DNA from: Pseudacidovorax intermedius | GTDB taxonomy: Bacteria > Pseudomonadota > Gammaproteobacteria > Burkholderiales > Burkholderiaceae_C | Direction of reading: 5' to 3' | NCBI RefSeq assembly: GCF_001476815.1 | Contig: NZ_LDSL01000096.1 | Location: 26,069 to 90,068 of the forward strand | DNA: 64,000 nucleotides | In this document: piece after piece, positions 1-64,000 of the stretch | How the letters are laid out: every line of letters begins with the position of its first letter | Position numbering within the stretch: the first letter of the stretch is position 1 | Translations under genes and position numbers: made by a program | Notes under the pieces: generated by a model | The model's database searches: none | Told to the model about the DNA's origin: nothing | The model's input: the letters and a program-made list of their open reading frames with translations, nothing else

Positions 1-477
1 GTGAGCACCAAGGCGAGCTTCAAGGACAGCTGGGCACGCGGTCTGCGCTGCGTGATCCCGGCCAAGGCGGTCTTCGAGCCGAAGTACGCCGAGGACCTGA
101 CCAGCGAGCGCTGGCGCATCGAGAAGGATGACGGCACACCCTTCGGCATCGCTGGCCTGTACAGCCAGTGGCTGGAGCATGGCGTGGAGAAGTTCAGCTA
201 CACGATGCTGACGGTGAACTGCGATGGGCATCCGTTCTACAGCCAGTTCCACGAACCGGGGACGGAGAAGAGGATGCCTGTCTTCCTGGAGCCAGACGAG
301 TATGACCTGTGGATGTCATGCTCCTTGGCTGATGCGCCTCGGTTCTTCCGTCAATGGGGCGGGCCCATGAAAGGGCAGCCAGATGCTAGGCAGAGGCGTT
401 CGGTGTCGGCTAAGCCGGTTGCGGGGTCGCCGAGAAGCTCTGGCCCAGTTCCGCCATCTCAAGGCGGGCTGTTCTGA
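1..477 (+). CDS. SOS response-associated peptidase (SRAP/YedK-like), C-terminal part
   Basis: This is the distal part of an SRAP (HMCES/YedK) protein, a family that crosslinks to and shields abasic sites in single-stranded DNA. The visible family pattern is the RCVIPAKAVFEP stretch near the start, then W-x-I, GIAGLY, a T-x-N segment and EKRMPVFL near residue 90. The catalytic N-terminal Cys is not present because the gene enters from the left edge, so the first GTG in the window is probably not the real start. Full-length members are about 220 aa and 158 aa are seen here. The last 35 residues are a low-complexity Pro/Ser/Arg tail ending GGLF. Family call confident; role inferred from family. 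Confidence 0.8.
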   Translation: MSTKASFKDSWARGLRCVIPAKAVFEPKYAEDLTSERWRIEKDDGTPFGIAGLYSQWLEHGVEKFSYTMLTVNCDGHPFYSQFHEPGTEKRMPVFLEPDEYDLWMSCSLADAPRFFRQWGGPMKGQPDARQRRSVSAKPVAGSPRSSGPVPPSQGGLF

Positions 478-855
478 TGGCTCAAGCTCCGCTTTAGGAC
501 TAGAGCCTATGGGTTCGCATGGGAGGCGGCTTTAGACTAGCTGCGCCTTTCACATTCGTGTCGTGGATGTCAGTTGCCGCCTGGAGCTGACCTTTAACCC
601 GGGTGAGCTGATCGGCAGCTTCACCTAGGAGCCGTCCGTGCCCCTCCGCACAAAGACGACGGGATGCGTCAGCCACCAGACCCTATGACTGGTGCTTCTG
701 AAGACGAACGCTGGCAGTCGACCCCGAAGCGATTTCGATGTCCCGATGTCGCCGCGCTACAGCAGCCTGATCGCAAGGGGGTGATTGTGGGCTCTGGCGA
801 GAGAGCACTGTGACAGCAGGACCGTCGTCAAATTCGTGCTGGCTCGGTTTCGCAG
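478..855. other. gene-free stretch
   Basis: About 380 bases lie between the SRAP gene and the end of the next gene on the opposite strand. I see no convincing reading frame, tRNA or clear terminator. The composition is less GC-rich than the surrounding catabolic genes, which fits decayed accessory DNA. Confidence 0.5.
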
Positions 856-1455
856 CTAGCGCTTCGTAGCGGTTGGAAGCAGTGTCGGTCGCGGGGGCTT
901 GGGCGGCTCATTGCTGCCAGCGACAAACTTCCACAACCCGTAACCGGCAGCGAGCCCCACACCGACACCTGCCACGATGGGCCACACTGGCGCGGAAACT
1001 AGGCCCATGGCAAGAGCAGCCGACCCCAAGGTGCTGGAGCCCATGACAGTCACAAGCGAGGGCGCGATGAGTGCTCCGGCGGTGCCAAGTCCAGCAGCAC
1101 TAAGAATTGCGGCACCGCTCGCCGGGTCCTTGGCGAGCTCATCCAGAAATGGTGCGACTGGGCTGACACCGGCGCTCACCAGAATCCGCTCCGGAGCTAC
1201 GCCTTCCTCTTGCTACGCCATCAGCGCGGTGAACAACTCGTCTTTGCCCAGCGCGTTGTTGGGCATGGGAATGGGTGAGCTTCCTGTGCCTGCGCCGATC
1301 AGGGTGCCTGCATGGCCGACTCCCGGTATGGTGAAGACGCGGTGAAGCCCTTGGATAGCCAAATACCAGCTCGCGATCACGCTCGCCTGCTGGACGCGTC
1401 GGTGACCGCGGTTAGCAAGCAGCAGGCTTCGGGTACGGCAGATCGCGTTAGTCAT
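856..1455 (-). pseudogene. putative Gly-rich membrane protein gene split by an in-frame TAG
   Basis: Two reading segments on the minus strand lie in the same frame and are separated only by one TAG at 1213-1215. The first can begin at ATG 1455 and ends ALMA-stop. The second runs on immediately and carries a GTG at 1179, followed by two Gly/Ala-rich hydrophobic stretches that look like membrane helices, with a Pro-rich basic C-terminus. Joined, they would make a protein of about 199 aa. I do not recognise the family. The simplest reading is a nonsense mutation; otherwise the 107-aa distal part is made from GTG 1179. The Gly-zipper-like pattern is reminiscent of small membrane-inserting proteins, but that is only resemblance. 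Confidence 0.4.
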
Positions 1456-1466
1456 AATGGAATGAC
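1451..1466. promoter_or_regulatory. inverted repeat just upstream of the GntR gene
   Basis: GTCAT and ATGAC arms flank a 6-base spacer (GTCATAATGGAATGAC) and abut the GntR start codon at 1467. GntR-family regulators commonly autoregulate through such dyads. It shares the heptamer ATGACAT with the perfect palindrome at 7832-7845. Operator function is inferred. Confidence 0.4.
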
Positions 1467-2240
1467 ATGAGTCCTCTCGTCCCCCCACCCCGCACGTTGA
1501 TCGACGGAGCGCAGCCCGTGCCGTTGTACTACCAAGTCGCACGGGACCTGGAAAAGCGCATCACGTCGAGGCAACTCAAGCCCGGGGACCCTTTGCCTAC
1601 CGAGTTGCAACTCTGCGAGAGCTATGGCGTCAGCCGCATCACCGTGCGAAAGGCCATGGAAGACCTTGTAGCAAAGCGGCTGGTGATGCGTCAGCGCGGA
1701 CTGGGTACCTTCGTGGCAGAAGCCAGTTATGCGAACCGTCTCGTCAGCCACGTGGGCTCACTGCATGACGCTGTTGCGTACTCCGACGCGCTCACCTTCC
1801 GGCAGCTGTCTCGCGAAACCCTGCCGGCGTCCGGCTTCGTTGCGGAAGCTTTGCAACTGCCAGCCGACTCGCAGGTGCAGAAGATCGTTCGGGTGGGGTG
1901 TGTGGATGCCGATGCCGTTTCCCTGACCGACATCTACGTTCCGTCCGATCTGGCAGCCAGGCTGACCAAGATCCCCACCCGAGGGAACGTCTCGATCAGC
2001 AGGCAACTGGAGGAACAACTGGGCGAGCCGTTGGTGAGGGTGGAGCAGACCGTGGTGCCCGTGGCGGTCACCGAGCTCATCGCCGAGCACATGGGCCTGA
2101 AGCTCAGAAGCCCGATTCTCCAGATCCGCCGTCTCTACACCGCGGCGTCGGGGCGCCACGTCGAACTGGCAGTGGTGCACTACCACCCGCAGCGCTACAC
2201 CTTCAAAATCGAACTGGCGCGCTCCGCGGGCAGGATCTGA
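1467..2240 (+). CDS. GntR-family transcriptional regulator, HutC/UTRA type
   Basis: This 257-aa regulator has an N-terminal winged helix-turn-helix (about residues 17-85; recognition segment YGVSRITVRKAMEDL at 53-67 and the wing RGLGTFV) and a C-terminal UTRA ligand-binding domain (about 100-250, ending in the family-typical strand that includes RYTFKIEL). UTRA regulators bind small metabolites, often pathway intermediates, and usually repress. It sits beside the acyl-CoA catabolon at 2377-18235 and is the best local candidate for its regulator. Dyads at its own start and in the divergent promoter at 7832 support this only weakly. It converges with the TctC gene ending at 2377. Confidence 0.85.
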   Translation: MSPLVPPPRTLIDGAQPVPLYYQVARDLEKRITSRQLKPGDPLPTELQLCESYGVSRITVRKAMEDLVAKRLVMRQRGLGTFVAEASYANRLVSHVGSLHDAVAYSDALTFRQLSRETLPASGFVAEALQLPADSQVQKIVRVGCVDADAVSLTDIYVPSDLAARLTKIPTRGNVSISRQLEEQLGEPLVRVEQTVVPVAVTELIAEHMGLKLRSPILQIRRLYTAASGRHVELAVVHYHPQRYTFKIELARSAGRI

Positions 2241-2376
2241 TCGCGCCGTCGCGCGAACTGCCGTGTGCAGTGCAGCGGACTCAGGGAGACCATAGTCCAT
2301 CAGAAAAGTGTCAGCATGCGGCCAAATCGGTGGCCTTCCCGCCCCGGCCCGCCAGCCGTGGCGTGAAGACGCCAGG

Positions 2377-3369
2377 CTATTCCGGCTTGATGCCACGCTC
2401 GGCAATGACCTTGCCCCAGGCGGCGGACTCTGCCGCCATGAAGCGGCCGAAATCTGCGGCTGGCTTGTATGCCGGTACGACGCCGGCCTGGCGCAACTTG
2501 TCCCGGACCTCAGGCGTCTCCAGGATCGCCCGGATCTCCGACGACACCCTGTCAACGATCGCAGGCGGGGTGCGGGCGGGCGCGACGAGGCCGCCCCAGG
2601 GCACGGCGACGACGCCGCTCACGCCCTGTTCCGCCATAGTCGGCACCTGGGGCAGATCGGCCTGCCGACCCTCGGAGCTCACGGCGATGGCGCGCAGCTT
2701 GCCCGAGCGGATGTGGGGCAAGGCCGTCTGCGAGTCGGCATACATCACCCCGATCTGTCCACCGAGCAGATCGGTCATGGCCGGTGCGGCGCCCTTGTAC
2801 GACACATGCTGCCAGCGGATGCCCGTCGCACCCGCGATGCGCTCCATCGTCAGGTGGCCCAGACTGCCCACGCCGCTACTCGCGTAGTTGATGCCGGTGC
2901 TGTTCGCTTTAGCCTTGGCGATCAACTGGGGCAGGGTATGGACATCGGCAAACTCCGCCACCGCTGGATTGACGACCAGGACGTTGTACTGGTCGTAGAT
3001 CTCGGCGACTGGTTCCACGTCCTTCTGGTAGTCGAACTTCTTGCCGTAGAAGTGAAAGAAGTTGACCGTGGGCACCACCAGCATCATCAGGGTGTGCCCG
3101 TCGGGAGCCGCTGCCTGAAGCGCGGATACCGCGATGGTGCCGACCGCACCTGCGCGGTTCTCGATCACCACGGGCTGGCCGAGGCGTCGCGCCAGCTCGT
3201 TGCCGATCACGCGGGCCACCACATCCGTGGTACCGCCCGCGGGAAAGCCCACGAGCAGGGTGATGGGCCGGGCCGGCCAGTTTTGAGCAGCTGCGGTCGC
3301 GGAGAGCAGGCCACAGAGGCCCGCCAGCAGCGCAGCTGCCACAGTGCGCCGCGAGGGATTGTTCGCCAT
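2377..3369 (-). CDS. Bug/TctC-family tripartite tricarboxylate transporter substrate-binding protein
   Basis: This is a 330-aa periplasmic binding protein. It has a signal peptide (about 1-28, hydrophobic core then TAAAQ), followed by the family signature PITLLVGFPAGGTTD at 35-49. The Bug fold binds carboxylates, often aromatic or dicarboxylic acids. No TctA/TctB membrane partners are nearby, which is typical of orphan Bug proteins in Burkholderiales. It is the last gene of the minus-strand arm and follows a second TctC gene by 18 bases. Ligand unknown; capture or sensing of the acid degraded by the adjacent pathway is inferred. Confidence 0.88.
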   Translation of the reverse strand: MANNPSRRTVAAALLAGLCGLLSATAAAQNWPARPITLLVGFPAGGTTDVVARVIGNELARRLGQPVVIENRAGAVGTIAVSALQAAAPDGHTLMMLVVPTVNFFHFYGKKFDYQKDVEPVAEIYDQYNVLVVNPAVAEFADVHTLPQLIAKAKANSTGINYASSGVGSLGHLTMERIAGATGIRWQHVSYKGAAPAMTDLLGGQIGVMYADSQTALPHIRSGKLRAIAVSSEGRQADLPQVPTMAEQGVSGVVAVPWGGLVAPARTPPAIVDRVSSEIRAILETPEVRDKLRQAGVVPAYKPAADFGRFMAAESAAWGKVIAERGIKPE

Positions 3370-3387
3370 CGAATGTCTCCTGGTTGA

Positions 3388-4404
3388 TCAGTTGTCGCGC
3401 GTGACCTTGGTCTGGCGAACCACGTCGCCCCAGCGCTTCGTCTGCTCCACGATGAAGTCGCGAGTCTGGGAGGCGGTCATGATCTGGGGCGCCATGCCCA
3501 TTTCGGCATAGCGATTCTGGACCGCAGTCTTCTTCAGCGCATCGTTCAACGCCGAGTTGAGTTTGTCGCGCACCGCGGGTGGCGTACCCGCCGGCGCGAC
3601 CAGCAGGGTGAAGACGTTGGCGTCGTAGCCGGGGACGCCGCTCTCCGCCGCCGTCGGTAGGTCTGGCGTGAGCCTGGACCGCCGCGCGCCCGCGGCCGCG
3701 ATCTCCTTGATGCGGCCGGCCTTGACCTGGGCGATGGCCACGGTGGGCGAGAGCAGCGCGACCTCCACCTGGCCGCCCATCAGGTCCTGCAGCTGCTGCG
3801 CGTCGCCCTTGTAGGGAATGTGGGCCATGTCCACCTTGGCCAGCAGCTTCAGGTACTCGAAGGACACGTGGATGGGACCGCCCAGGCCGGTACTGCCATA
3901 GGTCAGCGGCTTGCCCTGCGCTGCGCGCTCCTTTGCAAGGCGCAGCAGTTCCTGCATGTTGTTTGCCGGTACGTCCCTGGCCACCACGAACATCAGCTCG
4001 GTCTGGCCGGTGGAGCCGATAAAGCTCAGGTCCGTGAGCGGCTTGTAGGGCAGCTTGGGGTCGAGCAAGGACAGCAGGATGGTCGGGCCCACGCCGCTGA
4101 TGCCCAGCGTGTAGCCGTCAGGAGGCGCCTTGGCCACCATGTCGATGCCCAGTGCGCCGGCTGCGCCCGGCTTGTTGTCGACGATCACGGGCTGGCCCAG
4201 GCTGGCCTGCATCTCCTGAGCGAGCAGGCGGGTGGCCGCATCCGTAGGCCCACCTGGCGGGAACGGCACCACGATCTTGATCGGGCGGGTCGGATAGTCC
4301 GATTGCGCATGCGTCGGTGCGGTGACCGACAGCGCAAGCGTGCTGAATGCGGCCGCGATCATCAGCCGCCGCCTGCTTGCGGACCGAAACTCGTGCGTTG
4401 GCAT
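3388..4404 (-). CDS. Bug/TctC-family substrate-binding protein with Tat-like signal
   Basis: This is a 338-aa binding protein. ATG 4404 is chosen because AGGAGA lies 7-12 bases upstream and because translation from there opens with a signal peptide (SASRRRLMIAAAF, a twin-arginine-like motif) ending near THAQ at about residue 34. The signature PIKIVVPFPPGGPTD follows. The frame is open further upstream but gives no family-like sequence. It is the second Bug protein in tandem; the pair differ clearly in sequence, so they may bind different ligands. Same operon arm as the bifunctional beta-oxidation enzyme upstream. Confidence 0.88.
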   Translation of the reverse strand: MPTHEFRSASRRRLMIAAAFSTLALSVTAPTHAQSDYPTRPIKIVVPFPPGGPTDAATRLLAQEMQASLGQPVIVDNKPGAAGALGIDMVAKAPPDGYTLGISGVGPTILLSLLDPKLPYKPLTDLSFIGSTGQTELMFVVARDVPANNMQELLRLAKERAAQGKPLTYGSTGLGGPIHVSFEYLKLLAKVDMAHIPYKGDAQQLQDLMGGQVEVALLSPTVAIAQVKAGRIKEIAAAGARRSRLTPDLPTAAESGVPGYDANVFTLLVAPAGTPPAVRDKLNSALNDALKKTAVQNRYAEMGMAPQIMTASQTRDFIVEQTKRWGDVVRQTKVTRDN

Positions 4405-4474
4405 GTCCTGTCTCCTTTGTTGTCGATGATTCGTCACAGGCGGCCGGCCCATGGCCGCAGGGAAAGGGCCGCTT

Positions 4475-6559
4475 TCAATCTGGCCAGCGGCCCAGTTCGG
4501 CAGCCTGGACGAGGGTCGGGGAAGGCGCCCAGAGCCGACCTTGTGTCGCCTCCTGCTGCCGCACCTGCGCCAGCACCCAGTCCAGGCCGCGCCGCTGAGC
4601 CCAGAACATCGGGCCGCCCTCATGGCGCGGGAAGCCGTAGCCGTAGATATAGGTCACGTCGATGTCGCTCGCGCGTAGCGCGACGCCTTCCTCCAGGATG
4701 CGCGCGCCTTCGTTGACCATGGCCGTCAGCACGCGGTCGACGACTTCCTGATCGGAGATCTCGCGCCGGGCGATGCCCAACTCGGCGGACACGCCCTGGA
4801 TGAGGCGCTCGACCTCCGAATCCGGGCTCGCCTTGGCCGACGGCCCCTGGCCGTCGTATACGTAGTAGCCGCGACCGGTCTTTTGGCCGAAGCGGCCGGC
4901 CTCGCACAGGCGGTCGGCGATGGGCGAATAGCGCAGGGACTTGTCGCGGAACTGCTCGCGGTACTGGCGGATGCGCCAGCCCACGTCTAGGCCGGACATG
5001 TCGCGCATCAGATACAGCCCCATAGGAAAGCCGAAGCCCTGTAGCGCGCGGTCGACCTGCCATGGCGTGGCACCTTCCTCGACCAGGAAGTCGCACTCTC
5101 GCCCGTAGACCGCGAGGATCCGGTTGCCGATGAAGCCGTCCTTGTTGGCGGCCAGCACCGGCACCTTGCCGATGCGCTTGGCCAGTGCCGTCACGGTGGC
5201 GACCACCTCCGGGGCCGTCTGTTCAGTGCGCACGTTCTCCTGCAGTTTCATCACGTTGGCGGGGCTGAAGAAATGCGTGCCCACCACCGAGGCCGGCCGC
5301 TTCGTGGCCTGTGCGATCTGTGCGACGTCGAGCGTCGAGGTGTTGGTGGCCAGGATGGCGCCCGGCTTCATCACCTCGTCCAGCCGGCCGAAAATCTGCT
5401 GCTTCAGGGCCATGTCCTCGAAGGCGGCTTCGATGACGATGTCGGCATCGGCGGCGCTGCCGAGATCCAGGCCAGTGGTGATGCAGGCACGCGCCCGCTG
5501 TGCCTTGTCTGCCGACAGGCTGCCTCTTCGCACGGAGTTCTCATAGTTGCGCTCGACGATGCCGATGCCGCGCGCCAAGCCTTCCTGCGTTGTGTCGATT
5601 AGGGTCACAGGAATGCCGGCGTTTGCCAGACTCATGGCGATCCCGCTGCCCATGGTGCCTGCACCGACCACGGCCGCGCGATGGATAGGCTTCGGCGCCA
5701 CGCCCTCCAGCCCAGGGATGCGCGCAGCGGTGCGCTCGGCCTGGAAGACGTGGATCAGCGCCGCGCGCTGGGGGCTGCCCACGCAGCGCTTGAAGGCCTC
5801 CGCTTCGAAGGCGAGGCCCTGCTCGATGGGCACGCTTATGGCCTTTTCGACGCAGTCGACGATCAGTCCGGGCGAGAGCAGGCCGCGCCACTTGCGCGCG
5901 TTCTGCCGGCGCAGGTCGGCGAAGAGCGCGGGGTCGGTATCCTGCAGCCGGTCGCGGCGCGCGTCCACGCTGGGCAGTGGCAGGGCCGCATCGACCATGC
6001 GCCGGGCGAAGGCAAGGGCGTCCTGCAGCAGGTCGGCCTGAGCGACGGCATCCACCAGGCCCAGCGTCAGGGCCTCGCTCGCACCGATGGACTTGCCGTC
6101 GAGCATCAAGGCCAGCGCCCGCTCGGCGCCGATCACGCGCGGCAGGCGCTGGGTGCCGCCGCCCCCGGGCAGCAGGCCGATGTTGACCTCGGGCAGCCCA
6201 AGCTGGCAGTCGGGCGTGGCGATGCGGTAATGGGCGCCCAGCGCCAGTTCCAGACCCCCGCCGAGGGCGTGCCGCGCGAGCGCGGCGATCACCGGCTTGC
6301 CCGACGCCTGCATGCAGCGCACCGAGACGTTGATGCCCGGCGCGCTCAGGCCCTTGCCGAACTCTCGGATGTCGGCGCCCGGCACGAAGCGACCCTCGGC
6401 GCCGATGAGTACCGCGGCGCGGGCCGCGTCATCACCGGCGAAGCGCGTCAGCGCTTCCACCAGCTCTGTGCGCATGGCGGCATTGAGCGCGTTCATGGGT
6501 GGGTTGCTGAGTGTGATGACGGCGACGTCGCTGTCGAGCATGTACTGCACGGTGGTCAA
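4475..6559 (-). CDS. bifunctional enoyl-CoA hydratase / 3-hydroxyacyl-CoA dehydrogenase
   Basis: This 694-aa fused enzyme performs the hydration and NAD-dependent 3-hydroxyacyl-CoA oxidation of beta-oxidation. The crotonase domain occupies about 1-190 (oxyanion segment GADIREF, HALGGGLELALGA, then GGGGTQRLPRVIG). The dehydrogenase begins with the nucleotide loop GAGTMGSG at 299-306, followed by ATNTST and THFFSPANVMKL, and two C-terminal dimerisation domains. The start is TTG 6559 with GGAG upstream; translation from it gives the usual family N-terminus, whereas the next ATG would cost six residues. It lies 30 bases after the thiolase and is probably cotranscribed. Chain-length or ring-substrate preference cannot be read from sequence. 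Confidence 0.92.
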   Translation of the reverse strand: MTTVQYMLDSDVAVITLSNPPMNALNAAMRTELVEALTRFAGDDAARAAVLIGAEGRFVPGADIREFGKGLSAPGINVSVRCMQASGKPVIAALARHALGGGLELALGAHYRIATPDCQLGLPEVNIGLLPGGGGTQRLPRVIGAERALALMLDGKSIGASEALTLGLVDAVAQADLLQDALAFARRMVDAALPLPSVDARRDRLQDTDPALFADLRRQNARKWRGLLSPGLIVDCVEKAISVPIEQGLAFEAEAFKRCVGSPQRAALIHVFQAERTAARIPGLEGVAPKPIHRAAVVGAGTMGSGIAMSLANAGIPVTLIDTTQEGLARGIGIVERNYENSVRRGSLSADKAQRARACITTGLDLGSAADADIVIEAAFEDMALKQQIFGRLDEVMKPGAILATNTSTLDVAQIAQATKRPASVVGTHFFSPANVMKLQENVRTEQTAPEVVATVTALAKRIGKVPVLAANKDGFIGNRILAVYGRECDFLVEEGATPWQVDRALQGFGFPMGLYLMRDMSGLDVGWRIRQYREQFRDKSLRYSPIADRLCEAGRFGQKTGRGYYVYDGQGPSAKASPDSEVERLIQGVSAELGIARREISDQEVVDRVLTAMVNEGARILEEGVALRASDIDVTYIYGYGFPRHEGGPMFWAQRRGLDWVLAQVRQQEATQGRLWAPSPTLVQAAELGRWPD

Positions 6560-6589
6560 AGCAGGAACTCCAGAGAGGTTTGGTGGGAT

Positions 6590-7798
6590 TCAGGCGCGCG
6601 CAGGCGGCGGAAGGACTTCGAACATGGCCGCGGCACCCATGCCGCCGCCCACGCACATCGTGACCACCACGTGGCGGGCACCGCGGCGCTGGCCTTCGAG
6701 CAGCGCATGGCCCACCAGGCGCGCGCCGCTCATGCCGAAGGGATGGCCTAGGGCGATAGCGCCGCCATCGACGTTCAGCCGATCGTCTGGGATGCCCAGG
6801 CGGTCGCGGCAGTGCAGCACCTGCACGGCGAATGCCTCATTGAGCTCCCACAGGTCGATGTCGGCCACGCGCAGGCCGCATTGACGCAGCAGCTTTGGCA
6901 CGGCCAGCACGGGTCCGATGCCCATTTCGTCGGCGGCGCAGCCGGCGACGGCGTAGCCGCGGTAGATGCCCAGCGGATGGGCTCCGGCACTGGCGGCGGC
7001 CCGTTCGCTCATCAGCACTACTGCCGAGGCGCCATCGGACAGCTGGCTGGCATTGCCGGCAGTGACGGTGCCCTCGGCTCCCACCACGGGCGTCAGGCGC
7101 GCCAGGCCATCTGCCGTGGTGTCCGGCCGGTTGCCTTCGTCCCGCGCGAATTGCCTCGCGACCGTGCCGAGGTCGGTGCCGTCCTTTGCCAACTTGCGCT
7201 GCTGCACGTCGATGGGGCAGATCTCTGCATCGAACCGGCCTGCCTCCTGGGCGCGCGCCGTGCGCCGCTGGCTCTCCAGCGCATAGGCGTCCTGGGCCTC
7301 GCGGCCGATGCCGTAGCGGCGCGCTACGGTCTCCGCCGTGGCGATCATGCTGTGATAGAGGCCTGGCACATGCTCCGCGAGCCATTCGTCCTGTACGCGA
7401 TGACGGCCTCGGTGGTCCTGCACCAGCGACACGGACTCCACGCCGCCTGCGGCCAGGATGTCCGCTTCACCCGATCGAATGCGCGCGGCCTGCTGCGCTA
7501 TCGCCTGGAGGCCCGACGCGCACTTGCGATCGATGGTGGCGCCGGCCACCGCTTCCGGCCATCCGGCGCGCAGCAAGGACTGCCGCGCGATGTTGCTGCC
7601 CGTTGCACCTTCCTGCCAGGCGCAGCCCAGCACGACGTCTTCGACCTGCGCGGCCTCGACGGTGCCGGCGCGCGCCAGCGCATGCTGGAGCACGTGCGCG
7701 CCGAGCACCGCGCCATGGGTGTCGTTCAATGCGCCGCGCCCGGCCTTGCCGATGGGCGTCCGAGCCGTCGAAACGATAAGAGCGTCGTGGATCGTCAT
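6590..7798 (-). CDS. acetyl-CoA C-acyltransferase (thiolase II family)
   Basis: This 402-aa thiolase cleaves a 3-oxoacyl-CoA with CoA. All catalytic elements are present: the nucleophile Cys in RKCASG (about residue 93), GHPFGMSG with the active His in the C-terminal half, and CVGGGMG with the second Cys near the end. It therefore contrasts with the two thiolase-like proteins at 13072 and 28837, which lack them. It is the first gene of the minus arm, transcribed away from the crotonase at 7877 across a 78-base promoter region. With the fused dehydrogenase next to it, it completes a standard beta-oxidation lower half. Confidence 0.93.
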
Positions 7799-7831
7799 GA
7801 AGCGTCGCGTCGTTGAAATGCTTGCGATTTA

Positions 7832-7845
7832 AATGTCATGACATT
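7832..7845. promoter_or_regulatory. perfect 14-bp palindrome in the divergent promoter region
   Basis: AATGTCATGACATT is a perfect dyad centred between the two arms of the catabolon (start codons at 7798 and 7877), in an AT-rich gap. Its position fits an operator controlling both directions. The GntR/UTRA regulator at 1467 is the only local regulator; assignment to it is inference. Confidence 0.55.
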
Positions 7846-7876
7846 ATGCTATCAGCACCGAAATCGAAAGCAAGCC

Positions 7877-8656
7877 ATGGCAAGCCCCTATCTCATCCAG
7901 ACCGTCTCGGACGGCGTAGCCCACATAGAACTGAACCGGCCAGACAAGAAGAACGCCATGCTGCTGGAGATGCGCGACGGCCTCGCGCAGATGTTCGAAG
8001 CGCTGGCCGACAACGACGAGGTGAGGGCGGTCCTGCTTACCGGCGCGGGCGGCGACTTCTGTGCCGGGGCGGACATCGGAGAGATGGGAAAGGGCGGCCT
8101 GGGCGGCTCTCTCTACCGGGTGCGGCACATGCAGCGCCTGATGCGCGCCATGGTGCGCCTGCAGAAGCCGGTGGTGGCGGCGGTGCAGGGGGTCGCGGTC
8201 GGCATGGGCCTGTCGATGGCGCTGGCGTGCGACGTGGTGCTGGCCGGCCAATCGGCCCGCTTCGGCCAAGTGCAGCGGCGAATCGCCCTGCCGCCGGATG
8301 CCGGCGCCGTCTGGTTCCTCACCCGCTACCTGGGCGTACTGCGTGCCAAGGAGCTGGTCCTGTCGGGCCGGATGTTCCCAGCCACCGAGGCGCTCGCGAT
8401 GGGGCTGGTTAGCCGTGTCGAGCCCGATTCGCAGCTGCTCGATGCAGCACGCTCCATCGCACGAGAGTACGCCCGAGGCCCCACCATCGCCTTCGGCATC
8501 GGCAAGCGCATGTTCGACCTCGCGCCCTCGTCGAGCTTCGACGATTTCATGGAGCACGAGGCCAGCATGGTGCCGCTTTCGGTCACGTCGGAGGACTTCC
8601 GGGAAGGCACCCGCGCCTTTCTGGAAAAGCGCCAGGCCTGCTGGACCGGCCAGTGA
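7877..8656 (+). CDS. enoyl-CoA hydratase/isomerase family protein
   Basis: This 259-aa crotonase-fold enzyme contains the oxyanion-hole segments GAGGDFCAGADI and VAVGMGLSMALACDVVLA. The usual glutamate region is replaced by LPPDAGAVWFLTRYLG, with Asp where hydratases often have Glu, so it may be an isomerase or hydratase of unusual specificity. ATG 7877 is preferred over an open extension to 7838 because family members begin about here. It is the first gene of the plus arm. Confidence 0.88.
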   Translation: MASPYLIQTVSDGVAHIELNRPDKKNAMLLEMRDGLAQMFEALADNDEVRAVLLTGAGGDFCAGADIGEMGKGGLGGSLYRVRHMQRLMRAMVRLQKPVVAAVQGVAVGMGLSMALACDVVLAGQSARFGQVQRRIALPPDAGAVWFLTRYLGVLRAKELVLSGRMFPATEALAMGLVSRVEPDSQLLDAARSIAREYARGPTIAFGIGKRMFDLAPSSSFDDFMEHEASMVPLSVTSEDFREGTRAFLEKRQACWTGQ

Positions 8657-8696
8657 ACGGGGCTCTTTCATCCATCACACAGAACCAGGAAAGCTC

Positions 8697-9485
8697 ATGA
8701 AAACAGACAAGATCCTCGTGCGCAAGCACGGCCCTATCGGCCATATCGTTTTCAACAATCCGTCCAAGCTCAACGCGATATCGCTGGAGATGTGGGAAGG
8801 CCTGGGCGACGCCGTTGCCGCCTTCGACGCGGACGACGAGGTGCGCGTGATGGTCGTGAGCGGTGCGGGCGGCAAGGCCTTCGTCGCCGGTGCCGACGTC
8901 TCGCGCTACGAGGAGGAGCGCATGGGCGATGGTGCCCAGGAGCACTACGCGCGGACCGGCGAGCGCGCGCTGCGTCTTCTGTACGACACGCCCAAGGCCA
9001 CCATCGCGGCCATCGACGGCTACTGCATCGGGGGCGGTATCTCGGTCGCCGTGTCCTGCGACCTGCGCCTGGCGACGCCGCCATCCACCTTCGCGCAGCC
9101 GGCCATGCGCTACGGCATCGGCTACCGCTACAAGAGCCTGCGCCGGGTGAGCGACCTTATCGGCCCAGCCGCGACCAAGGAACTGCTGATCGGCGGCAAG
9201 ACCTTCGACGCGGCCACGGCCTGCGCAAAGGGCCTGGTGGGTGAGGTACTACCACAGGAAGGCTTCGCCGCGGCCATCGACCAGATGGCGCAGAAGATTG
9301 CGGCGGGTGCGCCGCTGACGCTGAAACAGGTCAAGCATGCCATCGCGCAGATCGTGCGGGACCCGGCAGATCGCGAGCTCGACGAGGCCGAGGCGCTCTT
9401 CCTCGCGTGCTACGCCAGCCAGGACTACCGCGAAGGCATCCGGGCCTTCGCCGAGAAGCGCAAGCCGGTCTTCGTGGGACGCTGA
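8697..9485 (+). CDS. enoyl-CoA hydratase/isomerase family protein
   Basis: This 262-aa crotonase opens at ATG 8697, which has AGGAAA 5-10 bases upstream. It carries GAGGKAFVAGADV and YCIGGGISVAVSCDLRLA for the oxyanion hole. The active-site Glu region reads MRYGIGYRYKSLRRV, an atypical version. It is the second of three crotonases in this arm and is divergent from its neighbour, which suggests separate steps, for example hydration versus double-bond shift or ring cleavage. Exact reaction unknown. Confidence 0.88.
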   Translation: MKTDKILVRKHGPIGHIVFNNPSKLNAISLEMWEGLGDAVAAFDADDEVRVMVVSGAGGKAFVAGADVSRYEEERMGDGAQEHYARTGERALRLLYDTPKATIAAIDGYCIGGGISVAVSCDLRLATPPSTFAQPAMRYGIGYRYKSLRRVSDLIGPAATKELLIGGKTFDAATACAKGLVGEVLPQEGFAAAIDQMAQKIAAGAPLTLKQVKHAIAQIVRDPADRELDEAEALFLACYASQDYREGIRAFAEKRKPVFVGR

Positions 9486-9491
9486 GGCACC

Positions 9492-10715
9492 ATGCAGCAA
9501 GCGCTGAACAAGCCGTTGGCCGGCATCCGCGTCCTGGACCTGAGCCGCATCCTGGCCGGTCCCATGACGGGCCAGTGGCTGGCCGACCTGGGCGCCGACG
9601 TCATCAAGGTCGAGCGGCCTGGCAAGGGTGACGAGTCCCGCACCTATGGCCCGCCCTTCCTGCGCGACCGCGACGGCAAGCCGACCGACACCGCCGCGTT
9701 CTACCTTGCCTGCAACCGCGGCAAGCGATCCATGACGATCGACCTGGGCTCGGCCGAGGGCCAGGACATCGTGCGAGGACTGGCGGCGCAGAGCGACGTG
9801 CTGATCGAGAACTTCCGCGCCGGCACGCTGGCGCGCTACGGCCTGGGCCACGAACAGCTGCGCGCACTGAACCCGCGCCTGGTGTACTGCTCCATCACGG
9901 GCTTCGGCCAGGACGGCCCCTATGCACGTCGCCCGGGCTACGACGGCATCTTCCAGGCGCTGGGTGGCCTTATGGCGACAAGCGGCCATCCGGAGGAGCC
10001 CATGAAGGTCGGCATGAGCATCGTCGACGTGATCACCAGCCTGTATGCGGTCATGGCCATCCAGGCCGCGCTGCGCCAGCGCGACCAGGCTACCGGCTTG
10101 GGCCAGCACGTCGACATGGCGCTGCTGGACTGCACCGTCGCGACGCTCTCCCACTATGCGATGAGCTACCTGACAACCGGCGAGGCGCCGCTGCGGCGCG
10201 GCAACGGCGGCTATGGTGGCGTGCCATCGCAAGCCTTCCGGTGCAAGGACAGGTCCATCTTCCTGGTGGCGGCAAATAACGCACAGTTTGGCCGCCTGTG
10301 CGAGGCCATCGGCCTGCCCCAGTTGCCCGGGGATCCGCGTTTCGACAGCACGTCCCGCCGCATCGCCAACCGTGCCGTGCTCGTCGATCTGCTGGCGGCC
10401 ACATTGGCGCAGATGGAGTCGACCGACGTGCTGGCCCGGCTGGAACTGGCCGACGTGCCTGCCAGCCCCGTCAATGAGTTGCCGGAGGTCTTCGCCGATC
10501 CGCAGGTGCGCCACCGGGGCATGTTGCAGCAGGTCGACCATCCGCTCGGCGGTTCGATGTATCTGGTGGCCAACCCGCTGCGGATGTCGTGCTCGGCCGT
10601 GGGCGCATCGCGGCCGCCGCCGCTCGTCGGAGAGCACACCCGCGAGATCCTGAAGGAGCTCGCGGGGATGGACGACGTGCACATCGATGCCTTGATGGCC
10701 CAGGGCGTGGTCTGA
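9492..10715 (+). CDS. class III CoA-transferase (CaiB/BaiF family)
   Basis: This 407-aa family III CoA-transferase moves CoA between an acyl-CoA donor and a carboxylate. It starts with the typical GIRVLDLSRILAGP, contains NRGKRS (77-80 region) and IENFRAGTL, and has the probable catalytic Asp at about 179 within GMSIVDVIT. No CoA ligase is present in this catabolon, so the enzyme probably activates the growth substrate using an intermediate CoA thioester. It lies 6 bases after the crotonase, in a tight operon. Confidence 0.92.
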   Translation: MQQALNKPLAGIRVLDLSRILAGPMTGQWLADLGADVIKVERPGKGDESRTYGPPFLRDRDGKPTDTAAFYLACNRGKRSMTIDLGSAEGQDIVRGLAAQSDVLIENFRAGTLARYGLGHEQLRALNPRLVYCSITGFGQDGPYARRPGYDGIFQALGGLMATSGHPEEPMKVGMSIVDVITSLYAVMAIQAALRQRDQATGLGQHVDMALLDCTVATLSHYAMSYLTTGEAPLRRGNGGYGGVPSQAFRCKDRSIFLVAANNAQFGRLCEAIGLPQLPGDPRFDSTSRRIANRAVLVDLLAATLAQMESTDVLARLELADVPASPVNELPEVFADPQVRHRGMLQQVDHPLGGSMYLVANPLRMSCSAVGASRPPPLVGEHTREILKELAGMDDVHIDALMAQGVV

Positions 10716-10718
10716 ACG

Positions 10719-11921
10719 ATGGACTTCGACTTTACGCCCGAGGAGCGCGCCTTCAGGACGCAGGTTCGCGACTTCATCGCCTCGAACCTGGATCCGCAGG
10801 TCCAGGCCAAGCTCGCCGAACACCGCTCGTTGACGCGCGACGAGATCGTTGCATGGCAGCGCACCCTCGACGGCCGCAACTGGGCCACGCCCAGCTGGCC
10901 GGCCGCGTGGGGCGGGCCGGGCTTCACGCCGGTGCAGCGCTACATCTTCTTCGACGAACTTCACCAGGCCCCGGCGCCCGAGCCGCTGTCCTTCAACGTC
11001 GCCATGATCGGCCCCGTGATCGCCACTTTCGGCACGGATGCGCAGAAGCGCCGCTTCCTGCCGCGGATCCGCCGGCTGGACGATTGGTGGTGCCAGGGCT
11101 TCTCGGAGCCCGGCGCCGGTTCGGACCTGGCCTCGCTCAAAGCCTCCGCCCGGCGCGATGGCGAGCACTACGTGGTCAACGGCAGCAAGATCTGGCAGGG
11201 CATGGCGCACTATGCCGACTGGATGTTCACGCTGGTGCGCACCGATCCCACGGCGACCAAGCAGGCAGGCATTTCGATGCTGCTCATCGACCTTCGCCTG
11301 CCCGGAGTGGAGGTGCGTCCCATCGTCACCATGGATGGTCGCCACGAGGTCAACGCCGTCTTCCTGGACGAGGTGCGCGTGCCGGTGGATTGCCGGGTCG
11401 GCGAGGAGAACGGCGGCTGGGCCATCACCAAGTTCCTGCTGGGCAACGAGCGCACCGGCATCGCGCGCGTCGGCATGTCACGCCATATCCTGAGGCGGGC
11501 GCGCACGCTGGCGCAGCAGCGCATTGCGTCCGGGGGCGAATGCCTGGCCGACGACCCGGTGTTTCGGCAGGCCGCGGCCGCGCTGGAGATAGAACTGCAT
11601 GCGCTGGAGATCACGCAGATGCGGCTGATCGCCGAAGCGGATGCTCACTCGGGCACACCCGATCCGCGCTCCTCGATCCTCAAAATTCGGGGCACCCAAC
11701 TGCGGCAGCAGGCGTCTGAACTGATGCTGTCGGCCGCCGGCCCTAGCGCACTGGCCGCTGCGGGCGAGTTTCAGGCCTTCGCGGACGGGCAGTGGCCTGC
11801 GCAGGCGCCCTGGTCGACTACGGTAGCGCCCGTCTACCTCTCGCTGCGCGCCGCATCCATCTACGGCGGCAGCACGGAGGTCCAGAAGAACATTCTGGCC
11901 AAGACGGTCCTGGGACTTTGA
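10719..11921 (+). CDS. acyl-CoA dehydrogenase, probable catalytic subunit of pair 1
   Basis: This 400-aa FAD-dependent acyl-CoA dehydrogenase has an N-terminal helical domain, a middle FAD segment with GFSEPGAGSDLASLKA (about 125-140) and a C-terminal domain ending ASIYGGSTEVQKNILAKTVLG. The YGGSTE motif is that of the alpha-type partner in heteromeric ACADs such as the steroid side-chain enzymes ChsE1-ChsE2. The canonical YEGT Glu is Gly here. It starts 4 bases after the CoA-transferase stop and is followed after 5 bases by a second ACAD gene. Formation of an alpha2beta2 enzyme with the next gene is inferred. Confidence 0.88.
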   Translation: MDFDFTPEERAFRTQVRDFIASNLDPQVQAKLAEHRSLTRDEIVAWQRTLDGRNWATPSWPAAWGGPGFTPVQRYIFFDELHQAPAPEPLSFNVAMIGPVIATFGTDAQKRRFLPRIRRLDDWWCQGFSEPGAGSDLASLKASARRDGEHYVVNGSKIWQGMAHYADWMFTLVRTDPTATKQAGISMLLIDLRLPGVEVRPIVTMDGRHEVNAVFLDEVRVPVDCRVGEENGGWAITKFLLGNERTGIARVGMSRHILRRARTLAQQRIASGGECLADDPVFRQAAAALEIELHALEITQMRLIAEADAHSGTPDPRSSILKIRGTQLRQQASELMLSAAGPSALAAAGEFQAFADGQWPAQAPWSTTVAPVYLSLRAASIYGGSTEVQKNILAKTVLGL

Positions 11922-11926
11922 ATAGC

Positions 11927-13075
11927 ATGGACTTCTCATTCACGGAAGAGCAGCGCGCCCTGCAGGACGCGGTTTCGCGCTATTTGCGCCAGTCCTACGG
12001 CTTCCTGCAGCGCGAGGCGCGCCGACGCAGCGAGCGCGGATGGGACGACGGCACCTGGCGGGCGCTGGGCGAACTGGGTGTGCTGGCACTGCCCTTCGAC
12101 CAGCAGCATGGCGGCCTGGGCGGCGGCACTGTCGAGACGATGCTGGTGGCGCAGGAGCTGGGTCGCGCGATGGTGATGGAGCCGTGGTTCGCCTCGGTGG
12201 TGCTGGCGGGCGGCACCCTGGCCGCCCTGGGCGGCCGCGACGCCGAGCGCTGGCTGCCATCGATCGCGTCGGGCGAGCAGATCTTCGCCCTCGCGCTGGA
12301 GGAGCCGGACACGGCATGGCGGCCTGCGCACAGCAGGCTGGCTGCGACCCGCGATGGCGAGGGCTACCGCGTGGACGGCAGCAAGATCCTCGTGGAGCAC
12401 GGCGCGAGTGCAGACGTGCTGCTGGTGCTGGCCCGCACCTCGGGCGCCGTCGGCGAGGGCGCGGGTCTCAGCCTGTTCGCCATCGCCGCCGATCATCCCG
12501 GTATCCGGCGCAGCGGTTACCGACGCCACGACGGCGTCCCAGTGGCCGACCTGGAGTTCGATCAGGTGCGACTCCCGGCGAGCGCTTTGCTCGGCACGGA
12601 GGGCGCGGCCCTCGCCGCCGTGGAACAGGCCATCGACCGCGCCATGGCCGTACAGGCGGCCGAAGCGCTCGGACTCACTGAGTCGCTGCTTGCGCTCACG
12701 ATCGAGCACCTGCAGACGCGCCAGCAGTTCGGTCGGCCGCTCGCGACCTTCCAGGTTCTGCAGCACGGTGCCGTCGACATGCTCGTGGCCATCGAGCAGG
12801 TGCGCAGCATGGCCTGGTTCGCTGCCAGCGCGGCAACCGGGCAAGACGCGGCGGCTCGCCGCCGGGCGATGTCCTCCGTGAAGTACCTGGTGGGGCGCAA
12901 CGCTCGCATGGTGGCGCAGATGGCGGTGCAGCTGCACGGTGCGATCGGCCTCACCGACGAATGCGTGGTCAGCCACGCGTTTCGGCGCCTGATGTCGCTG
13001 GAGCTGCAGTTCGGCGACGCGCAGCATCACTTGGCGGCCTACGCAGTCGATGACAGGGTGGGAGCACAGCCGTGA
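11927..13075 (+). CDS. acyl-CoA dehydrogenase, probable partner subunit of pair 1
   Basis: This 382-aa ACAD-family protein starts at ATG 11927, giving the family N-terminus MDFSFTEEQRALQDAVSRYL. Unlike its neighbour it lacks a GGSTE/GGT motif; the corresponding end reads LMSLELQFGDAQHHLAAYA. This is the usual look of the beta-type subunit in heterotetrameric ACADs, which may keep FAD contacts but lose the base. The downstream thiolase-like gene starts at GTG within its last codons (4-base overlap), so they are translationally coupled. Confidence 0.86.
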   Translation: MDFSFTEEQRALQDAVSRYLRQSYGFLQREARRRSERGWDDGTWRALGELGVLALPFDQQHGGLGGGTVETMLVAQELGRAMVMEPWFASVVLAGGTLAALGGRDAERWLPSIASGEQIFALALEEPDTAWRPAHSRLAATRDGEGYRVDGSKILVEHGASADVLLVLARTSGAVGEGAGLSLFAIAADHPGIRRSGYRRHDGVPVADLEFDQVRLPASALLGTEGAALAAVEQAIDRAMAVQAAEALGLTESLLALTIEHLQTRQQFGRPLATFQVLQHGAVDMLVAIEQVRSMAWFAASAATGQDAAARRRAMSSVKYLVGRNARMVAQMAVQLHGAIGLTDECVVSHAFRRLMSLELQFGDAQHHLAAYAVDDRVGAQP

Positions 13076-14238
13076 CATCCGCCGCGTTGGCCTGCATCGC
13101 AGGCGCCTTCGAGCATCCGCTGCGCAACACTCCTCATCTGAGCCTCGCACAGATCCACGAACAGGTCGCACGCGGCGCTTTGGCGGATGCGGGGCTGAGC
13201 TTCTCCGACGTCGACGGTTACTTCTGCGCCGGCGATGCGCCGGGCCTGGGACCGCATTCGATGGTGGATTATCTGGGCCTTCAGGTGCGCCATGTAGACA
13301 CGACGGACACCGGCGGCTCGGCGCCCCTTCTGCATGCCGCCCACGCAGCCCAGGCCATTGCCCAGGGCCGCTGCCGGGTTGCCCTGGTGACGATGGGCGG
13401 GGTGCCCCGCTCGCAGCCCCGGCTGTACGGTGCCACGGTCCGGCCGGCGGACGCCACGCCGGAAGGTCCGTTCGAGTCACCTTACCGCGGCGCGGTCGCA
13501 CCGATGTATGCGCTGGTGGCACGACGGCACATGCATGAGTACGGCACCACCCCTCGCCAGCTCGCCTGGATCAAGGCGGCCTTTTCACAGCACGCCCAGC
13601 ACAACCCCCATGCCATGCTGCGCCAGGTGGTGACGCCCGACGACGTGCTGGCCTCGCCGCTGGTGGCCGATCCGCTGCATCGGCTGGACTGCTGCGTGGT
13701 GAGCGACGGCGGAGGCGCGCTGGTGGTCGTCCATCCCGACGTGATGAAGTCCCTTGCCAAGCCGCGGATCGAGATCCGGGGCAGTGGCGAGTCGGTCAAG
13801 GGCCAATTGGGCGGAGACGTGGACCTGAGCTGGTCGGCCACGCGGCACGCGGGCGCCGCCGCCTTCGCCCACGCAGGTCTGGGCACGCAGGACATTGATT
13901 ACGCCTCGCTATACGACAGCTTCACCATCACGGTCCTGATGCAGCTCGAAGACCTAGGCTTCTGCGCAAAGGGCGAAGGCGGCCGCTTCGTGGAAGAGGG
14001 CGGTCTGCTTGCCCGCGGCGGCCGCCTGCCGGTCAACACCGATGGCGGCGGGCTGTGCAACAACCATCCCGCCAACCGCGGAGGCATGGTCAAAGTGATC
14101 GAGGCCGTCCGCCAGTTACGCGGGGAGGCCCACCCCGCCGTGCAGGTGCCGGGCTGCGAGCATGCCCTGGTCAGCGGTGTTGGAGGACTGCTGGGCTCCC
14201 GGCACGGCAGCGCCGTGCTCATCCTCACCCGCACGTAG
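13072..14238 (+). CDS. thiolase-like protein (SCP2/Ltp2 type) without nucleophile Cys
   Basis: This 388-aa thiolase-fold protein of the SCP2-thiolase/lipid-transfer group begins at GTG overlapping the previous stop. Where thiolases have their nucleophile Cys the sequence is TTDTGGSAPLL, so the Cys is absent. The C-terminal NTDGGGLCNNHPANRGG keeps a His, and YDSFTITVLMQLEDLGF matches the SCP2 group. The next gene encodes a DUF35 protein. In steroid degraders Ltp2 needs a DUF35 partner and performs retro-aldol cleavage of a 3-hydroxyacyl-CoA rather than thiolysis. By that analogy this pair is a probable aldolase; a noncatalytic or other C-C lyase role is possible. Confidence 0.85.
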   Translation: MTSAALACIAGAFEHPLRNTPHLSLAQIHEQVARGALADAGLSFSDVDGYFCAGDAPGLGPHSMVDYLGLQVRHVDTTDTGGSAPLLHAAHAAQAIAQGRCRVALVTMGGVPRSQPRLYGATVRPADATPEGPFESPYRGAVAPMYALVARRHMHEYGTTPRQLAWIKAAFSQHAQHNPHAMLRQVVTPDDVLASPLVADPLHRLDCCVVSDGGGALVVVHPDVMKSLAKPRIEIRGSGESVKGQLGGDVDLSWSATRHAGAAAFAHAGLGTQDIDYASLYDSFTITVLMQLEDLGFCAKGEGGRFVEEGGLLARGGRLPVNTDGGGLCNNHPANRGGMVKVIEAVRQLRGEAHPAVQVPGCEHALVSGVGGLLGSRHGSAVLILTRT

Positions 14239-14249
14239 GACCGACAGAC

Positions 14250-14660
14250 ATGAACAGCACCATCGACGATCCCGTCAGGACGGCCGCGTCCATACCCTGG
14301 CTCGACGCCTGTGCGCAGAGCGCGTTGACTTATGGCCATTGCGCCGCCTGCGGCAAGGCGCATTTCTATCCCCGGCCCCACTGCCCGCATTGCCATGCAT
14401 CCGACACCGGCCGAGCGACGTCTGCCGGCATCGGCGCGATCTATTCGTGGACGACGGTGCATTCCAAGGCTGCCTCCTACACGCTGGCCTACGTTCGGCT
14501 AGAGGAGGGCTTCACGATGCTGACCCACCTAGTAGGCGATCCACCCGTAGACGGCTGGCATGTCGGCTTGTCGGTGGTGCTGGGATGGGTGGTGACGGCC
14601 AACGGCCAGAACATGCCGGTGTTCCAGCAGAACCGGACCAACAAGGAGCAGGCCGCATGA
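14250..14660 (+). CDS. DUF35/OB-fold zinc-ribbon protein, partner of the thiolase-like protein
   Basis: This 136-aa protein has a rubredoxin-like zinc ribbon (CAACGKAHFYPRPHCPHC, about residues 33-50) followed by an OB-fold (about 60-125). This is the Zn-OB/DUF35 architecture that binds Ltp2-type aldolases, BbsA/BbsB-type thiolases and HMG-CoA synthase-like complexes. ATG 14250 is 12 bases after the thiolase-like stop. It overlaps the following crotonase start by 4 bases. Role as obligatory partner is inferred from family and order. Confidence 0.85.
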   Translation: MNSTIDDPVRTAASIPWLDACAQSALTYGHCAACGKAHFYPRPHCPHCHASDTGRATSAGIGAIYSWTTVHSKAASYTLAYVRLEEGFTMLTHLVGDPPVDGWHVGLSVVLGWVVTANGQNMPVFQQNRTNKEQAA

Positions 14661-15433
14661 GTTTCATCGAACAGGCGCGTGACGGCGATGTCGTAACGCT
14701 GACCATGAATCGGCCGCAGACGCGCAATGCCCTTGGGCACGCCGACGCCGAGGAGTTCGTGCGTGTTCTAGAGACCGTCGCCCTCGATCGATCCGTCAAG
14801 GCGTTGATCTTGACTGGTGCAGGCAGTGCATTTTCTGCGGGCGGGGACATCAAGGCCATGGCATTGACTATTGAGCTACGCCAGGCGGCGGCCGCTACGC
14901 GCCTGGACTATCGCGAGGGCATCCAGCGCATCCCTGCTGCGCTCCACGCGCTGGAGATCCCGACGATCGCTGCGGTCAACGGGCCAGCCATGGGCGTGGG
15001 CTGCGACCTCGCCTGCATGTGCGACCTGCGGCTCGCCGCACCGTCAGCGCGCTTCGCGCAGAGCTTCATCAAGGTGGGGCTCATTTCCGGCGACGGCGGC
15101 CTCTGGTTTCTCCAGCGGGTCGTTGGGCCACAGCGCGCCGCGGAGATGGCCTTCACGGGCGATCCTATCGATGCTGCCAAGGCGCTGGCGTGGGGCCTCG
15201 TCGCCGAGGTTGTTGAGGCCGAAAAGCTTCTCCCCGCCGCGCAGCGTCTGGCTCAGCGCATCGCCGCCAATCCCGCGGCGACGCTGCGCATGAGCAAGCG
15301 ACTCATGAGGGAGGCACCGTTTACCTCTCTCGACACCTTTCTGCAGCTTTCGGCCGGCCTGCAGGCATTGGCACAGGACAGCCCTGAGCATGCCGCGGCC
15401 GTCCGAGCTTTTCTCGAAAGAGGCAAACTATGA
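14657..15433 (+). CDS. enoyl-CoA hydratase/isomerase family protein
   Basis: This is the third crotonase of the arm, 258 aa, starting at the ATGA overlap with the DUF35 gene. Oxyanion-hole elements are GAGSAFSAGGDIKAMA and PAMGVGCDLACMCDLRLA. The region corresponding to the catalytic Glu reads GLISGDGGLWFLQRVVG with Asp. It is followed by a second ACAD pair with another 4-base overlap. Hydration of the product of an ACAD step is the simplest reading, but this family also holds isomerases and ring hydrolases. Confidence 0.88.
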   Translation: MSFIEQARDGDVVTLTMNRPQTRNALGHADAEEFVRVLETVALDRSVKALILTGAGSAFSAGGDIKAMALTIELRQAAAATRLDYREGIQRIPAALHALEIPTIAAVNGPAMGVGCDLACMCDLRLAAPSARFAQSFIKVGLISGDGGLWFLQRVVGPQRAAEMAFTGDPIDAAKALAWGLVAEVVEAEKLLPAAQRLAQRIAANPAATLRMSKRLMREAPFTSLDTFLQLSAGLQALAQDSPEHAAAVRAFLERGKL

Positions 15434-16572
15434 CGACCGACCTGTCGATTTCCCGCAGCGATTCGAGCGCCGCTGGCGAAGCGCTGCGCACGGAGGTGCG
15501 CCGCTTCCTTGAAAAGCATGTGGCAAACCTTTCTCCGCGCAAGAAGGCGGAGAGTTGGACCGCCTTCGAACCCAGTTTCAGTCTTGCTTTGGGCGAGCGC
15601 GGATGGATTGGGATGACTTGGCCTGCGCGCTACGGCGGCCACGATCGATCTGCACTGGAGCGCTACGTCGTGCTGGAAGAGTTGCTGGCCGCCGGGGCAC
15701 CCTGTGGCGCGCATTGGATTGCCGATCGGCAAAGCGGCCCGCTTCTGCTGCGCTACGGCACTGAGGCGCAGAAAGAGCGGCTGCTGCCGCGCATGGCGCG
15801 CGGCGAACTCTATTTCTGCATCGGCATGAGCGAGCCCGACGCCGGTTCCGACGTGGCTGCCTTGCGCACCCGCGCCGAGCGCGTCGCCGACGGATGGCGG
15901 ATCAACGGAACCAAGCTGTGGACGACCAACGCCCATCGTGCCCACTACATGATCGCGCTGGTTCGTACCGATGCGCAGGCCAAGCGGCATGACGGGCTGT
16001 CACAGCTGCTCATCGACCTGAAGACGCCGGGGATCACCATTCGCCCCATCCGCAATCTCGCGGGCGAAAAAGACTTCAACGAGGTCGTTTTTCAGGATGC
16101 CGTGGTGCCGCACGATGCACTGCTCGGCGAGGAAGGCCATGGCTGGGCGCAGGTGACCGCCGAGCTGGCGCTGGAGCGCAGCGGGCCGGAACGTTACCTC
16201 AGCAGCCTGCAGCTGATGGTGCAGATGGCCGAAGCCGCGGACGCTTCGGATGCCGGACAGGTCGAGGCCATCGGTCGGCTGATGGCCGAACTCGCCACCT
16301 TGCGCGCCATGTCCTTCGGCGTGGCAGGCATGCTGACCCGAGGGGAGCGGCCCAACGTCGTGGCAGCGATCGTCAAGGCCTTGGGCAACGACATCGAGCA
16401 GCGCCTGCCCCAGGTGGCGCACGACCTCTTCGGGGGCGGCGCACAAGCGGCGCATCCAGCGCTCGCCGAGGTGGCGCAGTACCTGACACAGGTCGCGCCC
16501 TCGTTCTCCTTGCGGGGGGGAACGCGGGAGATCCTCCGCGGGATCATCGCCCGTGAACTGGGCCTTCGCTAA
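15430..16572 (+). CDS. acyl-CoA dehydrogenase, probable catalytic subunit of pair 2
   Basis: This 380-aa ACAD has the FAD segment CIGMSEPDAGSDVAALRT (about 132-149), LWTTNAH and a C-terminus with SFSLRGGTREILRGIIARELG. The RGGT-E form is the alpha-type signature of heteromeric ACADs. It overlaps the previous crotonase by 4 bases and is followed by a second, less canonical ACAD gene. A second desaturation, on a different intermediate from pair 1, is inferred. Confidence 0.88.
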   Translation: MTTDLSISRSDSSAAGEALRTEVRRFLEKHVANLSPRKKAESWTAFEPSFSLALGERGWIGMTWPARYGGHDRSALERYVVLEELLAAGAPCGAHWIADRQSGPLLLRYGTEAQKERLLPRMARGELYFCIGMSEPDAGSDVAALRTRAERVADGWRINGTKLWTTNAHRAHYMIALVRTDAQAKRHDGLSQLLIDLKTPGITIRPIRNLAGEKDFNEVVFQDAVVPHDALLGEEGHGWAQVTAELALERSGPERYLSSLQLMVQMAEAADASDAGQVEAIGRLMAELATLRAMSFGVAGMLTRGERPNVVAAIVKALGNDIEQRLPQVAHDLFGGGAQAAHPALAEVAQYLTQVAPSFSLRGGTREILRGIIARELGLR

Positions 16573-16585
16573 CAGGATGAAAGCC

Positions 16586-17665
16586 ATGACCCAAGACGAC
16601 TCCGTGGTCCTCCAGGTTCGAGATGCCGCGCACCGGCTCTTCGCTGATCTCGCCGAACGGCAGAAGAAGGCGCAACGCGCGGACGTGCAGGCGCAGCGCT
16701 TGTCCGTGCCGCTGTGGAACGACGTGGAGGCCGCCGGTTTTGACCGTCTGCTGGCCGGCGACATGGACGGGGAGGGCTGGCCCTGTGCTGCAGAGGTCCT
16801 GATGGCCCAGGGCTACCACGGCGTCGCCCTGCCGCTGGCCGAGACCTTGGTGGCGCGTGGACTTCTGCAGCAGGCCGGACTTTCTTCCGAGGTACCGGGA
16901 CCCCTGTCCGTCGTCCAGGTCTGCGCGGGCGGCCCGGAGCAACGCGATGTATCTGCGGCCGGCGTACGACTGAATGCTACGGGTCTGGTGATGCCCTGGG
17001 GCATGGACGCGCGGCGCTTGCTGGTCACCTGGGCGAGCGACGATGGTCGCGGCAACGGTGTGGCGCTCTTCGAGCCTCCAACGGCAGCCGATGCGTGGGC
17101 TGTCAGTCGAAACACGGCAGGCGAGCCCCGCGCCACGCTGCTGCGCATGGCGGGGTGGTCAGTATGCGACGGCCGGCTGCCGATGCATGCCGATGTGCGC
17201 GGCTGGTGTGCGCTGGCGACGTCGAGTCTCATCGTCGGCGCCGCCCGTCGTGTGCTCGATCTTTCCATTTCTTACGCCAACGACCGGGTCCAGTTCGGCC
17301 GGAACATCGGCAAGTTCCAGGCACTGCAGCATGCGCTCGCCGAGCTGAGCTGCGAAATCGCCGCCGCGACCATGGCGGTGAACGTTGCCGCCCACGGCAT
17401 GGAAACGCGCATCGCCATCGATGAGGTCGCTGTCGCCAAGATCCGTGCGGGGAGATGCGCTGGCATTGCCGCTGCGGTCGGCCATCAGGTCCACGGCGCC
17501 ATCGGTTTCACCGACGAGCATTCCCTGCATCACTTCACTCGCCGCCTGTGGTCCTGGCGCGGCGAGTGGGGGACGGAGCGGGAATGGGCACTCCAGCTCG
17601 GTGATCGCACCATTCGATCCGGCGGAGCGCAAGTTTGGCCGCACATCGTCGAGATGTCCCGTTAG
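16586..17665 (+). CDS. acyl-CoA dehydrogenase, probable partner subunit of pair 2
   Basis: This 359-aa ACAD-like protein has recognisable family segments: YANDRVQFGRNIGKFQALQH (about 230-249) and VHGAIGFTDEHSLHHFTRR. It lacks the GGT-E motif; the end reads WRGEWGTEREWALQLGD. I prefer ATG 16586, which has AGGATGAA upstream; ATG 16577 and an overlapping earlier ATG are also open. It is the beta-type partner of the preceding gene. Confidence 0.82.
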   Translation: MTQDDSVVLQVRDAAHRLFADLAERQKKAQRADVQAQRLSVPLWNDVEAAGFDRLLAGDMDGEGWPCAAEVLMAQGYHGVALPLAETLVARGLLQQAGLSSEVPGPLSVVQVCAGGPEQRDVSAAGVRLNATGLVMPWGMDARRLLVTWASDDGRGNGVALFEPPTAADAWAVSRNTAGEPRATLLRMAGWSVCDGRLPMHADVRGWCALATSSLIVGAARRVLDLSISYANDRVQFGRNIGKFQALQHALAELSCEIAAATMAVNVAAHGMETRIAIDEVAVAKIRAGRCAGIAAAVGHQVHGAIGFTDEHSLHHFTRRLWSWRGEWGTEREWALQLGDRTIRSGGAQVWPHIVEMSR

Positions 17666-17731
17666 CGGTTCGCGCCACGGAGCCGGGTCGAATCTCTCTC
17701 CGCCCATTGCCTTTTCAACGAGAACAGACTT

Positions 17732-18235
17732 ATGAGCATTGCAGCCGCTCTTCCCCGTCCGACCTTTGCAGTCCCTGCTCACGGTGTGCCCGAGGCCCTT
17801 CACAGAGGGCAGGATGACCTTCCCTTCGTCGAATTCGACCACGGCGTCGAGATGCAGGTCTTGCAGGTCGATATTCCGACCGGCCTATGGATCGTCAGGA
17901 TGCGGATGGCGCCTGGCACGACGTTGCCGACGCACAAGCACACGGGCGAGGTCTACGCCTTCACGATTGCCGGATCGTGGCGCTACCTCGAATACCCCGA
18001 GGTGAATGTCGCCGGCTCCTATCTCTACGAGCCGGCCGGCTCCGTCCATACCCTGCATGTGCCGGCAACCAACAAGGAGCCGACGGATGTGTGGTTCGCC
18101 ATACGTGGGCCGAACCTGAACCTGGACGAGGACGGCAATGTGTCGCTCGTCTTCGATGCGGCCTTCGTTCTGAGCGTCTACCGTTCTCGGTGCCGGAAGA
18201 TGGGGCTTGCGGTTCCCAAGGTGATCGGCGCGTGA
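17732..18235 (+). CDS. cupin dioxygenase, 2,4'-dihydroxyacetophenone dioxygenase-like
   Basis: This 167-aa single-domain cupin has metal ligands His68, His70 and Glu73 in THKHTGEVYAF and a probable third His at 106 in AGSVHTLHV. The layout (GLWIVRMRMAPGTTLP before the first motif, LNLDEDGNV late) matches the DAD/ChrR-like cupin group, whose founder cleaves 2,4'-dihydroxyacetophenone to 4-hydroxybenzoate and formate. Many homologues have other or unknown roles. It is the last gene of the plus arm, 66 bases after the ACAD, so it may act on an aromatic ketone made by the side-chain steps, but that is inference. Confidence 0.72.
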   Translation: MSIAAALPRPTFAVPAHGVPEALHRGQDDLPFVEFDHGVEMQVLQVDIPTGLWIVRMRMAPGTTLPTHKHTGEVYAFTIAGSWRYLEYPEVNVAGSYLYEPAGSVHTLHVPATNKEPTDVWFAIRGPNLNLDEDGNVSLVFDAAFVLSVYRSRCRKMGLAVPKVIGA

Positions 18236-18528
18236 GCAACCGATCAGGCGTCGCAAGCGCCAACCTGGGCTCTCGCTCCGCCAGACCTTCAGTTGGACTT
18301 GATCTGGAACGGCCGAATATTCTGCTGGTCCCGTGCCGATTCTCGCTTCATGCGTGGTTCAAATGACGCGGGCGGTCGTGGGGCATTGGAGAATCGTTTG
18401 CGCATTTCGGTGCCGCTCACCTTTTAGTAATCAGTGGCGTCTCAGTAATAGTCGCGTGCTGATCATCGAGTCGGCACGGGCAGATCCAAACCTGAATTGC
18501 AACACCTGCTCTCCGCTAATGTAAGGAG
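18236..18528. other. gene-free junction between catabolon 1 and the ICE-like module
   Basis: About 290 bases of lower GC than the catabolic genes separate the cupin gene from an IS30-like scrap. No reading frame with family features is seen. It looks like joining DNA left by insertions. Confidence 0.5.
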
Positions 18529-18654
18529 ATGCCAATTGCCTCGAAGACATACCGCCAATTCCAGCCCGAAGACCGTGTGACGCTGGCGAGCTCGCGCCAG
18601 CAGGGCGTAGGCGGCGCGCACGCTCAACTATCGGAATCGGGATTTTGCCGATGA
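18529..18654 (+). pseudogene. remnant of an IS30-family transposase N-terminus
   Basis: The frame from ATG 18529 reads KTYRQFQPEDRVTLASSRQQG, close to the opening of IS30-family transposases, then loses similarity and meets a stop at 18654. No further transposase sequence or inverted repeats can be recognised. It lies exactly between the first catabolon and the ICE-like module. Confidence 0.45.
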
Positions 18655-18720
18655 CTGAACAAGGAAGAGGTAACACAGCAGTATGCGAGACCCCGATACG
18701 GTGTATTGCCCGCGGCTGCT

Positions 18721-19128
18721 TCAGCACTTCGCTCTCTTAGCCTTCACGCGCGGATCTGTCCCGATCACGTGGCCGCCGCTTCGGGTGAAGCAGACGCCGT
18801 CGGCACAGTGGTACTTCGGATCCTTCAGCACCTCAATGGGCGCATCGCCGATCTCGCAGCGCAGTTCAGGGAAGTTGAATTCGGCGTAGTTCTGCGCGCG
18901 GGTGCTGGTGTTGTACCAAACGCCTGATGAACCTGTGCGTACCTCAATGGGATAGATCGGATAGCGCAGGTCCGGGGTCCACCCCTGGATCTGCACCTTC
19001 ATGGCACTGCGATCGATCTGATGCGCCACCGCGTCGGGGTTGGTTGTTGGATCCCTGCTCGGGCCCGCCGCCCACGTGGCGCTGCAAAGCGCCAGCGTGA
19101 ATGCAAGTGTTGAGATGGCTGCTTTCAT
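18721..19128 (-). CDS. small secreted protein of unknown function
   Basis: This 135-aa protein has a clear signal peptide (about 1-21, ending ATWAAG) and an excellent AGGAGGAAA ribosome site before ATG 19128. The mature part contains three or four Cys in the C-terminal half (RCEIG, YHCADGVCF, KAKC), which suggests disulfides in the periplasm. I do not recognise the family. It is the most distal gene of the minus-strand module. Confidence 0.6.
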   Translation of the reverse strand: MKAAISTLAFTLALCSATWAAGPSRDPTTNPDAVAHQIDRSAMKVQIQGWTPDLRYPIYPIEVRTGSSGVWYNTSTRAQNYAEFNFPELRCEIGDAPIEVLKDPKYHCADGVCFTRSGGHVIGTDPRVKAKRAKC

Positions 19129-19167
19129 GCTGCGTTTCCTCCTGAGGTTGTGTTGAAGCGCTTTGCG

Positions 19168-20331
19168 CTAGCGTTGAAAAAACTGTCGAGCCTGGGCCGA
19201 CCGATGGTTCTGATCACTGCCTTCCACAATGCCCCGAACGATCTGGCGCAGGTTGCGCACGGCCTGCGGTTCCTGCAGCCGCCCGTTGAGCGCATTGCGG
19301 TCTGAAGGAGGCTGCTCTTCCTCGAAGCACTCGATGGCCAACTCGCACAGCGATCCGGTGTCGATCAGGAACTGAAAGGCTCTCTGCGCCTTGCCAGGAT
19401 CCTGGATGGCTGCGCCGGCGGTCGAGAAGAACTCGGCCAGCTCTTCCCGGTTCAGGACCTCTTCCCCAAGTTCGTTCTCCAGCGGCTCCATCAGATCCGA
19501 TAGCTGTAGCACCCGCTGCCTGGCGATGCTGAAAATCTCCTGGCAGACCACCGGGTTCGTCCAGGGTGTGTCCGACTGCTGCGCCCGTCGCATCATCTCG
19601 GCCGTTTGGGCAGGCGAACTCGCCGCCGCATGCCGGGCCAGCAGGAACTCGCGGACCACGGCGAAGACCTGCATCAGTTCGCGCTTCTCGCAGAAGTTGC
19701 AGTCCACAATGGCGCCGCCATTGACGAGCACCTTGGTGCCTCGCACCTCGACCTCGCGGACGTCCTCCCAGAACCGTCGCTCCGCAGACGAACCCAGCTC
19801 CTTGAAGTGGATGCCTTCCTCCGTGAGCGCGAGGCCTTCCTTGCCTCCGCCAAAGACCGTGGCATCGATCAGCACCAGCACCTTGTCGTTGCCTTCACCG
19901 AGCACGAAGCTGCTGCCGGCGCCGGTCAGCTTCTTGGGCGGGATGTACGGCGTCACGTAGATCCGGGTGAACGTCGCACCGCGAAGCCGCCGCTGCAGCA
20001 GATCGTTCAACGAGACCTTGGGTGGCGCTGGTGCAGATGCGGACGCCGCGGCCCGGGCAGCGGCAGAGTGCCGCGGCTCACGGGCCGCGCTGCCTTGGGG
20101 CGCCTCCTGCTCGACCTGACTGGCGTCATACCGCTCCCGAGTCTTGGCGTTGGAAAGCACCGCATACGCCTCGTTGACCCGCTGCATCTGCTGCGTCGCC
20201 CAGCTCACCGTGGCCTCATCGGCCTGCGGGTACTTGTCCGGGTGGTACTGCGTACGCCGAGCCCGGTAGGCGAGGTCGATCTCCTGATTGGATGCCGTGG
20301 GCCGGACGCCCAGCACGTCGTAGTGGTTTAT
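19168..20331 (-). CDS. J-domain (DnaJ-like) protein with long C-terminal region; start codon unclear
   Basis: The protein begins at the J-domain (NHYDVLGVRPTASNQEIDLA, then YHPDKYPQ with the HPD motif around residue 33) and continues through a Gln/Ala-rich linker into a region of about 280 aa that I do not recognise. Homologous J-domains start within a few residues of this point, but there is no ATG, GTG or TTG in frame between the upstream stop at 20400 and the domain; the best candidate is ATA at 20331-20329. HPD recruits DnaK. The C-terminal half (SFVLGEGNDKVLVLIDATVFGG) might be a bacterial PH-like domain. Length from ATA is 387 aa. Confidence 0.72.
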   Translation of the reverse strand: MNHYDVLGVRPTASNQEIDLAYRARRTQYHPDKYPQADEATVSWATQQMQRVNEAYAVLSNAKTRERYDASQVEQEAPQGSAAREPRHSAAARAAASASAPAPPKVSLNDLLQRRLRGATFTRIYVTPYIPPKKLTGAGSSFVLGEGNDKVLVLIDATVFGGGKEGLALTEEGIHFKELGSSAERRFWEDVREVEVRGTKVLVNGGAIVDCNFCEKRELMQVFAVVREFLLARHAAASSPAQTAEMMRRAQQSDTPWTNPVVCQEIFSIARQRVLQLSDLMEPLENELGEEVLNREELAEFFSTAGAAIQDPGKAQRAFQFLIDTGSLCELAIECFEEEQPPSDRNALNGRLQEPQAVRNLRQIVRGIVEGSDQNHRSAQARQFFQR

Positions 20332-20360
20332 GAGGCAAAAAAAGAAGAGAGATGAAGCGC

Positions 20361-20394
20361 GCCCACCCCCCCGGACGAACCGGGAGGGGCGGGC
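20361..20394 (-). terminator. GC-rich hairpin followed by T7 on the minus strand
   Basis: A GCCC...CCGG stem closes over ACGAA and pairs with CCGG...GGGC. On the minus strand it is followed some 20 bases later by seven Ts. It lies between the lipoprotein stop (20400) and the J-domain protein, so it may terminate or attenuate transcription into the latter. Confidence 0.55.
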
Positions 20395-20399
20395 GGCCT

Positions 20400-20729
20400 T
20401 TATGACGGCGCGTAGAGCTTGGCGCAGGTACTGGAGTCGTAGACGTCCAGCAGCGCACGGGCCTGACCGGAGGGACTCAGCTTGTGCAGCGCCAGGTCGT
20501 CGTCCAGGCGCTGCGCCATGCGGCTCATGTTGATGTTGCTGACATCCTTGGTCTCGACCAGCACGGCGAACCGAGTCATGGCCATGGCGGCCTCGGCCGG
20601 GCGCGCCATCATGGTCGCCACCTTGGCGCATTTGTAGGCCTCGTAGAAGCGGCGCTCGTCGCTGGAGCAGCTGGCCACGAGCAGTGCCGCCGAAGCGAGC
20701 GCTGTGACAGGAGAAAAAGCGCGTCGCAT
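20400..20729 (-). CDS. small putative lipoprotein
   Basis: This 109-aa protein has a short signal sequence with a lipobox-like LLVASCSS near residues 17-24, so Cys21 is the probable lipidated residue. The rest is helical and charged with two further Cys (YKCAKV and SSTCAKLY). Family not recognised. It starts 8 bases after the stop of the 69-aa membrane protein and belongs to the same small operon. Confidence 0.65.
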   Translation of the reverse strand: MRRAFSPVTALASAALLVASCSSDERRFYEAYKCAKVATMMARPAEAAMAMTRFAVLVETKDVSNINMSRMAQRLDDDLALHKLSPSGQARALLDVYDSSTCAKLYAPS

Positions 20730-20737
20730 GCCGCCGC

Positions 20738-20947
20738 TCACCGGTAGATCAGAACGATGGCCCCGATGATCAGCAGCAGCACGACAACGCCCATGAAGGC
20801 GCCCAGGGCGGGGAACATGGTCAGAGGCCAGACGAGCGCCTTGCCGAAGGCGAAGGCAGCGCGGTGGCCGTCCACGAGAACAAAGTAGGCCCAGAAGAGC
20901 AGGCCGATGGCGCCGTAGCCGGAGAAGATTTTTCCTTTGAGAGTCAT
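20738..20947 (-). CDS. small inner-membrane protein
   Basis: This 69-aa protein has two hydrophobic segments (about 12-27 and 48-68), the second ending LIIGAIVLIYR. No family recognised. It is the promoter-proximal gene of a minus-strand operon that faces the XRE regulator across 150 bases of AT-richer DNA. Confidence 0.65.
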   Translation of the reverse strand: MTLKGKIFSGYGAIGLLFWAYFVLVDGHRAAFAFGKALVWPLTMFPALGAFMGVVVLLLIIGAIVLIYR

Positions 20948-21097
20948 GGTGGTGGAGGTGAAGTGAAGGGTTGTTGACGGAAGCGAGAAGAGGACAGAGA
21001 CCGGGAGTGGGCGCGCAGAAAGACCAGCCTTTCTTTGACTTTAAATGGTACCTAAACACAGTGTATTCAAACGCAACAGCGCTGGACCATCGGCGCG

Positions 21098-21430
21098 ATG
21101 CCAGCAGTCAAGCCACCCTCAAAGACGTTGCGCGAGGTGTTTGCCCGCAACGTGCGGCTCGTGCGGGTCAGCAAGGAGATGTCGCAGGAGGCGATGGCGG
21201 CGGAGGCGCAGCTGGACCGCACCTTCATCGGCTCGCTGGAGCGGGGGGAGCGCAACATCTCGATCGACAACATCGAGCGTCTGGCCAAGGCCATCGACAC
21301 GCTGCCGCACGAGTTGCTCGATCCCGCGCTGCCGAAACTGCGCGGGCTGGACGAGACGGCGACGCGCGCGCCCCGCAAGGCGCGTGTCTATCCGGCTGCG
21401 CGTCGACCGCGCGCTAAGCCGGCGGAGTAG
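21098..21430 (+). CDS. XRE-family helix-turn-helix regulator
   Basis: This 110-aa protein has a complete HTH_3 domain at about 10-68 (VRVSKEMSQEAMAAEAQLDR, then TFIGSLERGERNISIDNIER). The basic Arg/Ala tail may aid DNA binding. Such regulators are typical controllers of mobile elements. It is the only plus-strand gene of the module, and its 3' end overlaps the end of the convergent gene at 21414 by 17 bases. Confidence 0.85.
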   Translation: MPAVKPPSKTLREVFARNVRLVRVSKEMSQEAMAAEAQLDRTFIGSLERGERNISIDNIERLAKAIDTLPHELLDPALPKLRGLDETATRAPRKARVYPAARRPRAKPAE

Positions 21431-22055
21431 GGCGGCGCTCCAGGCAAAGCGTGCCTTCCACCTCGACCGCGAGCGCCAGGCCGTCGATGCCGCGGTAGGC
21501 CAATGGCAGCTTCAGCGGGTTGGCGCGTGGGCCCAGCGTCAGACCCGAGCCAGGCAGCAATTCCAGCCGGCAGTTGTAGCCCGTGCCCCAGGGCGTGGCG
21601 AGTAGCGCATCCAGCAGCAGAAGCGCCCGAGGGCGTTCCTGCCGGCCGGTGAGCCATTCCTCGCCTGTGACCAGCGCCCCGCGCAGGCCGTCCTGGTGAC
21701 GCACGCAGACCAGCATCACCCGGAAGGCGCAGGTGCTGAGGCGGGGCAATCCCTTTTCCCAGCGGCAGTCGAGCTCCGGCAGCCAGCGCGCTGCCAGTGC
21801 CTGAACGCTGTCTGGGTTGGACGGATCGATGACGACGTCGCTTGGCGGGCGCCGCGGCGGCAACGCCAGGCAGGCGGTCGCGGCGCTCAGCAGACCCCGG
21901 ATGGCGTCGGCTTCGTCAACGTGTTCCTGCAGGCGAAGGCGGTTCCGCTGGGGATCTGCAGGACGCTCCAGCGCCAGCATGGTGTCGAAGCGCAGGCCAG
22001 GGAGGTACCGGTGCAGAACCTGCGCTGGCACCTGATCAGGCCGTTGGCTGTCCAT
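21414..22055 (-). CDS. conserved mobile-element protein of unknown function
   Basis: This 213-aa soluble protein starts at ATG 22055 inside the 3' end of the next gene upstream (20-base overlap), which indicates coupling. It contains an Arg/Leu-rich helical half and a later segment WGTGYNCRLELLPGSG. I do not recognise a domain. Its position beside YqaJ and DUF932 genes suggests a role in element DNA metabolism. Confidence 0.6.
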   Translation of the reverse strand: MDSQRPDQVPAQVLHRYLPGLRFDTMLALERPADPQRNRLRLQEHVDEADAIRGLLSAATACLALPPRRPPSDVVIDPSNPDSVQALAARWLPELDCRWEKGLPRLSTCAFRVMLVCVRHQDGLRGALVTGEEWLTGRQERPRALLLLDALLATPWGTGYNCRLELLPGSGLTLGPRANPLKLPLAYRGIDGLALAVEVEGTLCLERRPTPPA

Positions 22056-23001
22056 CCGGTGCCTCCGACTGCGTGAGCAGTCGATCCATCCGCGCAGCCA
22101 AAGAAGGTGCCTGCGTTGGGTCAGAACGGCTGGTGCTGAAGCCACGGGTGGTCGACGCATCCGGGTAGAACTCGTCCACCACGGCAGCGCCGTCCTCCTG
22201 CGACTCCTCGAACGCCCCGGCGGCGAAGCCATCCCGTGCTGCCTGGTCCAGCGCGTCCTGGTCGAAGCCCGCTTCCTCGCGCTGGCGCCAGATTGCCTGT
22301 CCGGCCTCCAGCGTCTGCGCCAGGCTGCTGCCTGCCCGCACCGTGAGGTCCACGTAGTAGATCGGCGTGCGGTGCGAGCGTGTCGTGGACTTGCCGCGCA
22401 GGCGCAGTTCCAGTGCAAGCGCGGACAGGTGTCCGCCCGACAGTGCCTGGAAGTACTTCAGGCGCGCCGACAGCGTCCGGATGCTGTTGAAGCCCGTGGT
22501 GCGGAAGATGAACGAGCCCAGCTCATCCTCGTCACCGATGCGCACGTTGAGTCGCCCGTAGGGCTTGCAGCCCGACTTGGCGCCCAGCTCGCAACCCTCT
22601 GGCGCAGGGCAGGGCAGAGCCTGGATGCCGGACGGTGTGGCCCGCTTGCAGCTCTGGCCGTTGCCGACGCACAGCGGCCGGCCGGTGGCCCGGTCGAAGA
22701 CGCTGTAGTTGGCGCGCAGGTTGAGGTCCGGATCGTCGAAGAGGAAGCGCACCGGGATGGCTCGCAGCTTGGCCTCCTTCTTGGCAGGCTCCTTGTCGGC
22801 GTCAGCCTTTGAGCCTTCCGCAAGCTTTGCACGCAGTTGCTGGTCCAGCGGGTGCAGCACCCAGCCGTCCTGGCGCTGGACCTGTGTGGTGATGGTGAAT
22901 TCGTCGTCCCTCTCGGGCAGGCGCTTGCCGTCTTTCATGACGACCTTGCCGATGGCGATGCGCCCGATGACGGGCGGCGTGAGTGCCAGTCCTTTGAGCA
23001 T
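22036..23001 (-). CDS. conserved mobile-element protein with Cys-rich insert
   Basis: This 321-aa protein resembles the conserved ICE/plasmid proteins usually labelled recombination directionality factor-like or hydrolase/metal-binding. ATG 23001 has AAGGA upstream; translation opens MLKGLALTPPVIGRIAIGKV. A Cys cluster (QSCKRATPSG, LPCPAPEGCELGAKSGC) could bind metal. The C-terminal third is acidic and Ser-rich. The call as an RDF-like protein is from memory of gene order and is unproven. Confidence 0.6.
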   Translation of the reverse strand: MLKGLALTPPVIGRIAIGKVVMKDGKRLPERDDEFTITTQVQRQDGWVLHPLDQQLRAKLAEGSKADADKEPAKKEAKLRAIPVRFLFDDPDLNLRANYSVFDRATGRPLCVGNGQSCKRATPSGIQALPCPAPEGCELGAKSGCKPYGRLNVRIGDEDELGSFIFRTTGFNSIRTLSARLKYFQALSGGHLSALALELRLRGKSTTRSHRTPIYYVDLTVRAGSSLAQTLEAGQAIWRQREEAGFDQDALDQAARDGFAAGAFEESQEDGAAVVDEFYPDASTTRGFSTSRSDPTQAPSLAARMDRLLTQSEAPDGQPTA

Positions 23002-23121
23002 GTGGGGTCCTTGGGAAGTTGAGGAAAGTTGTGGAAATCGAGGGAAGAGAACCGAGGGCCGCGGAACGGCCGCCTCGGAAACTCTGGAAAAGTCGGAAAT
23101 GGCGGGCGCTGCCTTGCACAA

Positions 23122-23150
23122 GCCCGCCCCTTCAATCCGCTGGGGCGGGC
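23122..23150 (-). promoter_or_regulatory. GC-rich hairpin upstream of the gene at 22036
   Basis: GCCCGCCCC and GGGGCGGGC form a perfect 9-bp stem with an 11-base loop, between the end of the 38-aa gene and the start at 23001. No T-run follows on the minus strand, so a leader or attenuator role is as likely as termination. Confidence 0.5.
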
Positions 23151-23208
23151 CGCTGTGTTCCCTCGCGGCAGAGGGTTCGTCACTGGGCGGGCGGCGACGG
23201 GTGGGCTG

Positions 23209-23325
23209 TCAAAGCGGCTGACTGCGGCGCAGCGCCAGGCCGTAGCCCAGCACCACGCCGATCCCCAGCACGAGCGCATAGGCCGCCAGGAACTCCAGCG
23301 GGCTCGCACCGACGGTGGTGCTCAT
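23209..23325 (-). CDS. 38-aa single-span membrane peptide
   Basis: The peptide runs from ATG 23325, which overlaps the stop of the YqaJ gene as ATGA, to TGA at 23209. One hydrophobic span (FLAAYALVLGIGVVLGYGLA) is followed by RRSQPL, giving an N-out or N-in anchor with a basic end. The coupling to the exonuclease gene and the clean membrane span support a real gene. Function unknown. Confidence 0.5.
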   Translation of the reverse strand: MSTTVGASPLEFLAAYALVLGIGVVLGYGLALRRSQPL

Positions 23326-24341
23326 GGCAGCTCCTTGACGGTGAAGCGGCGGGTGCCGGCCTTTGGGACGCCGTAGGTCGCCAGCAGCTCAGGGTGATCG
23401 GCCAGGAGCCGATCCACGTCCAGGGCTGTGCCGTCCTTGCTGCGCTTCCAGCGGACTTCGCCGCCGTCGAAACGGGCGACGGTGGCTTCACCCATGCGCT
23501 GCTGGATCCGCTGGCGCAGGATCTCCTGCTGCTGTTCGGCTTCGGCGATGGTCTGCCGCAGCGCCAGAAGGTCAGCGAACGCGCCGCCGAACTCCAGGTC
23601 GTCCGCAAGATCCAACACCGTGCCGCTGTCGCGGGGCCACAGCGCCTTGAGCGCCAGGGCCGCAGACTCCGACCCGTCCGCCGGCGGCGCCGTGTCCGTC
23701 TCCACGTGCCGCCAGAACCGCGCCTCCAGCTGGATCAGCTTCGGGATGAGTTCGTCATCGCGCTCGATCCGGTAGATGCGCAGCTCCTGCCCGCAGATCA
23801 GCACCGCCACGTCCGCCGCCTGCTTGCCAGTGACGGCGAGCTGGTGCATCACCTGCAGCTGGATGTACTCGGGCACGCCGTCTTCCCAGAGACGTGCCCC
23901 GTGGTAGCCGGCGGTCTTGCACTCCAGGATCTGGACATCCGGCGCGCCCAGGACCTCGCGGTCCAGGTTCGCCAGCATCCAGGGGTGTTCCGGGTGCTGC
24001 AGCACAGCGTTGATCCGGCGCACCTTGTGCCCGGCGCGCCGGGTGTAGTGCGCCGCCACGATGGGCTCCAGCAACGTGCCCCAGTACATGGGGCTGGTCT
24101 CGTCGTTCGGATCCACCTTCGGCAGCTCGGCATCGCGGCCGGTCTTGTCCAGCCACAGCTCCAGCGGTGAGGTGTACGGGCTCAGGCCGATGGCGGCCGC
24201 GGCGTCGGAGCCGCCGATGCCTTGCTTGCGCATGTCGAGCCACTGGGCACGATCCAGCTTACGGAAGTCCTGCGGCTTCACCAAGCGCAGGGCAGGGCGG
24301 GCACGAGCCGAGGGCTCGCCCGCCCGATGGGCTTCTGCCAT
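23322..24341 (-). CDS. YqaJ-like viral recombinase / exonuclease
   Basis: This 339-aa protein has the lambda-exonuclease-like YqaJ core: QWLDMRKQGIGGSDAAAAIG (about 34-53), PMYWGTLLEP with the catalytic-region Glu, then the Asp and ECKT of the PD-(D/E)XK centre (ILECKTAGYHGARLW). The C-terminal half is helical and probably assembles oligomers. ATG 24341 has AAGGAG 8-13 bases upstream. These 5'-3' exonucleases act with single-strand annealing proteins in phages and ICEs; no Bet/RecT gene is adjacent here. Confidence 0.82.
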   Translation of the reverse strand: MAEAHRAGEPSARARPALRLVKPQDFRKLDRAQWLDMRKQGIGGSDAAAAIGLSPYTSPLELWLDKTGRDAELPKVDPNDETSPMYWGTLLEPIVAAHYTRRAGHKVRRINAVLQHPEHPWMLANLDREVLGAPDVQILECKTAGYHGARLWEDGVPEYIQLQVMHQLAVTGKQAADVAVLICGQELRIYRIERDDELIPKLIQLEARFWRHVETDTAPPADGSESAALALKALWPRDSGTVLDLADDLEFGGAFADLLALRQTIAEAEQQQEILRQRIQQRMGEATVARFDGGEVRWKRSKDGTALDVDRLLADHPELLATYGVPKAGTRRFTVKELP

Positions 24342-24426
24342 GGGGTTCTCCTTGGGTTGAAAGAAATGTTCAGAAAGAAGGAAGGCCAGCCGCCGCATCA
24401 CCCCCGCCGCGCACCGACGCCCAGAA

Positions 24427-24468
24427 GCACAAAGCCCCGGTCCCTTGTGGGGAGCCGGGGCTTTGTGC
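24427..24468 (-). terminator. strong hairpin between DUF932 and YqaJ genes
   Basis: GCACAAAGCCCCGG pairs perfectly with CCGGGGCTTTGTGC around a 14-base loop. It lies downstream of DUF932 (ends 24541) and upstream of YqaJ (starts 24341), both on the minus strand. Terminator or attenuator. Confidence 0.65.
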
Positions 24469-24540
24469 CGTCGGGATGCCGTGATGGCAGTGATCCGGGT
24501 CGTCGCCGGAAAGGTGGAGGGGATGAGGACTGCGGCATGT

Positions 24541-25506
24541 TCAGGCCACCAGTTGCAGGGCAGCGTCGAGGGCGCGCTGCTTGATGCCAGCGCCTTGGCC
24601 GAACCAGGCGCTGTCTAGGCGGTATTCCTGGCTGCGGGCTCGGCGTTCGTGGTCGACGTACTCCGTCACCGCGCACAGCAGGCCCCAGGCGGTTCCCTTG
24701 GCGGCCTGCAGCTCGGCGCCGCGGCCCTTGCCTTCGTAGAGCTCCTGCACCTTCTTGAGGGCGCGCTCGTTGGTCAGGGCCTGCGGCTCGGCATGGCCGT
24801 CCGCTTGGCACATGACCTTCAGGAAGTAATTGAGCGACTCGTGCGTCTTGACCTTGCGCTCGGACAGCGTCTTCATGCGGTACATGAAGGCATCCCAGCT
24901 GGAGACGGCGATGCCGAGTTGCTTCTTGACGGCCTGCGCGTCGAAGCTGGTGCTGTGGGGCACCTTGACGGCATTGACCGCGCCCTGCAGGGCGATGGAC
25001 AGCGTGTTGTTGCAGACGACCCGGATGGTGGTGGGCGTGGCGGTGGTCGCCAGCGTACCGTCGCAGGACGTGGCCAGCAGGATGTAGCCCTTGACGGTGT
25101 CGTTGCCCTTGAGCGCCGACTCCTTGCCGGTGCGCGCCAGCGCCCAGAACTTGCGGCCGGCCTTGAGGACGCCGGCAGTCTCCAGCTCGAAACCGGAAAC
25201 CTCGGTCAGGTCCCGGTAGAACTCGAGGACTTCGCGAGGCTGCACGACCTGGTAGCGGCCGCCGACGACGGACAGCGGGGCCTTGGTGTCGCTGCGGTAG
25301 AGCACCTTCTGGTCGTCGAAGGTCATGATGGAGCCGAGGGCGCCGGCCTGCTCGGCCATGTAGCGCACGGGCGTCTCGCAGATGGTCCAGTCCATGCCGG
25401 CCTGCTCGGCCCAGACTTCGATGGGCTGCTTGGGCGGCAACTGGTTGCCGAGTTCGTGCCAGGGGGTTTGGCCGACGTAGGCCATTTGTTGGAGGAGGTG
25501 TGCCAT
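24541..25506 (-). CDS. DUF932 protein (phage/plasmid-like)
   Basis: This 321-aa DUF932 protein starts at ATG 25506 (MAHLLQQMAYVGQTPWHELG), the usual family opening. Typical internal segments are ICETPVRYM, VLYRSDTKAPLSVVG with YQVVQPREVLEF, and VVCNNTLSIAL in the second half. The family is common on conjugative plasmids, ICEs and phages next to recombination genes; its biochemical role is not established. Confidence 0.85.
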   Translation of the reverse strand: MAHLLQQMAYVGQTPWHELGNQLPPKQPIEVWAEQAGMDWTICETPVRYMAEQAGALGSIMTFDDQKVLYRSDTKAPLSVVGGRYQVVQPREVLEFYRDLTEVSGFELETAGVLKAGRKFWALARTGKESALKGNDTVKGYILLATSCDGTLATTATPTTIRVVCNNTLSIALQGAVNAVKVPHSTSFDAQAVKKQLGIAVSSWDAFMYRMKTLSERKVKTHESLNYFLKVMCQADGHAEPQALTNERALKKVQELYEGKGRGAELQAAKGTAWGLLCAVTEYVDHERRARSQEYRLDSAWFGQGAGIKQRALDAALQLVA

Positions 25507-25580
25507 GGGGTAAAGATGAAGTGGTGGGGGAAGGACGAGGAGTGATGAGGATGCGGGCGAGGAAACGCCCATCGCCGAGA

Positions 25581-26018
25581 TCACGCCCGGTGGTGCGAGA
25601 AGACGTGACCGCAGTTGAGGCAGCGGCAGTTACTCAAGATGGAGCCATCAATGGCTTCGCCTAGCGCTGCGCCGACTGCGCAGCCAGCGATACCGCCGCT
25701 CAGTCCGCCCAAGATGGCGCCAGCGACGGCGCCGAGCGGCGGCATGGAAGGCACGGCCTCGACACCGAGGCCCATGCCGACGTGCGCACCAGCAGCGGCG
25801 CCCGAGAGCGCAGCGGACATGCCGCCGGCTGCACCGGCCAAGGTGCCGATGGTGGCGCCGGTCCTCTTGCCGAGTTCGCGAGTGCATAGGCGCGGGGAAC
25901 CGCAAGATGGGCAGACGGGCGCCGACGCGGTGTCGTTTGCAGCACGCTCGAACAGGGGCTCGTCGTCGTAGAGGTTTGAGGTGGATGGCATAGGCAGGGT
26001 CGTTGAAGAGGAGGCCAT
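25581..26018 (-). CDS. zinc-ribbon protein with glycine-zipper membrane core
   Basis: This protein of about 145 aa (ATG 26018; ATG 25991 is an alternative) has an N-terminal Cys motif (CPSCGSPRLC), a long Gly/Ala-rich stretch with repeated GxxxG-like spacing over about 70 residues, and a C-terminal Cys/His cluster (CRCLNCGHVFSHH). The two Cys motifs could form split zinc ribbons on either side of a membrane hairpin. Seen on mobile elements; function unknown. First gene of the minus-strand series. Confidence 0.6.
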   Translation of the reverse strand: MASSSTTLPMPSTSNLYDDEPLFERAANDTASAPVCPSCGSPRLCTRELGKRTGATIGTLAGAAGGMSAALSGAAAGAHVGMGLGVEAVPSMPPLGAVAGAILGGLSGGIAGCAVGAALGEAIDGSILSNCRCLNCGHVFSHHRA

Positions 26019-26687
26019 GCTGCGTCGAGCAGCCGGCCAGACGGCAAAAAGCCCCAGCTCGCTTTGGAGCGAGGCGGGGGCTTGGCGAAAGCTAGGCAAT
26101 TACGGGCGCCTGCTCGTCAACAACATATGTGGTTGAAAGAATCTGGGATCAGCGAGAGGTGCGTTGGCGGACAGCTATGCAGCGGAAGTAGACCTTCGGG
26201 CTACCCTCCAGACCAGCCGGTTCCGGCCAACTGCGGTCAGTGCGGCTTGAGCATCGCCGCGCGCGTCAAGCTGTTGCGCCCACTCGAGGATGGAGCGGTC
26301 TTCGAGTCAGGTAGCAAAGCACGATGAGTCGGCGCACTGGTCGGTTCACGCCCTTTTTTTGGCCCCTCGGCGTCGGACTGACTAAAGCAACCAGAGATCG
26401 CGGGCGGAGCAGCTGGGCATACATAGCGCCCCACACTGCGTCGAACTGAGCGAACTGATCAAGGAAGGCGGCCCAGAGAAGGCCTCGCACAGGCACTAAA
26501 GCATCATTCCAAGTTTGCGCTTCCCTTAGGGATGCTCTTCACCAAACGTTCCACCGCGCGCTGAAGCGGTTTGGAAGGCCTTTGTGTGGCGGATGACTGC
26601 ACCGCATGGGTCTGTATGGTGAGCAATGGCGCGCGAGGTGGGGCCGAGAAGGCGCCCAGATCACCAGTTTCGCGGCTACATGGCCGC
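26019..26687. other. gene-free stretch with one hairpin
   Basis: About 670 bases upstream of the zinc-ribbon gene contain the hairpin at 26049-26083 and otherwise no convincing gene. The short open frames here lack family features and ribosome sites. Lower GC and homopolymer runs near 26350 suggest degraded accessory DNA between the module and the IS5 remnant. Confidence 0.5.
26049..26083 (-). promoter_or_regulatory. terminator-like leader hairpin upstream of the zinc-ribbon gene
   Basis: AAGCCCC and GGGGCTT arms enclose a second GCTCGC/GCGAG stem. On the minus strand GGGGC is followed by five Ts, the form of an intrinsic terminator. No minus-strand gene lies immediately upstream, so a leader attenuator is possible. 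Confidence 0.5.
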
Positions 26688-27188
26688 TCATGCCGTCGCC
26701 AGGCGCACCTCGGTCACCACGACTCGCCTGACCATCCACAGATTGCTCAGCGCAAACAGCACCTTCAACTGCGCCGTGTTCTTCGCCAGCCCCCGATAGC
26801 GCACCTTCACATGCCCGAACTGGCGCTTGATCACCCGAAACGGGTGCTCTACCTTTGCGCGCACGCTCGCCTTTATTCGCTCGATCTTGTCAGTCAACGC
26901 GGCGACCGCTTTGGTCGCCGGCTCCAGCGCTCGGCGCAGTCCCGGGCGCATCGCCACATGCCAGCGCACCTGTGCCTTCGCGTCCGGGCGCTTGTCTACG
27001 CCCTGGTAGCCCGCGTCGCCGAAGGCAAACTTCTCCTGCCCATGCAGCAGGCTGTTGCCCTCGACCACGTCGTTGACGTTGCCGGCGGTGCCCTTCACCG
27101 TGTGCACCAACCCCGAGTCGGCAGATGCGGACGCCAGCGCAGACAGCGCCGTTGACCGCGGCACTCCAAAAAATGTCTTCCCTTCCAA
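26688..27188 (-). pseudogene. IS5-family transposase, truncated C-terminal half
   Basis: From about 27125 to 26688 the frame is the C-terminal half of an IS5-type DDE transposase: SGLVHTVKGTAGNVNDV, FAFGDAGYQG (second Asp), IERIKASVRAKVEHPFRVIK (catalytic Glu in EHPF) and the end LFALSNLWMVRR. The N-terminal half with the first Asp is missing; the first 20 or so codons up to 27188 are unrelated joining sequence. It is therefore inactive. It borders the promoter of the second catabolon. Confidence 0.85.
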
Positions 27189-27191
27189 ACA

Positions 27192-27204
27192 ATATACTGT
27201 ATGC
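27192..27204 (-). promoter_or_regulatory. predicted FCD-GntR operator A (CoA-ligase operon)
   Basis: ATATACTGTATGC, read on the minus strand as GCATACAGTATAT, matches the two other sites at 38260 and 41511 at 11 of 13 positions or better. It lies 31 bases before the CoA-ligase start codon, in a short AT-rich gap. Confidence 0.65.
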
Positions 27205-27235
27205 TAATGCTCAATTTCTTTGATTTTGCACTGTC

Positions 27236-28840
27236 ATGAACCTTACTCATCCTGCAGCAGCGGGCCATCGCCATCTGATTCCGCTGTTGCGCGCTCGCGT
27301 GGCCTCCACGCCGCACACGGAACTGCTGCGGTGCGGCGGGCGCGCGTTGTCGGCAGAGGAGTTGCTGGACGAAGGCGCTCGCTATGCTGCGGCCTTTGGT
27401 CGCGCCGGGCTGCGGGAGGGTGATCGCGTCGCCATGCAGTGCGGCAACCGCCACGAATTCATCGCCGTAGTCGTAGCCTGCGCGCTGTCGGGCATCGTGC
27501 TGGTGCCGATCAACACCGCCTCGCGGGGCAGCCAGCTGGCCTATTACGTGCGCAACTCGCGGGCCCGGCTGCTGCTGTGCGAATCCGCCTTGCTGCCCAA
27601 CGTCGAGAGCGCCCATCTGGCCGATGCCGAGGCCATTTCGGCGCTGCAGGCCATCTGGTCCTTTGATCTGCCGCCAGCCATCGCGGAACTGCCGCGGCTG
27701 ACGTCGGTGCCGCTGGCCGATGGGGCCGGGCCTGTACATGACGTCGCACCCGAGCCGGCACTGCCGAGCTTGGTCATGTACACGTCGGGGACGTCCGGCC
27801 CATCGAAGGGGGTCGTCTGTTCCCATGCGCAGCTGTACTGGTGGGGCCACCACTCCGTGCGCAACATCGGTGTGCTGCCCAGCGACGTGCTCTACACCTG
27901 CCTACCGCTCTTCCACATCAACGCGCTCAACACCTTCTTTCAGGCGCTGATCAGCGGCGCACGCGTGGTGGTCGGACCCAGGTTCTCAGTCTCTCAGCTG
28001 TTCGGCGAACTGGCGAAATCCGGTGCCACCGTAACCTTTCTTCTGGGCGCCATGGTGCCGATGCTGCTCTCGCGCAAGCCGGACGCGAGCGAGCGTGCCC
28101 ACTGCGTGCGGGTCGCGCTGGCGCCGGGTGCTTCGGCGCAGCACTACGAGGAGTTCGAAGGTCGCACGAACATCCGCATGCTCGACGGCTTCGGCTCGAC
28201 CGAATCTAACTTTGTGATCTGCTCTTCCCTCGAGGACCGTCGTCCGGGATGGATGGGTAAGGTGGCCGCCGGCTTCGAGGCGCGCGTCGTCGACGAACTG
28301 GACAACGAGGTTCCGCACGGCACTCCGGGGGAACTGGTGCTGCGCCACGACGAGCCCTTTGCGTTCGCCTCCGGCTACCTGGACATGCCGGAGAAGACGG
28401 TCGAGGCCTGGCGCAACCTTTGGTTCCACACCGGCGATCGTGTGCTTCGTGACGAAGACGGCTTCTTTCGCTTCATCGATCGCATCAAGGACAGCATCCG
28501 CCGCCGCGGCGAGAACATCTCGTCCTACGAGGTCGAGCAGGTGATCGGCGCCCATCCCTGCGTGGCCGAGGTCGCGGTTTACGCGGTGCCCTCCGAACTG
28601 GCGGAAGACGAGGTGATGTGCAGCCTCGTGCTGCGCGAAGGCAGCACGTACAAGCCGCTGGAACTTGTCGAATGGTGCGAGGCGCGGCTGGCCTATTTCG
28701 CGATCCCGCGCTTCTGGCGCACGATGGCCGAGTTGCCAAAGACCGAGAACGGCAAGATTCAGAAGTACAAGCTGCGGGCCGAAGGCCCCACCCCCGACAG
28801 CTGGGAGCTGGCAGCCAGCGGCTACAAGGTCAAGCGATGA
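27236..28840 (+). CDS. acyl-CoA/aryl-CoA synthetase, AMP-binding family
   Basis: This 534-aa adenylate-forming ligase activates a carboxylic acid with ATP and CoA. The P-loop-like motif is YTSGTSGPSKGVV (about 181-193). Further motifs are LDGFGSTESNF, YRLD-type TGDRVLRDEDGFFRFIDR (about 400-417) and the C-terminal PKTENGKIQKYKL with the catalytic Lys. Overall it is closest in layout to crotonobetaine/carnitine and related CoA ligases. It is the first gene of catabolon 2 and overlaps the next by 4 bases. It likely activates the side-chain acid; substrate unknown. Confidence 0.92.
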   Translation: MNLTHPAAAGHRHLIPLLRARVASTPHTELLRCGGRALSAEELLDEGARYAAAFGRAGLREGDRVAMQCGNRHEFIAVVVACALSGIVLVPINTASRGSQLAYYVRNSRARLLLCESALLPNVESAHLADAEAISALQAIWSFDLPPAIAELPRLTSVPLADGAGPVHDVAPEPALPSLVMYTSGTSGPSKGVVCSHAQLYWWGHHSVRNIGVLPSDVLYTCLPLFHINALNTFFQALISGARVVVGPRFSVSQLFGELAKSGATVTFLLGAMVPMLLSRKPDASERAHCVRVALAPGASAQHYEEFEGRTNIRMLDGFGSTESNFVICSSLEDRRPGWMGKVAAGFEARVVDELDNEVPHGTPGELVLRHDEPFAFASGYLDMPEKTVEAWRNLWFHTGDRVLRDEDGFFRFIDRIKDSIRRRGENISSYEVEQVIGAHPCVAEVAVYAVPSELAEDEVMCSLVLREGSTYKPLELVEWCEARLAYFAIPRFWRTMAELPKTENGKIQKYKLRAEGPTPDSWELAASGYKVKR

Positions 28841-29979
28841 GCGCGACCCTGATCCGTGGCAGCGTCGAGGTGCCATACGCCCGGCGCTCCATCGAGCCAA
28901 CGGCCCATTGGCTGGGCCGGGCATTCGAGGCGCTGATGCAAGAGCTGGACTTCGACGCGGCGCGTGTCGACGGCCTGGGCGTGGCCTCCTTCACGCTGCG
29001 CCCGGACCGTGCAATCGACATGGCCTGGCGGCTGGGACTGCGTGTGTCGTGGTTCATGGACGACGGCAACGGCGGTGCGTCTGGCCTGAACCTGCTTCAG
29101 CATGCGGTGGCTGCCATAGAGACCGGCCAGGCCCGCCATATCGTGCTGATGGCGGGAGACGCGTTCCAGCCTGCTGACTTCCAGGCGCTGCAGGACAACT
29201 ACAACGTCACCACGCGCGATCTGCTGCGGCCGCTGGGCATCGCTAATCCCAACACATTGTTCGCCCTGGCCACGCAGAAGCACATGCACCGGCATGGCCT
29301 GCGCCGGAGCGATTACGGCGAGCTCGTGCTCTCGCAACGACGCCATGCCGCGCGCAACCCGAATGCGGTGTACCGCGCGCAGATGACGATGGACGACTAC
29401 CTCAATGCGCCGCAAGTGGCTAGCCCGCTCGGGCTCTACGACTGCGTGCCCGTGGTGGCAGGTGCTAACGCCATCCTTCTGAGCCATGCCGACGAGGCTG
29501 GATCACACCACGGCTGCGTGCGCGTGCGCGCCGTCCGAGGTCTGCACAACCACGACCAACACCAGGGAGACGGCTTGCAGACGGGCTTGGCTGAGATCGC
29601 CCCGCGCCTCTTTGCCGACGCGGGGCTGCGGCCATCCGACATCGATTTGGTGTCGGTCTACGACGACTACCCGGTTATGACGCTAGTGCAATTGCAGGAT
29701 CTCGGCCTGGTGGGCGACGCTGGCCTGCAGCGCTTCGTGCGCGAAACGGTGCCCGAAGGCCGGATTGCCCTCAACACGTCCGGTGGCCAGCTGTCCGCTG
29801 GACAGGCTGGCACTGCCGGTGGCATGCATGGGCTGACAGAAGCCATTCGCCAACTAGGCGGCCGCTGCGCCGAGCGCCAGTTGCCCCGCGCGCGCACGGC
29901 GGTAGTGTCTGGCTACGGCATGGTCGAGTACCGCTACGGCATGTGCGCGGCCGCCACCATACTGGAGGCTGTGGCATGA
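28837..29979 (+). CDS. thiolase-like protein (Ltp2 type) lacking both catalytic Cys and His
   Basis: This 380-aa thiolase-fold protein of the SCP2/Ltp2 group starts at an ATGA overlap with the CoA ligase. At the nucleophile position it reads MDDGNGGASGLNLL, with no Cys. At the later His position it reads NTSGGQLSAGQAGTAGG, with Gln where thiolases have GHP. Tyr-rich segments (VSVYDDYPVMTLVQ and SGYGMVEYRYG) are in the regions where Ltp2 aldolases use Tyr. With the DUF35 gene next, a retro-aldol C-C cleavage of a 3-hydroxyacyl-CoA is likely. It differs strongly from the first-cluster homologue at 13072. Confidence 0.85.
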   Translation: MSATLIRGSVEVPYARRSIEPTAHWLGRAFEALMQELDFDAARVDGLGVASFTLRPDRAIDMAWRLGLRVSWFMDDGNGGASGLNLLQHAVAAIETGQARHIVLMAGDAFQPADFQALQDNYNVTTRDLLRPLGIANPNTLFALATQKHMHRHGLRRSDYGELVLSQRRHAARNPNAVYRAQMTMDDYLNAPQVASPLGLYDCVPVVAGANAILLSHADEAGSHHGCVRVRAVRGLHNHDQHQGDGLQTGLAEIAPRLFADAGLRPSDIDLVSVYDDYPVMTLVQLQDLGLVGDAGLQRFVRETVPEGRIALNTSGGQLSAGQAGTAGGMHGLTEAIRQLGGRCAERQLPRARTAVVSGYGMVEYRYGMCAAATILEAVA

Positions 29980-30290
29980 CGCTTGAAATCCTGGCTTGCA
30001 GCCGATGCGCTGCCGAGTACTTTCCGCGGCCCATGCGCTGCGCCGCCTGCGGTGGCCGCCACTTCGATACCCAGGCAATCCACACGGCAGAGGTGGTCGC
30101 CGTCACTCAGGCCCACCGCGTGCCCGAGGGCTGCGCCTACCGCTACTTGGTCGAACTGGCTGGTGGACGCGGAGTCCCGGTGATCGCTGCCAGCCCGCAA
30201 CTGCTGCAAGTCGGCGCTCATGTCCTGGTGGACCAGGATGACCACGGTGCCGTCTTCATTCCCGCCAACCCCGCCAATACCCACCCATGA
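29976..30290 (+). CDS. DUF35/OB-fold zinc-ribbon protein, partner of the thiolase-like protein
   Basis: This 104-aa protein has a zinc ribbon (CSRCAAEYFPRPMRCAACGG, about 9-28) and an OB-fold behind it. It overlaps the thiolase-like gene (ATGA) and the following hydrolase gene by 4 bases each. It is shorter than the first-cluster DUF35 protein because the N-terminal helix before the ribbon is absent. Structural partner or acyl-CoA-binding role inferred from Ltp2-DUF35 complexes. Confidence 0.84.
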   Translation: MTLEILACSRCAAEYFPRPMRCAACGGRHFDTQAIHTAEVVAVTQAHRVPEGCAYRYLVELAGGRGVPVIAASPQLLQVGAHVLVDQDDHGAVFIPANPANTHP

Positions 30291-31486
30291 GTTCCCTGAT
30301 CCCCATCGGCCAGGACGGCCTGAGCGTCCACATGTCGCTGCCAGCCTCTGGCTCCGGCCCGCTGCTGCTGGTATTGCAGGAAATCTTCGGCATCAACGCC
30401 AACATTCGAGCGCTGTGCGACGAGTTCGCTGCCGAGGGCTATGTGGCCGTGGCACCGGATCTGTTCTGGCGCCAGGGCCGCGGCATCGACATCGATCCGG
30501 CTGCGCCTGACGCCATGGCGCGCGCCCTTGCACTGCTGGAGCGCTTCGACGACGGCGAGGCTATGCGCGACATCGATGCGGCCATCAGCTTTGCCCGTTC
30601 GCAGTACGGCTGCAGCGGCCCCGTGGCGTCCGTGGGCTACTGCCTGGGCGGGCGGCTGGCCCTGCGTGCATTGTTCGACACCGAGATCCAGGCCTCCGTG
30701 TCGTACTACGGTGTGGGGCTGGAAACACTGGTCGAACAGCCGCTGCCGCCCAGCAAGGCCGCGCTGCTGCATGTGGCGGCGCTGGATGCCCATTGCCCGC
30801 CTACTTCGCAGGCGCGGATCCGCGCCGCGGCCACTGGGGCCGTCAAAGCCCATGTCTATGCGGGCTGCGACCATGCTTTCGCCCGCGCCGGTTCGGCGCA
30901 TCATGACGCCGACGCCGCCCGACTGGCCTATGACCGCACGCTGAGCTTCCTGGTGCCGCGAGTCGGTCCCTCCTACGACCTTGAGGCGCTGTGGGAGGCT
31001 CACCTGGACTACGAGTTCAGCACCCGCAATGTGGACCTCACCATGGCCACGATGGTCGCCCAGCCCTACGTCAACCACGTTCCCACGATGACTGGCGGTG
31101 TGGGCCACGACAGCCTCCGGCGCTTCTACCGCGACTACTTCATCGGCGCAAATCCCGTGGACACGCACCAGGTCTCGGTTTCGCGCACGATCGGTGCCCG
31201 CCAGGTGGTCGATGAAGTGATCTTCAGCTTCACCCATGACCGGCGCATTGAATGGCTTCTGCCCGGCGTCGAGCCCACCGGTCGCAAGGTGCGCTTTGGG
31301 TTGGTCGGCGTCGTGCGCTTCCGCGGCGACAAGCTGTGTCACGAGCACATTTACTGGGACCAGGCCACGGTGCTGGTGCAGGTCGGCCTGATCGGCACGC
31401 AGGGCCTGCCGGTGGTCGGCGCGGAAGGCGCGGACAAGATCACCGACAACCGCATCCCCAGCAACCGCCTCATCGCCAGCTGGTAA
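30287..31486 (+). CDS. dienelactone hydrolase-SnoaL/NTF2-like fusion
   Basis: The 399-aa protein joins two domains. Residues about 1-220 form a dienelactone hydrolase with nucleophile Cys in GYCLGG (about 117), Asp in LDAHCPP and His in GCDHAFAR. Residues about 235-390 form a SnoaL/ester-cyclase-like NTF2 fold (HLDYEFSTRNVDLTMATM, HEHIYWDQATVLVQVG). Dienelactone hydrolases open unsaturated lactones in aromatic degradation; the NTF2 domain may bind or isomerise the product. Similar fusions occur in databases as putative carboxymethylenebutenolidases, but the joint function is not known. Overlaps its upstream neighbour by 4 bases. Confidence 0.83.
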   Translation: MSSLIPIGQDGLSVHMSLPASGSGPLLLVLQEIFGINANIRALCDEFAAEGYVAVAPDLFWRQGRGIDIDPAAPDAMARALALLERFDDGEAMRDIDAAISFARSQYGCSGPVASVGYCLGGRLALRALFDTEIQASVSYYGVGLETLVEQPLPPSKAALLHVAALDAHCPPTSQARIRAAATGAVKAHVYAGCDHAFARAGSAHHDADAARLAYDRTLSFLVPRVGPSYDLEALWEAHLDYEFSTRNVDLTMATMVAQPYVNHVPTMTGGVGHDSLRRFYRDYFIGANPVDTHQVSVSRTIGARQVVDEVIFSFTHDRRIEWLLPGVEPTGRKVRFGLVGVVRFRGDKLCHEHIYWDQATVLVQVGLIGTQGLPVVGAEGADKITDNRIPSNRLIASW

Positions 31487-31491
31487 GTGTC

Positions 31492-32103
31492 ATGGATGAC
31501 CGCTACTTTTACGAGCCGCGGCACGGCCACGGGCTCGCGCACAACCCGATCGCTTCCATCGTGGGGCCGCGTCCCATCGGGTGGATCTCGACAGTGGGCG
31601 AGGACGGTCGCCTGAACCTGGCACCTTACAGCTTTTTCGGCATCTTCAACTACGCGCCGCCGATCGTGGCCTTCGCCAGCGACGGCGTGAAGGACTCGTT
31701 GGCCAATGCGTTGCGACTTGGCGAGTTCGTTGTCAACACGGTGACCGAGGAATTGGCCGAGGCCATGAACGTGAGCAGTACTTCGGCGCGGAAAGACGAG
31801 TTCGTGCTGGCCGGGTTGGCCAGTGCACCCTCGCGTTTGCTGCGCACGCCACGCGTGGCGCGCTCGCCGGTGGCGCTGGAGTGTCGCGTGATCGAAGGTA
31901 AGCAACTGCGCGACGTACACGGTGACACGGTGGATAGCTGGTTGCTGATGGGCGAGGTAGTGGGTGTCAGCGTGGACTCTCGGCTGGTGGCGTCGGGTAC
32001 CTTCGACTGGACGGATATCCGCCGAGTGCTCCGCGCCGGCGGCCCTTCGGACTACCACTGGGTCGGGAGTGAAAACCTGATGCGCATGAGGCGTCCGGGC
32101 TGA
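31492..32103 (+). CDS. flavin reductase-like (DIM6/NTAB) domain protein
   Basis: This 203-aa FMN-binding split-barrel protein opens with HGHGLAHNPIASIVGPRPIGW and NLAPYSFFGIFNYAPPIVAF, the typical flavin-contact region. The group includes flavin reductases of two-component monooxygenases and FMN proteins of unknown role. No flavin monooxygenase gene is in the cluster, so its partner is unclear. It starts 5 bases after the fusion gene. Confidence 0.85.
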   Translation: MDDRYFYEPRHGHGLAHNPIASIVGPRPIGWISTVGEDGRLNLAPYSFFGIFNYAPPIVAFASDGVKDSLANALRLGEFVVNTVTEELAEAMNVSSTSARKDEFVLAGLASAPSRLLRTPRVARSPVALECRVIEGKQLRDVHGDTVDSWLLMGEVVGVSVDSRLVASGTFDWTDIRRVLRAGGPSDYHWVGSENLMRMRRPG

Positions 32104-32211
32104 CCGGCCCAGCGTGCTTGTCCGCCGCCTTGCGTTTCCTCTAGATTGATTCGTCGACGCGCACCAAATCGCGCGTCACCGCGCTTAACCAAAGAGAATA
32201 CTGAATTCAAT

Positions 32212-33351
32212 ATGACGTCAGAAGCTCATTACTACGAACAGTTCCGGGAGAACGTCGCGGGTCGTGCCAACGTCGAGACGACCCCCGAGCTGGTCGCGTA
32301 CTACCGTGAACTGGAGCGATTTGAGGCCGGTGCGCTCTGGACTGTGGCCAACAAGATCGAGCCTTGGGAACCGGCTTCCACCTCAGTGCCGGTGCTCTGG
32401 CGATATCGCGACCTGCGCGAGCACGTGCTGCGCTCGGTGGCGCTGGTGACGCCAGAAAAGGCGGGCCGGCGTGTGATCTACCTGAACAACCCGGGCCGCC
32501 GCGATGTGTCGGCCGCTGTAGGCTGGCTTTATTCAGGCCTGCAGGTGATGAATCCCGGCGAATGCGCATCCACCCACCGGCATTCGGCCTCGGCGCTTCG
32601 CTTCATCATGGAGGGGCAGGGCGCCTACACCATCGTCGACGGTCACAAGATGACCCTGGGCGCCAACGACTTCGTGCTGACGCCCAACGGCACCTGGCAC
32701 GAGCACGGCGTGGACGCCGCAGGTACGCCGTGCATATGGCAGGACGGCCTCGACATCCCCTTCGTCAATGCGATGGAGGCGAACTTCTACGAGGTCCATC
32801 CCGAATTGCACCAGGCCGTGGGATACCCGGTGGACGACGCCACCGCCACCTGGTCGGGCACTGCGTTGCTGCCACACGGTCACGGCTGGAACAAGCCCTA
32901 CTCGCCTCTGTTCAAGTACGAGTGGGGCCCCACCTACGAGGCGCTGCAGCGCCTGTGCGGCGCGACCGAAGGCAGCCCCTTCGACGGCGTTTTGATGCAC
33001 TACATCAATCCGATCACGGGCGGCCCGGTAATGCCCACCATCGGCGCGAGTATGCAGATGCTACGGCCGGGCTTCCACAGCCGCGCTCACCGGCACACGG
33101 GAAGCACGGTCTACCAAGTGGCCAAGGGCCAGGGCCATTCCGTCATCGGCGGACAGCGCTTCGACTGGCAGGAGCGCGACATCTTCTGCGTGCCGTCCTG
33201 GGCTTGGCACGAGCATGCCAACGGCTCCGCGACCGACGACGCCTGCCTCTTCAGCTTTCACGACCTGCCCGTTATGCACGCCCTGCGCCTCTACCGCGAG
33301 GAGGCGCTGCACGACCACGGCGGTCACCAGCCGGTCGCCGCATCCCGCTAA
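32212..33351 (+). CDS. gentisate 1,2-dioxygenase-like bicupin
   Basis: This 379-aa protein has two cupin domains. The N-terminal cupin carries STHRHSASALRFIMEG and GTWHEHG, the Fe(II)-binding His pattern of gentisate/1-hydroxy-2-naphthoate/salicylate ring-cleaving dioxygenases. The C-terminal cupin has SRAHRHTGSTVYQV and SWAWHEH. ATG 32212 follows a 108-base gap, the largest in the operon. Gentisate to maleylpyruvate is the likely reaction given the adjacent FAA hydrolase and maleate-isomerase-like genes. Salicylate or 1-hydroxy-2-naphthoate ring cleavage by the same family cannot be excluded. Confidence 0.86.
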   Translation: MTSEAHYYEQFRENVAGRANVETTPELVAYYRELERFEAGALWTVANKIEPWEPASTSVPVLWRYRDLREHVLRSVALVTPEKAGRRVIYLNNPGRRDVSAAVGWLYSGLQVMNPGECASTHRHSASALRFIMEGQGAYTIVDGHKMTLGANDFVLTPNGTWHEHGVDAAGTPCIWQDGLDIPFVNAMEANFYEVHPELHQAVGYPVDDATATWSGTALLPHGHGWNKPYSPLFKYEWGPTYEALQRLCGATEGSPFDGVLMHYINPITGGPVMPTIGASMQMLRPGFHSRAHRHTGSTVYQVAKGQGHSVIGGQRFDWQERDIFCVPSWAWHEHANGSATDDACLFSFHDLPVMHALRLYREEALHDHGGHQPVAASR

Positions 33352-33370
33352 CCACTTCGAAAGAACTCCC

Positions 33371-34282
33371 ATGCGTCTTGTTACTTACCGCGCCCACATC
33401 GAAGCGCCTGCGCGCCTCGGCGCTCTCTACGGCGACGAAGTCGTCGACGTCCAACGCCTGGCGGCCAGCCAGGCCACGGACCTGCCGGCCTCCATGCTCG
33501 AGCTCATCGACCTCGGCCCCGGCGGCCTGCGTACCTTGCGTCGACTGCTGGAGGCCGCCGGTGACACGTTGCCGCCCGGCTGCGCCGTGCCCGCCAGCAA
33601 TGTGCAGCTGCTTGCGCCCATTCCGCGGCCGCGCAAGAACATCTTTGGTATCGGACTGAACTACGTGGAGCATGTGGCCGAATCCAGCCGAACGCTGGAC
33701 ACGGCCAAGGACCTGCCCAGGCAGCCTGTGATCTTCTCCAAACCGCCCACCACCGTGATCGGCCCTGGCGAGCCGATCCGTCACGACGCCGGAATCACGC
33801 AGCAGATGGACTGGGAGGTGGAGCTGGCCGCGGTCATTGGGCGGCGGGCGAGTAGGGTGCGCGAGGACGACGCGCTGGCCCACGTCTTCGGCTACAGCGT
33901 GATGATCGATATCAGCGCCCGCGACTGCCGGCGGGCCGGCCAGTGGATCTATTCCAAGGGCCAGGACAGCTACGGCCCCTTCGGCCCCTGCATCGTCACG
34001 GCCGACGAGATCCCCGATCCGCAGTGCCTCGACCTGTGGCTCACGGTCAACGGGCAGATCAAGCAGAAGTCCAACACACGCCACATGCTGTTCAAGGTGA
34101 ACCAGCTGGTGGCCGACATTAGCGCTGGCATTACGCTGGAACCCGGCGACATCATTGCCACAGGCACGCCCGAGGGTGTGGGCGCCGGCCGGACGCCGCA
34201 GGAGTGGCTCAAACCGGGCGACGTGGTCGTAGCCTGTGTCGAAGGCATTGGCCAAATCCGCCATCCGGTGGTCGCGGTTTAA
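33371..34282 (+). CDS. fumarylacetoacetate hydrolase (FAH) family protein
   Basis: This 303-aa protein has the FAH C-terminal domain: IFGIGLNYVEHVAES (about 96-110), FSKPPTTVIGPGEPI, MDWEVELAAVIG with metal-binding Glu residues, then SYGPFGP and DIIATGTPEGVG. Family members hydrolyse maleylpyruvate, fumarylpyruvate or related dioxo acids. Directly after a gentisate-type dioxygenase, hydrolysis of maleylpyruvate or fumarylpyruvate to pyruvate plus maleate or fumarate is the natural reading. Confidence 0.9.
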   Translation: MRLVTYRAHIEAPARLGALYGDEVVDVQRLAASQATDLPASMLELIDLGPGGLRTLRRLLEAAGDTLPPGCAVPASNVQLLAPIPRPRKNIFGIGLNYVEHVAESSRTLDTAKDLPRQPVIFSKPPTTVIGPGEPIRHDAGITQQMDWEVELAAVIGRRASRVREDDALAHVFGYSVMIDISARDCRRAGQWIYSKGQDSYGPFGPCIVTADEIPDPQCLDLWLTVNGQIKQKSNTRHMLFKVNQLVADISAGITLEPGDIIATGTPEGVGAGRTPQEWLKPGDVVVACVEGIGQIRHPVVAV

Positions 34283-34296
34283 GAAAGAGGTCCGAC

Positions 34297-35331
34297 ATGC
34301 GATCCCTGCCCAAGAGCAAGGTGGCGGCCGTCCAGGCCTCGCCCGTGTTCCTCGACACCACGGCCACCATCGACAAGGCCTGCCGGCTGGTACGCGAAGC
34401 CGCCGCCCGTGGCGCGGCGCTCGTGGTCTTTCCCGAGGTCTTCGTCTCGGCCTATCCCTACTGGAGCTGGCTGGGCAGCCCATTGGCTGGCAGCCCCTGG
34501 TTTCAGCGCCTGTGCGAGTCGGCCGTGGAGGCGACCGGCCCCGAGATGGCACGGATCGCCGACGTGGCTCGTGAATGCGGCGTCTACGTGGCCATCGGCA
34601 TCAACGAACTGGCCGCGCGCAGCGTCGCCACGGTCTACAACACGCTGCTGTTCTACGGATCGGACGGCCGATTGCTGGGCCGCCACCGCAAGCTGGTACC
34701 CACCTGGGCCGAGAAGCTGACCTGGGCTCCTGGCGACGGCGCCGGCCTGCAGGTGCACGACACGACCATCGGCCCGGTTGGCATGCTGGCCTGCGGCGAG
34801 AACACCAACACGCTCGCTCGCTTCTCGCTGCTGGCGCAAGGCGAGCTGATCCACCTCGCGAGCTACATCTCGCTGCCCGTGGCACCGCCCGACTACGACA
34901 TGGCGGAGGCCATCAAGGTGCGTGCGATGGCGCATTCCTTCGAGGGCAAGGTCTACACCGTCGTGGCCTGCTCCACCATCGCGCCGGAGACGGCGGCACA
35001 GCTGGAGGACGCCTTTCCCGGCGCCGCAGCGCTGCTGTCACGCCGCAACAGCGCCTTCTCAGGCGTCATTGGCCCCGACGGCCGTGTGGCGGGCACACCG
35101 TTGATCGACGAGGAGGGCATCGTCTACGCCGACATCGACCTGGCGCGCTGCATCCAGCCGCGTCAGATGCACGACATCACCGGTCACTACAACCGCTTTG
35201 ACGTCTTCGATCTGCGGGTGAACCGCCGCGGCCTGCGCCCCGCCACCTTCGACGACAGTGCTCGCGGCGAGGAGGCGGCCTCGGCCATCTCCACCGCCGC
35301 CGAGGCGGCCCACACGGAGAGTGCGGCATGA
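34297..35331 (+). CDS. nitrilase-superfamily carbon-nitrogen hydrolase, branch 1 (nitrilase)
   Basis: This 344-aa enzyme has the full Glu-Lys-Cys triad: FPEVFVSAYP (Glu about 47), RHRKLVPTWAEKL (Lys about 131) and GMLACGENTNTLARF (Cys about 165). The ACGENTN form and the later RNSAFSGVIGPDG fit true nitrilases acting on aryl- or arylaliphatic nitriles. Placement within the aromatic operon suggests the natural substrate may be a nitrile or that the operon handles a cyano-substituted precursor. It overlaps the next gene by 4 bases. Confidence 0.88.
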   Translation: MRSLPKSKVAAVQASPVFLDTTATIDKACRLVREAAARGAALVVFPEVFVSAYPYWSWLGSPLAGSPWFQRLCESAVEATGPEMARIADVARECGVYVAIGINELAARSVATVYNTLLFYGSDGRLLGRHRKLVPTWAEKLTWAPGDGAGLQVHDTTIGPVGMLACGENTNTLARFSLLAQGELIHLASYISLPVAPPDYDMAEAIKVRAMAHSFEGKVYTVVACSTIAPETAAQLEDAFPGAAALLSRRNSAFSGVIGPDGRVAGTPLIDEEGIVYADIDLARCIQPRQMHDITGHYNRFDVFDLRVNRRGLRPATFDDSARGEEAASAISTAAEAAHTESAA

Positions 35332-36083
35332 ACCGCCCCGCCTATCGCATCGGGCAGATCGTGCCCTCGTCAAATACCACGATGGAGACCGAGATCCCGG
35401 CGATGCTGCTGGCACGCCAGGCGATCCGGCCGGAGCGCTTCACCTTCCACTCGAGCCGCATGCGCATGAAGAAGGTGGTCAAGGCCGAACTTGAGGCCAT
35501 GGACCGCGACAGCGACCGCTGTGCCGCCGAGTTGAGCGATGCGCGCGTGGACGTGCTCGGCTATGCCTGCCTGGTCGCCATCATGAGCATGGGCCTGGGC
35601 TACCACCGCCAGTCCGAGCAGCGCCTGCATGCGCGCACGGTAGAAAACGGCGCGCCCACTCCGGTCGTCACGAGTGCGGGCGCGCTGATGGAGGGCTTGA
35701 AGGTCTTGGGCGCTCGCCGCATCGTGCTGATCTGTCCATACCTCAAGCCGCTGACGCAACTGGTGGTCGACTACCTGCAGGCCGAAGGCTTCGAGGTGCT
35801 GGACCACATCGCGCTGGAGATTCCTGACAACCTGGAGGTCGGCCGCCATGACCCCGCTCGGCTGCTGGAGATCTACAAGCGCCTGGATGCTACCGGCGCG
35901 GATGCGCTGGTGCTCTCGGCCTGCGTGCAGATGCCCTCGCTGCCGGTGCTGGCGCAGGTAGAGGCCCAGGCGGGCATTCCGGTCGTCTCCGCAGCGGTCT
36001 GTACCACCTACATGATGCTCAAGGCACTGGGCCTGGAGACAGTGGTGCCCGAAGCCGGAGCGCTTCTGAGCGGCCGCTACTGA
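35328..36083 (+). CDS. maleate cis-trans isomerase-like protein (Asp/Glu racemase superfamily)
   Basis: This 251-aa protein matches the maleate isomerase/arylmalonate decarboxylase group. It has IGQIVPSSNTTMETEIP at 8-24, first Cys in LGYACLVAI (about 83) and second Cys in LSACVQMPSLP (about 200), the pair that performs cis-trans isomerisation in maleate isomerase (NicE type). Downstream of a gentisate-type pathway it would turn maleate into fumarate. Arylmalonate decarboxylase is less likely because both Cys are present. Confidence 0.82.
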   Translation: MNRPAYRIGQIVPSSNTTMETEIPAMLLARQAIRPERFTFHSSRMRMKKVVKAELEAMDRDSDRCAAELSDARVDVLGYACLVAIMSMGLGYHRQSEQRLHARTVENGAPTPVVTSAGALMEGLKVLGARRIVLICPYLKPLTQLVVDYLQAEGFEVLDHIALEIPDNLEVGRHDPARLLEIYKRLDATGADALVLSACVQMPSLPVLAQVEAQAGIPVVSAAVCTTYMMLKALGLETVVPEAGALLSGRY

Positions 36084-36164
36084 CGCATTTCCCTTCCCGT
36101 CGGGACCGGCCCCGGCCGGGTCAGACGGTTTCGTTGCCCTTACCTTTACCCACGGAAACTTGTC

Positions 36165-37136
36165 GTGAAAAAGCTCCTTCAGATCTTTGCCGGCGCGCTG
36201 CTCGGCTGCCTGTGCCTCGGCGCCTCCGCCGCCGACGCCTACCCATCCAAGCCGATCCGCGTGGTCATTCCCTTTCCGCCGGGCGGGGCGGTGGACACGC
36301 TGATGCGCAGCATCGGTCCCGCGCTCAGCGCGGAGCTCGGCCAGCCTCTGGTCATCGACAACCGGCCGGGTGGGGGTGCGCAGATCGGCGCCTCCGTCGT
36401 CCTGGGCGCGCCGCCTGACGGCTACACCATGTTCGTTGCAGAGATCGGTGCGTTCGCCATCAACCCCAGCCTCTACCGCAACATCAGCTACCAGCCGGTC
36501 CGCGACTTCGAGGGCGTGGACATGCTTACGCGCACGCCGATGGTCATGTACGGTAGCCCGACCGGCAAACTGCCCAGCTTCAAGGCGCTGAAGGATGCGG
36601 TGGCCGCGGGCGCCGACATCAGCTACGGCTCCTTCGGCCCAGGCACGGCGCCCCATATCCTGGGGCACCAGCTCTCGCGCGCGCTTCCCAAGGGCAAGTT
36701 CACTCACATTCCATACAAGGGTGCGCCGCCGGCCCTGCAAGCCATGATGACCAACGAGATCGATCTGCTGTTCGACGGTGTGCCGGGCGTACTCAACATG
36801 GTCCGCAGCAGCAAGGGCGTGCCTCTAGCGGTTGCGGCGGCGCAGCGAAGCGAGTACCTGCCGCAGGTGCCGACCACGGCCGAGCTTGGACTGCCGCAAT
36901 TGCAGATGGACCTGTGGATCGGTGCCGCTGTGAAGAAAGGCACACCGCCTGCCATCGTGAACCGGCTGCATGCCGCCTTCGAGAAGGTGCTGGCCGACCG
37001 CGAGATCTGGAAAAAGCAGGCCGATCTCGGCTACAGCAAGGCATCGATGACGCCGGCCCAGTTCGACGCGTTCATCAAGTCGGAGATCGAGCGTTACCGG
37101 CCGGCCATCGTGGAGTCGGGCGCGACCGTCGAATAA
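36165..37136 (+). CDS. Bug/TctC-family substrate-binding protein
   Basis: This 323-aa periplasmic protein starts at GTG 36165. The signal peptide spans about 1-22 (GALLGCLCLGASAADA) and is followed by PIRVVIPFPPGGAVD and IDNRPGGGAQIG. It is the last gene of the first plus-strand run of catabolon 2, 81 bases after the isomerase gene. No TctAB partners are nearby. Probably binds the aromatic acid or nitrile-derived acid used by the pathway; ligand not readable. Confidence 0.88.
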   Translation: MKKLLQIFAGALLGCLCLGASAADAYPSKPIRVVIPFPPGGAVDTLMRSIGPALSAELGQPLVIDNRPGGGAQIGASVVLGAPPDGYTMFVAEIGAFAINPSLYRNISYQPVRDFEGVDMLTRTPMVMYGSPTGKLPSFKALKDAVAAGADISYGSFGPGTAPHILGHQLSRALPKGKFTHIPYKGAPPALQAMMTNEIDLLFDGVPGVLNMVRSSKGVPLAVAAAQRSEYLPQVPTTAELGLPQLQMDLWIGAAVKKGTPPAIVNRLHAAFEKVLADREIWKKQADLGYSKASMTPAQFDAFIKSEIERYRPAIVESGATVE

Positions 37137-37184
37137 GAAAGCAGCGGCACCGCCGCGCCGAGACGGCACTCGACCTACGAACGC

Positions 37185-37214
37185 AGGGCGGGCTCCAGCC
37201 AAGGGGTCCGCCCT
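37185..37214. terminator. stem-loop between convergent genes
   Basis: AGGGCGG and CCGCCCT arms enclose a 16-base loop in the 136-base gap between the TctC gene (plus) and the reductase gene (minus). It could serve as a bidirectional terminator; no long T-run is present. Confidence 0.5.
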
Positions 37215-37272
37215 TCTGCATGCCAGGCATGCCTGCCGCTGCTTCCGGCTCAGGCCCGCACGCAGCGGGGAG

Positions 37273-38238
37273 TCATAGGTCGACCGTCAGGGTGTCCGAG
37301 AGCGCTCGCGAGCAACAGGGCGTGAAGCAGCGCGTGCGGTCGGCATCGTCCAGGCATTCGTCCCGGTGGTCCACCTCCCCGTCCAAGACGTCGGTGAGAC
37401 AGGTGCCGCACATGCCCTGTTCACACGAGGTAGGCAGTGCGATGCCTGCTGCCTGCACCACGGACGCCGCGCTTCGGTCGGCGGGCACGTTGAGCGAGAG
37501 GCCGCTGCGTGCCAACACCAGGCGAAACGCTCGGTTGATGCCTGGCTCGAGCGGGGCGGACGTGAAGCGCTCATGGTGCAACCGGGCCGCTGGCCAGCCG
37601 GCCTCGCGGCCAGCAGTCAGCACATGGTCGATCAGGCCTGCCGGCCCGCAGACGTAGATGTGGGTGCCCGGCTTGCTCGCCGCGATGAGGGCGGGCACGT
37701 CCAGCAGGCCTTCGTGGCTGCCGTCGTCCAGGTGCAGCTGGACCCGCTGCTTGAAGGGCGAGTGCCGCAGCGCATCCAGAAATGCGCAGTGCGCGGCACT
37801 GCGGGCCGCGTGATGCAGCGACCACGAGGCGCCGATGGCGTGCAGCCGCCAGGCCATCGCAAGCAGCGGCGTAATGCCGATGCCTCCCGCGATCAACAGC
37901 GTGTGCGGCGCCGCTTCGTCCAGCGGGAAATGGTTGGCCGGTGTCGAGACCACCAGTCGATCGCCCACGGCCACGCGAGCGTGCATGCCGTGCGAGCCGC
38001 CGCGCGACTGCGGATCGCGGTGCACCGCGATCTGATAGCGATGGGTTTCGGCCGGATCGTTGCATAGCGAGTAGCAGCGTTCCGGGCCGCCAGGCACCTG
38101 CACCCGCACGTGGGCACCGGCCTCGAAGGCGGGCAGCGTGCCGCCGTCCGGGCGGACGAACTCGAACAGGTCCGCGGTGTCGGCCACCGGCGTCCGATCG
38201 GTGACGACGAGGTCGAGGGGAGCGGCGGGCAGGGGCAT
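37273..38238 (-). CDS. phthalate dioxygenase reductase-type FMN/2Fe-2S oxidoreductase
   Basis: This 321-aa reductase has an N-terminal flavin-binding barrel (CYSLCNDPAETHRYQIAV), an NAD(H)-binding domain (LLIAGGIGITPLLAMAWRL and YVCGPAGLIDHVL) and a C-terminal plant-type ferredoxin domain with SCEQGMCGTCLTDVLDG and a distal Cys in FTPCCSRAL. This order (FMN, NAD, [2Fe-2S]) is that of PDR/VanB. It feeds electrons from NADH to the Rieske oxygenase encoded divergently. The 61-base gap between them holds operator B. Confidence 0.92.
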   Translation of the reverse strand: MPLPAAPLDLVVTDRTPVADTADLFEFVRPDGGTLPAFEAGAHVRVQVPGGPERCYSLCNDPAETHRYQIAVHRDPQSRGGSHGMHARVAVGDRLVVSTPANHFPLDEAAPHTLLIAGGIGITPLLAMAWRLHAIGASWSLHHAARSAAHCAFLDALRHSPFKQRVQLHLDDGSHEGLLDVPALIAASKPGTHIYVCGPAGLIDHVLTAGREAGWPAARLHHERFTSAPLEPGINRAFRLVLARSGLSLNVPADRSAASVVQAAGIALPTSCEQGMCGTCLTDVLDGEVDHRDECLDDADRTRCFTPCCSRALSDTLTVDL

Positions 38239-38259
38239 AAAGAGCTCTTTAAATAAAAA

Positions 38260-38272
38260 GAATACAGTATAC
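38260..38272 (+). promoter_or_regulatory. predicted FCD-GntR operator B (Rieske/reductase divergent promoter)
   Basis: GAATACAGTATAC lies in the 61-base AT-rich gap between the reductase (start 38238) and Rieske alpha (start 38300) genes. It is identical to operator C at 12 of 13 positions. Its place would let one regulator control both directions. Confidence 0.7.
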
Positions 38273-38299
38273 TTTTAAGATCAAATTAGCGGAGCCGCC

Positions 38300-39625
38300 A
38301 TGACCGTTCCCCCGTCCCCCGATCCCGCCTGCCTGGTGCGGCCGGACTGCGTCCACCGTGACGCCTACGTCAGTCGCGAGGTGTTTGAGCTCGAGTCACG
38401 TCGCTTCTTTGGCGCCACATGGAATTTCGTCGCGCACGAGAGCCAGTTGCCGCAGCCCGGCTCCTACGTCACGCTCGATTTGGCGGGCCGGCCCCTGTTG
38501 GTGCTGCGCGAGGGTGACGGCCGCATCGGCGTTTTCTACAACCGCTGCGCCCACAAGGGCACCAAGCTTTATACGGACGAGGCTGGCCATGCCGGGCGTG
38601 TGCTGCGCTGTCCATACCACGCTTGGACCTATAGGCTGGATGGCAGCCCTCTTGGCGTGCCCTTGCGGAAAGACTACGACCTCCAAGCCCTGTCGCGTTG
38701 CGAGGCAGGCCAGGGCCTGACGCGTGTGGGCGCAGTGGCTGAGCATCGCGGCTTCGTCTTCGTGCGGCTCGATGCTCAGGGCATCGGCTTTAACGACTAC
38801 TTTGGCGAAGCGCTGCAGTGGATCGACAACATGGTGGACCGCTCGCCCACGGGTCGGTTGAAGGTGGCCGGCGGCATCGTGCGCAACGTGATGCGCTGCA
38901 ACTGGAAGATGTATCTGGAGAACGTCAACGACACCGTGCATCCGGTCTCCACGCACGAATCTGCGGGCAAGTCGGCCAAGGCGCAGTGGGAGGAGGGCGG
39001 CACCACGGCGACCGGCGCCATCCTGCCGATGGCAGTGGAGCAACTGCTGCCCTTCGCTTCGGGCTACGAATTTTTTGACGGCATGGACGCCGTGGTCTAT
39101 CCCCATGGTCACAGCGCACTGGGCGTGAGCTTCAGCACCCACTCCAACTACGCGCAGCCACCGGGCTACGAAGAAGCGCTGGTCGCGGCGCACGGGGAGG
39201 CGCGCACGCGAGAGATCCTTGACCGTGCGCCGCAGAACACCGTGCTTTATCCAAGCATCGCCATCAAGGGCGCGCCACTGGTGATGCGGGTAATCCGTCC
39301 CCTGGCGGCGGATCGCACGCTGGTCGAGGCATGGAGTTTCCACCCGGAGGGCGCGCCCGACCTGCTGCTGGAGCGCGCGGTCAGCTACAACCGGCTGGTC
39401 TTCTCGCCCATGTCCATCCTGGCGCACGACGACGTGCATCTGTTCGAGAGCGTGCAGCAAGGACTGCAGTCCGATGGCAATCCCTGGGTCAGCATGCACC
39501 GAGGTTTCGATCCGGCGGAACTTACGTCCACCACTGCCCGGCGCTGCAAGGGCACCAGCGAGTTGCTGATGCGCAACCAGTTCCGTGCATGGCGCACCTT
39601 CATGATCACCACGGAGGCCGCATGA
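38300..39625 (+). CDS. aromatic-ring-hydroxylating Rieske oxygenase, alpha subunit
   Basis: This 441-aa subunit has the Rieske centre C83-x-H85 (NRCAHKG) and C104-x2-H107 (CPYHAW), and the mononuclear iron site NVNDTVHPVSTHES with His214 and His219 and a later Asp in HDDVHLFESVQQG. It hydroxylates an aromatic ring with O2 and NADH through the reductase at 37273. The cluster ends in gentisate-type cleavage, so monohydroxylation to a gentisate-like product, or dihydroxylation followed by the SDR, are both possible. Its gene overlaps the beta-subunit gene by 4 bases. Confidence 0.93.
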   Translation: MTVPPSPDPACLVRPDCVHRDAYVSREVFELESRRFFGATWNFVAHESQLPQPGSYVTLDLAGRPLLVLREGDGRIGVFYNRCAHKGTKLYTDEAGHAGRVLRCPYHAWTYRLDGSPLGVPLRKDYDLQALSRCEAGQGLTRVGAVAEHRGFVFVRLDAQGIGFNDYFGEALQWIDNMVDRSPTGRLKVAGGIVRNVMRCNWKMYLENVNDTVHPVSTHESAGKSAKAQWEEGGTTATGAILPMAVEQLLPFASGYEFFDGMDAVVYPHGHSALGVSFSTHSNYAQPPGYEEALVAAHGEARTREILDRAPQNTVLYPSIAIKGAPLVMRVIRPLAADRTLVEAWSFHPEGAPDLLLERAVSYNRLVFSPMSILAHDDVHLFESVQQGLQSDGNPWVSMHRGFDPAELTSTTARRCKGTSELLMRNQFRAWRTFMITTEAA

Positions 39626-40131
39626 CCACGTGCGTTTCGAACCTCGCCGCCCCTGCGTCCGTGGACGTGGATGCCCTGGTCCGCTTCGTCCTCGACGAGG
39701 CCCGACTGCTCAATGCGGGCGACTTCGACGCCTGGCTCGCGCTCTTCCACGCGCAATGCCGCTACTGGGTCCCTCTGGCGGGCGACCGCCAGGAGGATTC
39801 GCCTCTGCACGCGAGCCTGGCCGACGAGGATCGCTACCTGCTCGCCACGCGCATTCGCCGGCTCAAGAGCCCAGCCGCCCATTCGCTGGATCCGGGCGTT
39901 CGCAGCCTACACGTTATCCAGCAGCCCGAAGTGGAGGCAGCCGATGGGGACGACCACCTGCTGCGCACGCCCTTCCTTTACACCGAGACCGCCGGGGCGC
40001 GGCAACTGACGCTGGCTGGCACGTGGCGGCATCGGCTGCGTCCCACCTCGGATGGCCTGCGCATCGTGTGCAAGCGCGTGGACTTGCTGCAGGCGGGCGC
40101 CGCGCACGAGATCATCCAGCTCTTTCCATGA
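39622..40131 (+). CDS. aromatic-ring-hydroxylating oxygenase, beta subunit
   Basis: This 169-aa SnoaL-like structural subunit contains FVLDEARLLNAGDFDAWLAL and CRYWVPLAG at about 17-57 and RLKSPAAHSLDPGVRS, typical of ring-hydroxylating oxygenase beta subunits. It starts at ATGA within the alpha gene. It stabilises the alpha3beta3 enzyme and has no cofactor. Confidence 0.9.
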   Translation: MTTCVSNLAAPASVDVDALVRFVLDEARLLNAGDFDAWLALFHAQCRYWVPLAGDRQEDSPLHASLADEDRYLLATRIRRLKSPAAHSLDPGVRSLHVIQQPEVEAADGDDHLLRTPFLYTETAGARQLTLAGTWRHRLRPTSDGLRIVCKRVDLLQAGAAHEIIQLFP

Positions 40132-40646
40132 TGGCCGGCGCTGCTCTGAAGCTGCACGACCGGCTCGTCTTTGACCTGGCTGCGGGCCAGGTCGTGGACG
40201 GCCCTCGGCGCTATGTGCTGATGCGTACCGACGTGCTAATGGGTGCCTTCGACGGGCTGGAGGAGTCTGCCCGCACCGAGGCCTTGCGCGCGCTGGGCCG
40301 TTCCGTCTACCGCCGGGGAGCGGACAGCGTGCGCGCCTACTTGCGGGAGCTGGGTGCCGAGGCGCTGCTATGTGCCATGGAGGATGGCTCAGCCTCATTA
40401 GGATGGGGCCGATGGTGCCTTGAAGCGGAGCCTGGACTGCTGCGCTTGCGGGTGGCTAATAGCCCGTTCGCGCACGCCACGCGACGCCACGATGCGCCGG
40501 CTTGTCACGCCATCACCGGCATGCTGGCGGCCGTGGCCGGCACACTGTGGTCTATGCCGGTGCGGGCCGAAGAAACGCAATGCGCGTGCATGGTGCGCAC
40601 GGCACCCTTCACCTGCCTGTTCGAAGCACGGGCGGAGGTGGCGTGA
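40128..40646 (+). CDS. stand-alone V4R-domain protein
   Basis: This 172-aa protein overlaps the beta-subunit stop (ATGATG). Its C-terminal half has the V4R (4-vinyl reductase-like) pattern: APACHAITGMLAAVAGTLW, VRAEETQCACMVRTAPFTC, FEARAE. V4R domains bind small hydrophobic or aromatic ligands, for example in the sensor part of XylR/DmpR-type activators. Here no DNA-binding or AAA domain is attached, so it may be an accessory ligand-binding or oxygenase-maturation factor. Function unproven. Confidence 0.7.
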   Translation: MMAGAALKLHDRLVFDLAAGQVVDGPRRYVLMRTDVLMGAFDGLEESARTEALRALGRSVYRRGADSVRAYLRELGAEALLCAMEDGSASLGWGRWCLEAEPGLLRLRVANSPFAHATRRHDAPACHAITGMLAAVAGTLWSMPVRAEETQCACMVRTAPFTCLFEARAEVA

Positions 40647-40696
40647 ACGCTTGCGGCCGTCGCCGGCAGCCGCGTCTTGCCCTGTGCCTGGATCCG

Positions 40697-41452
40697 TCAG
40701 GCTGCCTTGCGTCGCCGACCCACCTTGGCCCGGGGCTCAGCGTGCGCATCGGCCGGCTGGCCGTGCACCAGCGCTTCCTGCATGGCGTAGTAAGAGGCTG
40801 CGGCCTCGCGCAGGTTCTGTGCCACGCATTCGCCGACCGCGTCCACGTCGCGCCGAACGAACGCATCGAGGATGAGCTTGGTATGCGCCAGCGACTTGGC
40901 GCGGAAGGCCTCGTCCTTGAGCGTGGCCAGCCGGACCGCCTGCGCGTGATCACGCAGGCGGTTGATGATCTGCACCAGATGCTCGTTGGGCACCATTGCC
41001 ACCCACGCTGAGCGAAACGCCCAATTGGCCTGCATGTACTCCAGCATGTCGGACTTGCGGTGCGCCCGTTCCGCGGCCTGCACGGCTGCCGTCATCCGGC
41101 CGAGCCCCTCCAGACTCGAATGGCGGCAGGCGCTGGTGGCTGCGGGCGGTTCGAGCAGGAGCCGTACCTCGAACATGTTGGCAATGTCCTCGGGTGCAAA
41201 GCGTTTGAGTATGAACCCGCGAGAAGTGCCATCGAGGTAGCCCTCGCTCTTGAGCTGCAGCAGCGCCTCGCGCACCGGCATACGGGACACCTCTAGTTCC
41301 GCCGCAATCTCGTGGTCCACCAGCCGATGTTCCGCGCCGATGTCCCCGGCGTGCATCCGCTCGCGAAGCAGGGCATATACCTGGTCGCGAATATTCTGTT
41401 TGCTGATGTCGGCATTCTTGCCAGCTGGGGCCTTGGCCAAAGAGACGAGCAT
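40697..41452 (-). CDS. GntR-family regulator, FCD (FadR C-terminal) type
   Basis: This 251-aa regulator has an N-terminal winged helix (about 20-85; LEVSRMPVREALLQLKSEG as recognition region) and an all-helical FCD ligand domain (about 95-225) with His residues in AHTKLILDAFVRRDVDAV. A basic tail GRRRKAA ends it. FCD regulators sense carboxylates and bind short dyads near their own genes. It is encoded between the Rieske operon and the SDR gene. Three GMATACRGTATAY sites at catabolon 2 promoters, one upstream of this gene, are the probable operators. Confidence 0.9.
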   Translation of the reverse strand: MLVSLAKAPAGKNADISKQNIRDQVYALLRERMHAGDIGAEHRLVDHEIAAELEVSRMPVREALLQLKSEGYLDGTSRGFILKRFAPEDIANMFEVRLLLEPPAATSACRHSSLEGLGRMTAAVQAAERAHRKSDMLEYMQANWAFRSAWVAMVPNEHLVQIINRLRDHAQAVRLATLKDEAFRAKSLAHTKLILDAFVRRDVDAVGECVAQNLREAAASYYAMQEALVHGQPADAHAEPRAKVGRRRKAA

Positions 41453-41510
41453 GGCTTCTCGGTAGGTGTAGGAGACGCTGATTGTGCCAGCAAGGACCGC
41501 CTTGAAAACA

Positions 41511-41523
41511 GAATACGGTATAC
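41511..41523 (+). promoter_or_regulatory. predicted FCD-GntR operator C (regulator/SDR divergent region)
   Basis: GAATACGGTATAC lies 59 bases upstream of the regulator start (41452, minus) and 119 bases upstream of the SDR start (41642, plus). It differs from operator B by one base. Suits autoregulation and control of the SDR gene. Confidence 0.7.
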
Positions 41524-41641
41524 TGATGTAATCAGAACTTCAAGGATCACGCATGTCTTGCACTGCCCGCCGTCTGACCGAGGGCGCACCGAGCCACCGA
41601 TCACTTCCCGGTGCCGGTGCCGCTGTCGGGCGGAGCACCGA

Positions 41642-42355
41642 ATGACTGACATGCTCAGAGGCTGGCGAATCCTTTTGGTCGGTGGCTCGGGCGGCATCGG
41701 CGCGGCCGTGGCCCAGGCCCTGCTCGCCGAAGGCGTTGACGAACTGATCACGGCGCCTTCTGTGCCTCAGGCGCGCGCCGATCGCCTTCGGACCGAGCAC
41801 GTCGACCTGTCGAATCTGGCTAGCGTAGAGGCGCTGGCGCAGCGGCTCGCCGACGTGCCCTTGAATGCGGTCATTAACTGTGCGGGAGTTAATGGCAATC
41901 GTCGACTGTTCGAGGGCGACTGGGTGGCTCGCGTTCGACGTGAGATGGAGGTCAACTACTTCGGCATGCTCAACTTGGCCGCGGCGTTTGGCCCTGCATT
42001 GGCGGCCCGGCCCGGCGGCCGCTTCATGACCTTGCTCAGCTTCCTGAGCCACGTGAATCTGCCCGCGATGGCCAGCTACTGCGCCAGCAAGGCCGCCGCC
42101 CACTCGGTTTTGCAGGCTCTGCGTGCCGAATGGGCCGCTGCTGGCGTTACCGTGTGCGGCGTCTATCCCACTGCCGTCGACACGTCGATGAGCAAGGGCC
42201 TTACGGGTGCGAAGCAGTCGCCGCAGGAGTTGGCGCGGGAAATGGTGCAGGCGTTGGTCGACGGGAAGGAAACACTCTATCCCGGTGAGGCCGCGGGGGC
42301 AATTCGCGGGTATCTAGCGGACCCACTGCACATGCAGTTGAGGATGCTTGGATGA
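41642..42355 (+). CDS. short-chain dehydrogenase/reductase
   Basis: This 237-aa SDR has the cofactor motif LVGGSGGIGAAVA (about 12-24), NCAGVNGN, and the catalytic triad Ser in LLSFLSH with YCASKAA (Tyr and Lys, about 148-152). It begins at ATG 41642. As part of the FCD regulon it may oxidise a hydroxylated intermediate such as a cis-dihydrodiol or a side-chain alcohol. Its last codons abut an IS3 scrap, so the native C-terminus may have been altered. Confidence 0.88.
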   Translation: MTDMLRGWRILLVGGSGGIGAAVAQALLAEGVDELITAPSVPQARADRLRTEHVDLSNLASVEALAQRLADVPLNAVINCAGVNGNRRLFEGDWVARVRREMEVNYFGMLNLAAAFGPALAARPGGRFMTLLSFLSHVNLPAMASYCASKAAAHSVLQALRAEWAAAGVTVCGVYPTAVDTSMSKGLTGAKQSPQELAREMVQALVDGKETLYPGEAAGAIRGYLADPLHMQLRMLG

Positions 42356-42478
42356 TGCCGCAGATTCAGCGCGTCTGGCAGGCCAACATGCAGGTCTACG
42401 GTGCTGACAAAGTGTGGCGGCAACTGGCGCGATCTTCGGGTGACTGGTTTGCACCGGAAGCTTGTCGAATTGGACGGT
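42355..42478 (+). pseudogene. IS3-family transposase (OrfB) remnant
   Basis: From 42355 one frame reads MPQIQRVWQANMQVYGADKV and continues WRQL, a standard IS3 OrfB core segment, then diverges and stops at about 42478. Only about 25 codons are recognisable. It begins at the very stop of the SDR gene. Confidence 0.75.
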
Positions 42479-42579
42479 AGGGTCTGCTGACCGCTCTCAG
42501 TCGAGGCTGTGTAGAACCCCCTGAAAGATCGACGGTGTTGTGCGTACAGTGAAGGCGGACGTGGCAAGCGGAGCTGGAT

Positions 42580-43323
42580 ATGGCGCACTTTGTTGAAGGC
42601 CAAGACAGAAATCAGGTTGCGTTGTTGCCTGAGTGTCTCGACGACGTCGTCACTGAGGACAATCCAGTGCGAGTGGTTGATGCGTTCGTCAGCGAACTCG
42701 ACTTGCACGCCCTGGGCTTCGATGGCCTGACGCCAAAGTCGACGGGACGCCCCTCGTACCACCCCGCAGTCCTGCTGAAGATCTACATCTATGGCTATCT
42801 CTCCCGGATTCAGTCCAGCCGGCGATTGGAGCGCGAGTGTCAGCGCAACCTGGAGTTGATGTGGCTGACGGGAAGGCTGGCGCCGGACTTCAAGACCATT
42901 GCTGACTTTCGTCGCGACAGTGGCAAGGGAATCCAGAATGCCTGCCGCCGATTCATTGGCCTATGCCGGGAGCTGAAGCTCTTCTCGCAGGCTGTTGTGG
43001 CTATCGACGGCAGCAAGTTCAAGGCAGTCAACAACCGAGATCGGAACTTCACGGAGGTGAAGATCGACCGCTTCCAAGAACAGGTTGCACGCAGCATCCA
43101 GCGCTATCTGGACACGCTGGAGACTTGTGATCGCACAGAGTCTGCCGGCATGCGGGCCAAGACCGAACGACTGCAAGAGAAGATCAAGAAATTGCGCAAT
43201 CGCATGCGCGAGCTGGATGGCCTGAAGGCGAGATTGAAATCTGAGCCGGGCGAGCAGCTTTCGCTGACTGATCCAGACGCGCGCTCCATGGTCACGAGCC
43301 GACTAGGTGTCGAGTTGCAATAG
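42580..43323 (+). pseudogene. IS1182-family transposase, C-terminally truncated
   Basis: The 247-aa frame is the N-terminal half of an IS1182-type transposase: GRPSYHPAVLLKIYIYGYLS, LAPDFKTIADFRRDSG, AVVAIDGSKFKAVNNRDRNF (catalytic Asp) and QLSLTDPDARSM. Similarity stops after about 43297, just where IS481-type sequence begins on the other strand, so the last residues are read-through. Inactive. Confidence 0.85.
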
Positions 43324-43586
43324 GTTGTTCCCACAAAGGCGGGAGGCTGGGGGCTTGTGCCCCAGAGCGCAGTGCGGGCGCTCGCAGTTGTAGTAGCGCA
43401 GGAAAGCGGGCAGCCAGGCGGTGCGCTCGGCACTGTTGGCCCAGGTGCGTCCATAGGCCCATTCGCGCAGACAGGTCTGAATGAAACGCTCGGCCTTGCC
43501 GTTGGTCTGGGGGCGGTAAGGCCGGGTGAAGGTGTGCTTGATGCCCAGCGCCTGACAGGTCTTGGGGCTCAGCCTTGTTTGAAACC
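43303..43586 (-). pseudogene. IS481-family transposase, C-terminal remnant
   Basis: On the minus strand a frame reads KTCQALGIKHTFTRPYRPQT, NGKAERFIQTCLREWAYGRT and YYNCERPHCALGHKPP to a stop at 43303. This is the C-terminal third of an IS481 DDE transposase including the last catalytic Glu in KAERF. The N-terminal two thirds are absent. It probably interrupted the IS1182 copy. Confidence 0.8.
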
Positions 43587-44054
43587 GTATCTTCCGCCGG
43601 CGCAGTGGCTATACAAGTGTCGTTCGGATCAACGCGGCAAAAGCCCTCTAGTGGCACGATTCGGCGGCACGCCGTGCCACGTGCATCAGTGCTGGTAATC
43701 TGGTCTGCTGGCCGCTCTCGCCGAAAGCAGTCGTTCGTCGTTGCACGCGCGACTGGCGGCTCACAGTCTGTACCGGACACATGGCAGCCCGCGGGTGCGA
43801 CCGATGCGTGCTACTGCTCTATTCCGCGACAATCGTCGCATAGCACGTGCCCCTAGCGGACGACCACACCCTGTAAGCTGACGGTAGTTTTGGCGGTATC
43901 AGACTTTTGGATGGCAGTTGTTTCCGAGATAAATCAAATACTTAGCAGTTAGATGAGGATCCTGCTGGGGCACCACATCGAGTCCGACGGCGTACGACGC
44001 CGCCGGACTTTTTTGTTGGGCCCATTGCCGCGGTTCTCGATCAGGAGAGGACGC
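43587..44054. other. gene-free right border of the accessory region
   Basis: About 470 bases without a convincing gene. They contain, near the right end, a tRNA-3'-end-like sequence ending GGGGCACCA (43963-43974 region) and then a strong terminator at 43981. GC content rises sharply after it. This looks like the boundary between accessory and native chromosome. Confidence 0.5.
43981..44016 (+). terminator. strong rho-independent terminator
   Basis: AGTCCGACGGCG and CGCCGCCGGACT form a long stem with a short loop, followed by TTTTTTG. It lies just after the tRNA-like CCA sequence and before the GNAT gene. Confidence 0.85.
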
Positions 44055-44591
44055 ATGATTTCCATCCGACGCCTTCAGCCCGCCGACTGGCGCAGCTACC
44101 GGGACCTTCGCCTGCGCGCCCTGCGCGAGGCGCCGGATGCCTTCGGCAGCACGCATGACGCCGAGGCCGCGAGACCCGACGCACTGTGGGCCGCGCGGCT
44201 TGCGGAGGCCGCCGCCTCTGCGCACGAATGCCCGCTCTGGGCTTGGCACGGGCCACAGCCTTGCGGGCTCGTGTGGGCCCGGTTGCCCGCCGACGAGCCG
44301 CGCATCGCGCAGCTGTTCCAGATGTGGGTCGATCCGCAGTCGCGCGGTCTGGGCGTGGGGCGGGCGCTGCTGGATGCGGCCGTCGCCTGGGCTCGGCGCG
44401 CGGAGGCAAAGTGGGTCTGCCTGGACGTCAGTACGTCGCAGACGGCGGCGTTGAGCCTGTACCGGGTGTGCGGATTCAAGGAAGAGGGCGCACTGCACCC
44501 ATTGCGCGAAGGCAGCGCCGTGATGGTTCAGCCCATGCGGCTGGACCTGGCGCCTGCGGCCCCGCTGGCGCCCGCGCGCGGGCCCGACTGA
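44055..44591 (+). CDS. GNAT-family N-acetyltransferase
   Basis: This 178-aa acetyltransferase starts at ATG 44055 with AGGAGAGG upstream and opens MISIRRLQPADWRSYRDLRL. The acetyl-CoA loop is FQMWVDPQSRGLGVGRALLD (about 92-111, Q-x-x-G-x-G variant). It later has AALSLYRVCGFKEEG. Substrate unknown; the family modifies amines of small molecules, antibiotics or protein N-termini. First gene of the native-looking region. Confidence 0.88.
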   Translation: MISIRRLQPADWRSYRDLRLRALREAPDAFGSTHDAEAARPDALWAARLAEAAASAHECPLWAWHGPQPCGLVWARLPADEPRIAQLFQMWVDPQSRGLGVGRALLDAAVAWARRAEAKWVCLDVSTSQTAALSLYRVCGFKEEGALHPLREGSAVMVQPMRLDLAPAAPLAPARGPD

Positions 44592-44600
44592 TTCGGTCGC

Positions 44601-44885
44601 TCAGTGCTCGTAGCGCATTGCCGCACCCGCCGGCATGCGGAAGGGGCGGGGCGCCGGGGCGGCGTCACGGATGTCCGGCGTCCGCGCACCCGCCGGGCGC
44701 GAACGGCACAGCTCGGCCAGGCGGCGGTCGGCTTCCCGGCGTAGGGCCGTGATCTCGGCAAAGGCTTCGGCCCGGGCCAGCAGGCGGCCGCCGTGCGTGC
44801 GCTGGTGCAGCTGGTGCACCGCTTCGTACGAGGCGCGTTCGGCCTTCATCCATGCGGCGAACTGGGGGTCGGGGGTGTCGTCCAT
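44601..44885 (-). CDS. small hypothetical protein
   Basis: This 94-aa protein from ATG 44885 is largely helical with an Arg/Ala/Glu-rich middle (LARAEAFAEITALRREADRR) and a Pro-rich C-terminal tail. Family not recognised. It converges with the GNAT gene, with 9 bases between them. Confidence 0.5.
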   Translation of the reverse strand: MDDTPDPQFAAWMKAERASYEAVHQLHQRTHGGRLLARAEAFAEITALRREADRRLAELCRSRPAGARTPDIRDAAPAPRPFRMPAGAAMRYEH

Positions 44886-45155
44886 CGAGCGTCTCCTGGC
44901 GTGCTCTCGCGAAGACGTCGCAGGGAGCGGGGCGAAGTATGGGCAGCCCAAGCCCGTGAGGGCGTAGGACAAGCCTCGCGTGGCCGGTAAGGGTTTGCCC
45001 TGCGACACGGCTTGCCGGGGTAGGACGCCGCGCCCGGCCGGCGGGCCTACCGCGCCGCGCCGGCGTAGGCGGTTGACCGGGGGTCGGCCGCGGCCGACAA
45101 CCATGCAGGCGCGACCCCGTCCGCACGGGCGTCGAGCTTCGGCGAAGGTCCAGCC

Positions 45156-46688
45156 ATGCACACACGACGCCTTGAGTCTTTCGACATCGCAGAGGCGGCC
45201 ACGCCCTTCCAGTCGTTGCCGACCGCGCAGCTGCAACCCGCCCGTCAGGCCGCGAACGAAGGGTCGCCGGCCCCGTCCCCCGCCACGGGCGCACGCAGTC
45301 TGTACGACGCGCTGTGGAAGGCCAACGATGCGCCCGACGACGCGTTGCGCCTTCGCGCAGCCGAGTTCATCGAACGCTGGCGCAAGGAGATGCGTCAGCA
45401 ACCCTGCGACCTGCCGAATTCACCCGACGGCCTGGCCGCCTGGCAGCAGGCGCAGCTCGAAGCCACCGGCGGTGCCTACCAGGACTACCTGGCGGCCCGC
45501 AAGGCCGGCGCGCCGCGCCGCTACTTCGGCTCCCGGTCCCACGCGCTCTACTTCCTGCGTGCCGTGGCACCCACCAAGCTGGTGGACGGCGCCTGGCTCT
45601 ACGGCCTGCTGCCCGGCATCACCAATCCCCATTTCAACGACCTCATCGTGACCTATGTGGAGGAGCTGGGCGACGGCGATCCGGACAAGAACCACGTGCT
45701 GCTCTACCGACGGCTGATCGACGCCCTGGGCATCGTGGACTGGGCCGAGCAGGACGACGAAACCTATGTGCAGGGCGCCTTGCAACTGGCGCTGGCGGCC
45801 TGCACCGAATCGCTGGTGCCGGAGGTGATCGGCTTCAACCTCGGCTACGAGCAGCTGCCGCTGCACCTGCTCATCACGGCCTACGAGCTCGACGAACTGG
45901 GCATCGACCCGACCTACTTCACGCTGCACGTCACGGTGGACAACGCGGCCGGCGGCCATGCCCAGCGTGCGCTGCGCGCGGCGGTGGAGAACATGCCGGC
46001 CCTGGCCGACGACGGCGCCTTCTGGGAGCGCGTGGCCGACGGCTACCGCCTGAGCAATGCCGGCTTCGGCACCACCGATGCCATCGCCGCCTTCGACGGG
46101 CACCGTGAACTGCTGCGCGTGCTGGGCGGGCGTGCGGCCGAGGGCAGCATGGCCCACTCCGACTATTGCCGCATCGAGGGCCGCACCGTCAACCAGTGGC
46201 TGGCCGATCCGGAAGCCATCGACGGCTTCGTCGCCGCGCTCGAGCGCAAGGGCTGGCTGCAGCGCAACAGCGATCCGGCGCAAAGCCGGTTCTGGAAGCT
46301 GCTGCAGGGCGAGGCGGCGAGCATGTTCGGCGTCTTTGGCGACTACGAGCTGCAGGTGATCTACGACTGGCTCCGCGGTGATGCCGCGGCGGACGGTGCC
46401 GCCTTCGTGCGTGGCAGTGCGCCGACGGCGGCGGCGCCGGTGCCGCCACGCGCCTTCCGTCATGTGCGCCGTGCGGCGGCTGCGAAGCCCGCGCTCGGAC
46501 TGGCGGCGCTGGCGGATGCGGAGGTGGAGCTCGATGCCGACGTGCTGGCCCTGCGCCACGTGCTGGAGACGGGGGACACCGCGCTGCAGGGGGCGACCTT
46601 GCGCCGCCTGCTGGGCCCGGCGCTGCACTGGGGGCCGGCGGGGCTGGAGGCGACGCGGCATGTGTCGCGGGTGCTGCATGCGGCATGA
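45156..46688 (+). CDS. iron-containing redox enzyme family protein (haem-oxygenase-like fold)
   Basis: This 510-aa protein has an unrecognised N-terminal third and a central haem-oxygenase/TenA-like metal domain (about 150-330). Candidate ligands are Glu and His in YVEELGDGDPDKNHVLLYRR, Glu in ESLVPEVIGFNLGYEQLP and the His-rich FTLHVTVDNAAGGHAQ. Such HDO proteins are diiron oxidases acting on amino or fatty acids. The C-terminal 150 aa are Ala-rich. It stands alone between a small hypothetical gene and a REP-like repeat, so its pathway is not apparent. Confidence 0.7.
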   Translation: MHTRRLESFDIAEAATPFQSLPTAQLQPARQAANEGSPAPSPATGARSLYDALWKANDAPDDALRLRAAEFIERWRKEMRQQPCDLPNSPDGLAAWQQAQLEATGGAYQDYLAARKAGAPRRYFGSRSHALYFLRAVAPTKLVDGAWLYGLLPGITNPHFNDLIVTYVEELGDGDPDKNHVLLYRRLIDALGIVDWAEQDDETYVQGALQLALAACTESLVPEVIGFNLGYEQLPLHLLITAYELDELGIDPTYFTLHVTVDNAAGGHAQRALRAAVENMPALADDGAFWERVADGYRLSNAGFGTTDAIAAFDGHRELLRVLGGRAAEGSMAHSDYCRIEGRTVNQWLADPEAIDGFVAALERKGWLQRNSDPAQSRFWKLLQGEAASMFGVFGDYELQVIYDWLRGDAAADGAAFVRGSAPTAAAPVPPRAFRHVRRAAAAKPALGLAALADAEVELDADVLALRHVLETGDTALQGATLRRLLGPALHWGPAGLEATRHVSRVLHAA

Positions 46689-46695
46689 GTGCCGC

Positions 46696-46768
46696 CCGTT
46701 CGTCCTGAGCGTGTCGACGGGGGTGTGCCCACGCCGGGGCGGGGCTTCGACATGCTCAGCCCGAACGG
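46696..46768. repeat. REP-like inverted repeat
   Basis: Left arm CCGTTCGTCCTGAGCGTGTC and the inverted right arm starting GGGGCTTCGACATGCTCAGC read the common TTCG-CTGAG-GTCGA pattern of dispersed bacterial palindromic elements. The element sits between the 3' ends of two convergent genes, the usual place for REPs. Confidence 0.65.
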
Positions 46769-46856
46769 TCGTTGGTCGAGTGACTTACTTTGGTTGAGCA
46801 TCAAGGGCTCTGGGCTTACCGCTTGGGACCAGGAGTCAGGATTCGGCAGTCGGCAC

Positions 46857-47969
46857 TCAGATTTCTTCAGTTCCGCCCGCGGTCCCCTCGATCCCGTGCG
46901 ATGCACCACTTTGTCTTGAGCCCTGCGCAGTTCGCAATGCCGCGAACGCCGCAGCCTTCGCCTCATCGCCCAGGCTGAGATGGAAGGCATGCAGGTTGTG
47001 CGCCGCCAGGAAGCTGCCGCGGCCATGCACGGCGCCTTCCAGTTCCGGCTGCTCGCCGATCTCCAGGCAGCGCAGCCAGCTCTGTTCGATGGCGGGCAAC
47101 AGCGCCGGTGCACGGGCCGGCTCGGCAACGGCCCAGTCCAGCAGCAGGTCGCCCACGGCGAAGGAGAAGTCCGGCGAGTGGCGCCAGTGCGGCATCTCGT
47201 GCTGGGCCAGTGCCAGCGCATCCTCGAAGCGCTTGGCGCACTTCAGGCAGAACAGCAGCCGCACCACCACGTCGTGCCGCCAGGCCAGCGAAGGGTCCAT
47301 GCGGGCCAGGGCCCGTTCGTAGGCTGCTGCGGCGCCGGCATGGTCGCGCAGCACGACCTCCTGTTCCTTGCCCCACTGGTAATGCAGGTAGGCGTCGTCC
47401 GGATGATCCTGCAGCGCCAGGCGCAGCAGGGCCCCGTTGCGGCCGCGCTTTTCCGCCAGGCGCTCGGGCAGGTAGCCGTCGTGGTCCAGCACGATGGGCA
47501 GGCGCCGGCGCGGCAGCGCGGGCGGGCCGATCGGTTGCTCGTGCACGCGGCCTTCGTAGCGCACGCCGCGCGGCAGCAGCCGCGGCACCCAGGCGGAACT
47601 CACGGCCTCGTGGCCGGCGTTGTCGTAGACGCTGTCGATGCGCACCAGGCCCAGGGCGTCGTCCATCGCGTCGCGCAGGGCGGCGACCTGCTCGAAGCCG
47701 TCGACCAGCCGCTCGTCCGCATCGAGCACCAGATTCCAGTCCGCATCCGACAGGGCCAGCGCCGCGTTGCGGGCGGCGGCGAAGTCGTCGATCCAGGCGA
47801 AGTGGCCCACCTGCGCGCCGTGGGCCTCCGCCAGGGCCGGCGTGCCGTCGGTGGAGCCGGTGTCCAGCACGACCATCGCGTCCACCCAGGGCGCGGCGCT
47901 GTCCAGGCAGCGGGCCAGGCGCGCGGCCTCGTTGCGCACGATCATCACGAGGGCGGTCTTGCGGGTCAT
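46857..47969 (-). CDS. family 2 glycosyltransferase with C-terminal helical repeats
   Basis: This 370-aa protein starts at ATG 47969 (MTRKTALVMIVRNEAARLAR). The GT2 domain spans about 1-200 with VVLDTGSTDGT and LVLDADERL (DxD-like). A TPR-like helical region follows (YLHYQWGKEQEVVLRDHAGA). This is the layout of SunS/tetratricopeptide glycosyltransferases that modify peptides or lipids. The last 20-30 residues (RTAQGSRQSGASHG onward) look like read-through into repeat DNA. Acceptor unknown. Confidence 0.83.
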   Translation of the reverse strand: MTRKTALVMIVRNEAARLARCLDSAAPWVDAMVVLDTGSTDGTPALAEAHGAQVGHFAWIDDFAAARNAALALSDADWNLVLDADERLVDGFEQVAALRDAMDDALGLVRIDSVYDNAGHEAVSSAWVPRLLPRGVRYEGRVHEQPIGPPALPRRRLPIVLDHDGYLPERLAEKRGRNGALLRLALQDHPDDAYLHYQWGKEQEVVLRDHAGAAAAYERALARMDPSLAWRHDVVVRLLFCLKCAKRFEDALALAQHEMPHWRHSPDFSFAVGDLLLDWAVAEPARAPALLPAIEQSWLRCLEIGEQPELEGAVHGRGSFLAAHNLHAFHLSLGDEAKAAAFAALRTAQGSRQSGASHGIEGTAGGTEEI

Positions 47970-48109
47970 CGGTGCAGGGCAGGCAGTGGGGGCGGCGGGC
48001 GAGGATCGTAAGTCAGGGCAAGGCCCGTGCCTGGCGGCGCAAGGCGCACGCAGGTGAGGCCTGCGCCTTGCACCATGTGCGCCCGTCATCCTGCCGGCGA
48101 CGCGGACGC

Positions 48110-49405
48110 CTACGCGCCGTCCAGCGCCACCAGCGCCTGCGCGAGCACTGCCGTGCCGGCGGCGGCCTGGTCGGGCTCGATCCATTCCTCCGGACAGTGG
48201 CTGCGCCCGTCGCGGCAGGGCACGAACACCATGCCCACCGGCCCGGCCTCGGCCAGGTGCATGGCGTCGTGGCCGGCCCCGCTGGGCAGGCGCATGCTGC
48301 CCAGTTGCAGCCGTGCGGCCGCGGCCTCGATGGCCGCCATCACGCGCGGATCGCAGGCGACCGGCTCGGTGCGCGTGAGCAGGGCGACGTCGGCGGTGAC
48401 GCGCAGGCGGTTCAACGCGTCGGCGCTGGCGGCCATCACCGCATGGACGAAGCCGTCGAGCACCGCGGGCGCGTCGCTGCGCACCTCCAGCGTCATGCTG
48501 ACGTGGCCGGGCACCGAATTGGCGGCGTTGGGCGTGAGCGCCAGGCGCCCGACGGTCGCCACCACGTAGGGCGGCCCGTCGCCGTGGCTGGCCGCCAGGC
48601 GCTGGGCCTGCGCGATGACTTCCGCCGCACCGACCAGCGCGTCCTGCCGCAGGTGCATGGGCGTGGTGCCGGCATGGTCGGCACGGCCGGCGACGGTGAC
48701 CGTGTAGCGCCGGATGCCGACGATGTTCGTCACCACGCCGATGGGCAGCTGCCGCGCCTCCAGCACCGGGCCCTGCTCGATGTGCAGTTCCACGAAGGCG
48801 GCGAGGCTGCCGGGGGGACGCAGGGCCGGCCCCAGCTCGCCCGGCCGTGCGCCGATGCGTGCCATGGCCGCCGCGAGCGACTCGCCGGCACCGTCGCGCA
48901 AGGCCAGCATGCCGGCGTCCAGGTGGCCGGCGCAGGCGCGGCTGCCGATGCAGGAGACGCCGTGGTCGCTCGGCTCTTCGCCGAGGAAGTCGATCACCTC
49001 CAGGGGATGGCGCAGGCGCAGCCCGCTCTCCCGGATCGACTGCACCGCCTCCAGGCCGGCCAGCACGCCCAGCACGCCGTCGAAGCGGCCGCCGTGCGGC
49101 ACCGTGTCGCTGTGCGAGCCGGTGGCCAGCGGTGGCAGGCCGGGCACGCTGCCTTCGAGCCGGCCGATCAGGTTGCCGGCGCTGTCCATGCGCGTCTGCA
49201 GGCCGGCGGCCTCGAACTGCTGCCGCAGCCAGTCGCGTCCCTGCTGGAAGCTGACCGAGAAGGCACGGCGCGTCCACGGCTGATCGGGCTCGGTGAAGGC
49301 GGCCAGGTCGTGAAGCCGGCGCCAGAGGCGGTCGGCGTCGATGCGCACAGCGGCAGGGACCGTGGGGGATGAAGCGGCGGCGGGAGCGGCAGGGTCGGCA
49401 TGCAT
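48110..49405 (-). CDS. M20/M28-family amidohydrolase (allantoate/N-carbamoyl-amino acid hydrolase type)
   Basis: This 431-aa zinc-dependent amidohydrolase starts at ATG 49405. Metal-site motifs are TGSHSDTVPHGGRFDG (His/Asp), EEPSDHG, ELHIEQGPVLE and a late His in AGHDAMHLAEAG. The group hydrolyses allantoate, ureidoglycine, N-carbamoyl-L-amino acids or beta-ureidopropionate. The divergent LysR gene probably regulates it; the 49-base gap would hold the shared control region. Substrate not decided by sequence. Confidence 0.88.
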   Translation of the reverse strand: MHADPAAPAAASSPTVPAAVRIDADRLWRRLHDLAAFTEPDQPWTRRAFSVSFQQGRDWLRQQFEAAGLQTRMDSAGNLIGRLEGSVPGLPPLATGSHSDTVPHGGRFDGVLGVLAGLEAVQSIRESGLRLRHPLEVIDFLGEEPSDHGVSCIGSRACAGHLDAGMLALRDGAGESLAAAMARIGARPGELGPALRPPGSLAAFVELHIEQGPVLEARQLPIGVVTNIVGIRRYTVTVAGRADHAGTTPMHLRQDALVGAAEVIAQAQRLAASHGDGPPYVVATVGRLALTPNAANSVPGHVSMTLEVRSDAPAVLDGFVHAVMAASADALNRLRVTADVALLTRTEPVACDPRVMAAIEAAAARLQLGSMRLPSGAGHDAMHLAEAGPVGMVFVPCRDGRSHCPEEWIEPDQAAAGTAVLAQALVALDGA

Positions 49406-49454
49406 GCTCGGTATATTGCGCAGTCCCCCGTTGGCCAGGAAGCGCCCCGCACTT

Positions 49455-50369
49455 ATGGCAGCCATCGATTCCGCTTCTGCATCGCCCCTCACGCTGGACC
49501 AGCTGCGCAAGTTCGAGCAGGTGGCTGCGCATGGCAGCTTCACGGCCGCGGCGGCGCAGCTCGGGCTCACCCAGCCGGCCATGAGCCAGCAGATCCGCCA
49601 GCTGGAGCGCCAGCTCGGCGTGCGCCTGCTCGAGCGCGTCGGCCGCCGCGTGGCGCCCACCGCCGCCGGCCTCGATCTGCTGGCGCACCTGCCCGGCGTG
49701 CACCTGGCGCTGGAATCCGCCGTGCAGGCCGTGCGCGCGCATGCCGACCAGGTGGCCGGCGCGGTGCGCATCGGCACGGGGCTCACGGCCTGCCTGTATC
49801 GCCTGCCGCCGGTGCTGCGCCGGCTGCGGCAGGCGCACCCGCGCCTCGCCCTGGTGGTCAGCACCGGCAACACCGACGAGCTGGTGCGCCGGGTGGAGGA
49901 CAACCAGCTCGACCTGGCCCTGGTCACGCTGCCCGTGGCGTCGCGCGCGCTCGGCCTGGTGCCGCTGCAGCAGGACGAGATCGTCGCGGTGCGGGCCCGC
50001 GAGGCGGGCGCCTGGCCGGCGCGCATCACCCCGGCGCTGCTGTGCGACCAGCCGCTGGTGATGTTCGCGCCCGGCACCAGTACCCGCGGGCTGATCGACG
50101 CCTGGTTCGGCCAGGGCGCCCGCAAGCCGCAGCCGGCGATGGCCCTGGACAGCGTGGAGGCCATCAAGGCGGTGGTGGCGGCGGGCCTGGGCTGCAGCCT
50201 GCTGCCCCGCGCGGCCGTCAGCAGCCCCGAGGCGCAGGCCGCGCTGGCGGTGGCGCCGCTGTCGCCGCCGCTGCACCGCACGCAGGCCATCGCGCTGCGG
50301 CAGGACAAGCCCCTGACCCCCGCGCTGCGCGCGACCGTGGCCGCCATCGCGGCGCAGGACGGCGGCTGA
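49455..50369 (+). CDS. LysR-family transcriptional regulator
   Basis: This 304-aa LysR protein has an N-terminal helix-turn-helix (TLDQLRKFEQVAAHGSFTAA then MSQQIRQLERQLGVRLLER, about 13-67) and a periplasmic-binding-like effector domain. It is divergent from the amidohydrolase gene, the classical arrangement for activation of the neighbour. ATG 49455 is chosen because translation from there begins just ahead of the HTH. Confidence 0.9.
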   Translation: MAAIDSASASPLTLDQLRKFEQVAAHGSFTAAAAQLGLTQPAMSQQIRQLERQLGVRLLERVGRRVAPTAAGLDLLAHLPGVHLALESAVQAVRAHADQVAGAVRIGTGLTACLYRLPPVLRRLRQAHPRLALVVSTGNTDELVRRVEDNQLDLALVTLPVASRALGLVPLQQDEIVAVRAREAGAWPARITPALLCDQPLVMFAPGTSTRGLIDAWFGQGARKPQPAMALDSVEAIKAVVAAGLGCSLLPRAAVSSPEAQAALAVAPLSPPLHRTQAIALRQDKPLTPALRATVAAIAAQDGG

Positions 50370-50385
50370 GCAGGACGTCGCTCGC

Positions 50386-51663
50386 TCAGCGCTGCATCAC
50401 CTGCCGCGCCGTCACCTCCGGCGCGTCGTTGCCCCAGCTGCCGCGCACGTGGCTCAGCACGGCGGCGATGTCCTCGTCGCCGAGCACATGGCCGAAGGGC
50501 GGCATGCCGTAGGGCCGCGGGTTGCCGGCGGTGGCGGGCGGGTAGCCGCCGCGGCGCACCACCTGCACCAGGTTGCTCGGGTCTGCCATGCGCACCGCCC
50601 GGTTGCCCGCCAGCGGCGGGAAGGCGCCGGGCTCGCCCTGGCCCTGGTCGCCGTGGCACCAGGCGCATTGCTGGGCATAGACCGTCTCGCCGCGCTGCAT
50701 GAGCGTGGCGCTGCGGCGCAGCGGCTGGGCCGGCGCCGGCGCGGGCGGCTGCTGGGGCAGGGCCTGCAGGTAGACGGCCATGGCCCGCAGGTCGTCGTCG
50801 TGCAGATGCTGGGTGCTGCCGTAGACCACCTCGGCCATCGGGCCCAGCACCGAGCCGCGCGGCGTGCTGCCGGTGCGCAGCAGCGCCATGACCTCGGCGA
50901 GCGGCCAGCCGGCGACGCCGGCCTCGTCCGGCGCGTCCAGGGCCGGCGCATACCAGCGCTGGCCCGGCAGCAGGCCGCCGCCCAGGCCGCGCGCATCGTC
51001 GATGGCGCCCAGCGTGTTGCGGCGGCCGTGGCAGGCGATGCAGTGGCCGAGCGTACCGACGAGGTAGGCGCCGCGGTTCCATTCCGCGCTGCGCCGCGGC
51101 TCGGGCGCGAAGGCGGCGGGCCGGAAATAGAGCGCCCGCCACACGGCCAGCGCGGCCTGCGTGCCGTAGGGAAAGCGCAGCGCATGCGGCCGGTTGGCCT
51201 GGGTCACGGGCGGCAGGCTGCGCAGCCAGGCGAAGAGGGCGTCCGAGTCCTCGCGCGTGACCTGCGTGAAGCTGGTGTACGGAAAGGCCGGGTACAGCAG
51301 CCGGCCGTCGCGCGAGCGGCCGTGGTGCATGGCGCGCCAGAAGTGGTCGGCGTTCCACGCGCCCAGGCCGGTCAGCGGGTCGGGCGTGAGGTTGCCGGCA
51401 TAGAGCGTGCCGAAGGGCGTGTCGATGGGCCGGCCGCCGGCATAGGCGGCGCCGCCGCGTGCGGTGTGGCAGCCGGCGCAGTTGCCGGCCAGCGCCAGGT
51501 AGCGGCCGCGTTCGATCTGCGCCGGGCTGGCGGCGGGCGGCGGCAGCGCGTCGTCCACCGGCGCCTCGCCGCGCAGGTTGAGCCACAGCACGGCGGCCGC
51601 GAGCGCGCTGCCGACGAGCAGAAGGCCCAGCAGCAGACGGCGCAGGACGCGGCCGCCGCTCAT
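50386..51663 (-). CDS. membrane-anchored triheme cytochrome c (dehydrogenase subunit type)
   Basis: This 425-aa protein has an N-terminal membrane anchor (about 9-30) and three haem motifs: CAGCH (near 70), CIACH (near 205) and CAWCH (near 330). This is the structure of cytochrome subunits of membrane alcohol/gluconate/aldehyde dehydrogenases. No flavin or PQQ dehydrogenase gene is adjacent. It is coupled to the diheme cytochrome upstream by a 4-base overlap. Confidence 0.9.
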   Translation of the reverse strand: MSGGRVLRRLLLGLLLVGSALAAAVLWLNLRGEAPVDDALPPPAASPAQIERGRYLALAGNCAGCHTARGGAAYAGGRPIDTPFGTLYAGNLTPDPLTGLGAWNADHFWRAMHHGRSRDGRLLYPAFPYTSFTQVTREDSDALFAWLRSLPPVTQANRPHALRFPYGTQAALAVWRALYFRPAAFAPEPRRSAEWNRGAYLVGTLGHCIACHGRRNTLGAIDDARGLGGGLLPGQRWYAPALDAPDEAGVAGWPLAEVMALLRTGSTPRGSVLGPMAEVVYGSTQHLHDDDLRAMAVYLQALPQQPPAPAPAQPLRRSATLMQRGETVYAQQCAWCHGDQGQGEPGAFPPLAGNRAVRMADPSNLVQVVRRGGYPPATAGNPRPYGMPPFGHVLGDEDIAAVLSHVRGSWGNDAPEVTARQVMQR

Positions 51664-52394
51664 GGATGCGCCTCCATCGCGCTGCAGGCCACCGGCAGCC
51701 CGCCGGGCAGCGAGGTGGCGGGCCGTGCGCCCTCGGGCACCGGCTGGGCGGCGAGCCAGCCGGCGACGGCCCGGATGTCCTCCGGCGCCAGCCGGCGGCC
51801 GACGTCGGCCATGCAGTCGGGCGCGCGGGCGCGGCGCTCGCCGGTGAGCCAGGCGCCCAGCTGCGAGGCGATGTACAGCCGCGGCAGGCCCAGCAGGCTG
51901 GGGATGCCGGGCGCCACGCCGGTCAGGGCGGCGCCGTGGCAGCGCACGCAGGCCGGAATGCCGCGGTCGGCGTCGCCGTCCCACACCAGCGCGCGGCCGC
52001 GGGCCAGCTGCGCGGGCGGCAGGTCCGGGGGCACGGGCGGCGGATAGGGCAGCGACAGGGCGGCGAAATACTCGGCCATCTCGCGCAGGTAGGCATCGGA
52101 GAGCTGGGCCAGCAGGTGGCTCATGTCCGCCTGCTGGCGCCGGCCGTCGCGGAAGCTGCGCAGCTGCTCGTACAGGTAGCCGGCGGGCTTGCCGGCCAGG
52201 CGGGGAAAGTAGCCGGAGTTGGTCGCCAGGCCCTCGCGGCCATGGCAGGTGGTGCAGGCGGCCACGCGGCGGGCCATGTCGCCGCCGCCCGGGCCGGCGG
52301 CCGGCGCCTGGGCCAGCGCCGGGCCGGCGGCCAGCAGCAGGCCAAAGGCCGTGCCCAGGACCCGCCGGACAGCGCGAAGAAGAGGCTTCGTCAT
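51660..52394 (-). CDS. diheme cytochrome c (c4-like)
   Basis: This 244-aa periplasmic protein has a signal peptide (about 1-29, PALAQA) and two haem motifs, CTTCH near 49 and CVRCH near 150, in two similar halves, as in cytochrome c4. Segments such as YFPRLAGKPAGYLYEQLRSF are typical. It probably passes electrons with the triheme protein to a terminal oxidase. Alone with its partner; electron donor unknown. Confidence 0.88.
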   Translation of the reverse strand: MTKPLLRAVRRVLGTAFGLLLAAGPALAQAPAAGPGGGDMARRVAACTTCHGREGLATNSGYFPRLAGKPAGYLYEQLRSFRDGRRQQADMSHLLAQLSDAYLREMAEYFAALSLPYPPPVPPDLPPAQLARGRALVWDGDADRGIPACVRCHGAALTGVAPGIPSLLGLPRLYIASQLGAWLTGERRARAPDCMADVGRRLAPEDIRAVAGWLAAQPVPEGARPATSLPGGLPVACSAMEAHP

Positions 52395-52482
52395 GGTGCC
52401 CCATTGTGGGGCGGCGGGACGCTGGCAGGTGTCGCGGATGCCGCCGGCGCGTGCGCGGGCTGCCGTGGGTCGGCGTGGACGC

Positions 52483-53529
52483 TCAGGCCGTGATCAGTGC
52501 CGCTGGCGCCGGCACGGCGGTCGGTGCCGAGGCCGGTGCCGGCGCGGCGTCCCAGCCCTTCCACGCACGCAGCCAGTGCACGAAGCGCGGCAGCCCGTCG
52601 GCCAGCGGCGTGGCGGCCCAGGGCCCGATGGCCGCTTCCAGCCGCGCTGGGTCGGCGCAGGTCAGCGCCACGTCGCCGGGCGGCCGGGGCGCGAAGGCGA
52701 CCATCGCGCGGCGGCCCAGCGCGGCTTCGAGCTGGCCGACGAAGTCGATCACCCGTACCGGCTGCCGGTGGCCGACGTTGAACACCTCCCAGGGCACGCC
52801 GCCCGCGTCCGGCACCGGCGGGCCGCGGCGCACCAGCCGCAGCAGCGCATCCACCACGTCGTCGATGCAGGTGAAGTCGCGCTGCAGCAGGCCGTCGCCG
52901 TAGAGCGTGATCGACCGGCCGGCCTGGATGGCTTCGGCAAAGCCCCAGTACGCCATGTCGGGCCGGCCCCAGGGACCGTAGACGGTGAAGAAGCGCAGGG
53001 CCGTGGCCGGCAGGCCATGCACCGCGGCCGAGGCATGGGCCATCAGCTCGTTGGCCTTCTTGGTCGCGGCATAGAAGGAGGCGGGCGCATCGGTGGCGTC
53101 CTGCTCGCGGAAGGGCGCGTCGGTGCGCTGGCCGTAGACGCTCGACGAGCTGGCGTGCAGCAGGTGCGCCACGCCGGTGTGCCGGCAGGCCTCCAGCACC
53201 GAGGCGAAGCCCATCAGGTTGGCGGTGGCGTAGTCCAGCGGCCGCTGCACCGAATGGCGCACGCCGGCCTGGGCGGCCAGGTGCAGCACCACCTCGCAGC
53301 GCTGGCGCGCGAAGAAGTCCTGGGTGGCCGGCACGTCCGACAGGTCGAGCGCGGCCACCGCCACGCCCAGCGGGGCCAGCAGCGCCGCGACGCGCGCGTG
53401 CTTGAGCCGCGGGTCGTAGTAGGCATTGAAGCTGTCGCAGCCCACCACGCGGTGGCCGGCGCGGGCCAGGGCCGCGGCGGCATGGGCGCCGATGAAGCCG
53501 GCGGCGCCGGTCACGAGCACGGAGGTCAT
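52483..53529 (-). CDS. NAD-dependent nucleotide-sugar epimerase/dehydratase
   Basis: This 348-aa extended SDR has TGAAGFIGAHAAAAL at 7-21, LHLAAQAGVRHSV, SSSSVYG with the catalytic Ser and YAATKKANE with Tyr and Lys, then FFTVYGPWGRPDMA. The latter form is close to UDP-glucuronate 4-epimerases. It is divergent from the envelope-glycan operon at 53668 and probably supplies a UDP-sugar to it. Exact sugar unknown. ATG 53529 is used, eight residues after the longest possible start. Confidence 0.87.
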   Translation of the reverse strand: MTSVLVTGAAGFIGAHAAAALARAGHRVVGCDSFNAYYDPRLKHARVAALLAPLGVAVAALDLSDVPATQDFFARQRCEVVLHLAAQAGVRHSVQRPLDYATANLMGFASVLEACRHTGVAHLLHASSSSVYGQRTDAPFREQDATDAPASFYAATKKANELMAHASAAVHGLPATALRFFTVYGPWGRPDMAYWGFAEAIQAGRSITLYGDGLLQRDFTCIDDVVDALLRLVRRGPPVPDAGGVPWEVFNVGHRQPVRVIDFVGQLEAALGRRAMVAFAPRPPGDVALTCADPARLEAAIGPWAATPLADGLPRFVHWLRAWKGWDAAPAPASAPTAVPAPAALITA

Positions 53530-53667
53530 GGCCCCGGAATGTGGCGCCGCCACAAGTCAGGCATGTGGCACCGGGGACGCCGCACACCGTCGCAGCACTG
53601 ACACGGAGGCTGCCTACCGTCGGGGCCGTTCCGCGTCGTCCGCCTTCTTCTCCCGCCCCACTGCGCC

Positions 53668-54528
53668 ATGTCCTCGCAGCCGACTTCCGCCGCCATCGCG
53701 TCCGATTCGCCGCAGCTGCGCCGACTGCCCCTGGCGGTGCTCACCCTGCTGGCCCTGGCGCTGCTGCTGCGCCTGGGCGAGGCCGACCTGCCGCTCTTCC
53801 GGGCCCTCAACGCGCTGGGCACGGCGCTGCCGGACAGCCTGTGGTCGGGCCTGAGCGTGGCGGGCCTGGGGCTGTCCATCGGGCTGATCGGGCTGGCGAT
53901 GTCGCCCGGCCGCGATCGCCAGGCGATGCGGCTGGTGAACGTGCTGATGTGGGCCTTTTTGCTGGGCGGCTTGCTGTCGCATGTGCCCAAGCGGCTGTTT
54001 CAGCAACTGCGGCCGCCCGGCGTGCTGCCGCCGGACCAGCTGCACGTGATCGGCGACCGGCTGGTGCACCTGGCCATGCCCTCGGGCCATGCGCTGGCGG
54101 CCTTCGCCTTCGTCTGGGTGGTGCTGCACACGCGCCACTGCACGGCGGCGCAGCGGGCGCTGCTGTGGGGCATGGCGGCGGCGGTCGCGCTGTCGCGCAT
54201 CGCCGTCGGCGCGCACTGGCCCAGCGACGTGCTGGCCGGCGCGGCACTGGGCCTGGTGGCCGCGGCGCTCAGCCTGCGTGCCGTGCGGCGCTGGGACCTC
54301 GGCGGCCTGCTGTCGCGGCGCCGCGCGCAGGCGGTGATGGCCGCCGTGCAGCTGGGCGCGGGCCTGGCCATGCTGTGGACGCAGACCGGCTATCCGCTGG
54401 GCGCCCCGGTGCAGTGGGCGCTGGGCCTGGCCGGCGTGGCGGGCGGCCTGCTGCGTCTGCGCTGGGCGATCGCGCCGGCCGTCGCAGCGCGCCAGCCGGG
54501 CTGGATGACGACGGAGCGCGTGGGTTGA
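53668..54528 (+). CDS. PAP2-family membrane phosphatase
   Basis: This 286-aa membrane phosphatase has about six helices and the three PAP2 motifs: KRLFQQLRP (about 111-119), MPSGHA (about 140-145) and SRIAVGAHWPSDVLAG (about 177-192). Family roles include undecaprenyl pyrophosphate or lipid A phosphate removal. It is the first gene of a six-gene plus-strand operon; the next gene begins at TTG overlapping its stop. Confidence 0.9.
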   Translation: MSSQPTSAAIASDSPQLRRLPLAVLTLLALALLLRLGEADLPLFRALNALGTALPDSLWSGLSVAGLGLSIGLIGLAMSPGRDRQAMRLVNVLMWAFLLGGLLSHVPKRLFQQLRPPGVLPPDQLHVIGDRLVHLAMPSGHALAAFAFVWVVLHTRHCTAAQRALLWGMAAAVALSRIAVGAHWPSDVLAGAALGLVAAALSLRAVRRWDLGGLLSRRRAQAVMAAVQLGAGLAMLWTQTGYPLGAPVQWALGLAGVAGGLLRLRWAIAPAVAARQPGWMTTERVG

Positions 54529-55487
54529 GCCGGCACGCCCTGACGCCGCGCGTCGGCCCCCGCGCACGCCGCGCGGTGCAGGCCCTGTCGGCCGTGCTCG
54601 CGCTGGGGCTGCTGGCCTGGCTGCTGCAGGGCGTGGACGTCCACGCGCTGGCGGACACGGCGCGCCGCATGCCGGCCGCCACCTGGGCGCTGGCGCTGGC
54701 CGGCGTGGCCGCCACCTACGCGCTGCGCGCCGCGCGGCTGCAGGCCGAATGGCAAGGCCGCACCGGCGCGCGCTTCGTCGACTGCCTGGCGCTCTTCGCC
54801 TGGCACAACGCGGCCGTGTCGCTGCTGCCGCTGCGCGCGGGCGAGGCCGGCTATGCCTGGTGGCTGCACCGCCACTGGCAGGTGCCGCTGGCCCGGTCGC
54901 TGCCCAGCCTGCTGTGGCTGCGCCTGCAGGACGCGGCCGTGCTGGGCACGCTGGTGGTGGCGCTGCTGGTGTCGCCGGGCCTGGCGCTGGCGGCCGTCGC
55001 CGCGATGGCGGCGCTGGCCGCCGTGCTGCTGCGCCGCGGCTGGCACGGGGCCCTGCACGACGGGGACGACGTGCACGGGGCCGGGCGGGCGCCCTGGCCG
55101 CGGCGCCTGCTGCAGGGGCTGTACGGCGGCCGGGGCGGCTGGCGCTCCTGGGCCTTCTGCATCGCCAACTGGGCCATCAAGCTGGGCGTCTCGGCCCTGC
55201 TGCTGCAGGCGGCGGGGCTGCGTCCGGCCGCGCTCGGCTGGTGCGGCGCGGCGGGGGCGGAGGCCGGCGCTGCGCTGCCCCTGCAGGCGCCGGCCGGGCT
55301 GGGCGTCTTCGAGGCCGGTGCGCTCGCAGGTGTGCATGCGTGCACGGCGGCCCCGATGGAGGCCGGTACCGTCGTCGGCGCCGCCCTGCTGGTGCATGCG
55401 CTCTGGCTGCTGGCGAGCGTGGGCGCGGCGCTGGCCGTGCTCGTGGCGCGTCGCGGCCTTGCCGCGCCCCTGCGGGCGCCGTCATGA
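54525..55487 (+). CDS. flippase-like integral membrane protein (LPG synthase TM/UPF0104-like)
   Basis: This 320-aa protein has about eight hydrophobic helices. It starts at TTG 54525 (TTGA overlap with the PAP2 gene), giving SRHALTPRVGPRARRAVQAL before the first helix. The pattern AFCIANWAIKLGVSALLLQAAG and a late LQAPAGLGVFEAGAL is that of the lysylphosphatidylglycerol synthase-type TM domain. Such proteins in glycan operons are often placed as lipid flippases. Function inferred from context. Confidence 0.72.
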   Translation: MSRHALTPRVGPRARRAVQALSAVLALGLLAWLLQGVDVHALADTARRMPAATWALALAGVAATYALRAARLQAEWQGRTGARFVDCLALFAWHNAAVSLLPLRAGEAGYAWWLHRHWQVPLARSLPSLLWLRLQDAAVLGTLVVALLVSPGLALAAVAAMAALAAVLLRRGWHGALHDGDDVHGAGRAPWPRRLLQGLYGGRGGWRSWAFCIANWAIKLGVSALLLQAAGLRPAALGWCGAAGAEAGAALPLQAPAGLGVFEAGALAGVHACTAAPMEAGTVVGAALLVHALWLLASVGAALAVLVARRGLAAPLRAPS

Positions 55488-56566
55488 CTTCCAACGTCGT
55501 TCCCGCCATGGACCGCACCGATCCCCATCATCTGCTCGCGCGCGACGCCGCGCCGCCGCCCCCGCACCGCCTCTCGATCGTCGTGCCCATGTACAACGAG
55601 GTGGAGAACGCCGCCGCGCTCGTCGATGCGGTGCAGGCCGCGCTGGCCCATTACCCCGCGCCCTGGGAGCTGATCGTGGTGGACGACGGCAGCCAGGACG
55701 GCACCGGCCCCGCGCTCGAGCGCCGCGCCGCCGAAGTCGGCCCGCACGTGCGCGTGCTGCGCCTGGCGCGCAACTTCCGCCAGACGGCCGCCATGCAGGC
55801 GGGCATCGACGCGGCGCGCGGCGACGTCATCGTCACGCTCGACGGCGACCTGCAGAACGACCCGCGCGACATCCCGCGGCTGGTGCAGCGCCTGCTGGCC
55901 GAGGACCTGGACATCGTCGCCGGCTGGCGCCGCCACCGGCAGGACGGCCTGTGGCTGCGCAAGCTGCCCTCGCGCCTGGCCAACCGGCTGATCCGCCGCG
56001 TGACCGGGCTGGACTTCGAGGACCTGGGCTGCAGCCTCAAGGCCTTCCGCGCCGAGACGCTGCGCGAGGTGCGCCTGTATGGCGAGATGCACCGCTTCAT
56101 CCCCGCCTGGCTGGCGACCGTGACCGCGCCGGCGCGCATGGCGCAGGAGCCGGTGGCCCACCATCCGCGCCGTGCGGGCCGGTCCAAGTACGGCCTGTCG
56201 CGCACGCTGCGGGTGGTGGTGGACCTGCTGGCCATCACCTTCTTCATGCGTTTCGCGGCGCGGCCGGGGCATTTCTTCGGCGTGCTGGGGCTGTCGGTGG
56301 GCGGGGCGGGCGCGCTCATCCTGAGCTACCTGGCGGCGCTCAAGCTGGCGGGCCACGACATCGGCGGCCGGCCGCTGCTGTCGCTGGGCTTCTTCTGCCT
56401 GCTCGGCGGGCTGCAGCTGCTGATGACGGGCGTGCTGGCCGAGCTGGTCACGCGCATCTACTACGGCGGCCGGCATGGCTCGCCCTATGTGCTGCGGCGC
56501 GGCCAGGCCACGGCGCCGCCTGCCGCCGAAGGCTGGTGCGGCGGGCGTGCCGATGCGCATGGCTGA
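55484..56566 (+). CDS. family 2 glycosyltransferase (DPM1/ArnC-like)
   Basis: This 360-aa enzyme starts at an ATGA overlap. It has SIVVPMYNEVENAAALV (about 31-47), VVDDGSQDGT, VTLDGDLQNDPRDIP (DxD-like) and two C-terminal membrane helices (GVLGLSVGGAGALILSYLAA). This is the architecture of polyprenyl-phosphate glycosyltransferases such as ArnC, GtrB or DPM1. It likely loads a sugar onto undecaprenyl phosphate for the next gene product. Confidence 0.9.
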   Translation: MTSNVVPAMDRTDPHHLLARDAAPPPPHRLSIVVPMYNEVENAAALVDAVQAALAHYPAPWELIVVDDGSQDGTGPALERRAAEVGPHVRVLRLARNFRQTAAMQAGIDAARGDVIVTLDGDLQNDPRDIPRLVQRLLAEDLDIVAGWRRHRQDGLWLRKLPSRLANRLIRRVTGLDFEDLGCSLKAFRAETLREVRLYGEMHRFIPAWLATVTAPARMAQEPVAHHPRRAGRSKYGLSRTLRVVVDLLAITFFMRFAARPGHFFGVLGLSVGGAGALILSYLAALKLAGHDIGGRPLLSLGFFCLLGGLQLLMTGVLAELVTRIYYGGRHGSPYVLRRGQATAPPAAEGWCGGRADAHG

Positions 56567-58238
56567 GTTCATCGCATCGCGGCCCGCCGCCGAGCGCCGC
56601 ACGATGGCGTGGTGGGCGCTGGCCATGGGCCTGGTCGCGCTGCTGGGCCTGGGCCTGGCGCCGCTGTTCGACGTGGACGAGGGCGCCTTCTCCGAGGCCA
56701 CGCGCGAGATGCTGGCCAGCGGTGACTGGGGCCACACCACGCTCAATGGCGCGCCGCGCTTCGACAAGCCCATCCTCATCTACTGGCTGCAGGCGGCGAG
56801 CGTGCACGCCTTCGGCCTGAACGAGGCGGCGCTGCGCCTGCCCTCCGGCCTCGCCACCTGGGCCTGGGTGCTGGCCGTGGCGGCCTTCGCCTGGCCGCGC
56901 TGGGGCCACCGCGCCGCGATGCTGGCCGGCACGGTGCTGGGCACCAGCGCCGGCGTGCTGCTGATCGGCCGGGCGGCCACGGCCGACGCGCTGCTCAACC
57001 TGTGGCTGGCCCTGGCGGCGCTGGACCTCTGGCGGCATGCCGAAGGCGGCGCCGGCGCGCGCGCCGCCCTGCGCCGGGCCGCGCTGTGGTGCGGCCTGGG
57101 CGTGCTCACCAAAGGGCCGGTGGCGCTGCTGGTGCCGGGCGCGGCGCTGCTGCTGTGGGTTGCCGCGTCGGATCGCGCGCAGTGGGGCGCCCGCCTGCGT
57201 GCGCTGCTGGGCGATGCCTGGGCCTGGCTGGTCTTCACCGCCGTGGCGCTGCCCTGGTACGCCTACGCGCTGCACCGGCACGGCATGGCCTTCGTCGACG
57301 GCTTCCTGCTGCGCCACAACCTGCAGCGCTACGGCGGCCCGCTGGAAGGCCATGGCGGCAGCCTGCTGTACTACGTGGTGCTGCTGCCGCTGCTGATGCT
57401 GCCGTGGACGCCGCTGCTGGTGCCGCTGCTGGCCCGCGTGCGCGCCACCTGGCGCGAGCCGCTGGGCCGCTACCTGCTGCTGTGGGCGGGCTTCGTGCTG
57501 GTGTTCTTCAGCTTCTCGGGCACCAAGCTGCCGCACTACGTGCTGTACGGCTTCACGCCGGTGGCGCTGCTGGCCGGGCGCGAGGCGGCACGTTGGCAGG
57601 CCGATGCCGACGCCACCGCGCGCGGGGTCCGGCGGCTGCAGGCGGGCCTGCTGGCGCTGTGGCCCGCCGCCGTGGTGGCGGTCACGGCCTGGGTCGCGCT
57701 GCATGCGGCGCGCGTAGCCAATCCGCTCTACCGCGCGCTGATCGGCCAGCCCGCCCCGCTGATGCCGCTGGCCCTCGCGGCCCTGGCCGCCGCGCTGGGC
57801 GTGCTGCTGTTGCTGCGCCTGCGCCGGCTGCCACCGGCCGCGCGCTGGAGCGCGGCGGGGGCCACGGCAGCCCTGGCGCTCACGCTGGCCGTCGTGCCCT
57901 GGTGGGGTCGGCAACTCCAATCCCCCGTGCGTGAGGCCGGCCGGCGGGCCGCCGAGGTGCTGGCGCGGGCCGCGACGCCGCCTGGCGCGACGCTGGTGCA
58001 ATGGGGCCTGCACCTGCCCAGCGTGGCCGTCTACGCCCGGCGCGACGCCCCGCGCCGCCCGCCGCTGCCCGGCGACCTGGCGCTGGCGCGCGAGGACCAG
58101 GTCGATGCCCTGGCCGCGCAGCTGGCGGCCTTGTCGGCGGGCCACCGCCCTGCCGAAGCGGACGCCACGCTGCCCACCTGGCAGCCGCTGATGCGCATGG
58201 GCGGCCTGGTGCTGCTGCGATGGCACGGTGCGCCATGA
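56553..58238 (+). CDS. ArnT-like family 39 glycosyltransferase
   Basis: This 561-aa integral membrane enzyme has about twelve helices. Typical GT39/GT83 features are the first-loop Asp-Glu in LFDVDEGAFSEATREML (about 34-50), RFDKPILIYW and SFSGTKLPHYVLYGF near the middle. It would transfer a sugar from the polyprenyl carrier to a lipid A-type or protein acceptor in the periplasm. Start ATG 56553 (or 56559) overlaps the GT2 gene by about 14 bases. The C-terminal periplasmic part is about 80 aa. Confidence 0.87.
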   Translation: MRMAEFIASRPAAERRTMAWWALAMGLVALLGLGLAPLFDVDEGAFSEATREMLASGDWGHTTLNGAPRFDKPILIYWLQAASVHAFGLNEAALRLPSGLATWAWVLAVAAFAWPRWGHRAAMLAGTVLGTSAGVLLIGRAATADALLNLWLALAALDLWRHAEGGAGARAALRRAALWCGLGVLTKGPVALLVPGAALLLWVAASDRAQWGARLRALLGDAWAWLVFTAVALPWYAYALHRHGMAFVDGFLLRHNLQRYGGPLEGHGGSLLYYVVLLPLLMLPWTPLLVPLLARVRATWREPLGRYLLLWAGFVLVFFSFSGTKLPHYVLYGFTPVALLAGREAARWQADADATARGVRRLQAGLLALWPAAVVAVTAWVALHAARVANPLYRALIGQPAPLMPLALAALAAALGVLLLLRLRRLPPAARWSAAGATAALALTLAVVPWWGRQLQSPVREAGRRAAEVLARAATPPGATLVQWGLHLPSVAVYARRDAPRRPPLPGDLALAREDQVDALAAQLAALSAGHRPAEADATLPTWQPLMRMGGLVLLRWHGAP

Positions 58239-59145
58239 GGCTGCAGTCGATGCCCATGGCCGGTGGTGCGTGGACGGTGCCCACGGCGCCTGCCGCGACC
58301 GCGCCGGCGCCGGCTTCCGCGGCGTCCCGCGTCCGGCCCATCCCCGGCCGCTTCCGGCGTCGGCCGTGCCCACGCCAGGCGGCCTGGCTCGGCTGGCTGG
58401 CCGCCGTGCTCGCCTGCGGCCTGGTCTTCCGCACCTGGCCGGGGGGCTGGACCTCGCCGCGTCGGCGCCCTTCTACCTGCCGCAGATTCCCACCGGCTTC
58501 GTCGGCAACCTCTACCACGGGGTGCTGGACCTCTGGCGGCTGGTGCCGCAGCTCGGCCGCGCGCTCGGCATCGCCGGCCTGGTGCTGTTGCTGGTGCCGG
58601 CGCGCCGCATTCCCTGCGGCATGGCGCGGCGCTGGCGCGGCCGGCTGCTGGCCGTGGCGGCGCTGCTGATGCTGGGCGTGTGCCTGGTCGTCAACCAGGG
58701 CCTCAAGGAGCAGGTGGGCCGGCCGCGGCCGCAGCAGGTCAAGCCCTTCGGCGGCCCCTACGACTACGTGCCGGTGGGCAGCCTGTCGCAGGCCTGCGCG
58801 CGCAACTGCTCCTTCGTCAGCGGCCATGCGGCCACCGGCTTCGTGATCGCCGGCTTCGGCCTCTGGGGCGTGCGCCGCACGCGCCGCCGCTGGTGGGCGG
58901 CCGGCGCGCTGCTGTGCCTGGCGCTGGGCGCCGCGCGCGTGGCGCAGGGCGGCCATTTCGCGAGCGACGTGGTGTTCAGCCTGCTGGTGATGACCGGCGT
59001 CGCCATGGCCCTGCGCGCCGCCGTCGTGCACCTTCGCGGGCTGCGTCGGCGCATTGGCCGGCGGCACCGGGCGCGCCCGCGCGGCCTTTGGGGACTGGCG
59101 TCAGGCTGCGGGCTGCCGCGGCGGCCGATGATTCCGCTGTCATGA
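58235..59145 (+). pseudogene. PAP2-family phosphatase with apparent frameshift at a G6 run
   Basis: From ATG 58235, which overlaps the GT39 stop as ATGA, one frame gives a basic N-terminus and a membrane helix WLGWLAAVLACGLVFRTWPG. At GGGGGG (58441-58446) the continuation of the PAP2 protein (LDLAASAPFYLPQIPTGF, KEQVGRPRP, CSFVSGHAATGF, ARVAQGGHFASD) is found in the next frame, open to 59145. One extra G would join them. The downstream frame also runs back to ATG 58228, but that N-terminus is hydrophilic. Thus either a sequencing indel, a real mutation or programmed slippage; the catalytic motifs are intact. Confidence 0.65.
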
Positions 59146-60044
59146 GCACCGTTCTGCGTTTTCAGCCCGCGCTGGGCGACTGGATCACCCACAACCTCGA
59201 CGCGGGCGCGCCGTCCGCCGGGCTGGTCGACGCCATGGTGGGGCAGGGCATGTCGGCGCGCGCGGCGCAGGCCATCGTCGACGCCTTCGTGGCGGCGCGG
59301 CAGCAGGGCACCGCCCCGCCGCTGGACCAGGTGGCCCTGCCGGACGACGAACCGGCGCGGCCCATCGTGCCCCGCGCCCGCCTGGCCCCGGGCCACCGCA
59401 TCGCTGCGGCCGACCGCGTGGTCACCGTGCAGGCGCGCGGCCACGATCCCGTGTGGGCCGCGCTGGGCCCGGTGCTGGACGCCGACGAATGCCGGGCCCT
59501 GATCGACATGGCGCGCCCACGGCTGCGGCCATCCACGCTGGTCGATCCCGCCAGCGGCCGCGACGTGGTCAGCCGGCAGCGCAGCAGCTGGGGCATGTTC
59601 TTCCGCCCGGGCGAGAACGCGCTGGTGGCGCGGCTGGACCGGCGGCTGTCGGCGCTGATGAACCTGCCGCTGGAGAACGGCGAGGGCCTGCAGCTGCTGC
59701 ACTACCCCGCCGGCGCGGGCAGCGAGCCGCACCACGACTACCTGGCGCCCACCAATGCCGCAAACCGCGCCTCGGTGGCGCGCAGCGGCCAGCGCGTGAG
59801 CACGCTGGTGACCTACCTCAACGACGTGCCGGCGGGCGGCCAGACCGTGTTTCCCCAACTGGGACTGGCCTTCTCGCCCGTCCAGGGCCATGCCTGCTAT
59901 TTCGAGTACGGCGACGGCCGGGGCGGCGTGGACCCGCGCTGCCTGCATGCCAGCACGCCGGTGGAAGAAGGCGAGAAGTGGGTCGTGACCAAGTGGATGC
60001 GCGAGCGCCGCTTCGTGAGCGCGGGCGAAGCGGCCGACGGTTGA
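59142..60044 (+). CDS. 2OG-Fe(II) oxygenase, prolyl 4-hydroxylase-like
   Basis: This 300-aa protein starts at ATG 59142 within the PAP2 3' end. The C-terminal catalytic domain (about 105-290) has the HxD motif in EPHHDYLAPT, distal His in RCLHASTPV and Lys in GEKWVVTKW that binds 2-oxoglutarate; QTVFPQLGLAFSPVQGHACY precedes the distal His. Bacterial P4H-like enzymes hydroxylate proline in proteins or peptides. Its presence as the last gene of a lipid-glycan operon is unusual. The N-terminal 100 aa are of unknown fold. Confidence 0.87.
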   Translation: MSTVLRFQPALGDWITHNLDAGAPSAGLVDAMVGQGMSARAAQAIVDAFVAARQQGTAPPLDQVALPDDEPARPIVPRARLAPGHRIAAADRVVTVQARGHDPVWAALGPVLDADECRALIDMARPRLRPSTLVDPASGRDVVSRQRSSWGMFFRPGENALVARLDRRLSALMNLPLENGEGLQLLHYPAGAGSEPHHDYLAPTNAANRASVARSGQRVSTLVTYLNDVPAGGQTVFPQLGLAFSPVQGHACYFEYGDGRGGVDPRCLHASTPVEEGEKWVVTKWMRERRFVSAGEAADG

Positions 60045-60063
60045 GCCGTCCGCCGCCGCGCGT

Positions 60064-63000
60064 TCATGGCCGGCCTGCCCTGGCGGTTCTTGCCGGCGGC
60101 GGCGCGCACAGCCCCGCATAGAGCCGCGCATCCAGCGGATTGAATTCGCCGCTGGCCGTGACGCCCAGCCGCAGCGCGGCACCCTCGGCGCCCAGTTCCA
60201 GCACCAGCTGGGACGGGTCGGCACCGCTCCAGATGCGGGCATCGCGCGCCAGCTGCAGCAGCGCCCAGGGGCCGCTGTAGCGCCGCAGCACCGGTGGGCC
60301 CAGCACGGGGCGCAGTTCCAGTTCCACCTCGCGGCTGCCGGAGGGGCCCGGCCAGCGCACCGCCGTCTCGGTCACGGCGCCGTGCGAATAGCGCCATTCC
60401 TGGCCGCCCACCATGAGGCGCGCCTCCAGCAGGCTGCTGTCGAGGAAGAGCGGCTGCAGCCGCAGCTCGAGCCCGGCCGGCCCGCCGGGGAACCACGCCC
60501 GCGTGAGCCGGGTGGCGCGCTGCAGCCATTGCAGCTCGGCCGTGGTGCGCGCGTCGGCCTGCACCTGCTGCGGCAGTCGCAGCCGCCATTGCCGGCCCGA
60601 GGTGTCGATCAGTTCGGCGGAGGCCTCCACCGTGCGCGCCACCCGGCCCTGCGGCGACAGGTCCTCGACGAAGGACTCCCACGGCAGTTCGGCGGTGGCG
60701 TCCCAGCGCAGCGGGAAGGACGGGTCGAGGCGGCAGGCGCGCCAGGTGTCGATGGCCTCCAGGTCCAGCGCCAGCTTCTGCGCCTGCTCCTGGTGCACCT
60801 GCTGGCCGGTGGAGACGGCGATGGCGTTGACCAGCTGCCGCAGCGGTGCCGGCAGGCGCTGGGCCTGCACGCGCAGCATGCTCAGGCTGGTGGAGGGCGG
60901 CGTGCGGCTGCCGAATTCCTCGGCCGCCTGCTTCTGCGTGAGGTAGCGGCCCAGGGCCTGGATGGTCTGCAGCAGCCGCTCGCGGGCGGGCGACTTGCCC
61001 TGCACGTCGGCGAAGTAGCTGCGCAAGAGGCCGAAGTTCTGCGCCAGCGCGAAGGCCGGGTCGTTCAGCGGCAGCGGTGCGCGCGGCGTGCTGCGCCAGC
61101 CCAGCTCGTACTGCAGGCGTGCCCAGTCCTGCGCGGCGCGTTGTCGCAGCCGCCACCACAGGCTGAGGTTCTTGCGCGGCGGCAGCGGCATGCGCTGTTC
61201 GAGCACGTCCAGCAGCTGGATGAAGGGCGAGGTGTCGCTGCCGAAGACCTGCGCCCGTTCCGCCGCCTCGGCCAGGCCCTGCACCGGGGCCAGCGTGGTC
61301 CTGTCGAAGAGGCCTTCCCAGGCGGCGGCGGCCTCGCGCACGTAGCGCACGCGCAGCCGGTCGGCCAGGGCCTCGAGTTCGTGCCGGGGCAGGGCCTGGG
61401 GCTCGTCCATGACGGCGGCGTACTCGCGCGCCCAGGCCTCGTAGCGGCCGGTGGCGGCGTGGTAGCCCAGGCGCAGGCCTTCGCCGGTGTAGAGCCAGGG
61501 CACCGACGGGCCGGCGGCGAACCAGCTGGCGGCGGGGCCGAGCGCGCCGGCCAGTTCGAAGTCGTGGGCATCGGCCGGGCCGACCTCGTGGCTCAGGCCC
61601 TGCCAGACGCGCTCTTCCAGCGACCAGTGCGCCGCGCCGCGCAGTTGCGCGCGCCAGGTCCCGGTGTCGCTGCCCGGGCCGTCCGCGCCGGCCGTGGTGG
61701 CGGCCATCGCCGCCGGCAGCCGGGCGGCCTGCAGCAGCAGGTGGGCGGCCGCATCGGCCTGTTCGGGCGTGGCGTCGCAGGCCAGCAGGGCGCTGCGCAG
61801 GCCGGCTTCGTCCGGGGCCAGCCGTCCCTGCAGCATCAGGGCGGTGGCCAGGCTGCGGTAGAGGTCGGCCGGCGCGGGCGCGGCGGCCGGGCGGGGGGGT
61901 GTCCGGGCGGCCAGGCACTGGCGGTTCCAGGCCAGCAGGCCGGGCTGCAGCCGCTGGCGCCACAGCTGCGCGGCCAGCGCGGCCATGCGCGCGGCGGCAG
62001 GCTCGGGCAATGCCTCGCCCGTGTCGGCCTGTGCGGTGGACTGCAGGCCGTCTACCGCGGCGGCCAGGGCCAGCGCCTGCTCGCCCTGGGCCTGGCCGCC
62101 GGCCGCGCCGGCTGCGGCGGCCTCGCCGGCCAGGGCCCGGATCTCGGGCAGGCGGGCCCGCCAGTGCTGCAGCGCCAGGCCATGGTCGGCCGGGCGCAGC
62201 CACGACACCTGCAGCGCCAGCGCCGCCACCGCGGCGGCCACGGCGAGCAGGCCCAGGCCATGCACCAGCGCCCAGACCGCGGTGCGGCGCAGCGGCGGGC
62301 GGTCGGCGGCGATGGCGCCCAGCAGGCCGTCCAGGCCGATGCAGGCATGCTCGCCGGCCCAGCACCAGAACACGGCGCGCGGCCGGGCCACGGCGAAGGC
62401 ACCGTCGCCGCCGGCCATCTGGCGCAGGGCCACCGGCGCGGCGGCGGCTTGGTCGGTGCAGCGGTGCAGCAGGGCCAGGCGGGCCTGGGCCGCGTCGGCA
62501 TTGGCCTCGGGGCTGCGCACGGCAGCCTGCAGCAGCTGGCGCAGCCGGGCGACGAGCGGTTGCCAGCTGCGCGCATCGAGCGGCGCGCGCAGCGGCAGGA
62601 TGAAGCCGCGCGGCAGCGCCTCGGTGCCGCCGGTCCAGGCGGGCTGCAGGTCGGCGCCGCCCTCGTTCCACAGCAGCAGCCAGAGCGCGGACTGCCGGCG
62701 GCTGCGGCGGCGCAGGCCGGCCAGTTGCACGCGGGCCTCGTCGAGCAGGGCGGGGCGCGCGCTGCGGCCGGGCAGTTCCGTGCCGGCATCGAGCAGCCAC
62801 AGCACGGTGCGCACGGCGCGGCGCCAGCGCAGTACCGGGGCCCAGGCGGCCAGCGCCTGCGGCGGCAGCACCAGCCAGCAGCGCCCGCCGGACCAGAAGC
62901 CGTCGCCTGCCTCGGGATGGCCGATGGCGCCGTCCATGTCGCCGGGCCACAGGCGCTGCAGGGCCTGGGCCTTGCCGGGCTCGGCCACCACGAGCACGTC

Positions 63001-63357
63001 GGGGGCGAAGCCCGGCCAGCGCCGCCGCAGCCACAGCCGCGCCTGCGCGCGCCAGCCGGTGCCGCGCGGGGCGTTGGCCTGCAGGTGGGCCAGCAGGTCG
63101 GTGCAGGCCGCGCGCGGTGCATCGGCCGCCGGCGCGCGCTGCAGGCCGCCGAGCTGCCGCCAGGACCAGGCCAGGGCCCCACCCAGCAGCGGCAGCAGGA
63201 AGAGCAGCGGGATCGCCGCGATCAGCGCCAGCCGGGTGCCGGCCGGGTCCAGCGGCCGGCTGTCGCCGATGCGCAGTTCCGGGCCGCCCCACCAGACGAG
63301 CGCCGCCAGCAGCAGGGCGGCCAGCAGCCAGAGCAGGACTCGCAGCCAGCGCATCAT
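60064..63357 (-). CDS. tssM: type VI secretion membrane complex protein TssM (IcmF)
   Basis: This 1097-aa protein has two N-terminal helices (about 4-21 and 45-63), a cytoplasmic part, a third helix near residue 365 (GLGLLAVAAAVAALALQVSW) and a large periplasmic region ending in the IcmF C-terminal domain (WRLRLPQQVQADARTTAELQ; ARIWSGADPSQLVLELG). TssM links TssL in the inner membrane to TssJ. The usual Walker A near residue 120 is degenerate here (VVAEPGKAQAL), so NTP binding is doubtful. It overlaps tssL by 4 bases. Confidence 0.88.
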   Translation of the reverse strand: MMRWLRVLLWLLAALLLAALVWWGGPELRIGDSRPLDPAGTRLALIAAIPLLFLLPLLGGALAWSWRQLGGLQRAPAADAPRAACTDLLAHLQANAPRGTGWRAQARLWLRRRWPGFAPDVLVVAEPGKAQALQRLWPGDMDGAIGHPEAGDGFWSGGRCWLVLPPQALAAWAPVLRWRRAVRTVLWLLDAGTELPGRSARPALLDEARVQLAGLRRRSRRQSALWLLLWNEGGADLQPAWTGGTEALPRGFILPLRAPLDARSWQPLVARLRQLLQAAVRSPEANADAAQARLALLHRCTDQAAAAPVALRQMAGGDGAFAVARPRAVFWCWAGEHACIGLDGLLGAIAADRPPLRRTAVWALVHGLGLLAVAAAVAALALQVSWLRPADHGLALQHWRARLPEIRALAGEAAAAGAAGGQAQGEQALALAAAVDGLQSTAQADTGEALPEPAAARMAALAAQLWRQRLQPGLLAWNRQCLAARTPPRPAAAPAPADLYRSLATALMLQGRLAPDEAGLRSALLACDATPEQADAAAHLLLQAARLPAAMAATTAGADGPGSDTGTWRAQLRGAAHWSLEERVWQGLSHEVGPADAHDFELAGALGPAASWFAAGPSVPWLYTGEGLRLGYHAATGRYEAWAREYAAVMDEPQALPRHELEALADRLRVRYVREAAAAWEGLFDRTTLAPVQGLAEAAERAQVFGSDTSPFIQLLDVLEQRMPLPPRKNLSLWWRLRQRAAQDWARLQYELGWRSTPRAPLPLNDPAFALAQNFGLLRSYFADVQGKSPARERLLQTIQALGRYLTQKQAAEEFGSRTPPSTSLSMLRVQAQRLPAPLRQLVNAIAVSTGQQVHQEQAQKLALDLEAIDTWRACRLDPSFPLRWDATAELPWESFVEDLSPQGRVARTVEASAELIDTSGRQWRLRLPQQVQADARTTAELQWLQRATRLTRAWFPGGPAGLELRLQPLFLDSSLLEARLMVGGQEWRYSHGAVTETAVRWPGPSGSREVELELRPVLGPPVLRRYSGPWALLQLARDARIWSGADPSQLVLELGAEGAALRLGVTASGEFNPLDARLYAGLCAPPPARTARAGRP

Positions 63358-64000
63358 GGCCGGCTCCCGGGGGTGCCGTCCGCGGCCAGGGCCTGGGCCG
63401 CGTCGCGGGCGGCGGCCAGCCACTGGGCCTCCAACTGCCGCTGGGTGGCGGCATGCAGCCCGGCCACGGCCAGCAGCACGGCCGCGGCGAGGCCCACGCC
63501 CAGCCAGCGGCGGGACGGGCGCGCATGCCGGGTGGCCAGGGCCATCATCTCGGCCGGTCCGGGCGCCTGCGCGGCGGCGTCGCCGAGTTCGGCCTGCAGG
63601 CGCGTGCGCAGCTGGTGCAGCGCCTGCTCGCCACCGGGCGCCAGCGCATGCACGCCGCGCATGCCCAGGGCGATGGCCAGGTCGTACAGCGCCAGCAGCG
63701 GCTTGCGGTGGGGCTGGCGGCGCGCGGCGTCGGGCGCCAGCAGTTCGTCCAGCAGGGCCCAGCAGCGCTGGCCGCCGTGGGCGTCGGCATGGTGGTAGAC
63801 GAGCAGGCTCTCCAGCGTCCAGTTCAGGCCCATGCGTCGGGTCAGCAGCTCGTCGGCCAGCGTGCACAGCAGGTAGCTGGCGCCGGTGACGGCCTCGGGG
63901 CTGCCGCACAGGCGCAGGGCGTTGCGCTCGAAGGCGCGCAGCTGGCCGATGAGCCGCCGCGCGACGTCGCCCGCTTCGCCCGCGGCGGCATCGCTGGCGG
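63354..64000 (-). CDS. tssL: type VI secretion protein TssL (DotU family), partial at window edge
   Basis: The gene enters from the right edge; 215 codons are visible. DotU features are LRAFERNALRLCG, the LCTLADELL segment, NWTLESLLVYHHADAHGGQR and the single C-terminal helix (WLGVGLAAAVLLAVAGLHAA). A short periplasmic tail follows. It is the TssM partner in the inner-membrane complex; the N-terminus is outside the window. The T6SS cluster continues to the right. Confidence 0.87.
   Translation of the reverse strand, partial: ASDAAAGEAGDVARRLIGQLRAFERNALRLCGSPEAVTGASYLLCTLADELLTRRMGLNWTLESLLVYHHADAHGGQRCWALLDELLAPDAARRQPHRKPLLALYDLAIALGMRGVHALAPGGEQALHQLRTRLQAELGDAAAQAPGPAEMMALATRHARPSRRWLGVGLAAAVLLAVAGLHAATQRQLEAQWLAAARDAAQALAADGTPGSRP

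Follow-up and report, generated by a model that had tools for sequence, protein, structure and literature searches.

Two cysteine-free thiolase-like/DUF35 gene pairs of Pseudacidovorax intermedius are predicted retro-aldolases, one of them related to IadG

Results

Two thiolase-like/DUF35 gene pairs and their neighbors

The stretch of DNA analyzed here (the window, 64,000 nucleotides) is from contig NZ_LDSL01000096.1 of Pseudacidovorax intermedius, and all positions refer to this window (Table 1). It encodes two thiolase-like proteins, M1 and M2, each followed by a DUF35 gene, the two pairs being located where the initial annotation had placed them. M1 is separated from its DUF35 gene by 11 bases; around M2, overlaps of 4 bases are seen between the ligase gene and M2, between M2 and the DUF35 gene, and between the DUF35 gene and that of the dienelactone-hydrolase/SnoaL fusion (DLH). 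The neighbors of M1-type genes, compared across ten annotated plasmid loci, are too varied to name a substrate. No partner oxygenase for the flavin-reductase-domain protein was found nearby.

Table 1. Features of the two gene clusters, with positions in the window
Feature	Position	Strand	Characteristics
Acyl-CoA dehydrogenase 5' of M1	10719..11921	+	best solved relatives 4x28 chain A, 6wy8/6wy9
Second acyl-CoA dehydrogenase	11927..13075	+	4-base overlap with M1; isovaleryl-CoA dehydrogenases as best solved relatives
M1 (thiolase-like, Cys-less; 388 aa)	13072..14238	+	Gly82, Y281-D-S-F, His332; predicted retro-aldolase
DUF35 partner of M1	14250..14660	+	zf-ChsH2 + OB_ChsH2_C, CxxC/CxxC
Enoyl-CoA hydratase/isomerase	14663..15433	+	3' of the M1 DUF35 gene
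AMP-forming acyl-CoA ligase	27236..28840	+	33% identical to the C234 copy of IadF
M2 (thiolase-like, Cys-less; 380 aa)	28837..29979	+	Gly80, Y275-D-D-Y, Gln318, Gln323; IadG relative, predicted retro-aldolase
DUF35 partner of M2	29976..30290	+	zinc ribbon, weak to Pfam
DLH	30287..31486	+	predicted hydrolase of isatin-type product
Flavin-reductase-domain protein	31483..32103	+	start uncertain
Gentisate-1,2-dioxygenase-like cupin	32212..33351	+	start uncertain; predicted 5-hydroxyanthranilate cleavage
Fumarylacetoacetate-hydrolase-family protein	33368..34282	+	
Carbon-nitrogen hydrolase, nitrilase superfamily	34279..35331	+	predicted maleamate amidase
Maleate cis-trans isomerase relative	35328..36083	+	325 bits to 4fq7
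IadC-like reductase	37273..38238	-	36% to IadC
IadD-like Rieske oxygenase alpha subunit	38300..39625	+	51% to IadD, 26% to IpfA
IadE-like ring-hydroxylating beta subunit	39622..40131	+	43% to IadE
SDR	41642..42355	+	34% to IadH SDR part, 50% to SDR of L010; predicted isatin-type reductase

The best solved relatives of the first acyl-CoA dehydrogenase are steroid side-chain acyl-CoA dehydrogenases. A steroid pathway was considered for this genome and rejected: KshA_C had zero genome matches (a weak negative, as 14 controls gave one match, below the cut-off), and the YDCY/YDHF motif is absent at the nine PF22691 places of the genome. As far as these searches reach, they bear out the initial annotation, which saw no hint of a steroid ring pathway.

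Active-site residues of M1 and M2

Both proteins have the thiolase fold, and neither has the nucleophilic cysteine that defines thiolases. When M1 and M2 are aligned by L-INS-i with three thiolases of this genome that do carry the cysteine, the nucleophile column is occupied by Gly82 (M1) and Gly80 (M2); this placement rests on these alignments, because a larger, faster alignment of homologs misaligned two of the three control cysteines, leaving only one in the nucleophile column. The cysteine of the CxG motif is also missing from both, and both have a tyrosine within a YDxF/Y motif (YDSF in M1, YDDY in M2). At the late histidine position, M1 has His332 and M2 has Gln323, in agreement with the initial annotation.

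These signatures are fixed among the best 120 listed homologs of each protein (the homolog sets are the top 120 listed of 7999, 3590 and 7999 matches, the proteins of the window included). For M1, this concerns the glycine (120/120), YDSF and the late histidine; for M2, it concerns the glycine (119/120, with one gap), YDDY and the two glutamines, except for one gapped row and two methionines. M1 and M2 are divergent versions, each with its own active-site signature, and are not merely copies of Ltp2.

The DUF35 partners

Like the Ltp2/Sal-type retro-aldolases, M1 and M2 have a putative DUF35 partner, encoded in both cases by an adjoining gene. The M2 partner itself scores 16.3 bits with zf-ChsH2, under the Pfam cut-off of 23.2, but 36 of the 37 aligned members of its family match this model at E <= 0.01, the four cysteines are invariant (37/37), and the top solved match of the family profile is ChsH2(DUF35) of 6ok1. 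The genome search with zf-ChsH2 scored 150 of 301 candidates. Among 78 M2-type loci, the zinc ribbon is encoded directly 3' in 67; five are without it, four lie at the end of the locus and two are without a readable aldolase ORF. Relatives carry the DUF35 domain as a fusion with the ligase, the dehydrogenase or a hydrolase.

Discussion

Comparison with known aldolases

M1 and M2 resemble several systems in which a thiolase-like protein works with a DUF35 protein. Sal/Shy(DUF35), the bile-acid aldolase of Comamonas testosteroni (9myr; PMC12329534), has a glycine for the cysteine, a catalytic tyrosine and a DUF35 partner, as have M1 and M2. Gln347 and Gln352 of Sal are both glutamines also in M2, and are replaced by Gly/His in M1. 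Sal is, however, a steroid enzyme, and steroid genes were not found here. Ltp2-ChsH2(DUF35) of Thermomonospora curvata (6ok1) shares the thiolase fold, the glycine, the tyrosine and the DUF35 partner, but it has a YDHF motif and uses Tyr344 as an acid, and M1 and M2 are without either. The product of Ltp2 is a cyclic ketone, whose release resembles the reaction proposed for M2. Ltp2 is described as acting on the C17 ring alcohol of steroids. M1 aligns structurally with 44% identity to 4u4e, a Sphaerobacter thermophilus protein labeled "putative thiolase", and has YDSF and HP in common with it; the records of 4u4e give a structure only and no function.

The published second catalytic residue, Cys304 of Sal or Tyr344 of Ltp2, is absent from both proteins, M1 having Ser283/His332 and M2 having Asp277/Gln323 (Ser283 and Asp277 at the position of Cys304). 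M1 and M2 would thus be new variants working like Sal and Ltp2, rather than Sal or Ltp2 themselves. In the trees, where the 395 C-terminal residues stood for each locus protein and the three PDB rows are incomplete, the known aldolases Sal, Ltp2 and IpfD fall on both sides of the M1/M2 pair. Structure cannot arbitrate the function of M2, since the best matches of the structure search (BbsB, Sal, the HMG-CoA-synthase-complex thiolase and TbSLP) tie within 1 Z.

It is conceivable, but unlikely, that M1 and M2 run another Cys-free reaction of the thiolase fold, for example by decarboxylating a malonyl-type CoA ester or by transferring an acyl group via a displaced cysteine. The Tyr-type relative TbSLP is reported to decarboxylate malonyl-CoA, but with a kcat of 0.005 per second, and Sal is reported not to decarboxylate malonyl-CoA. 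M1 retains His332, and Cys329, three residues ahead of it, is conserved in all 120 of the best listed homologs. Cys329 is the only candidate for a displaced catalytic cysteine near this histidine and is judged unlikely: the equivalent residue is a serine in 4u4e and M2, and one control thiolase has a cysteine there besides its nucleophile. The position of the known aldolases in the trees also argues against such a reaction, and the ligase/Rieske context of M2 would yield a β-alcohol, not a β-keto or malonyl ester. Retro-aldol cleavage is the preferred reading, and M1 is probably an aldolase.

M2 and the IadG family

M2 falls in one clade with IadG (37% identity over 371 residues), with which it has YDDY, the glycine at the cysteine position and the two glutamines in common. 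The comparison was made via an iad copy on contig C234, outside the window but in the same genome. In work on the iad operon of Variovorax paradoxus CL14, IadG is described as a ketothiolase and is required by Variovorax for the conversion of auxin into anthranilate (PMC12633357). A description of IadG as an aldolase was not found in the largely open-access literature searched. The loci also agree in having an acyl-CoA ligase gene just 5', IadCDE nearby and DUF35 directly 3', but in IadH the DUF35 domain is fused to an SDR, whereas in the M2 cluster it is a separate gene. In addition, the M2 cluster has ring-cleavage genes 3', and tblastn finds no IadA, B, I or J in the window, nor IadA, B or I in the 18 kb upstream; M2 is therefore a relative of IadG whose cluster resembles, but is not, an iad operon. 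In Paraburkholderia, an M2-type gene occurs with IadC/D/E/F in ten loci; nine of these also have IadR/J, and there it occupies the place of IadG beside IadR/C/D/E/F/J. The set of 75 M2-type loci was found partly through a YDDY peptide, so the motif is present there by construction. Across the 78 loci, DLH (23 loci) and IadI/cyclase (15 loci) are never found together (hypergeometric 0.0027, uncorrected for kinship).

IpfDE of pIBU218 (PMC9195938), from ibuprofen degradation, is likewise a thiolase-like/DUF35 pair with a ligase and Rieske genes next to it, and its substrate is not a steroid. Its step has been published as a retro-aldolase step, and a transposon insertion in ipfD, with polarity possible, is reported to abolish growth on ibuprofen. 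The general idea of a non-steroid aldolase of this kind is therefore not new. The M2 cluster could itself be ipf-like, in that an aryl-acetic or 2-aryl-propionic acid would be activated with CoA and dihydroxylated at the ring carbon bearing the side chain, from which the pair would remove acetyl- or propionyl-CoA to give a catechol. A ligase, Rieske alpha and beta subunits, a thiolase-like protein and DUF35 are indeed common to both, but this is improbable, since all compared parts are nearer to iad than to ipf: the Rieske protein (51% versus 26%), the beta subunit (43% versus 27%), the ligase (33% versus 26%) and the aldolase (37% over 371 residues versus 32% over 232). IpfD also has YDAF instead of YDDY, and a gentisate-type dioxygenase depends on a carboxylate on the ring, a group that is lost in ipf chemistry. 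IpfE is without the CxxC/CxxC ribbon.

Proposed reactions

On residues, trees and DUF35 pairing, it is reasonably likely that M1 and M2 are retro-aldolases, M2 acting on an oxidized indole acid-CoA and M1 on another acyl-CoA. The earlier proposal of C–C lyases for non-steroid substrates is consistent with this and gains a link of M2 to indole-acid catabolism, which had been left unnamed. The likely substrate of IadG is dioxindole-3-acetyl-CoA, a tertiary β-alcohol without a β-keto group, so retro-aldol cleavage to isatin and acetyl-CoA fits IadG. In M2, Tyr275 would deprotonate the tertiary alcohol, the C–C bond would then break, and Asp277, together with Gln318 and Gln323, would protonate the acetyl-CoA enolate. 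The released isatin would be reduced or hydrolyzed and end as an anthranilate. M1 would follow the same chemistry on a β-hydroxyacyl-CoA made by the adjoining dehydrogenases and hydratase, and its acid is likely His332.

The ring-cleavage genes suggest 5-hydroxyanthranilate, and the substrate of the M2 cluster is therefore perhaps 5-hydroxyindole-3-acetate; the products of the next genes would cleave 5-hydroxyanthranilate, hydrolyze the amide to maleate and isomerize maleate to fumarate. It is quite possible, even so, that the cluster is a second, redundant iad copy for plain indole-3-acetate. The cluster does include the IadCDE-type oxygenase, ligase and aldolase, Nocardia opaca is known to degrade anthranilate by way of 5-hydroxyanthranilate (Cain 1968, as cited in PMC4539516), and the flavin reductase might belong to a two-component hydroxylase that has its second component at another site. 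Against this, an iad locus is already present in the genome, no aromatic hydroxylase is seen among the scanned subset of window genes or in ten flanking genes of loci L030, L064 and L010, and the cluster of L012, whose protein is the sister of M2 in the tree, contains a sulfatase.

A wider proposal, which as a whole is rather doubtful, is that IadG and M2 found a class of retro-aldolases for indole acids, marked by a Tyr-Asp dyad (YDDY), whose release of isatins is the side-chain step so far missing from bacterial auxin breakdown; that DUF35 is a docking tag by which the ligase before it or the reductase/hydrolase after it is hooked onto the aldolase; and that the genes of the window suffice to take 5-hydroxyindole-3-acetate, which arises from serotonin, all the way to fumarate and pyruvate with no ring hydroxylase.

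Implications for auxin breakdown

In iad-type auxin degradation, the side-chain step has been ascribed to a "ketothiolase"; the likely substrate of this enzyme lacks a β-keto group. IadG as a DUF35-dependent retro-aldolase would mend this chemistry and predicts isatin and acetyl-CoA as products, and the DUF35 domain in IadH could explain why the block in the pathway comes as early when IadH is lost as when IadG is lost. The substrates of the Sal/Ltp2 group of aldolases, so far steroids and ibuprofen, would then come to include indole acids, through proteins of soil and plant bacteria that currently carry the name thiolase or acetyl-CoA acetyltransferase.

Two thiolase-like proteins with a Cys-free site

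According to the initial annotation, the window has two pairs in which a thiolase-like gene (here M1 and M2) is followed by a DUF35 gene, and both pairs are present (table). Thiolase_C_1 is the only Pfam domain detected in either protein, and the two sequences are 32% identical across 328 residues. In the alignment with three thiolases of the host genome (assembly of 5.5 Mb, 295 contigs, 99.97% complete) that retain the nucleophilic Cys, this position is occupied by Gly82 in M1 and Gly80 in M2, in agreement with the earlier claim that both lack the nucleophile, and in the second motif a Tyr replaces His or Asn (YDSF in M1, YDDY in M2). The late His that had been noted for M1 is His332 of the third motif, and its replacement by Gln in M2 is also borne out, Gln318 and Gln323 being present and aligning with Gln347 and Gln352 of the bile acid aldolase Sal. 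The active-site residues are invariant in the best 120 homologs listed for each protein, except in the M2 set, where one row has a gap and Met replaces Gln318 in two. For Sal, the published account (PMC12329534) gives Tyr302 and Cys304 of YDCY as catalytic residues, with Gly at the Cys position; the site of the steroid aldolase Ltp2 consists of YDHF plus Tyr344. The alignments with the host thiolases, Sal and Ltp2 thus indicate a Cys-free, Tyr-based site common to M1 and M2, with a predicted second residue that differs (Ser/His in M1, Asp/Gln in M2). M1 and M2 are probably variants of an already known enzyme kind (Sal, Ltp2 and the ibuprofen enzyme IpfD).

Features of the window
Feature	Position	Strand	DUF35 partner
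M1 thiolase-like	13072-14238		14250-14660
M2 thiolase-like	28837-29979		29976-30290
Phage-like DnaJ-domain protein, Gp3-like/RDF, YqaJ recombinase and DUF932 genes, between the two catabolons	19168-25584	-	
DUF772 transposase gene	42580-43323		
IcmF-type type VI secretion gene, at the window end	60064-63357	-	

Surroundings of M1

The M1 family is very large, and its members are annotated either as acetyl-CoA acetyltransferase or as 'thiolase domain-containing protein'. In 9 of 10 annotated plasmid loci, an OB-fold/Zn-ribbon gene adjoins the M1 relative (in Variovorax WDL1 it lies ~5 kb off), and the surrounding dehydrogenases, hydratases or SDRs are variable. In the window, hydratase genes and acyl-CoA dehydrogenase genes, the latter in two pairs, surround M1; nearest to the first dehydrogenase are the structures 4x28 and 6wy8/6wy9, which we take to be steroid side-chain enzymes, and nearest to the second are isovaleryl-CoA dehydrogenases. 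M1 is best read as a predicted retro-aldolase acting in the pathway of a branched or alicyclic acyl-CoA. A further Cys-less relative, on host contig C100 (L086:9728-10945; YDAF, late His, DUF35 gene just upstream), falls in the clade of M1 and 4u4e.

The iad locus and the proposed side-chain chemistry

Host contig C234 carries relatives of iadA, B, C, D, E, F, G, H, I and J plus a transport binding protein, an order that, judged by gene names and numbering, equals that of the Variovorax auxin-degradation (iad) locus, where the iadC-K2 region is reported to convert auxin into anthranilate, iadG being essential (PMC12633357). The C234 IadG, ~97% identical to Pseudacidovorax proteins among the matches listed, has the YDDY motif; this identity makes Pseudacidovorax the probable genus of the host. 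The next gene, IadH, joins a DUF35 domain and a dehydrogenase in one protein; the identical fusion is found in the equally placed gene of a Roseibium plasmid, and in Shinella a gene of similar length and name occupies the equivalent place.

As reported in the preprint, C10H9NO4, dioxindole-3-acetic acid, builds up when iadF, iadG, iadH or iadI is lost, and C8H7NO2 is formed by IadF, IadG and IadH together (PMC12633357). Retro-aldol cleavage of the CoA ester of dioxindole-3-acetic acid would generate isatin and acetyl-CoA, and reduction of isatin would give C8H7NO2, which fits the reported formula balance. A similar reaction, on the ring alcohol of steroids, is that of Ltp2. The beta carbon of dioxindole-3-acetic acid carries a tertiary alcohol and there is no beta-keto group, so that thiolysis is impossible. 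Since loss of iadH would take the DUF35 domain with it, this could account for the early block, although loss of iadI has an equal effect.

The DUF35 partner

A zinc ribbon is encoded directly downstream of the aldolase in 67 of the 78 M2-type loci; it is fused to a DLH (dienelactone-hydrolase)-SnoaL protein in L034 and to an acyl-CoA ligase in L059 and L061. We propose that these fusion partners, like the IadH dehydrogenase, are each placed just before or after the cleavage step, DUF35 serving as a hook that would join the aldolase to enzymes of the preceding or following step. In the host genome, a Pfam DUF35 match adjoins the Tyr-type M1, IadG and C100 proteins, with a weak match beside M2, and the search found none beside the two HDCF thiolases of contig C228. 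IpfE of the ibuprofen plasmid (L110:6729-7127) is an OB-fold protein by annotation, without the CxxC/CxxC zinc ribbon. DLH genes (23/78 loci) and cyclase-type hydrolases, IadI and the like (15/78), never share a locus (p 0.0027, uncorrected), and DLH may therefore substitute for isatin hydrolase.

The proposed pathway behind M2

The genes downstream of M2 encode a cupin resembling gentisate dioxygenase (570 bits to 3bu7), an FAA hydrolase, a hydrolase of the nitrilase superfamily (209 bits to NitA) and a relative of maleate isomerase (325 bits to 4fq7); this set also accompanies M2-type genes in L012, L030 and L064. The cupin would open 5-hydroxyanthranilate, an amide remaining, after which FAA hydrolase, amidase and isomerase would yield pyruvate, maleate and fumarate. 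Since no hydroxylase was recognised among the window genes scanned, the substrate may already be 5-hydroxylated, as 5-hydroxyindole-3-acetate; against this, the flavin-reductase gene of the cluster could supply a hydroxylase encoded elsewhere. The L012 cluster, sister of the window's in the tree, includes a sulfatase gene (L012:6140-7474), which might hint at a sulfated 5-hydroxyindole acid.

Probable role of M2 in indole-acid catabolism

The neighbors of M2 are related to IadF (33% identity), IadC (36%), IadD (51%) and IadE (43%), and one resembles the dehydrogenase of IadH (34%). Ten of the 78 M2-type loci, all Paraburkholderia, have retained IadC, IadD, IadE and IadF, with the M2-type protein in the place of IadG; nine also have IadJ and IadR, and the tenth, L055, ends early at a contig edge. 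No IadG match above 43% identity is found in the genomes of these nine. Other M2-type loci have IadA (9), IadB (8) or IadI (8), and 3-hydroxyanthranilate dioxygenase occurs in 9 of 79 records, the window counted. Some M2 clusters, among them those of Caballeronia, include a TrpC-like gene (e.g. L090:18447-19232; 7/79 records), which co-occurs with this dioxygenase in six of the seven. In a further YDDY clade, sister to IadG (L072, L075, L076, L077), class III CoA-transferases adjoin and there is no ligase.

The M2 cluster is accessory, since M2 exceeds 60% identity in just 1 of 14 same-genus genomes (G021, 67%); ten have a relative at 38-40%, the IadG level. The DUF772 transposase gene closes the cluster, in keeping with an acquired cluster. 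The C234 iad locus, the M2 neighbors, the Paraburkholderia loci and the loci with IadA, B, I or 3-hydroxyanthranilate dioxygenase together point to an isatin/anthranilate route for the M2-type gene contexts. What is new, and can be tested, is the prediction that IadG and M2, with their YDDY site, act as retro-aldolases on indole acids.
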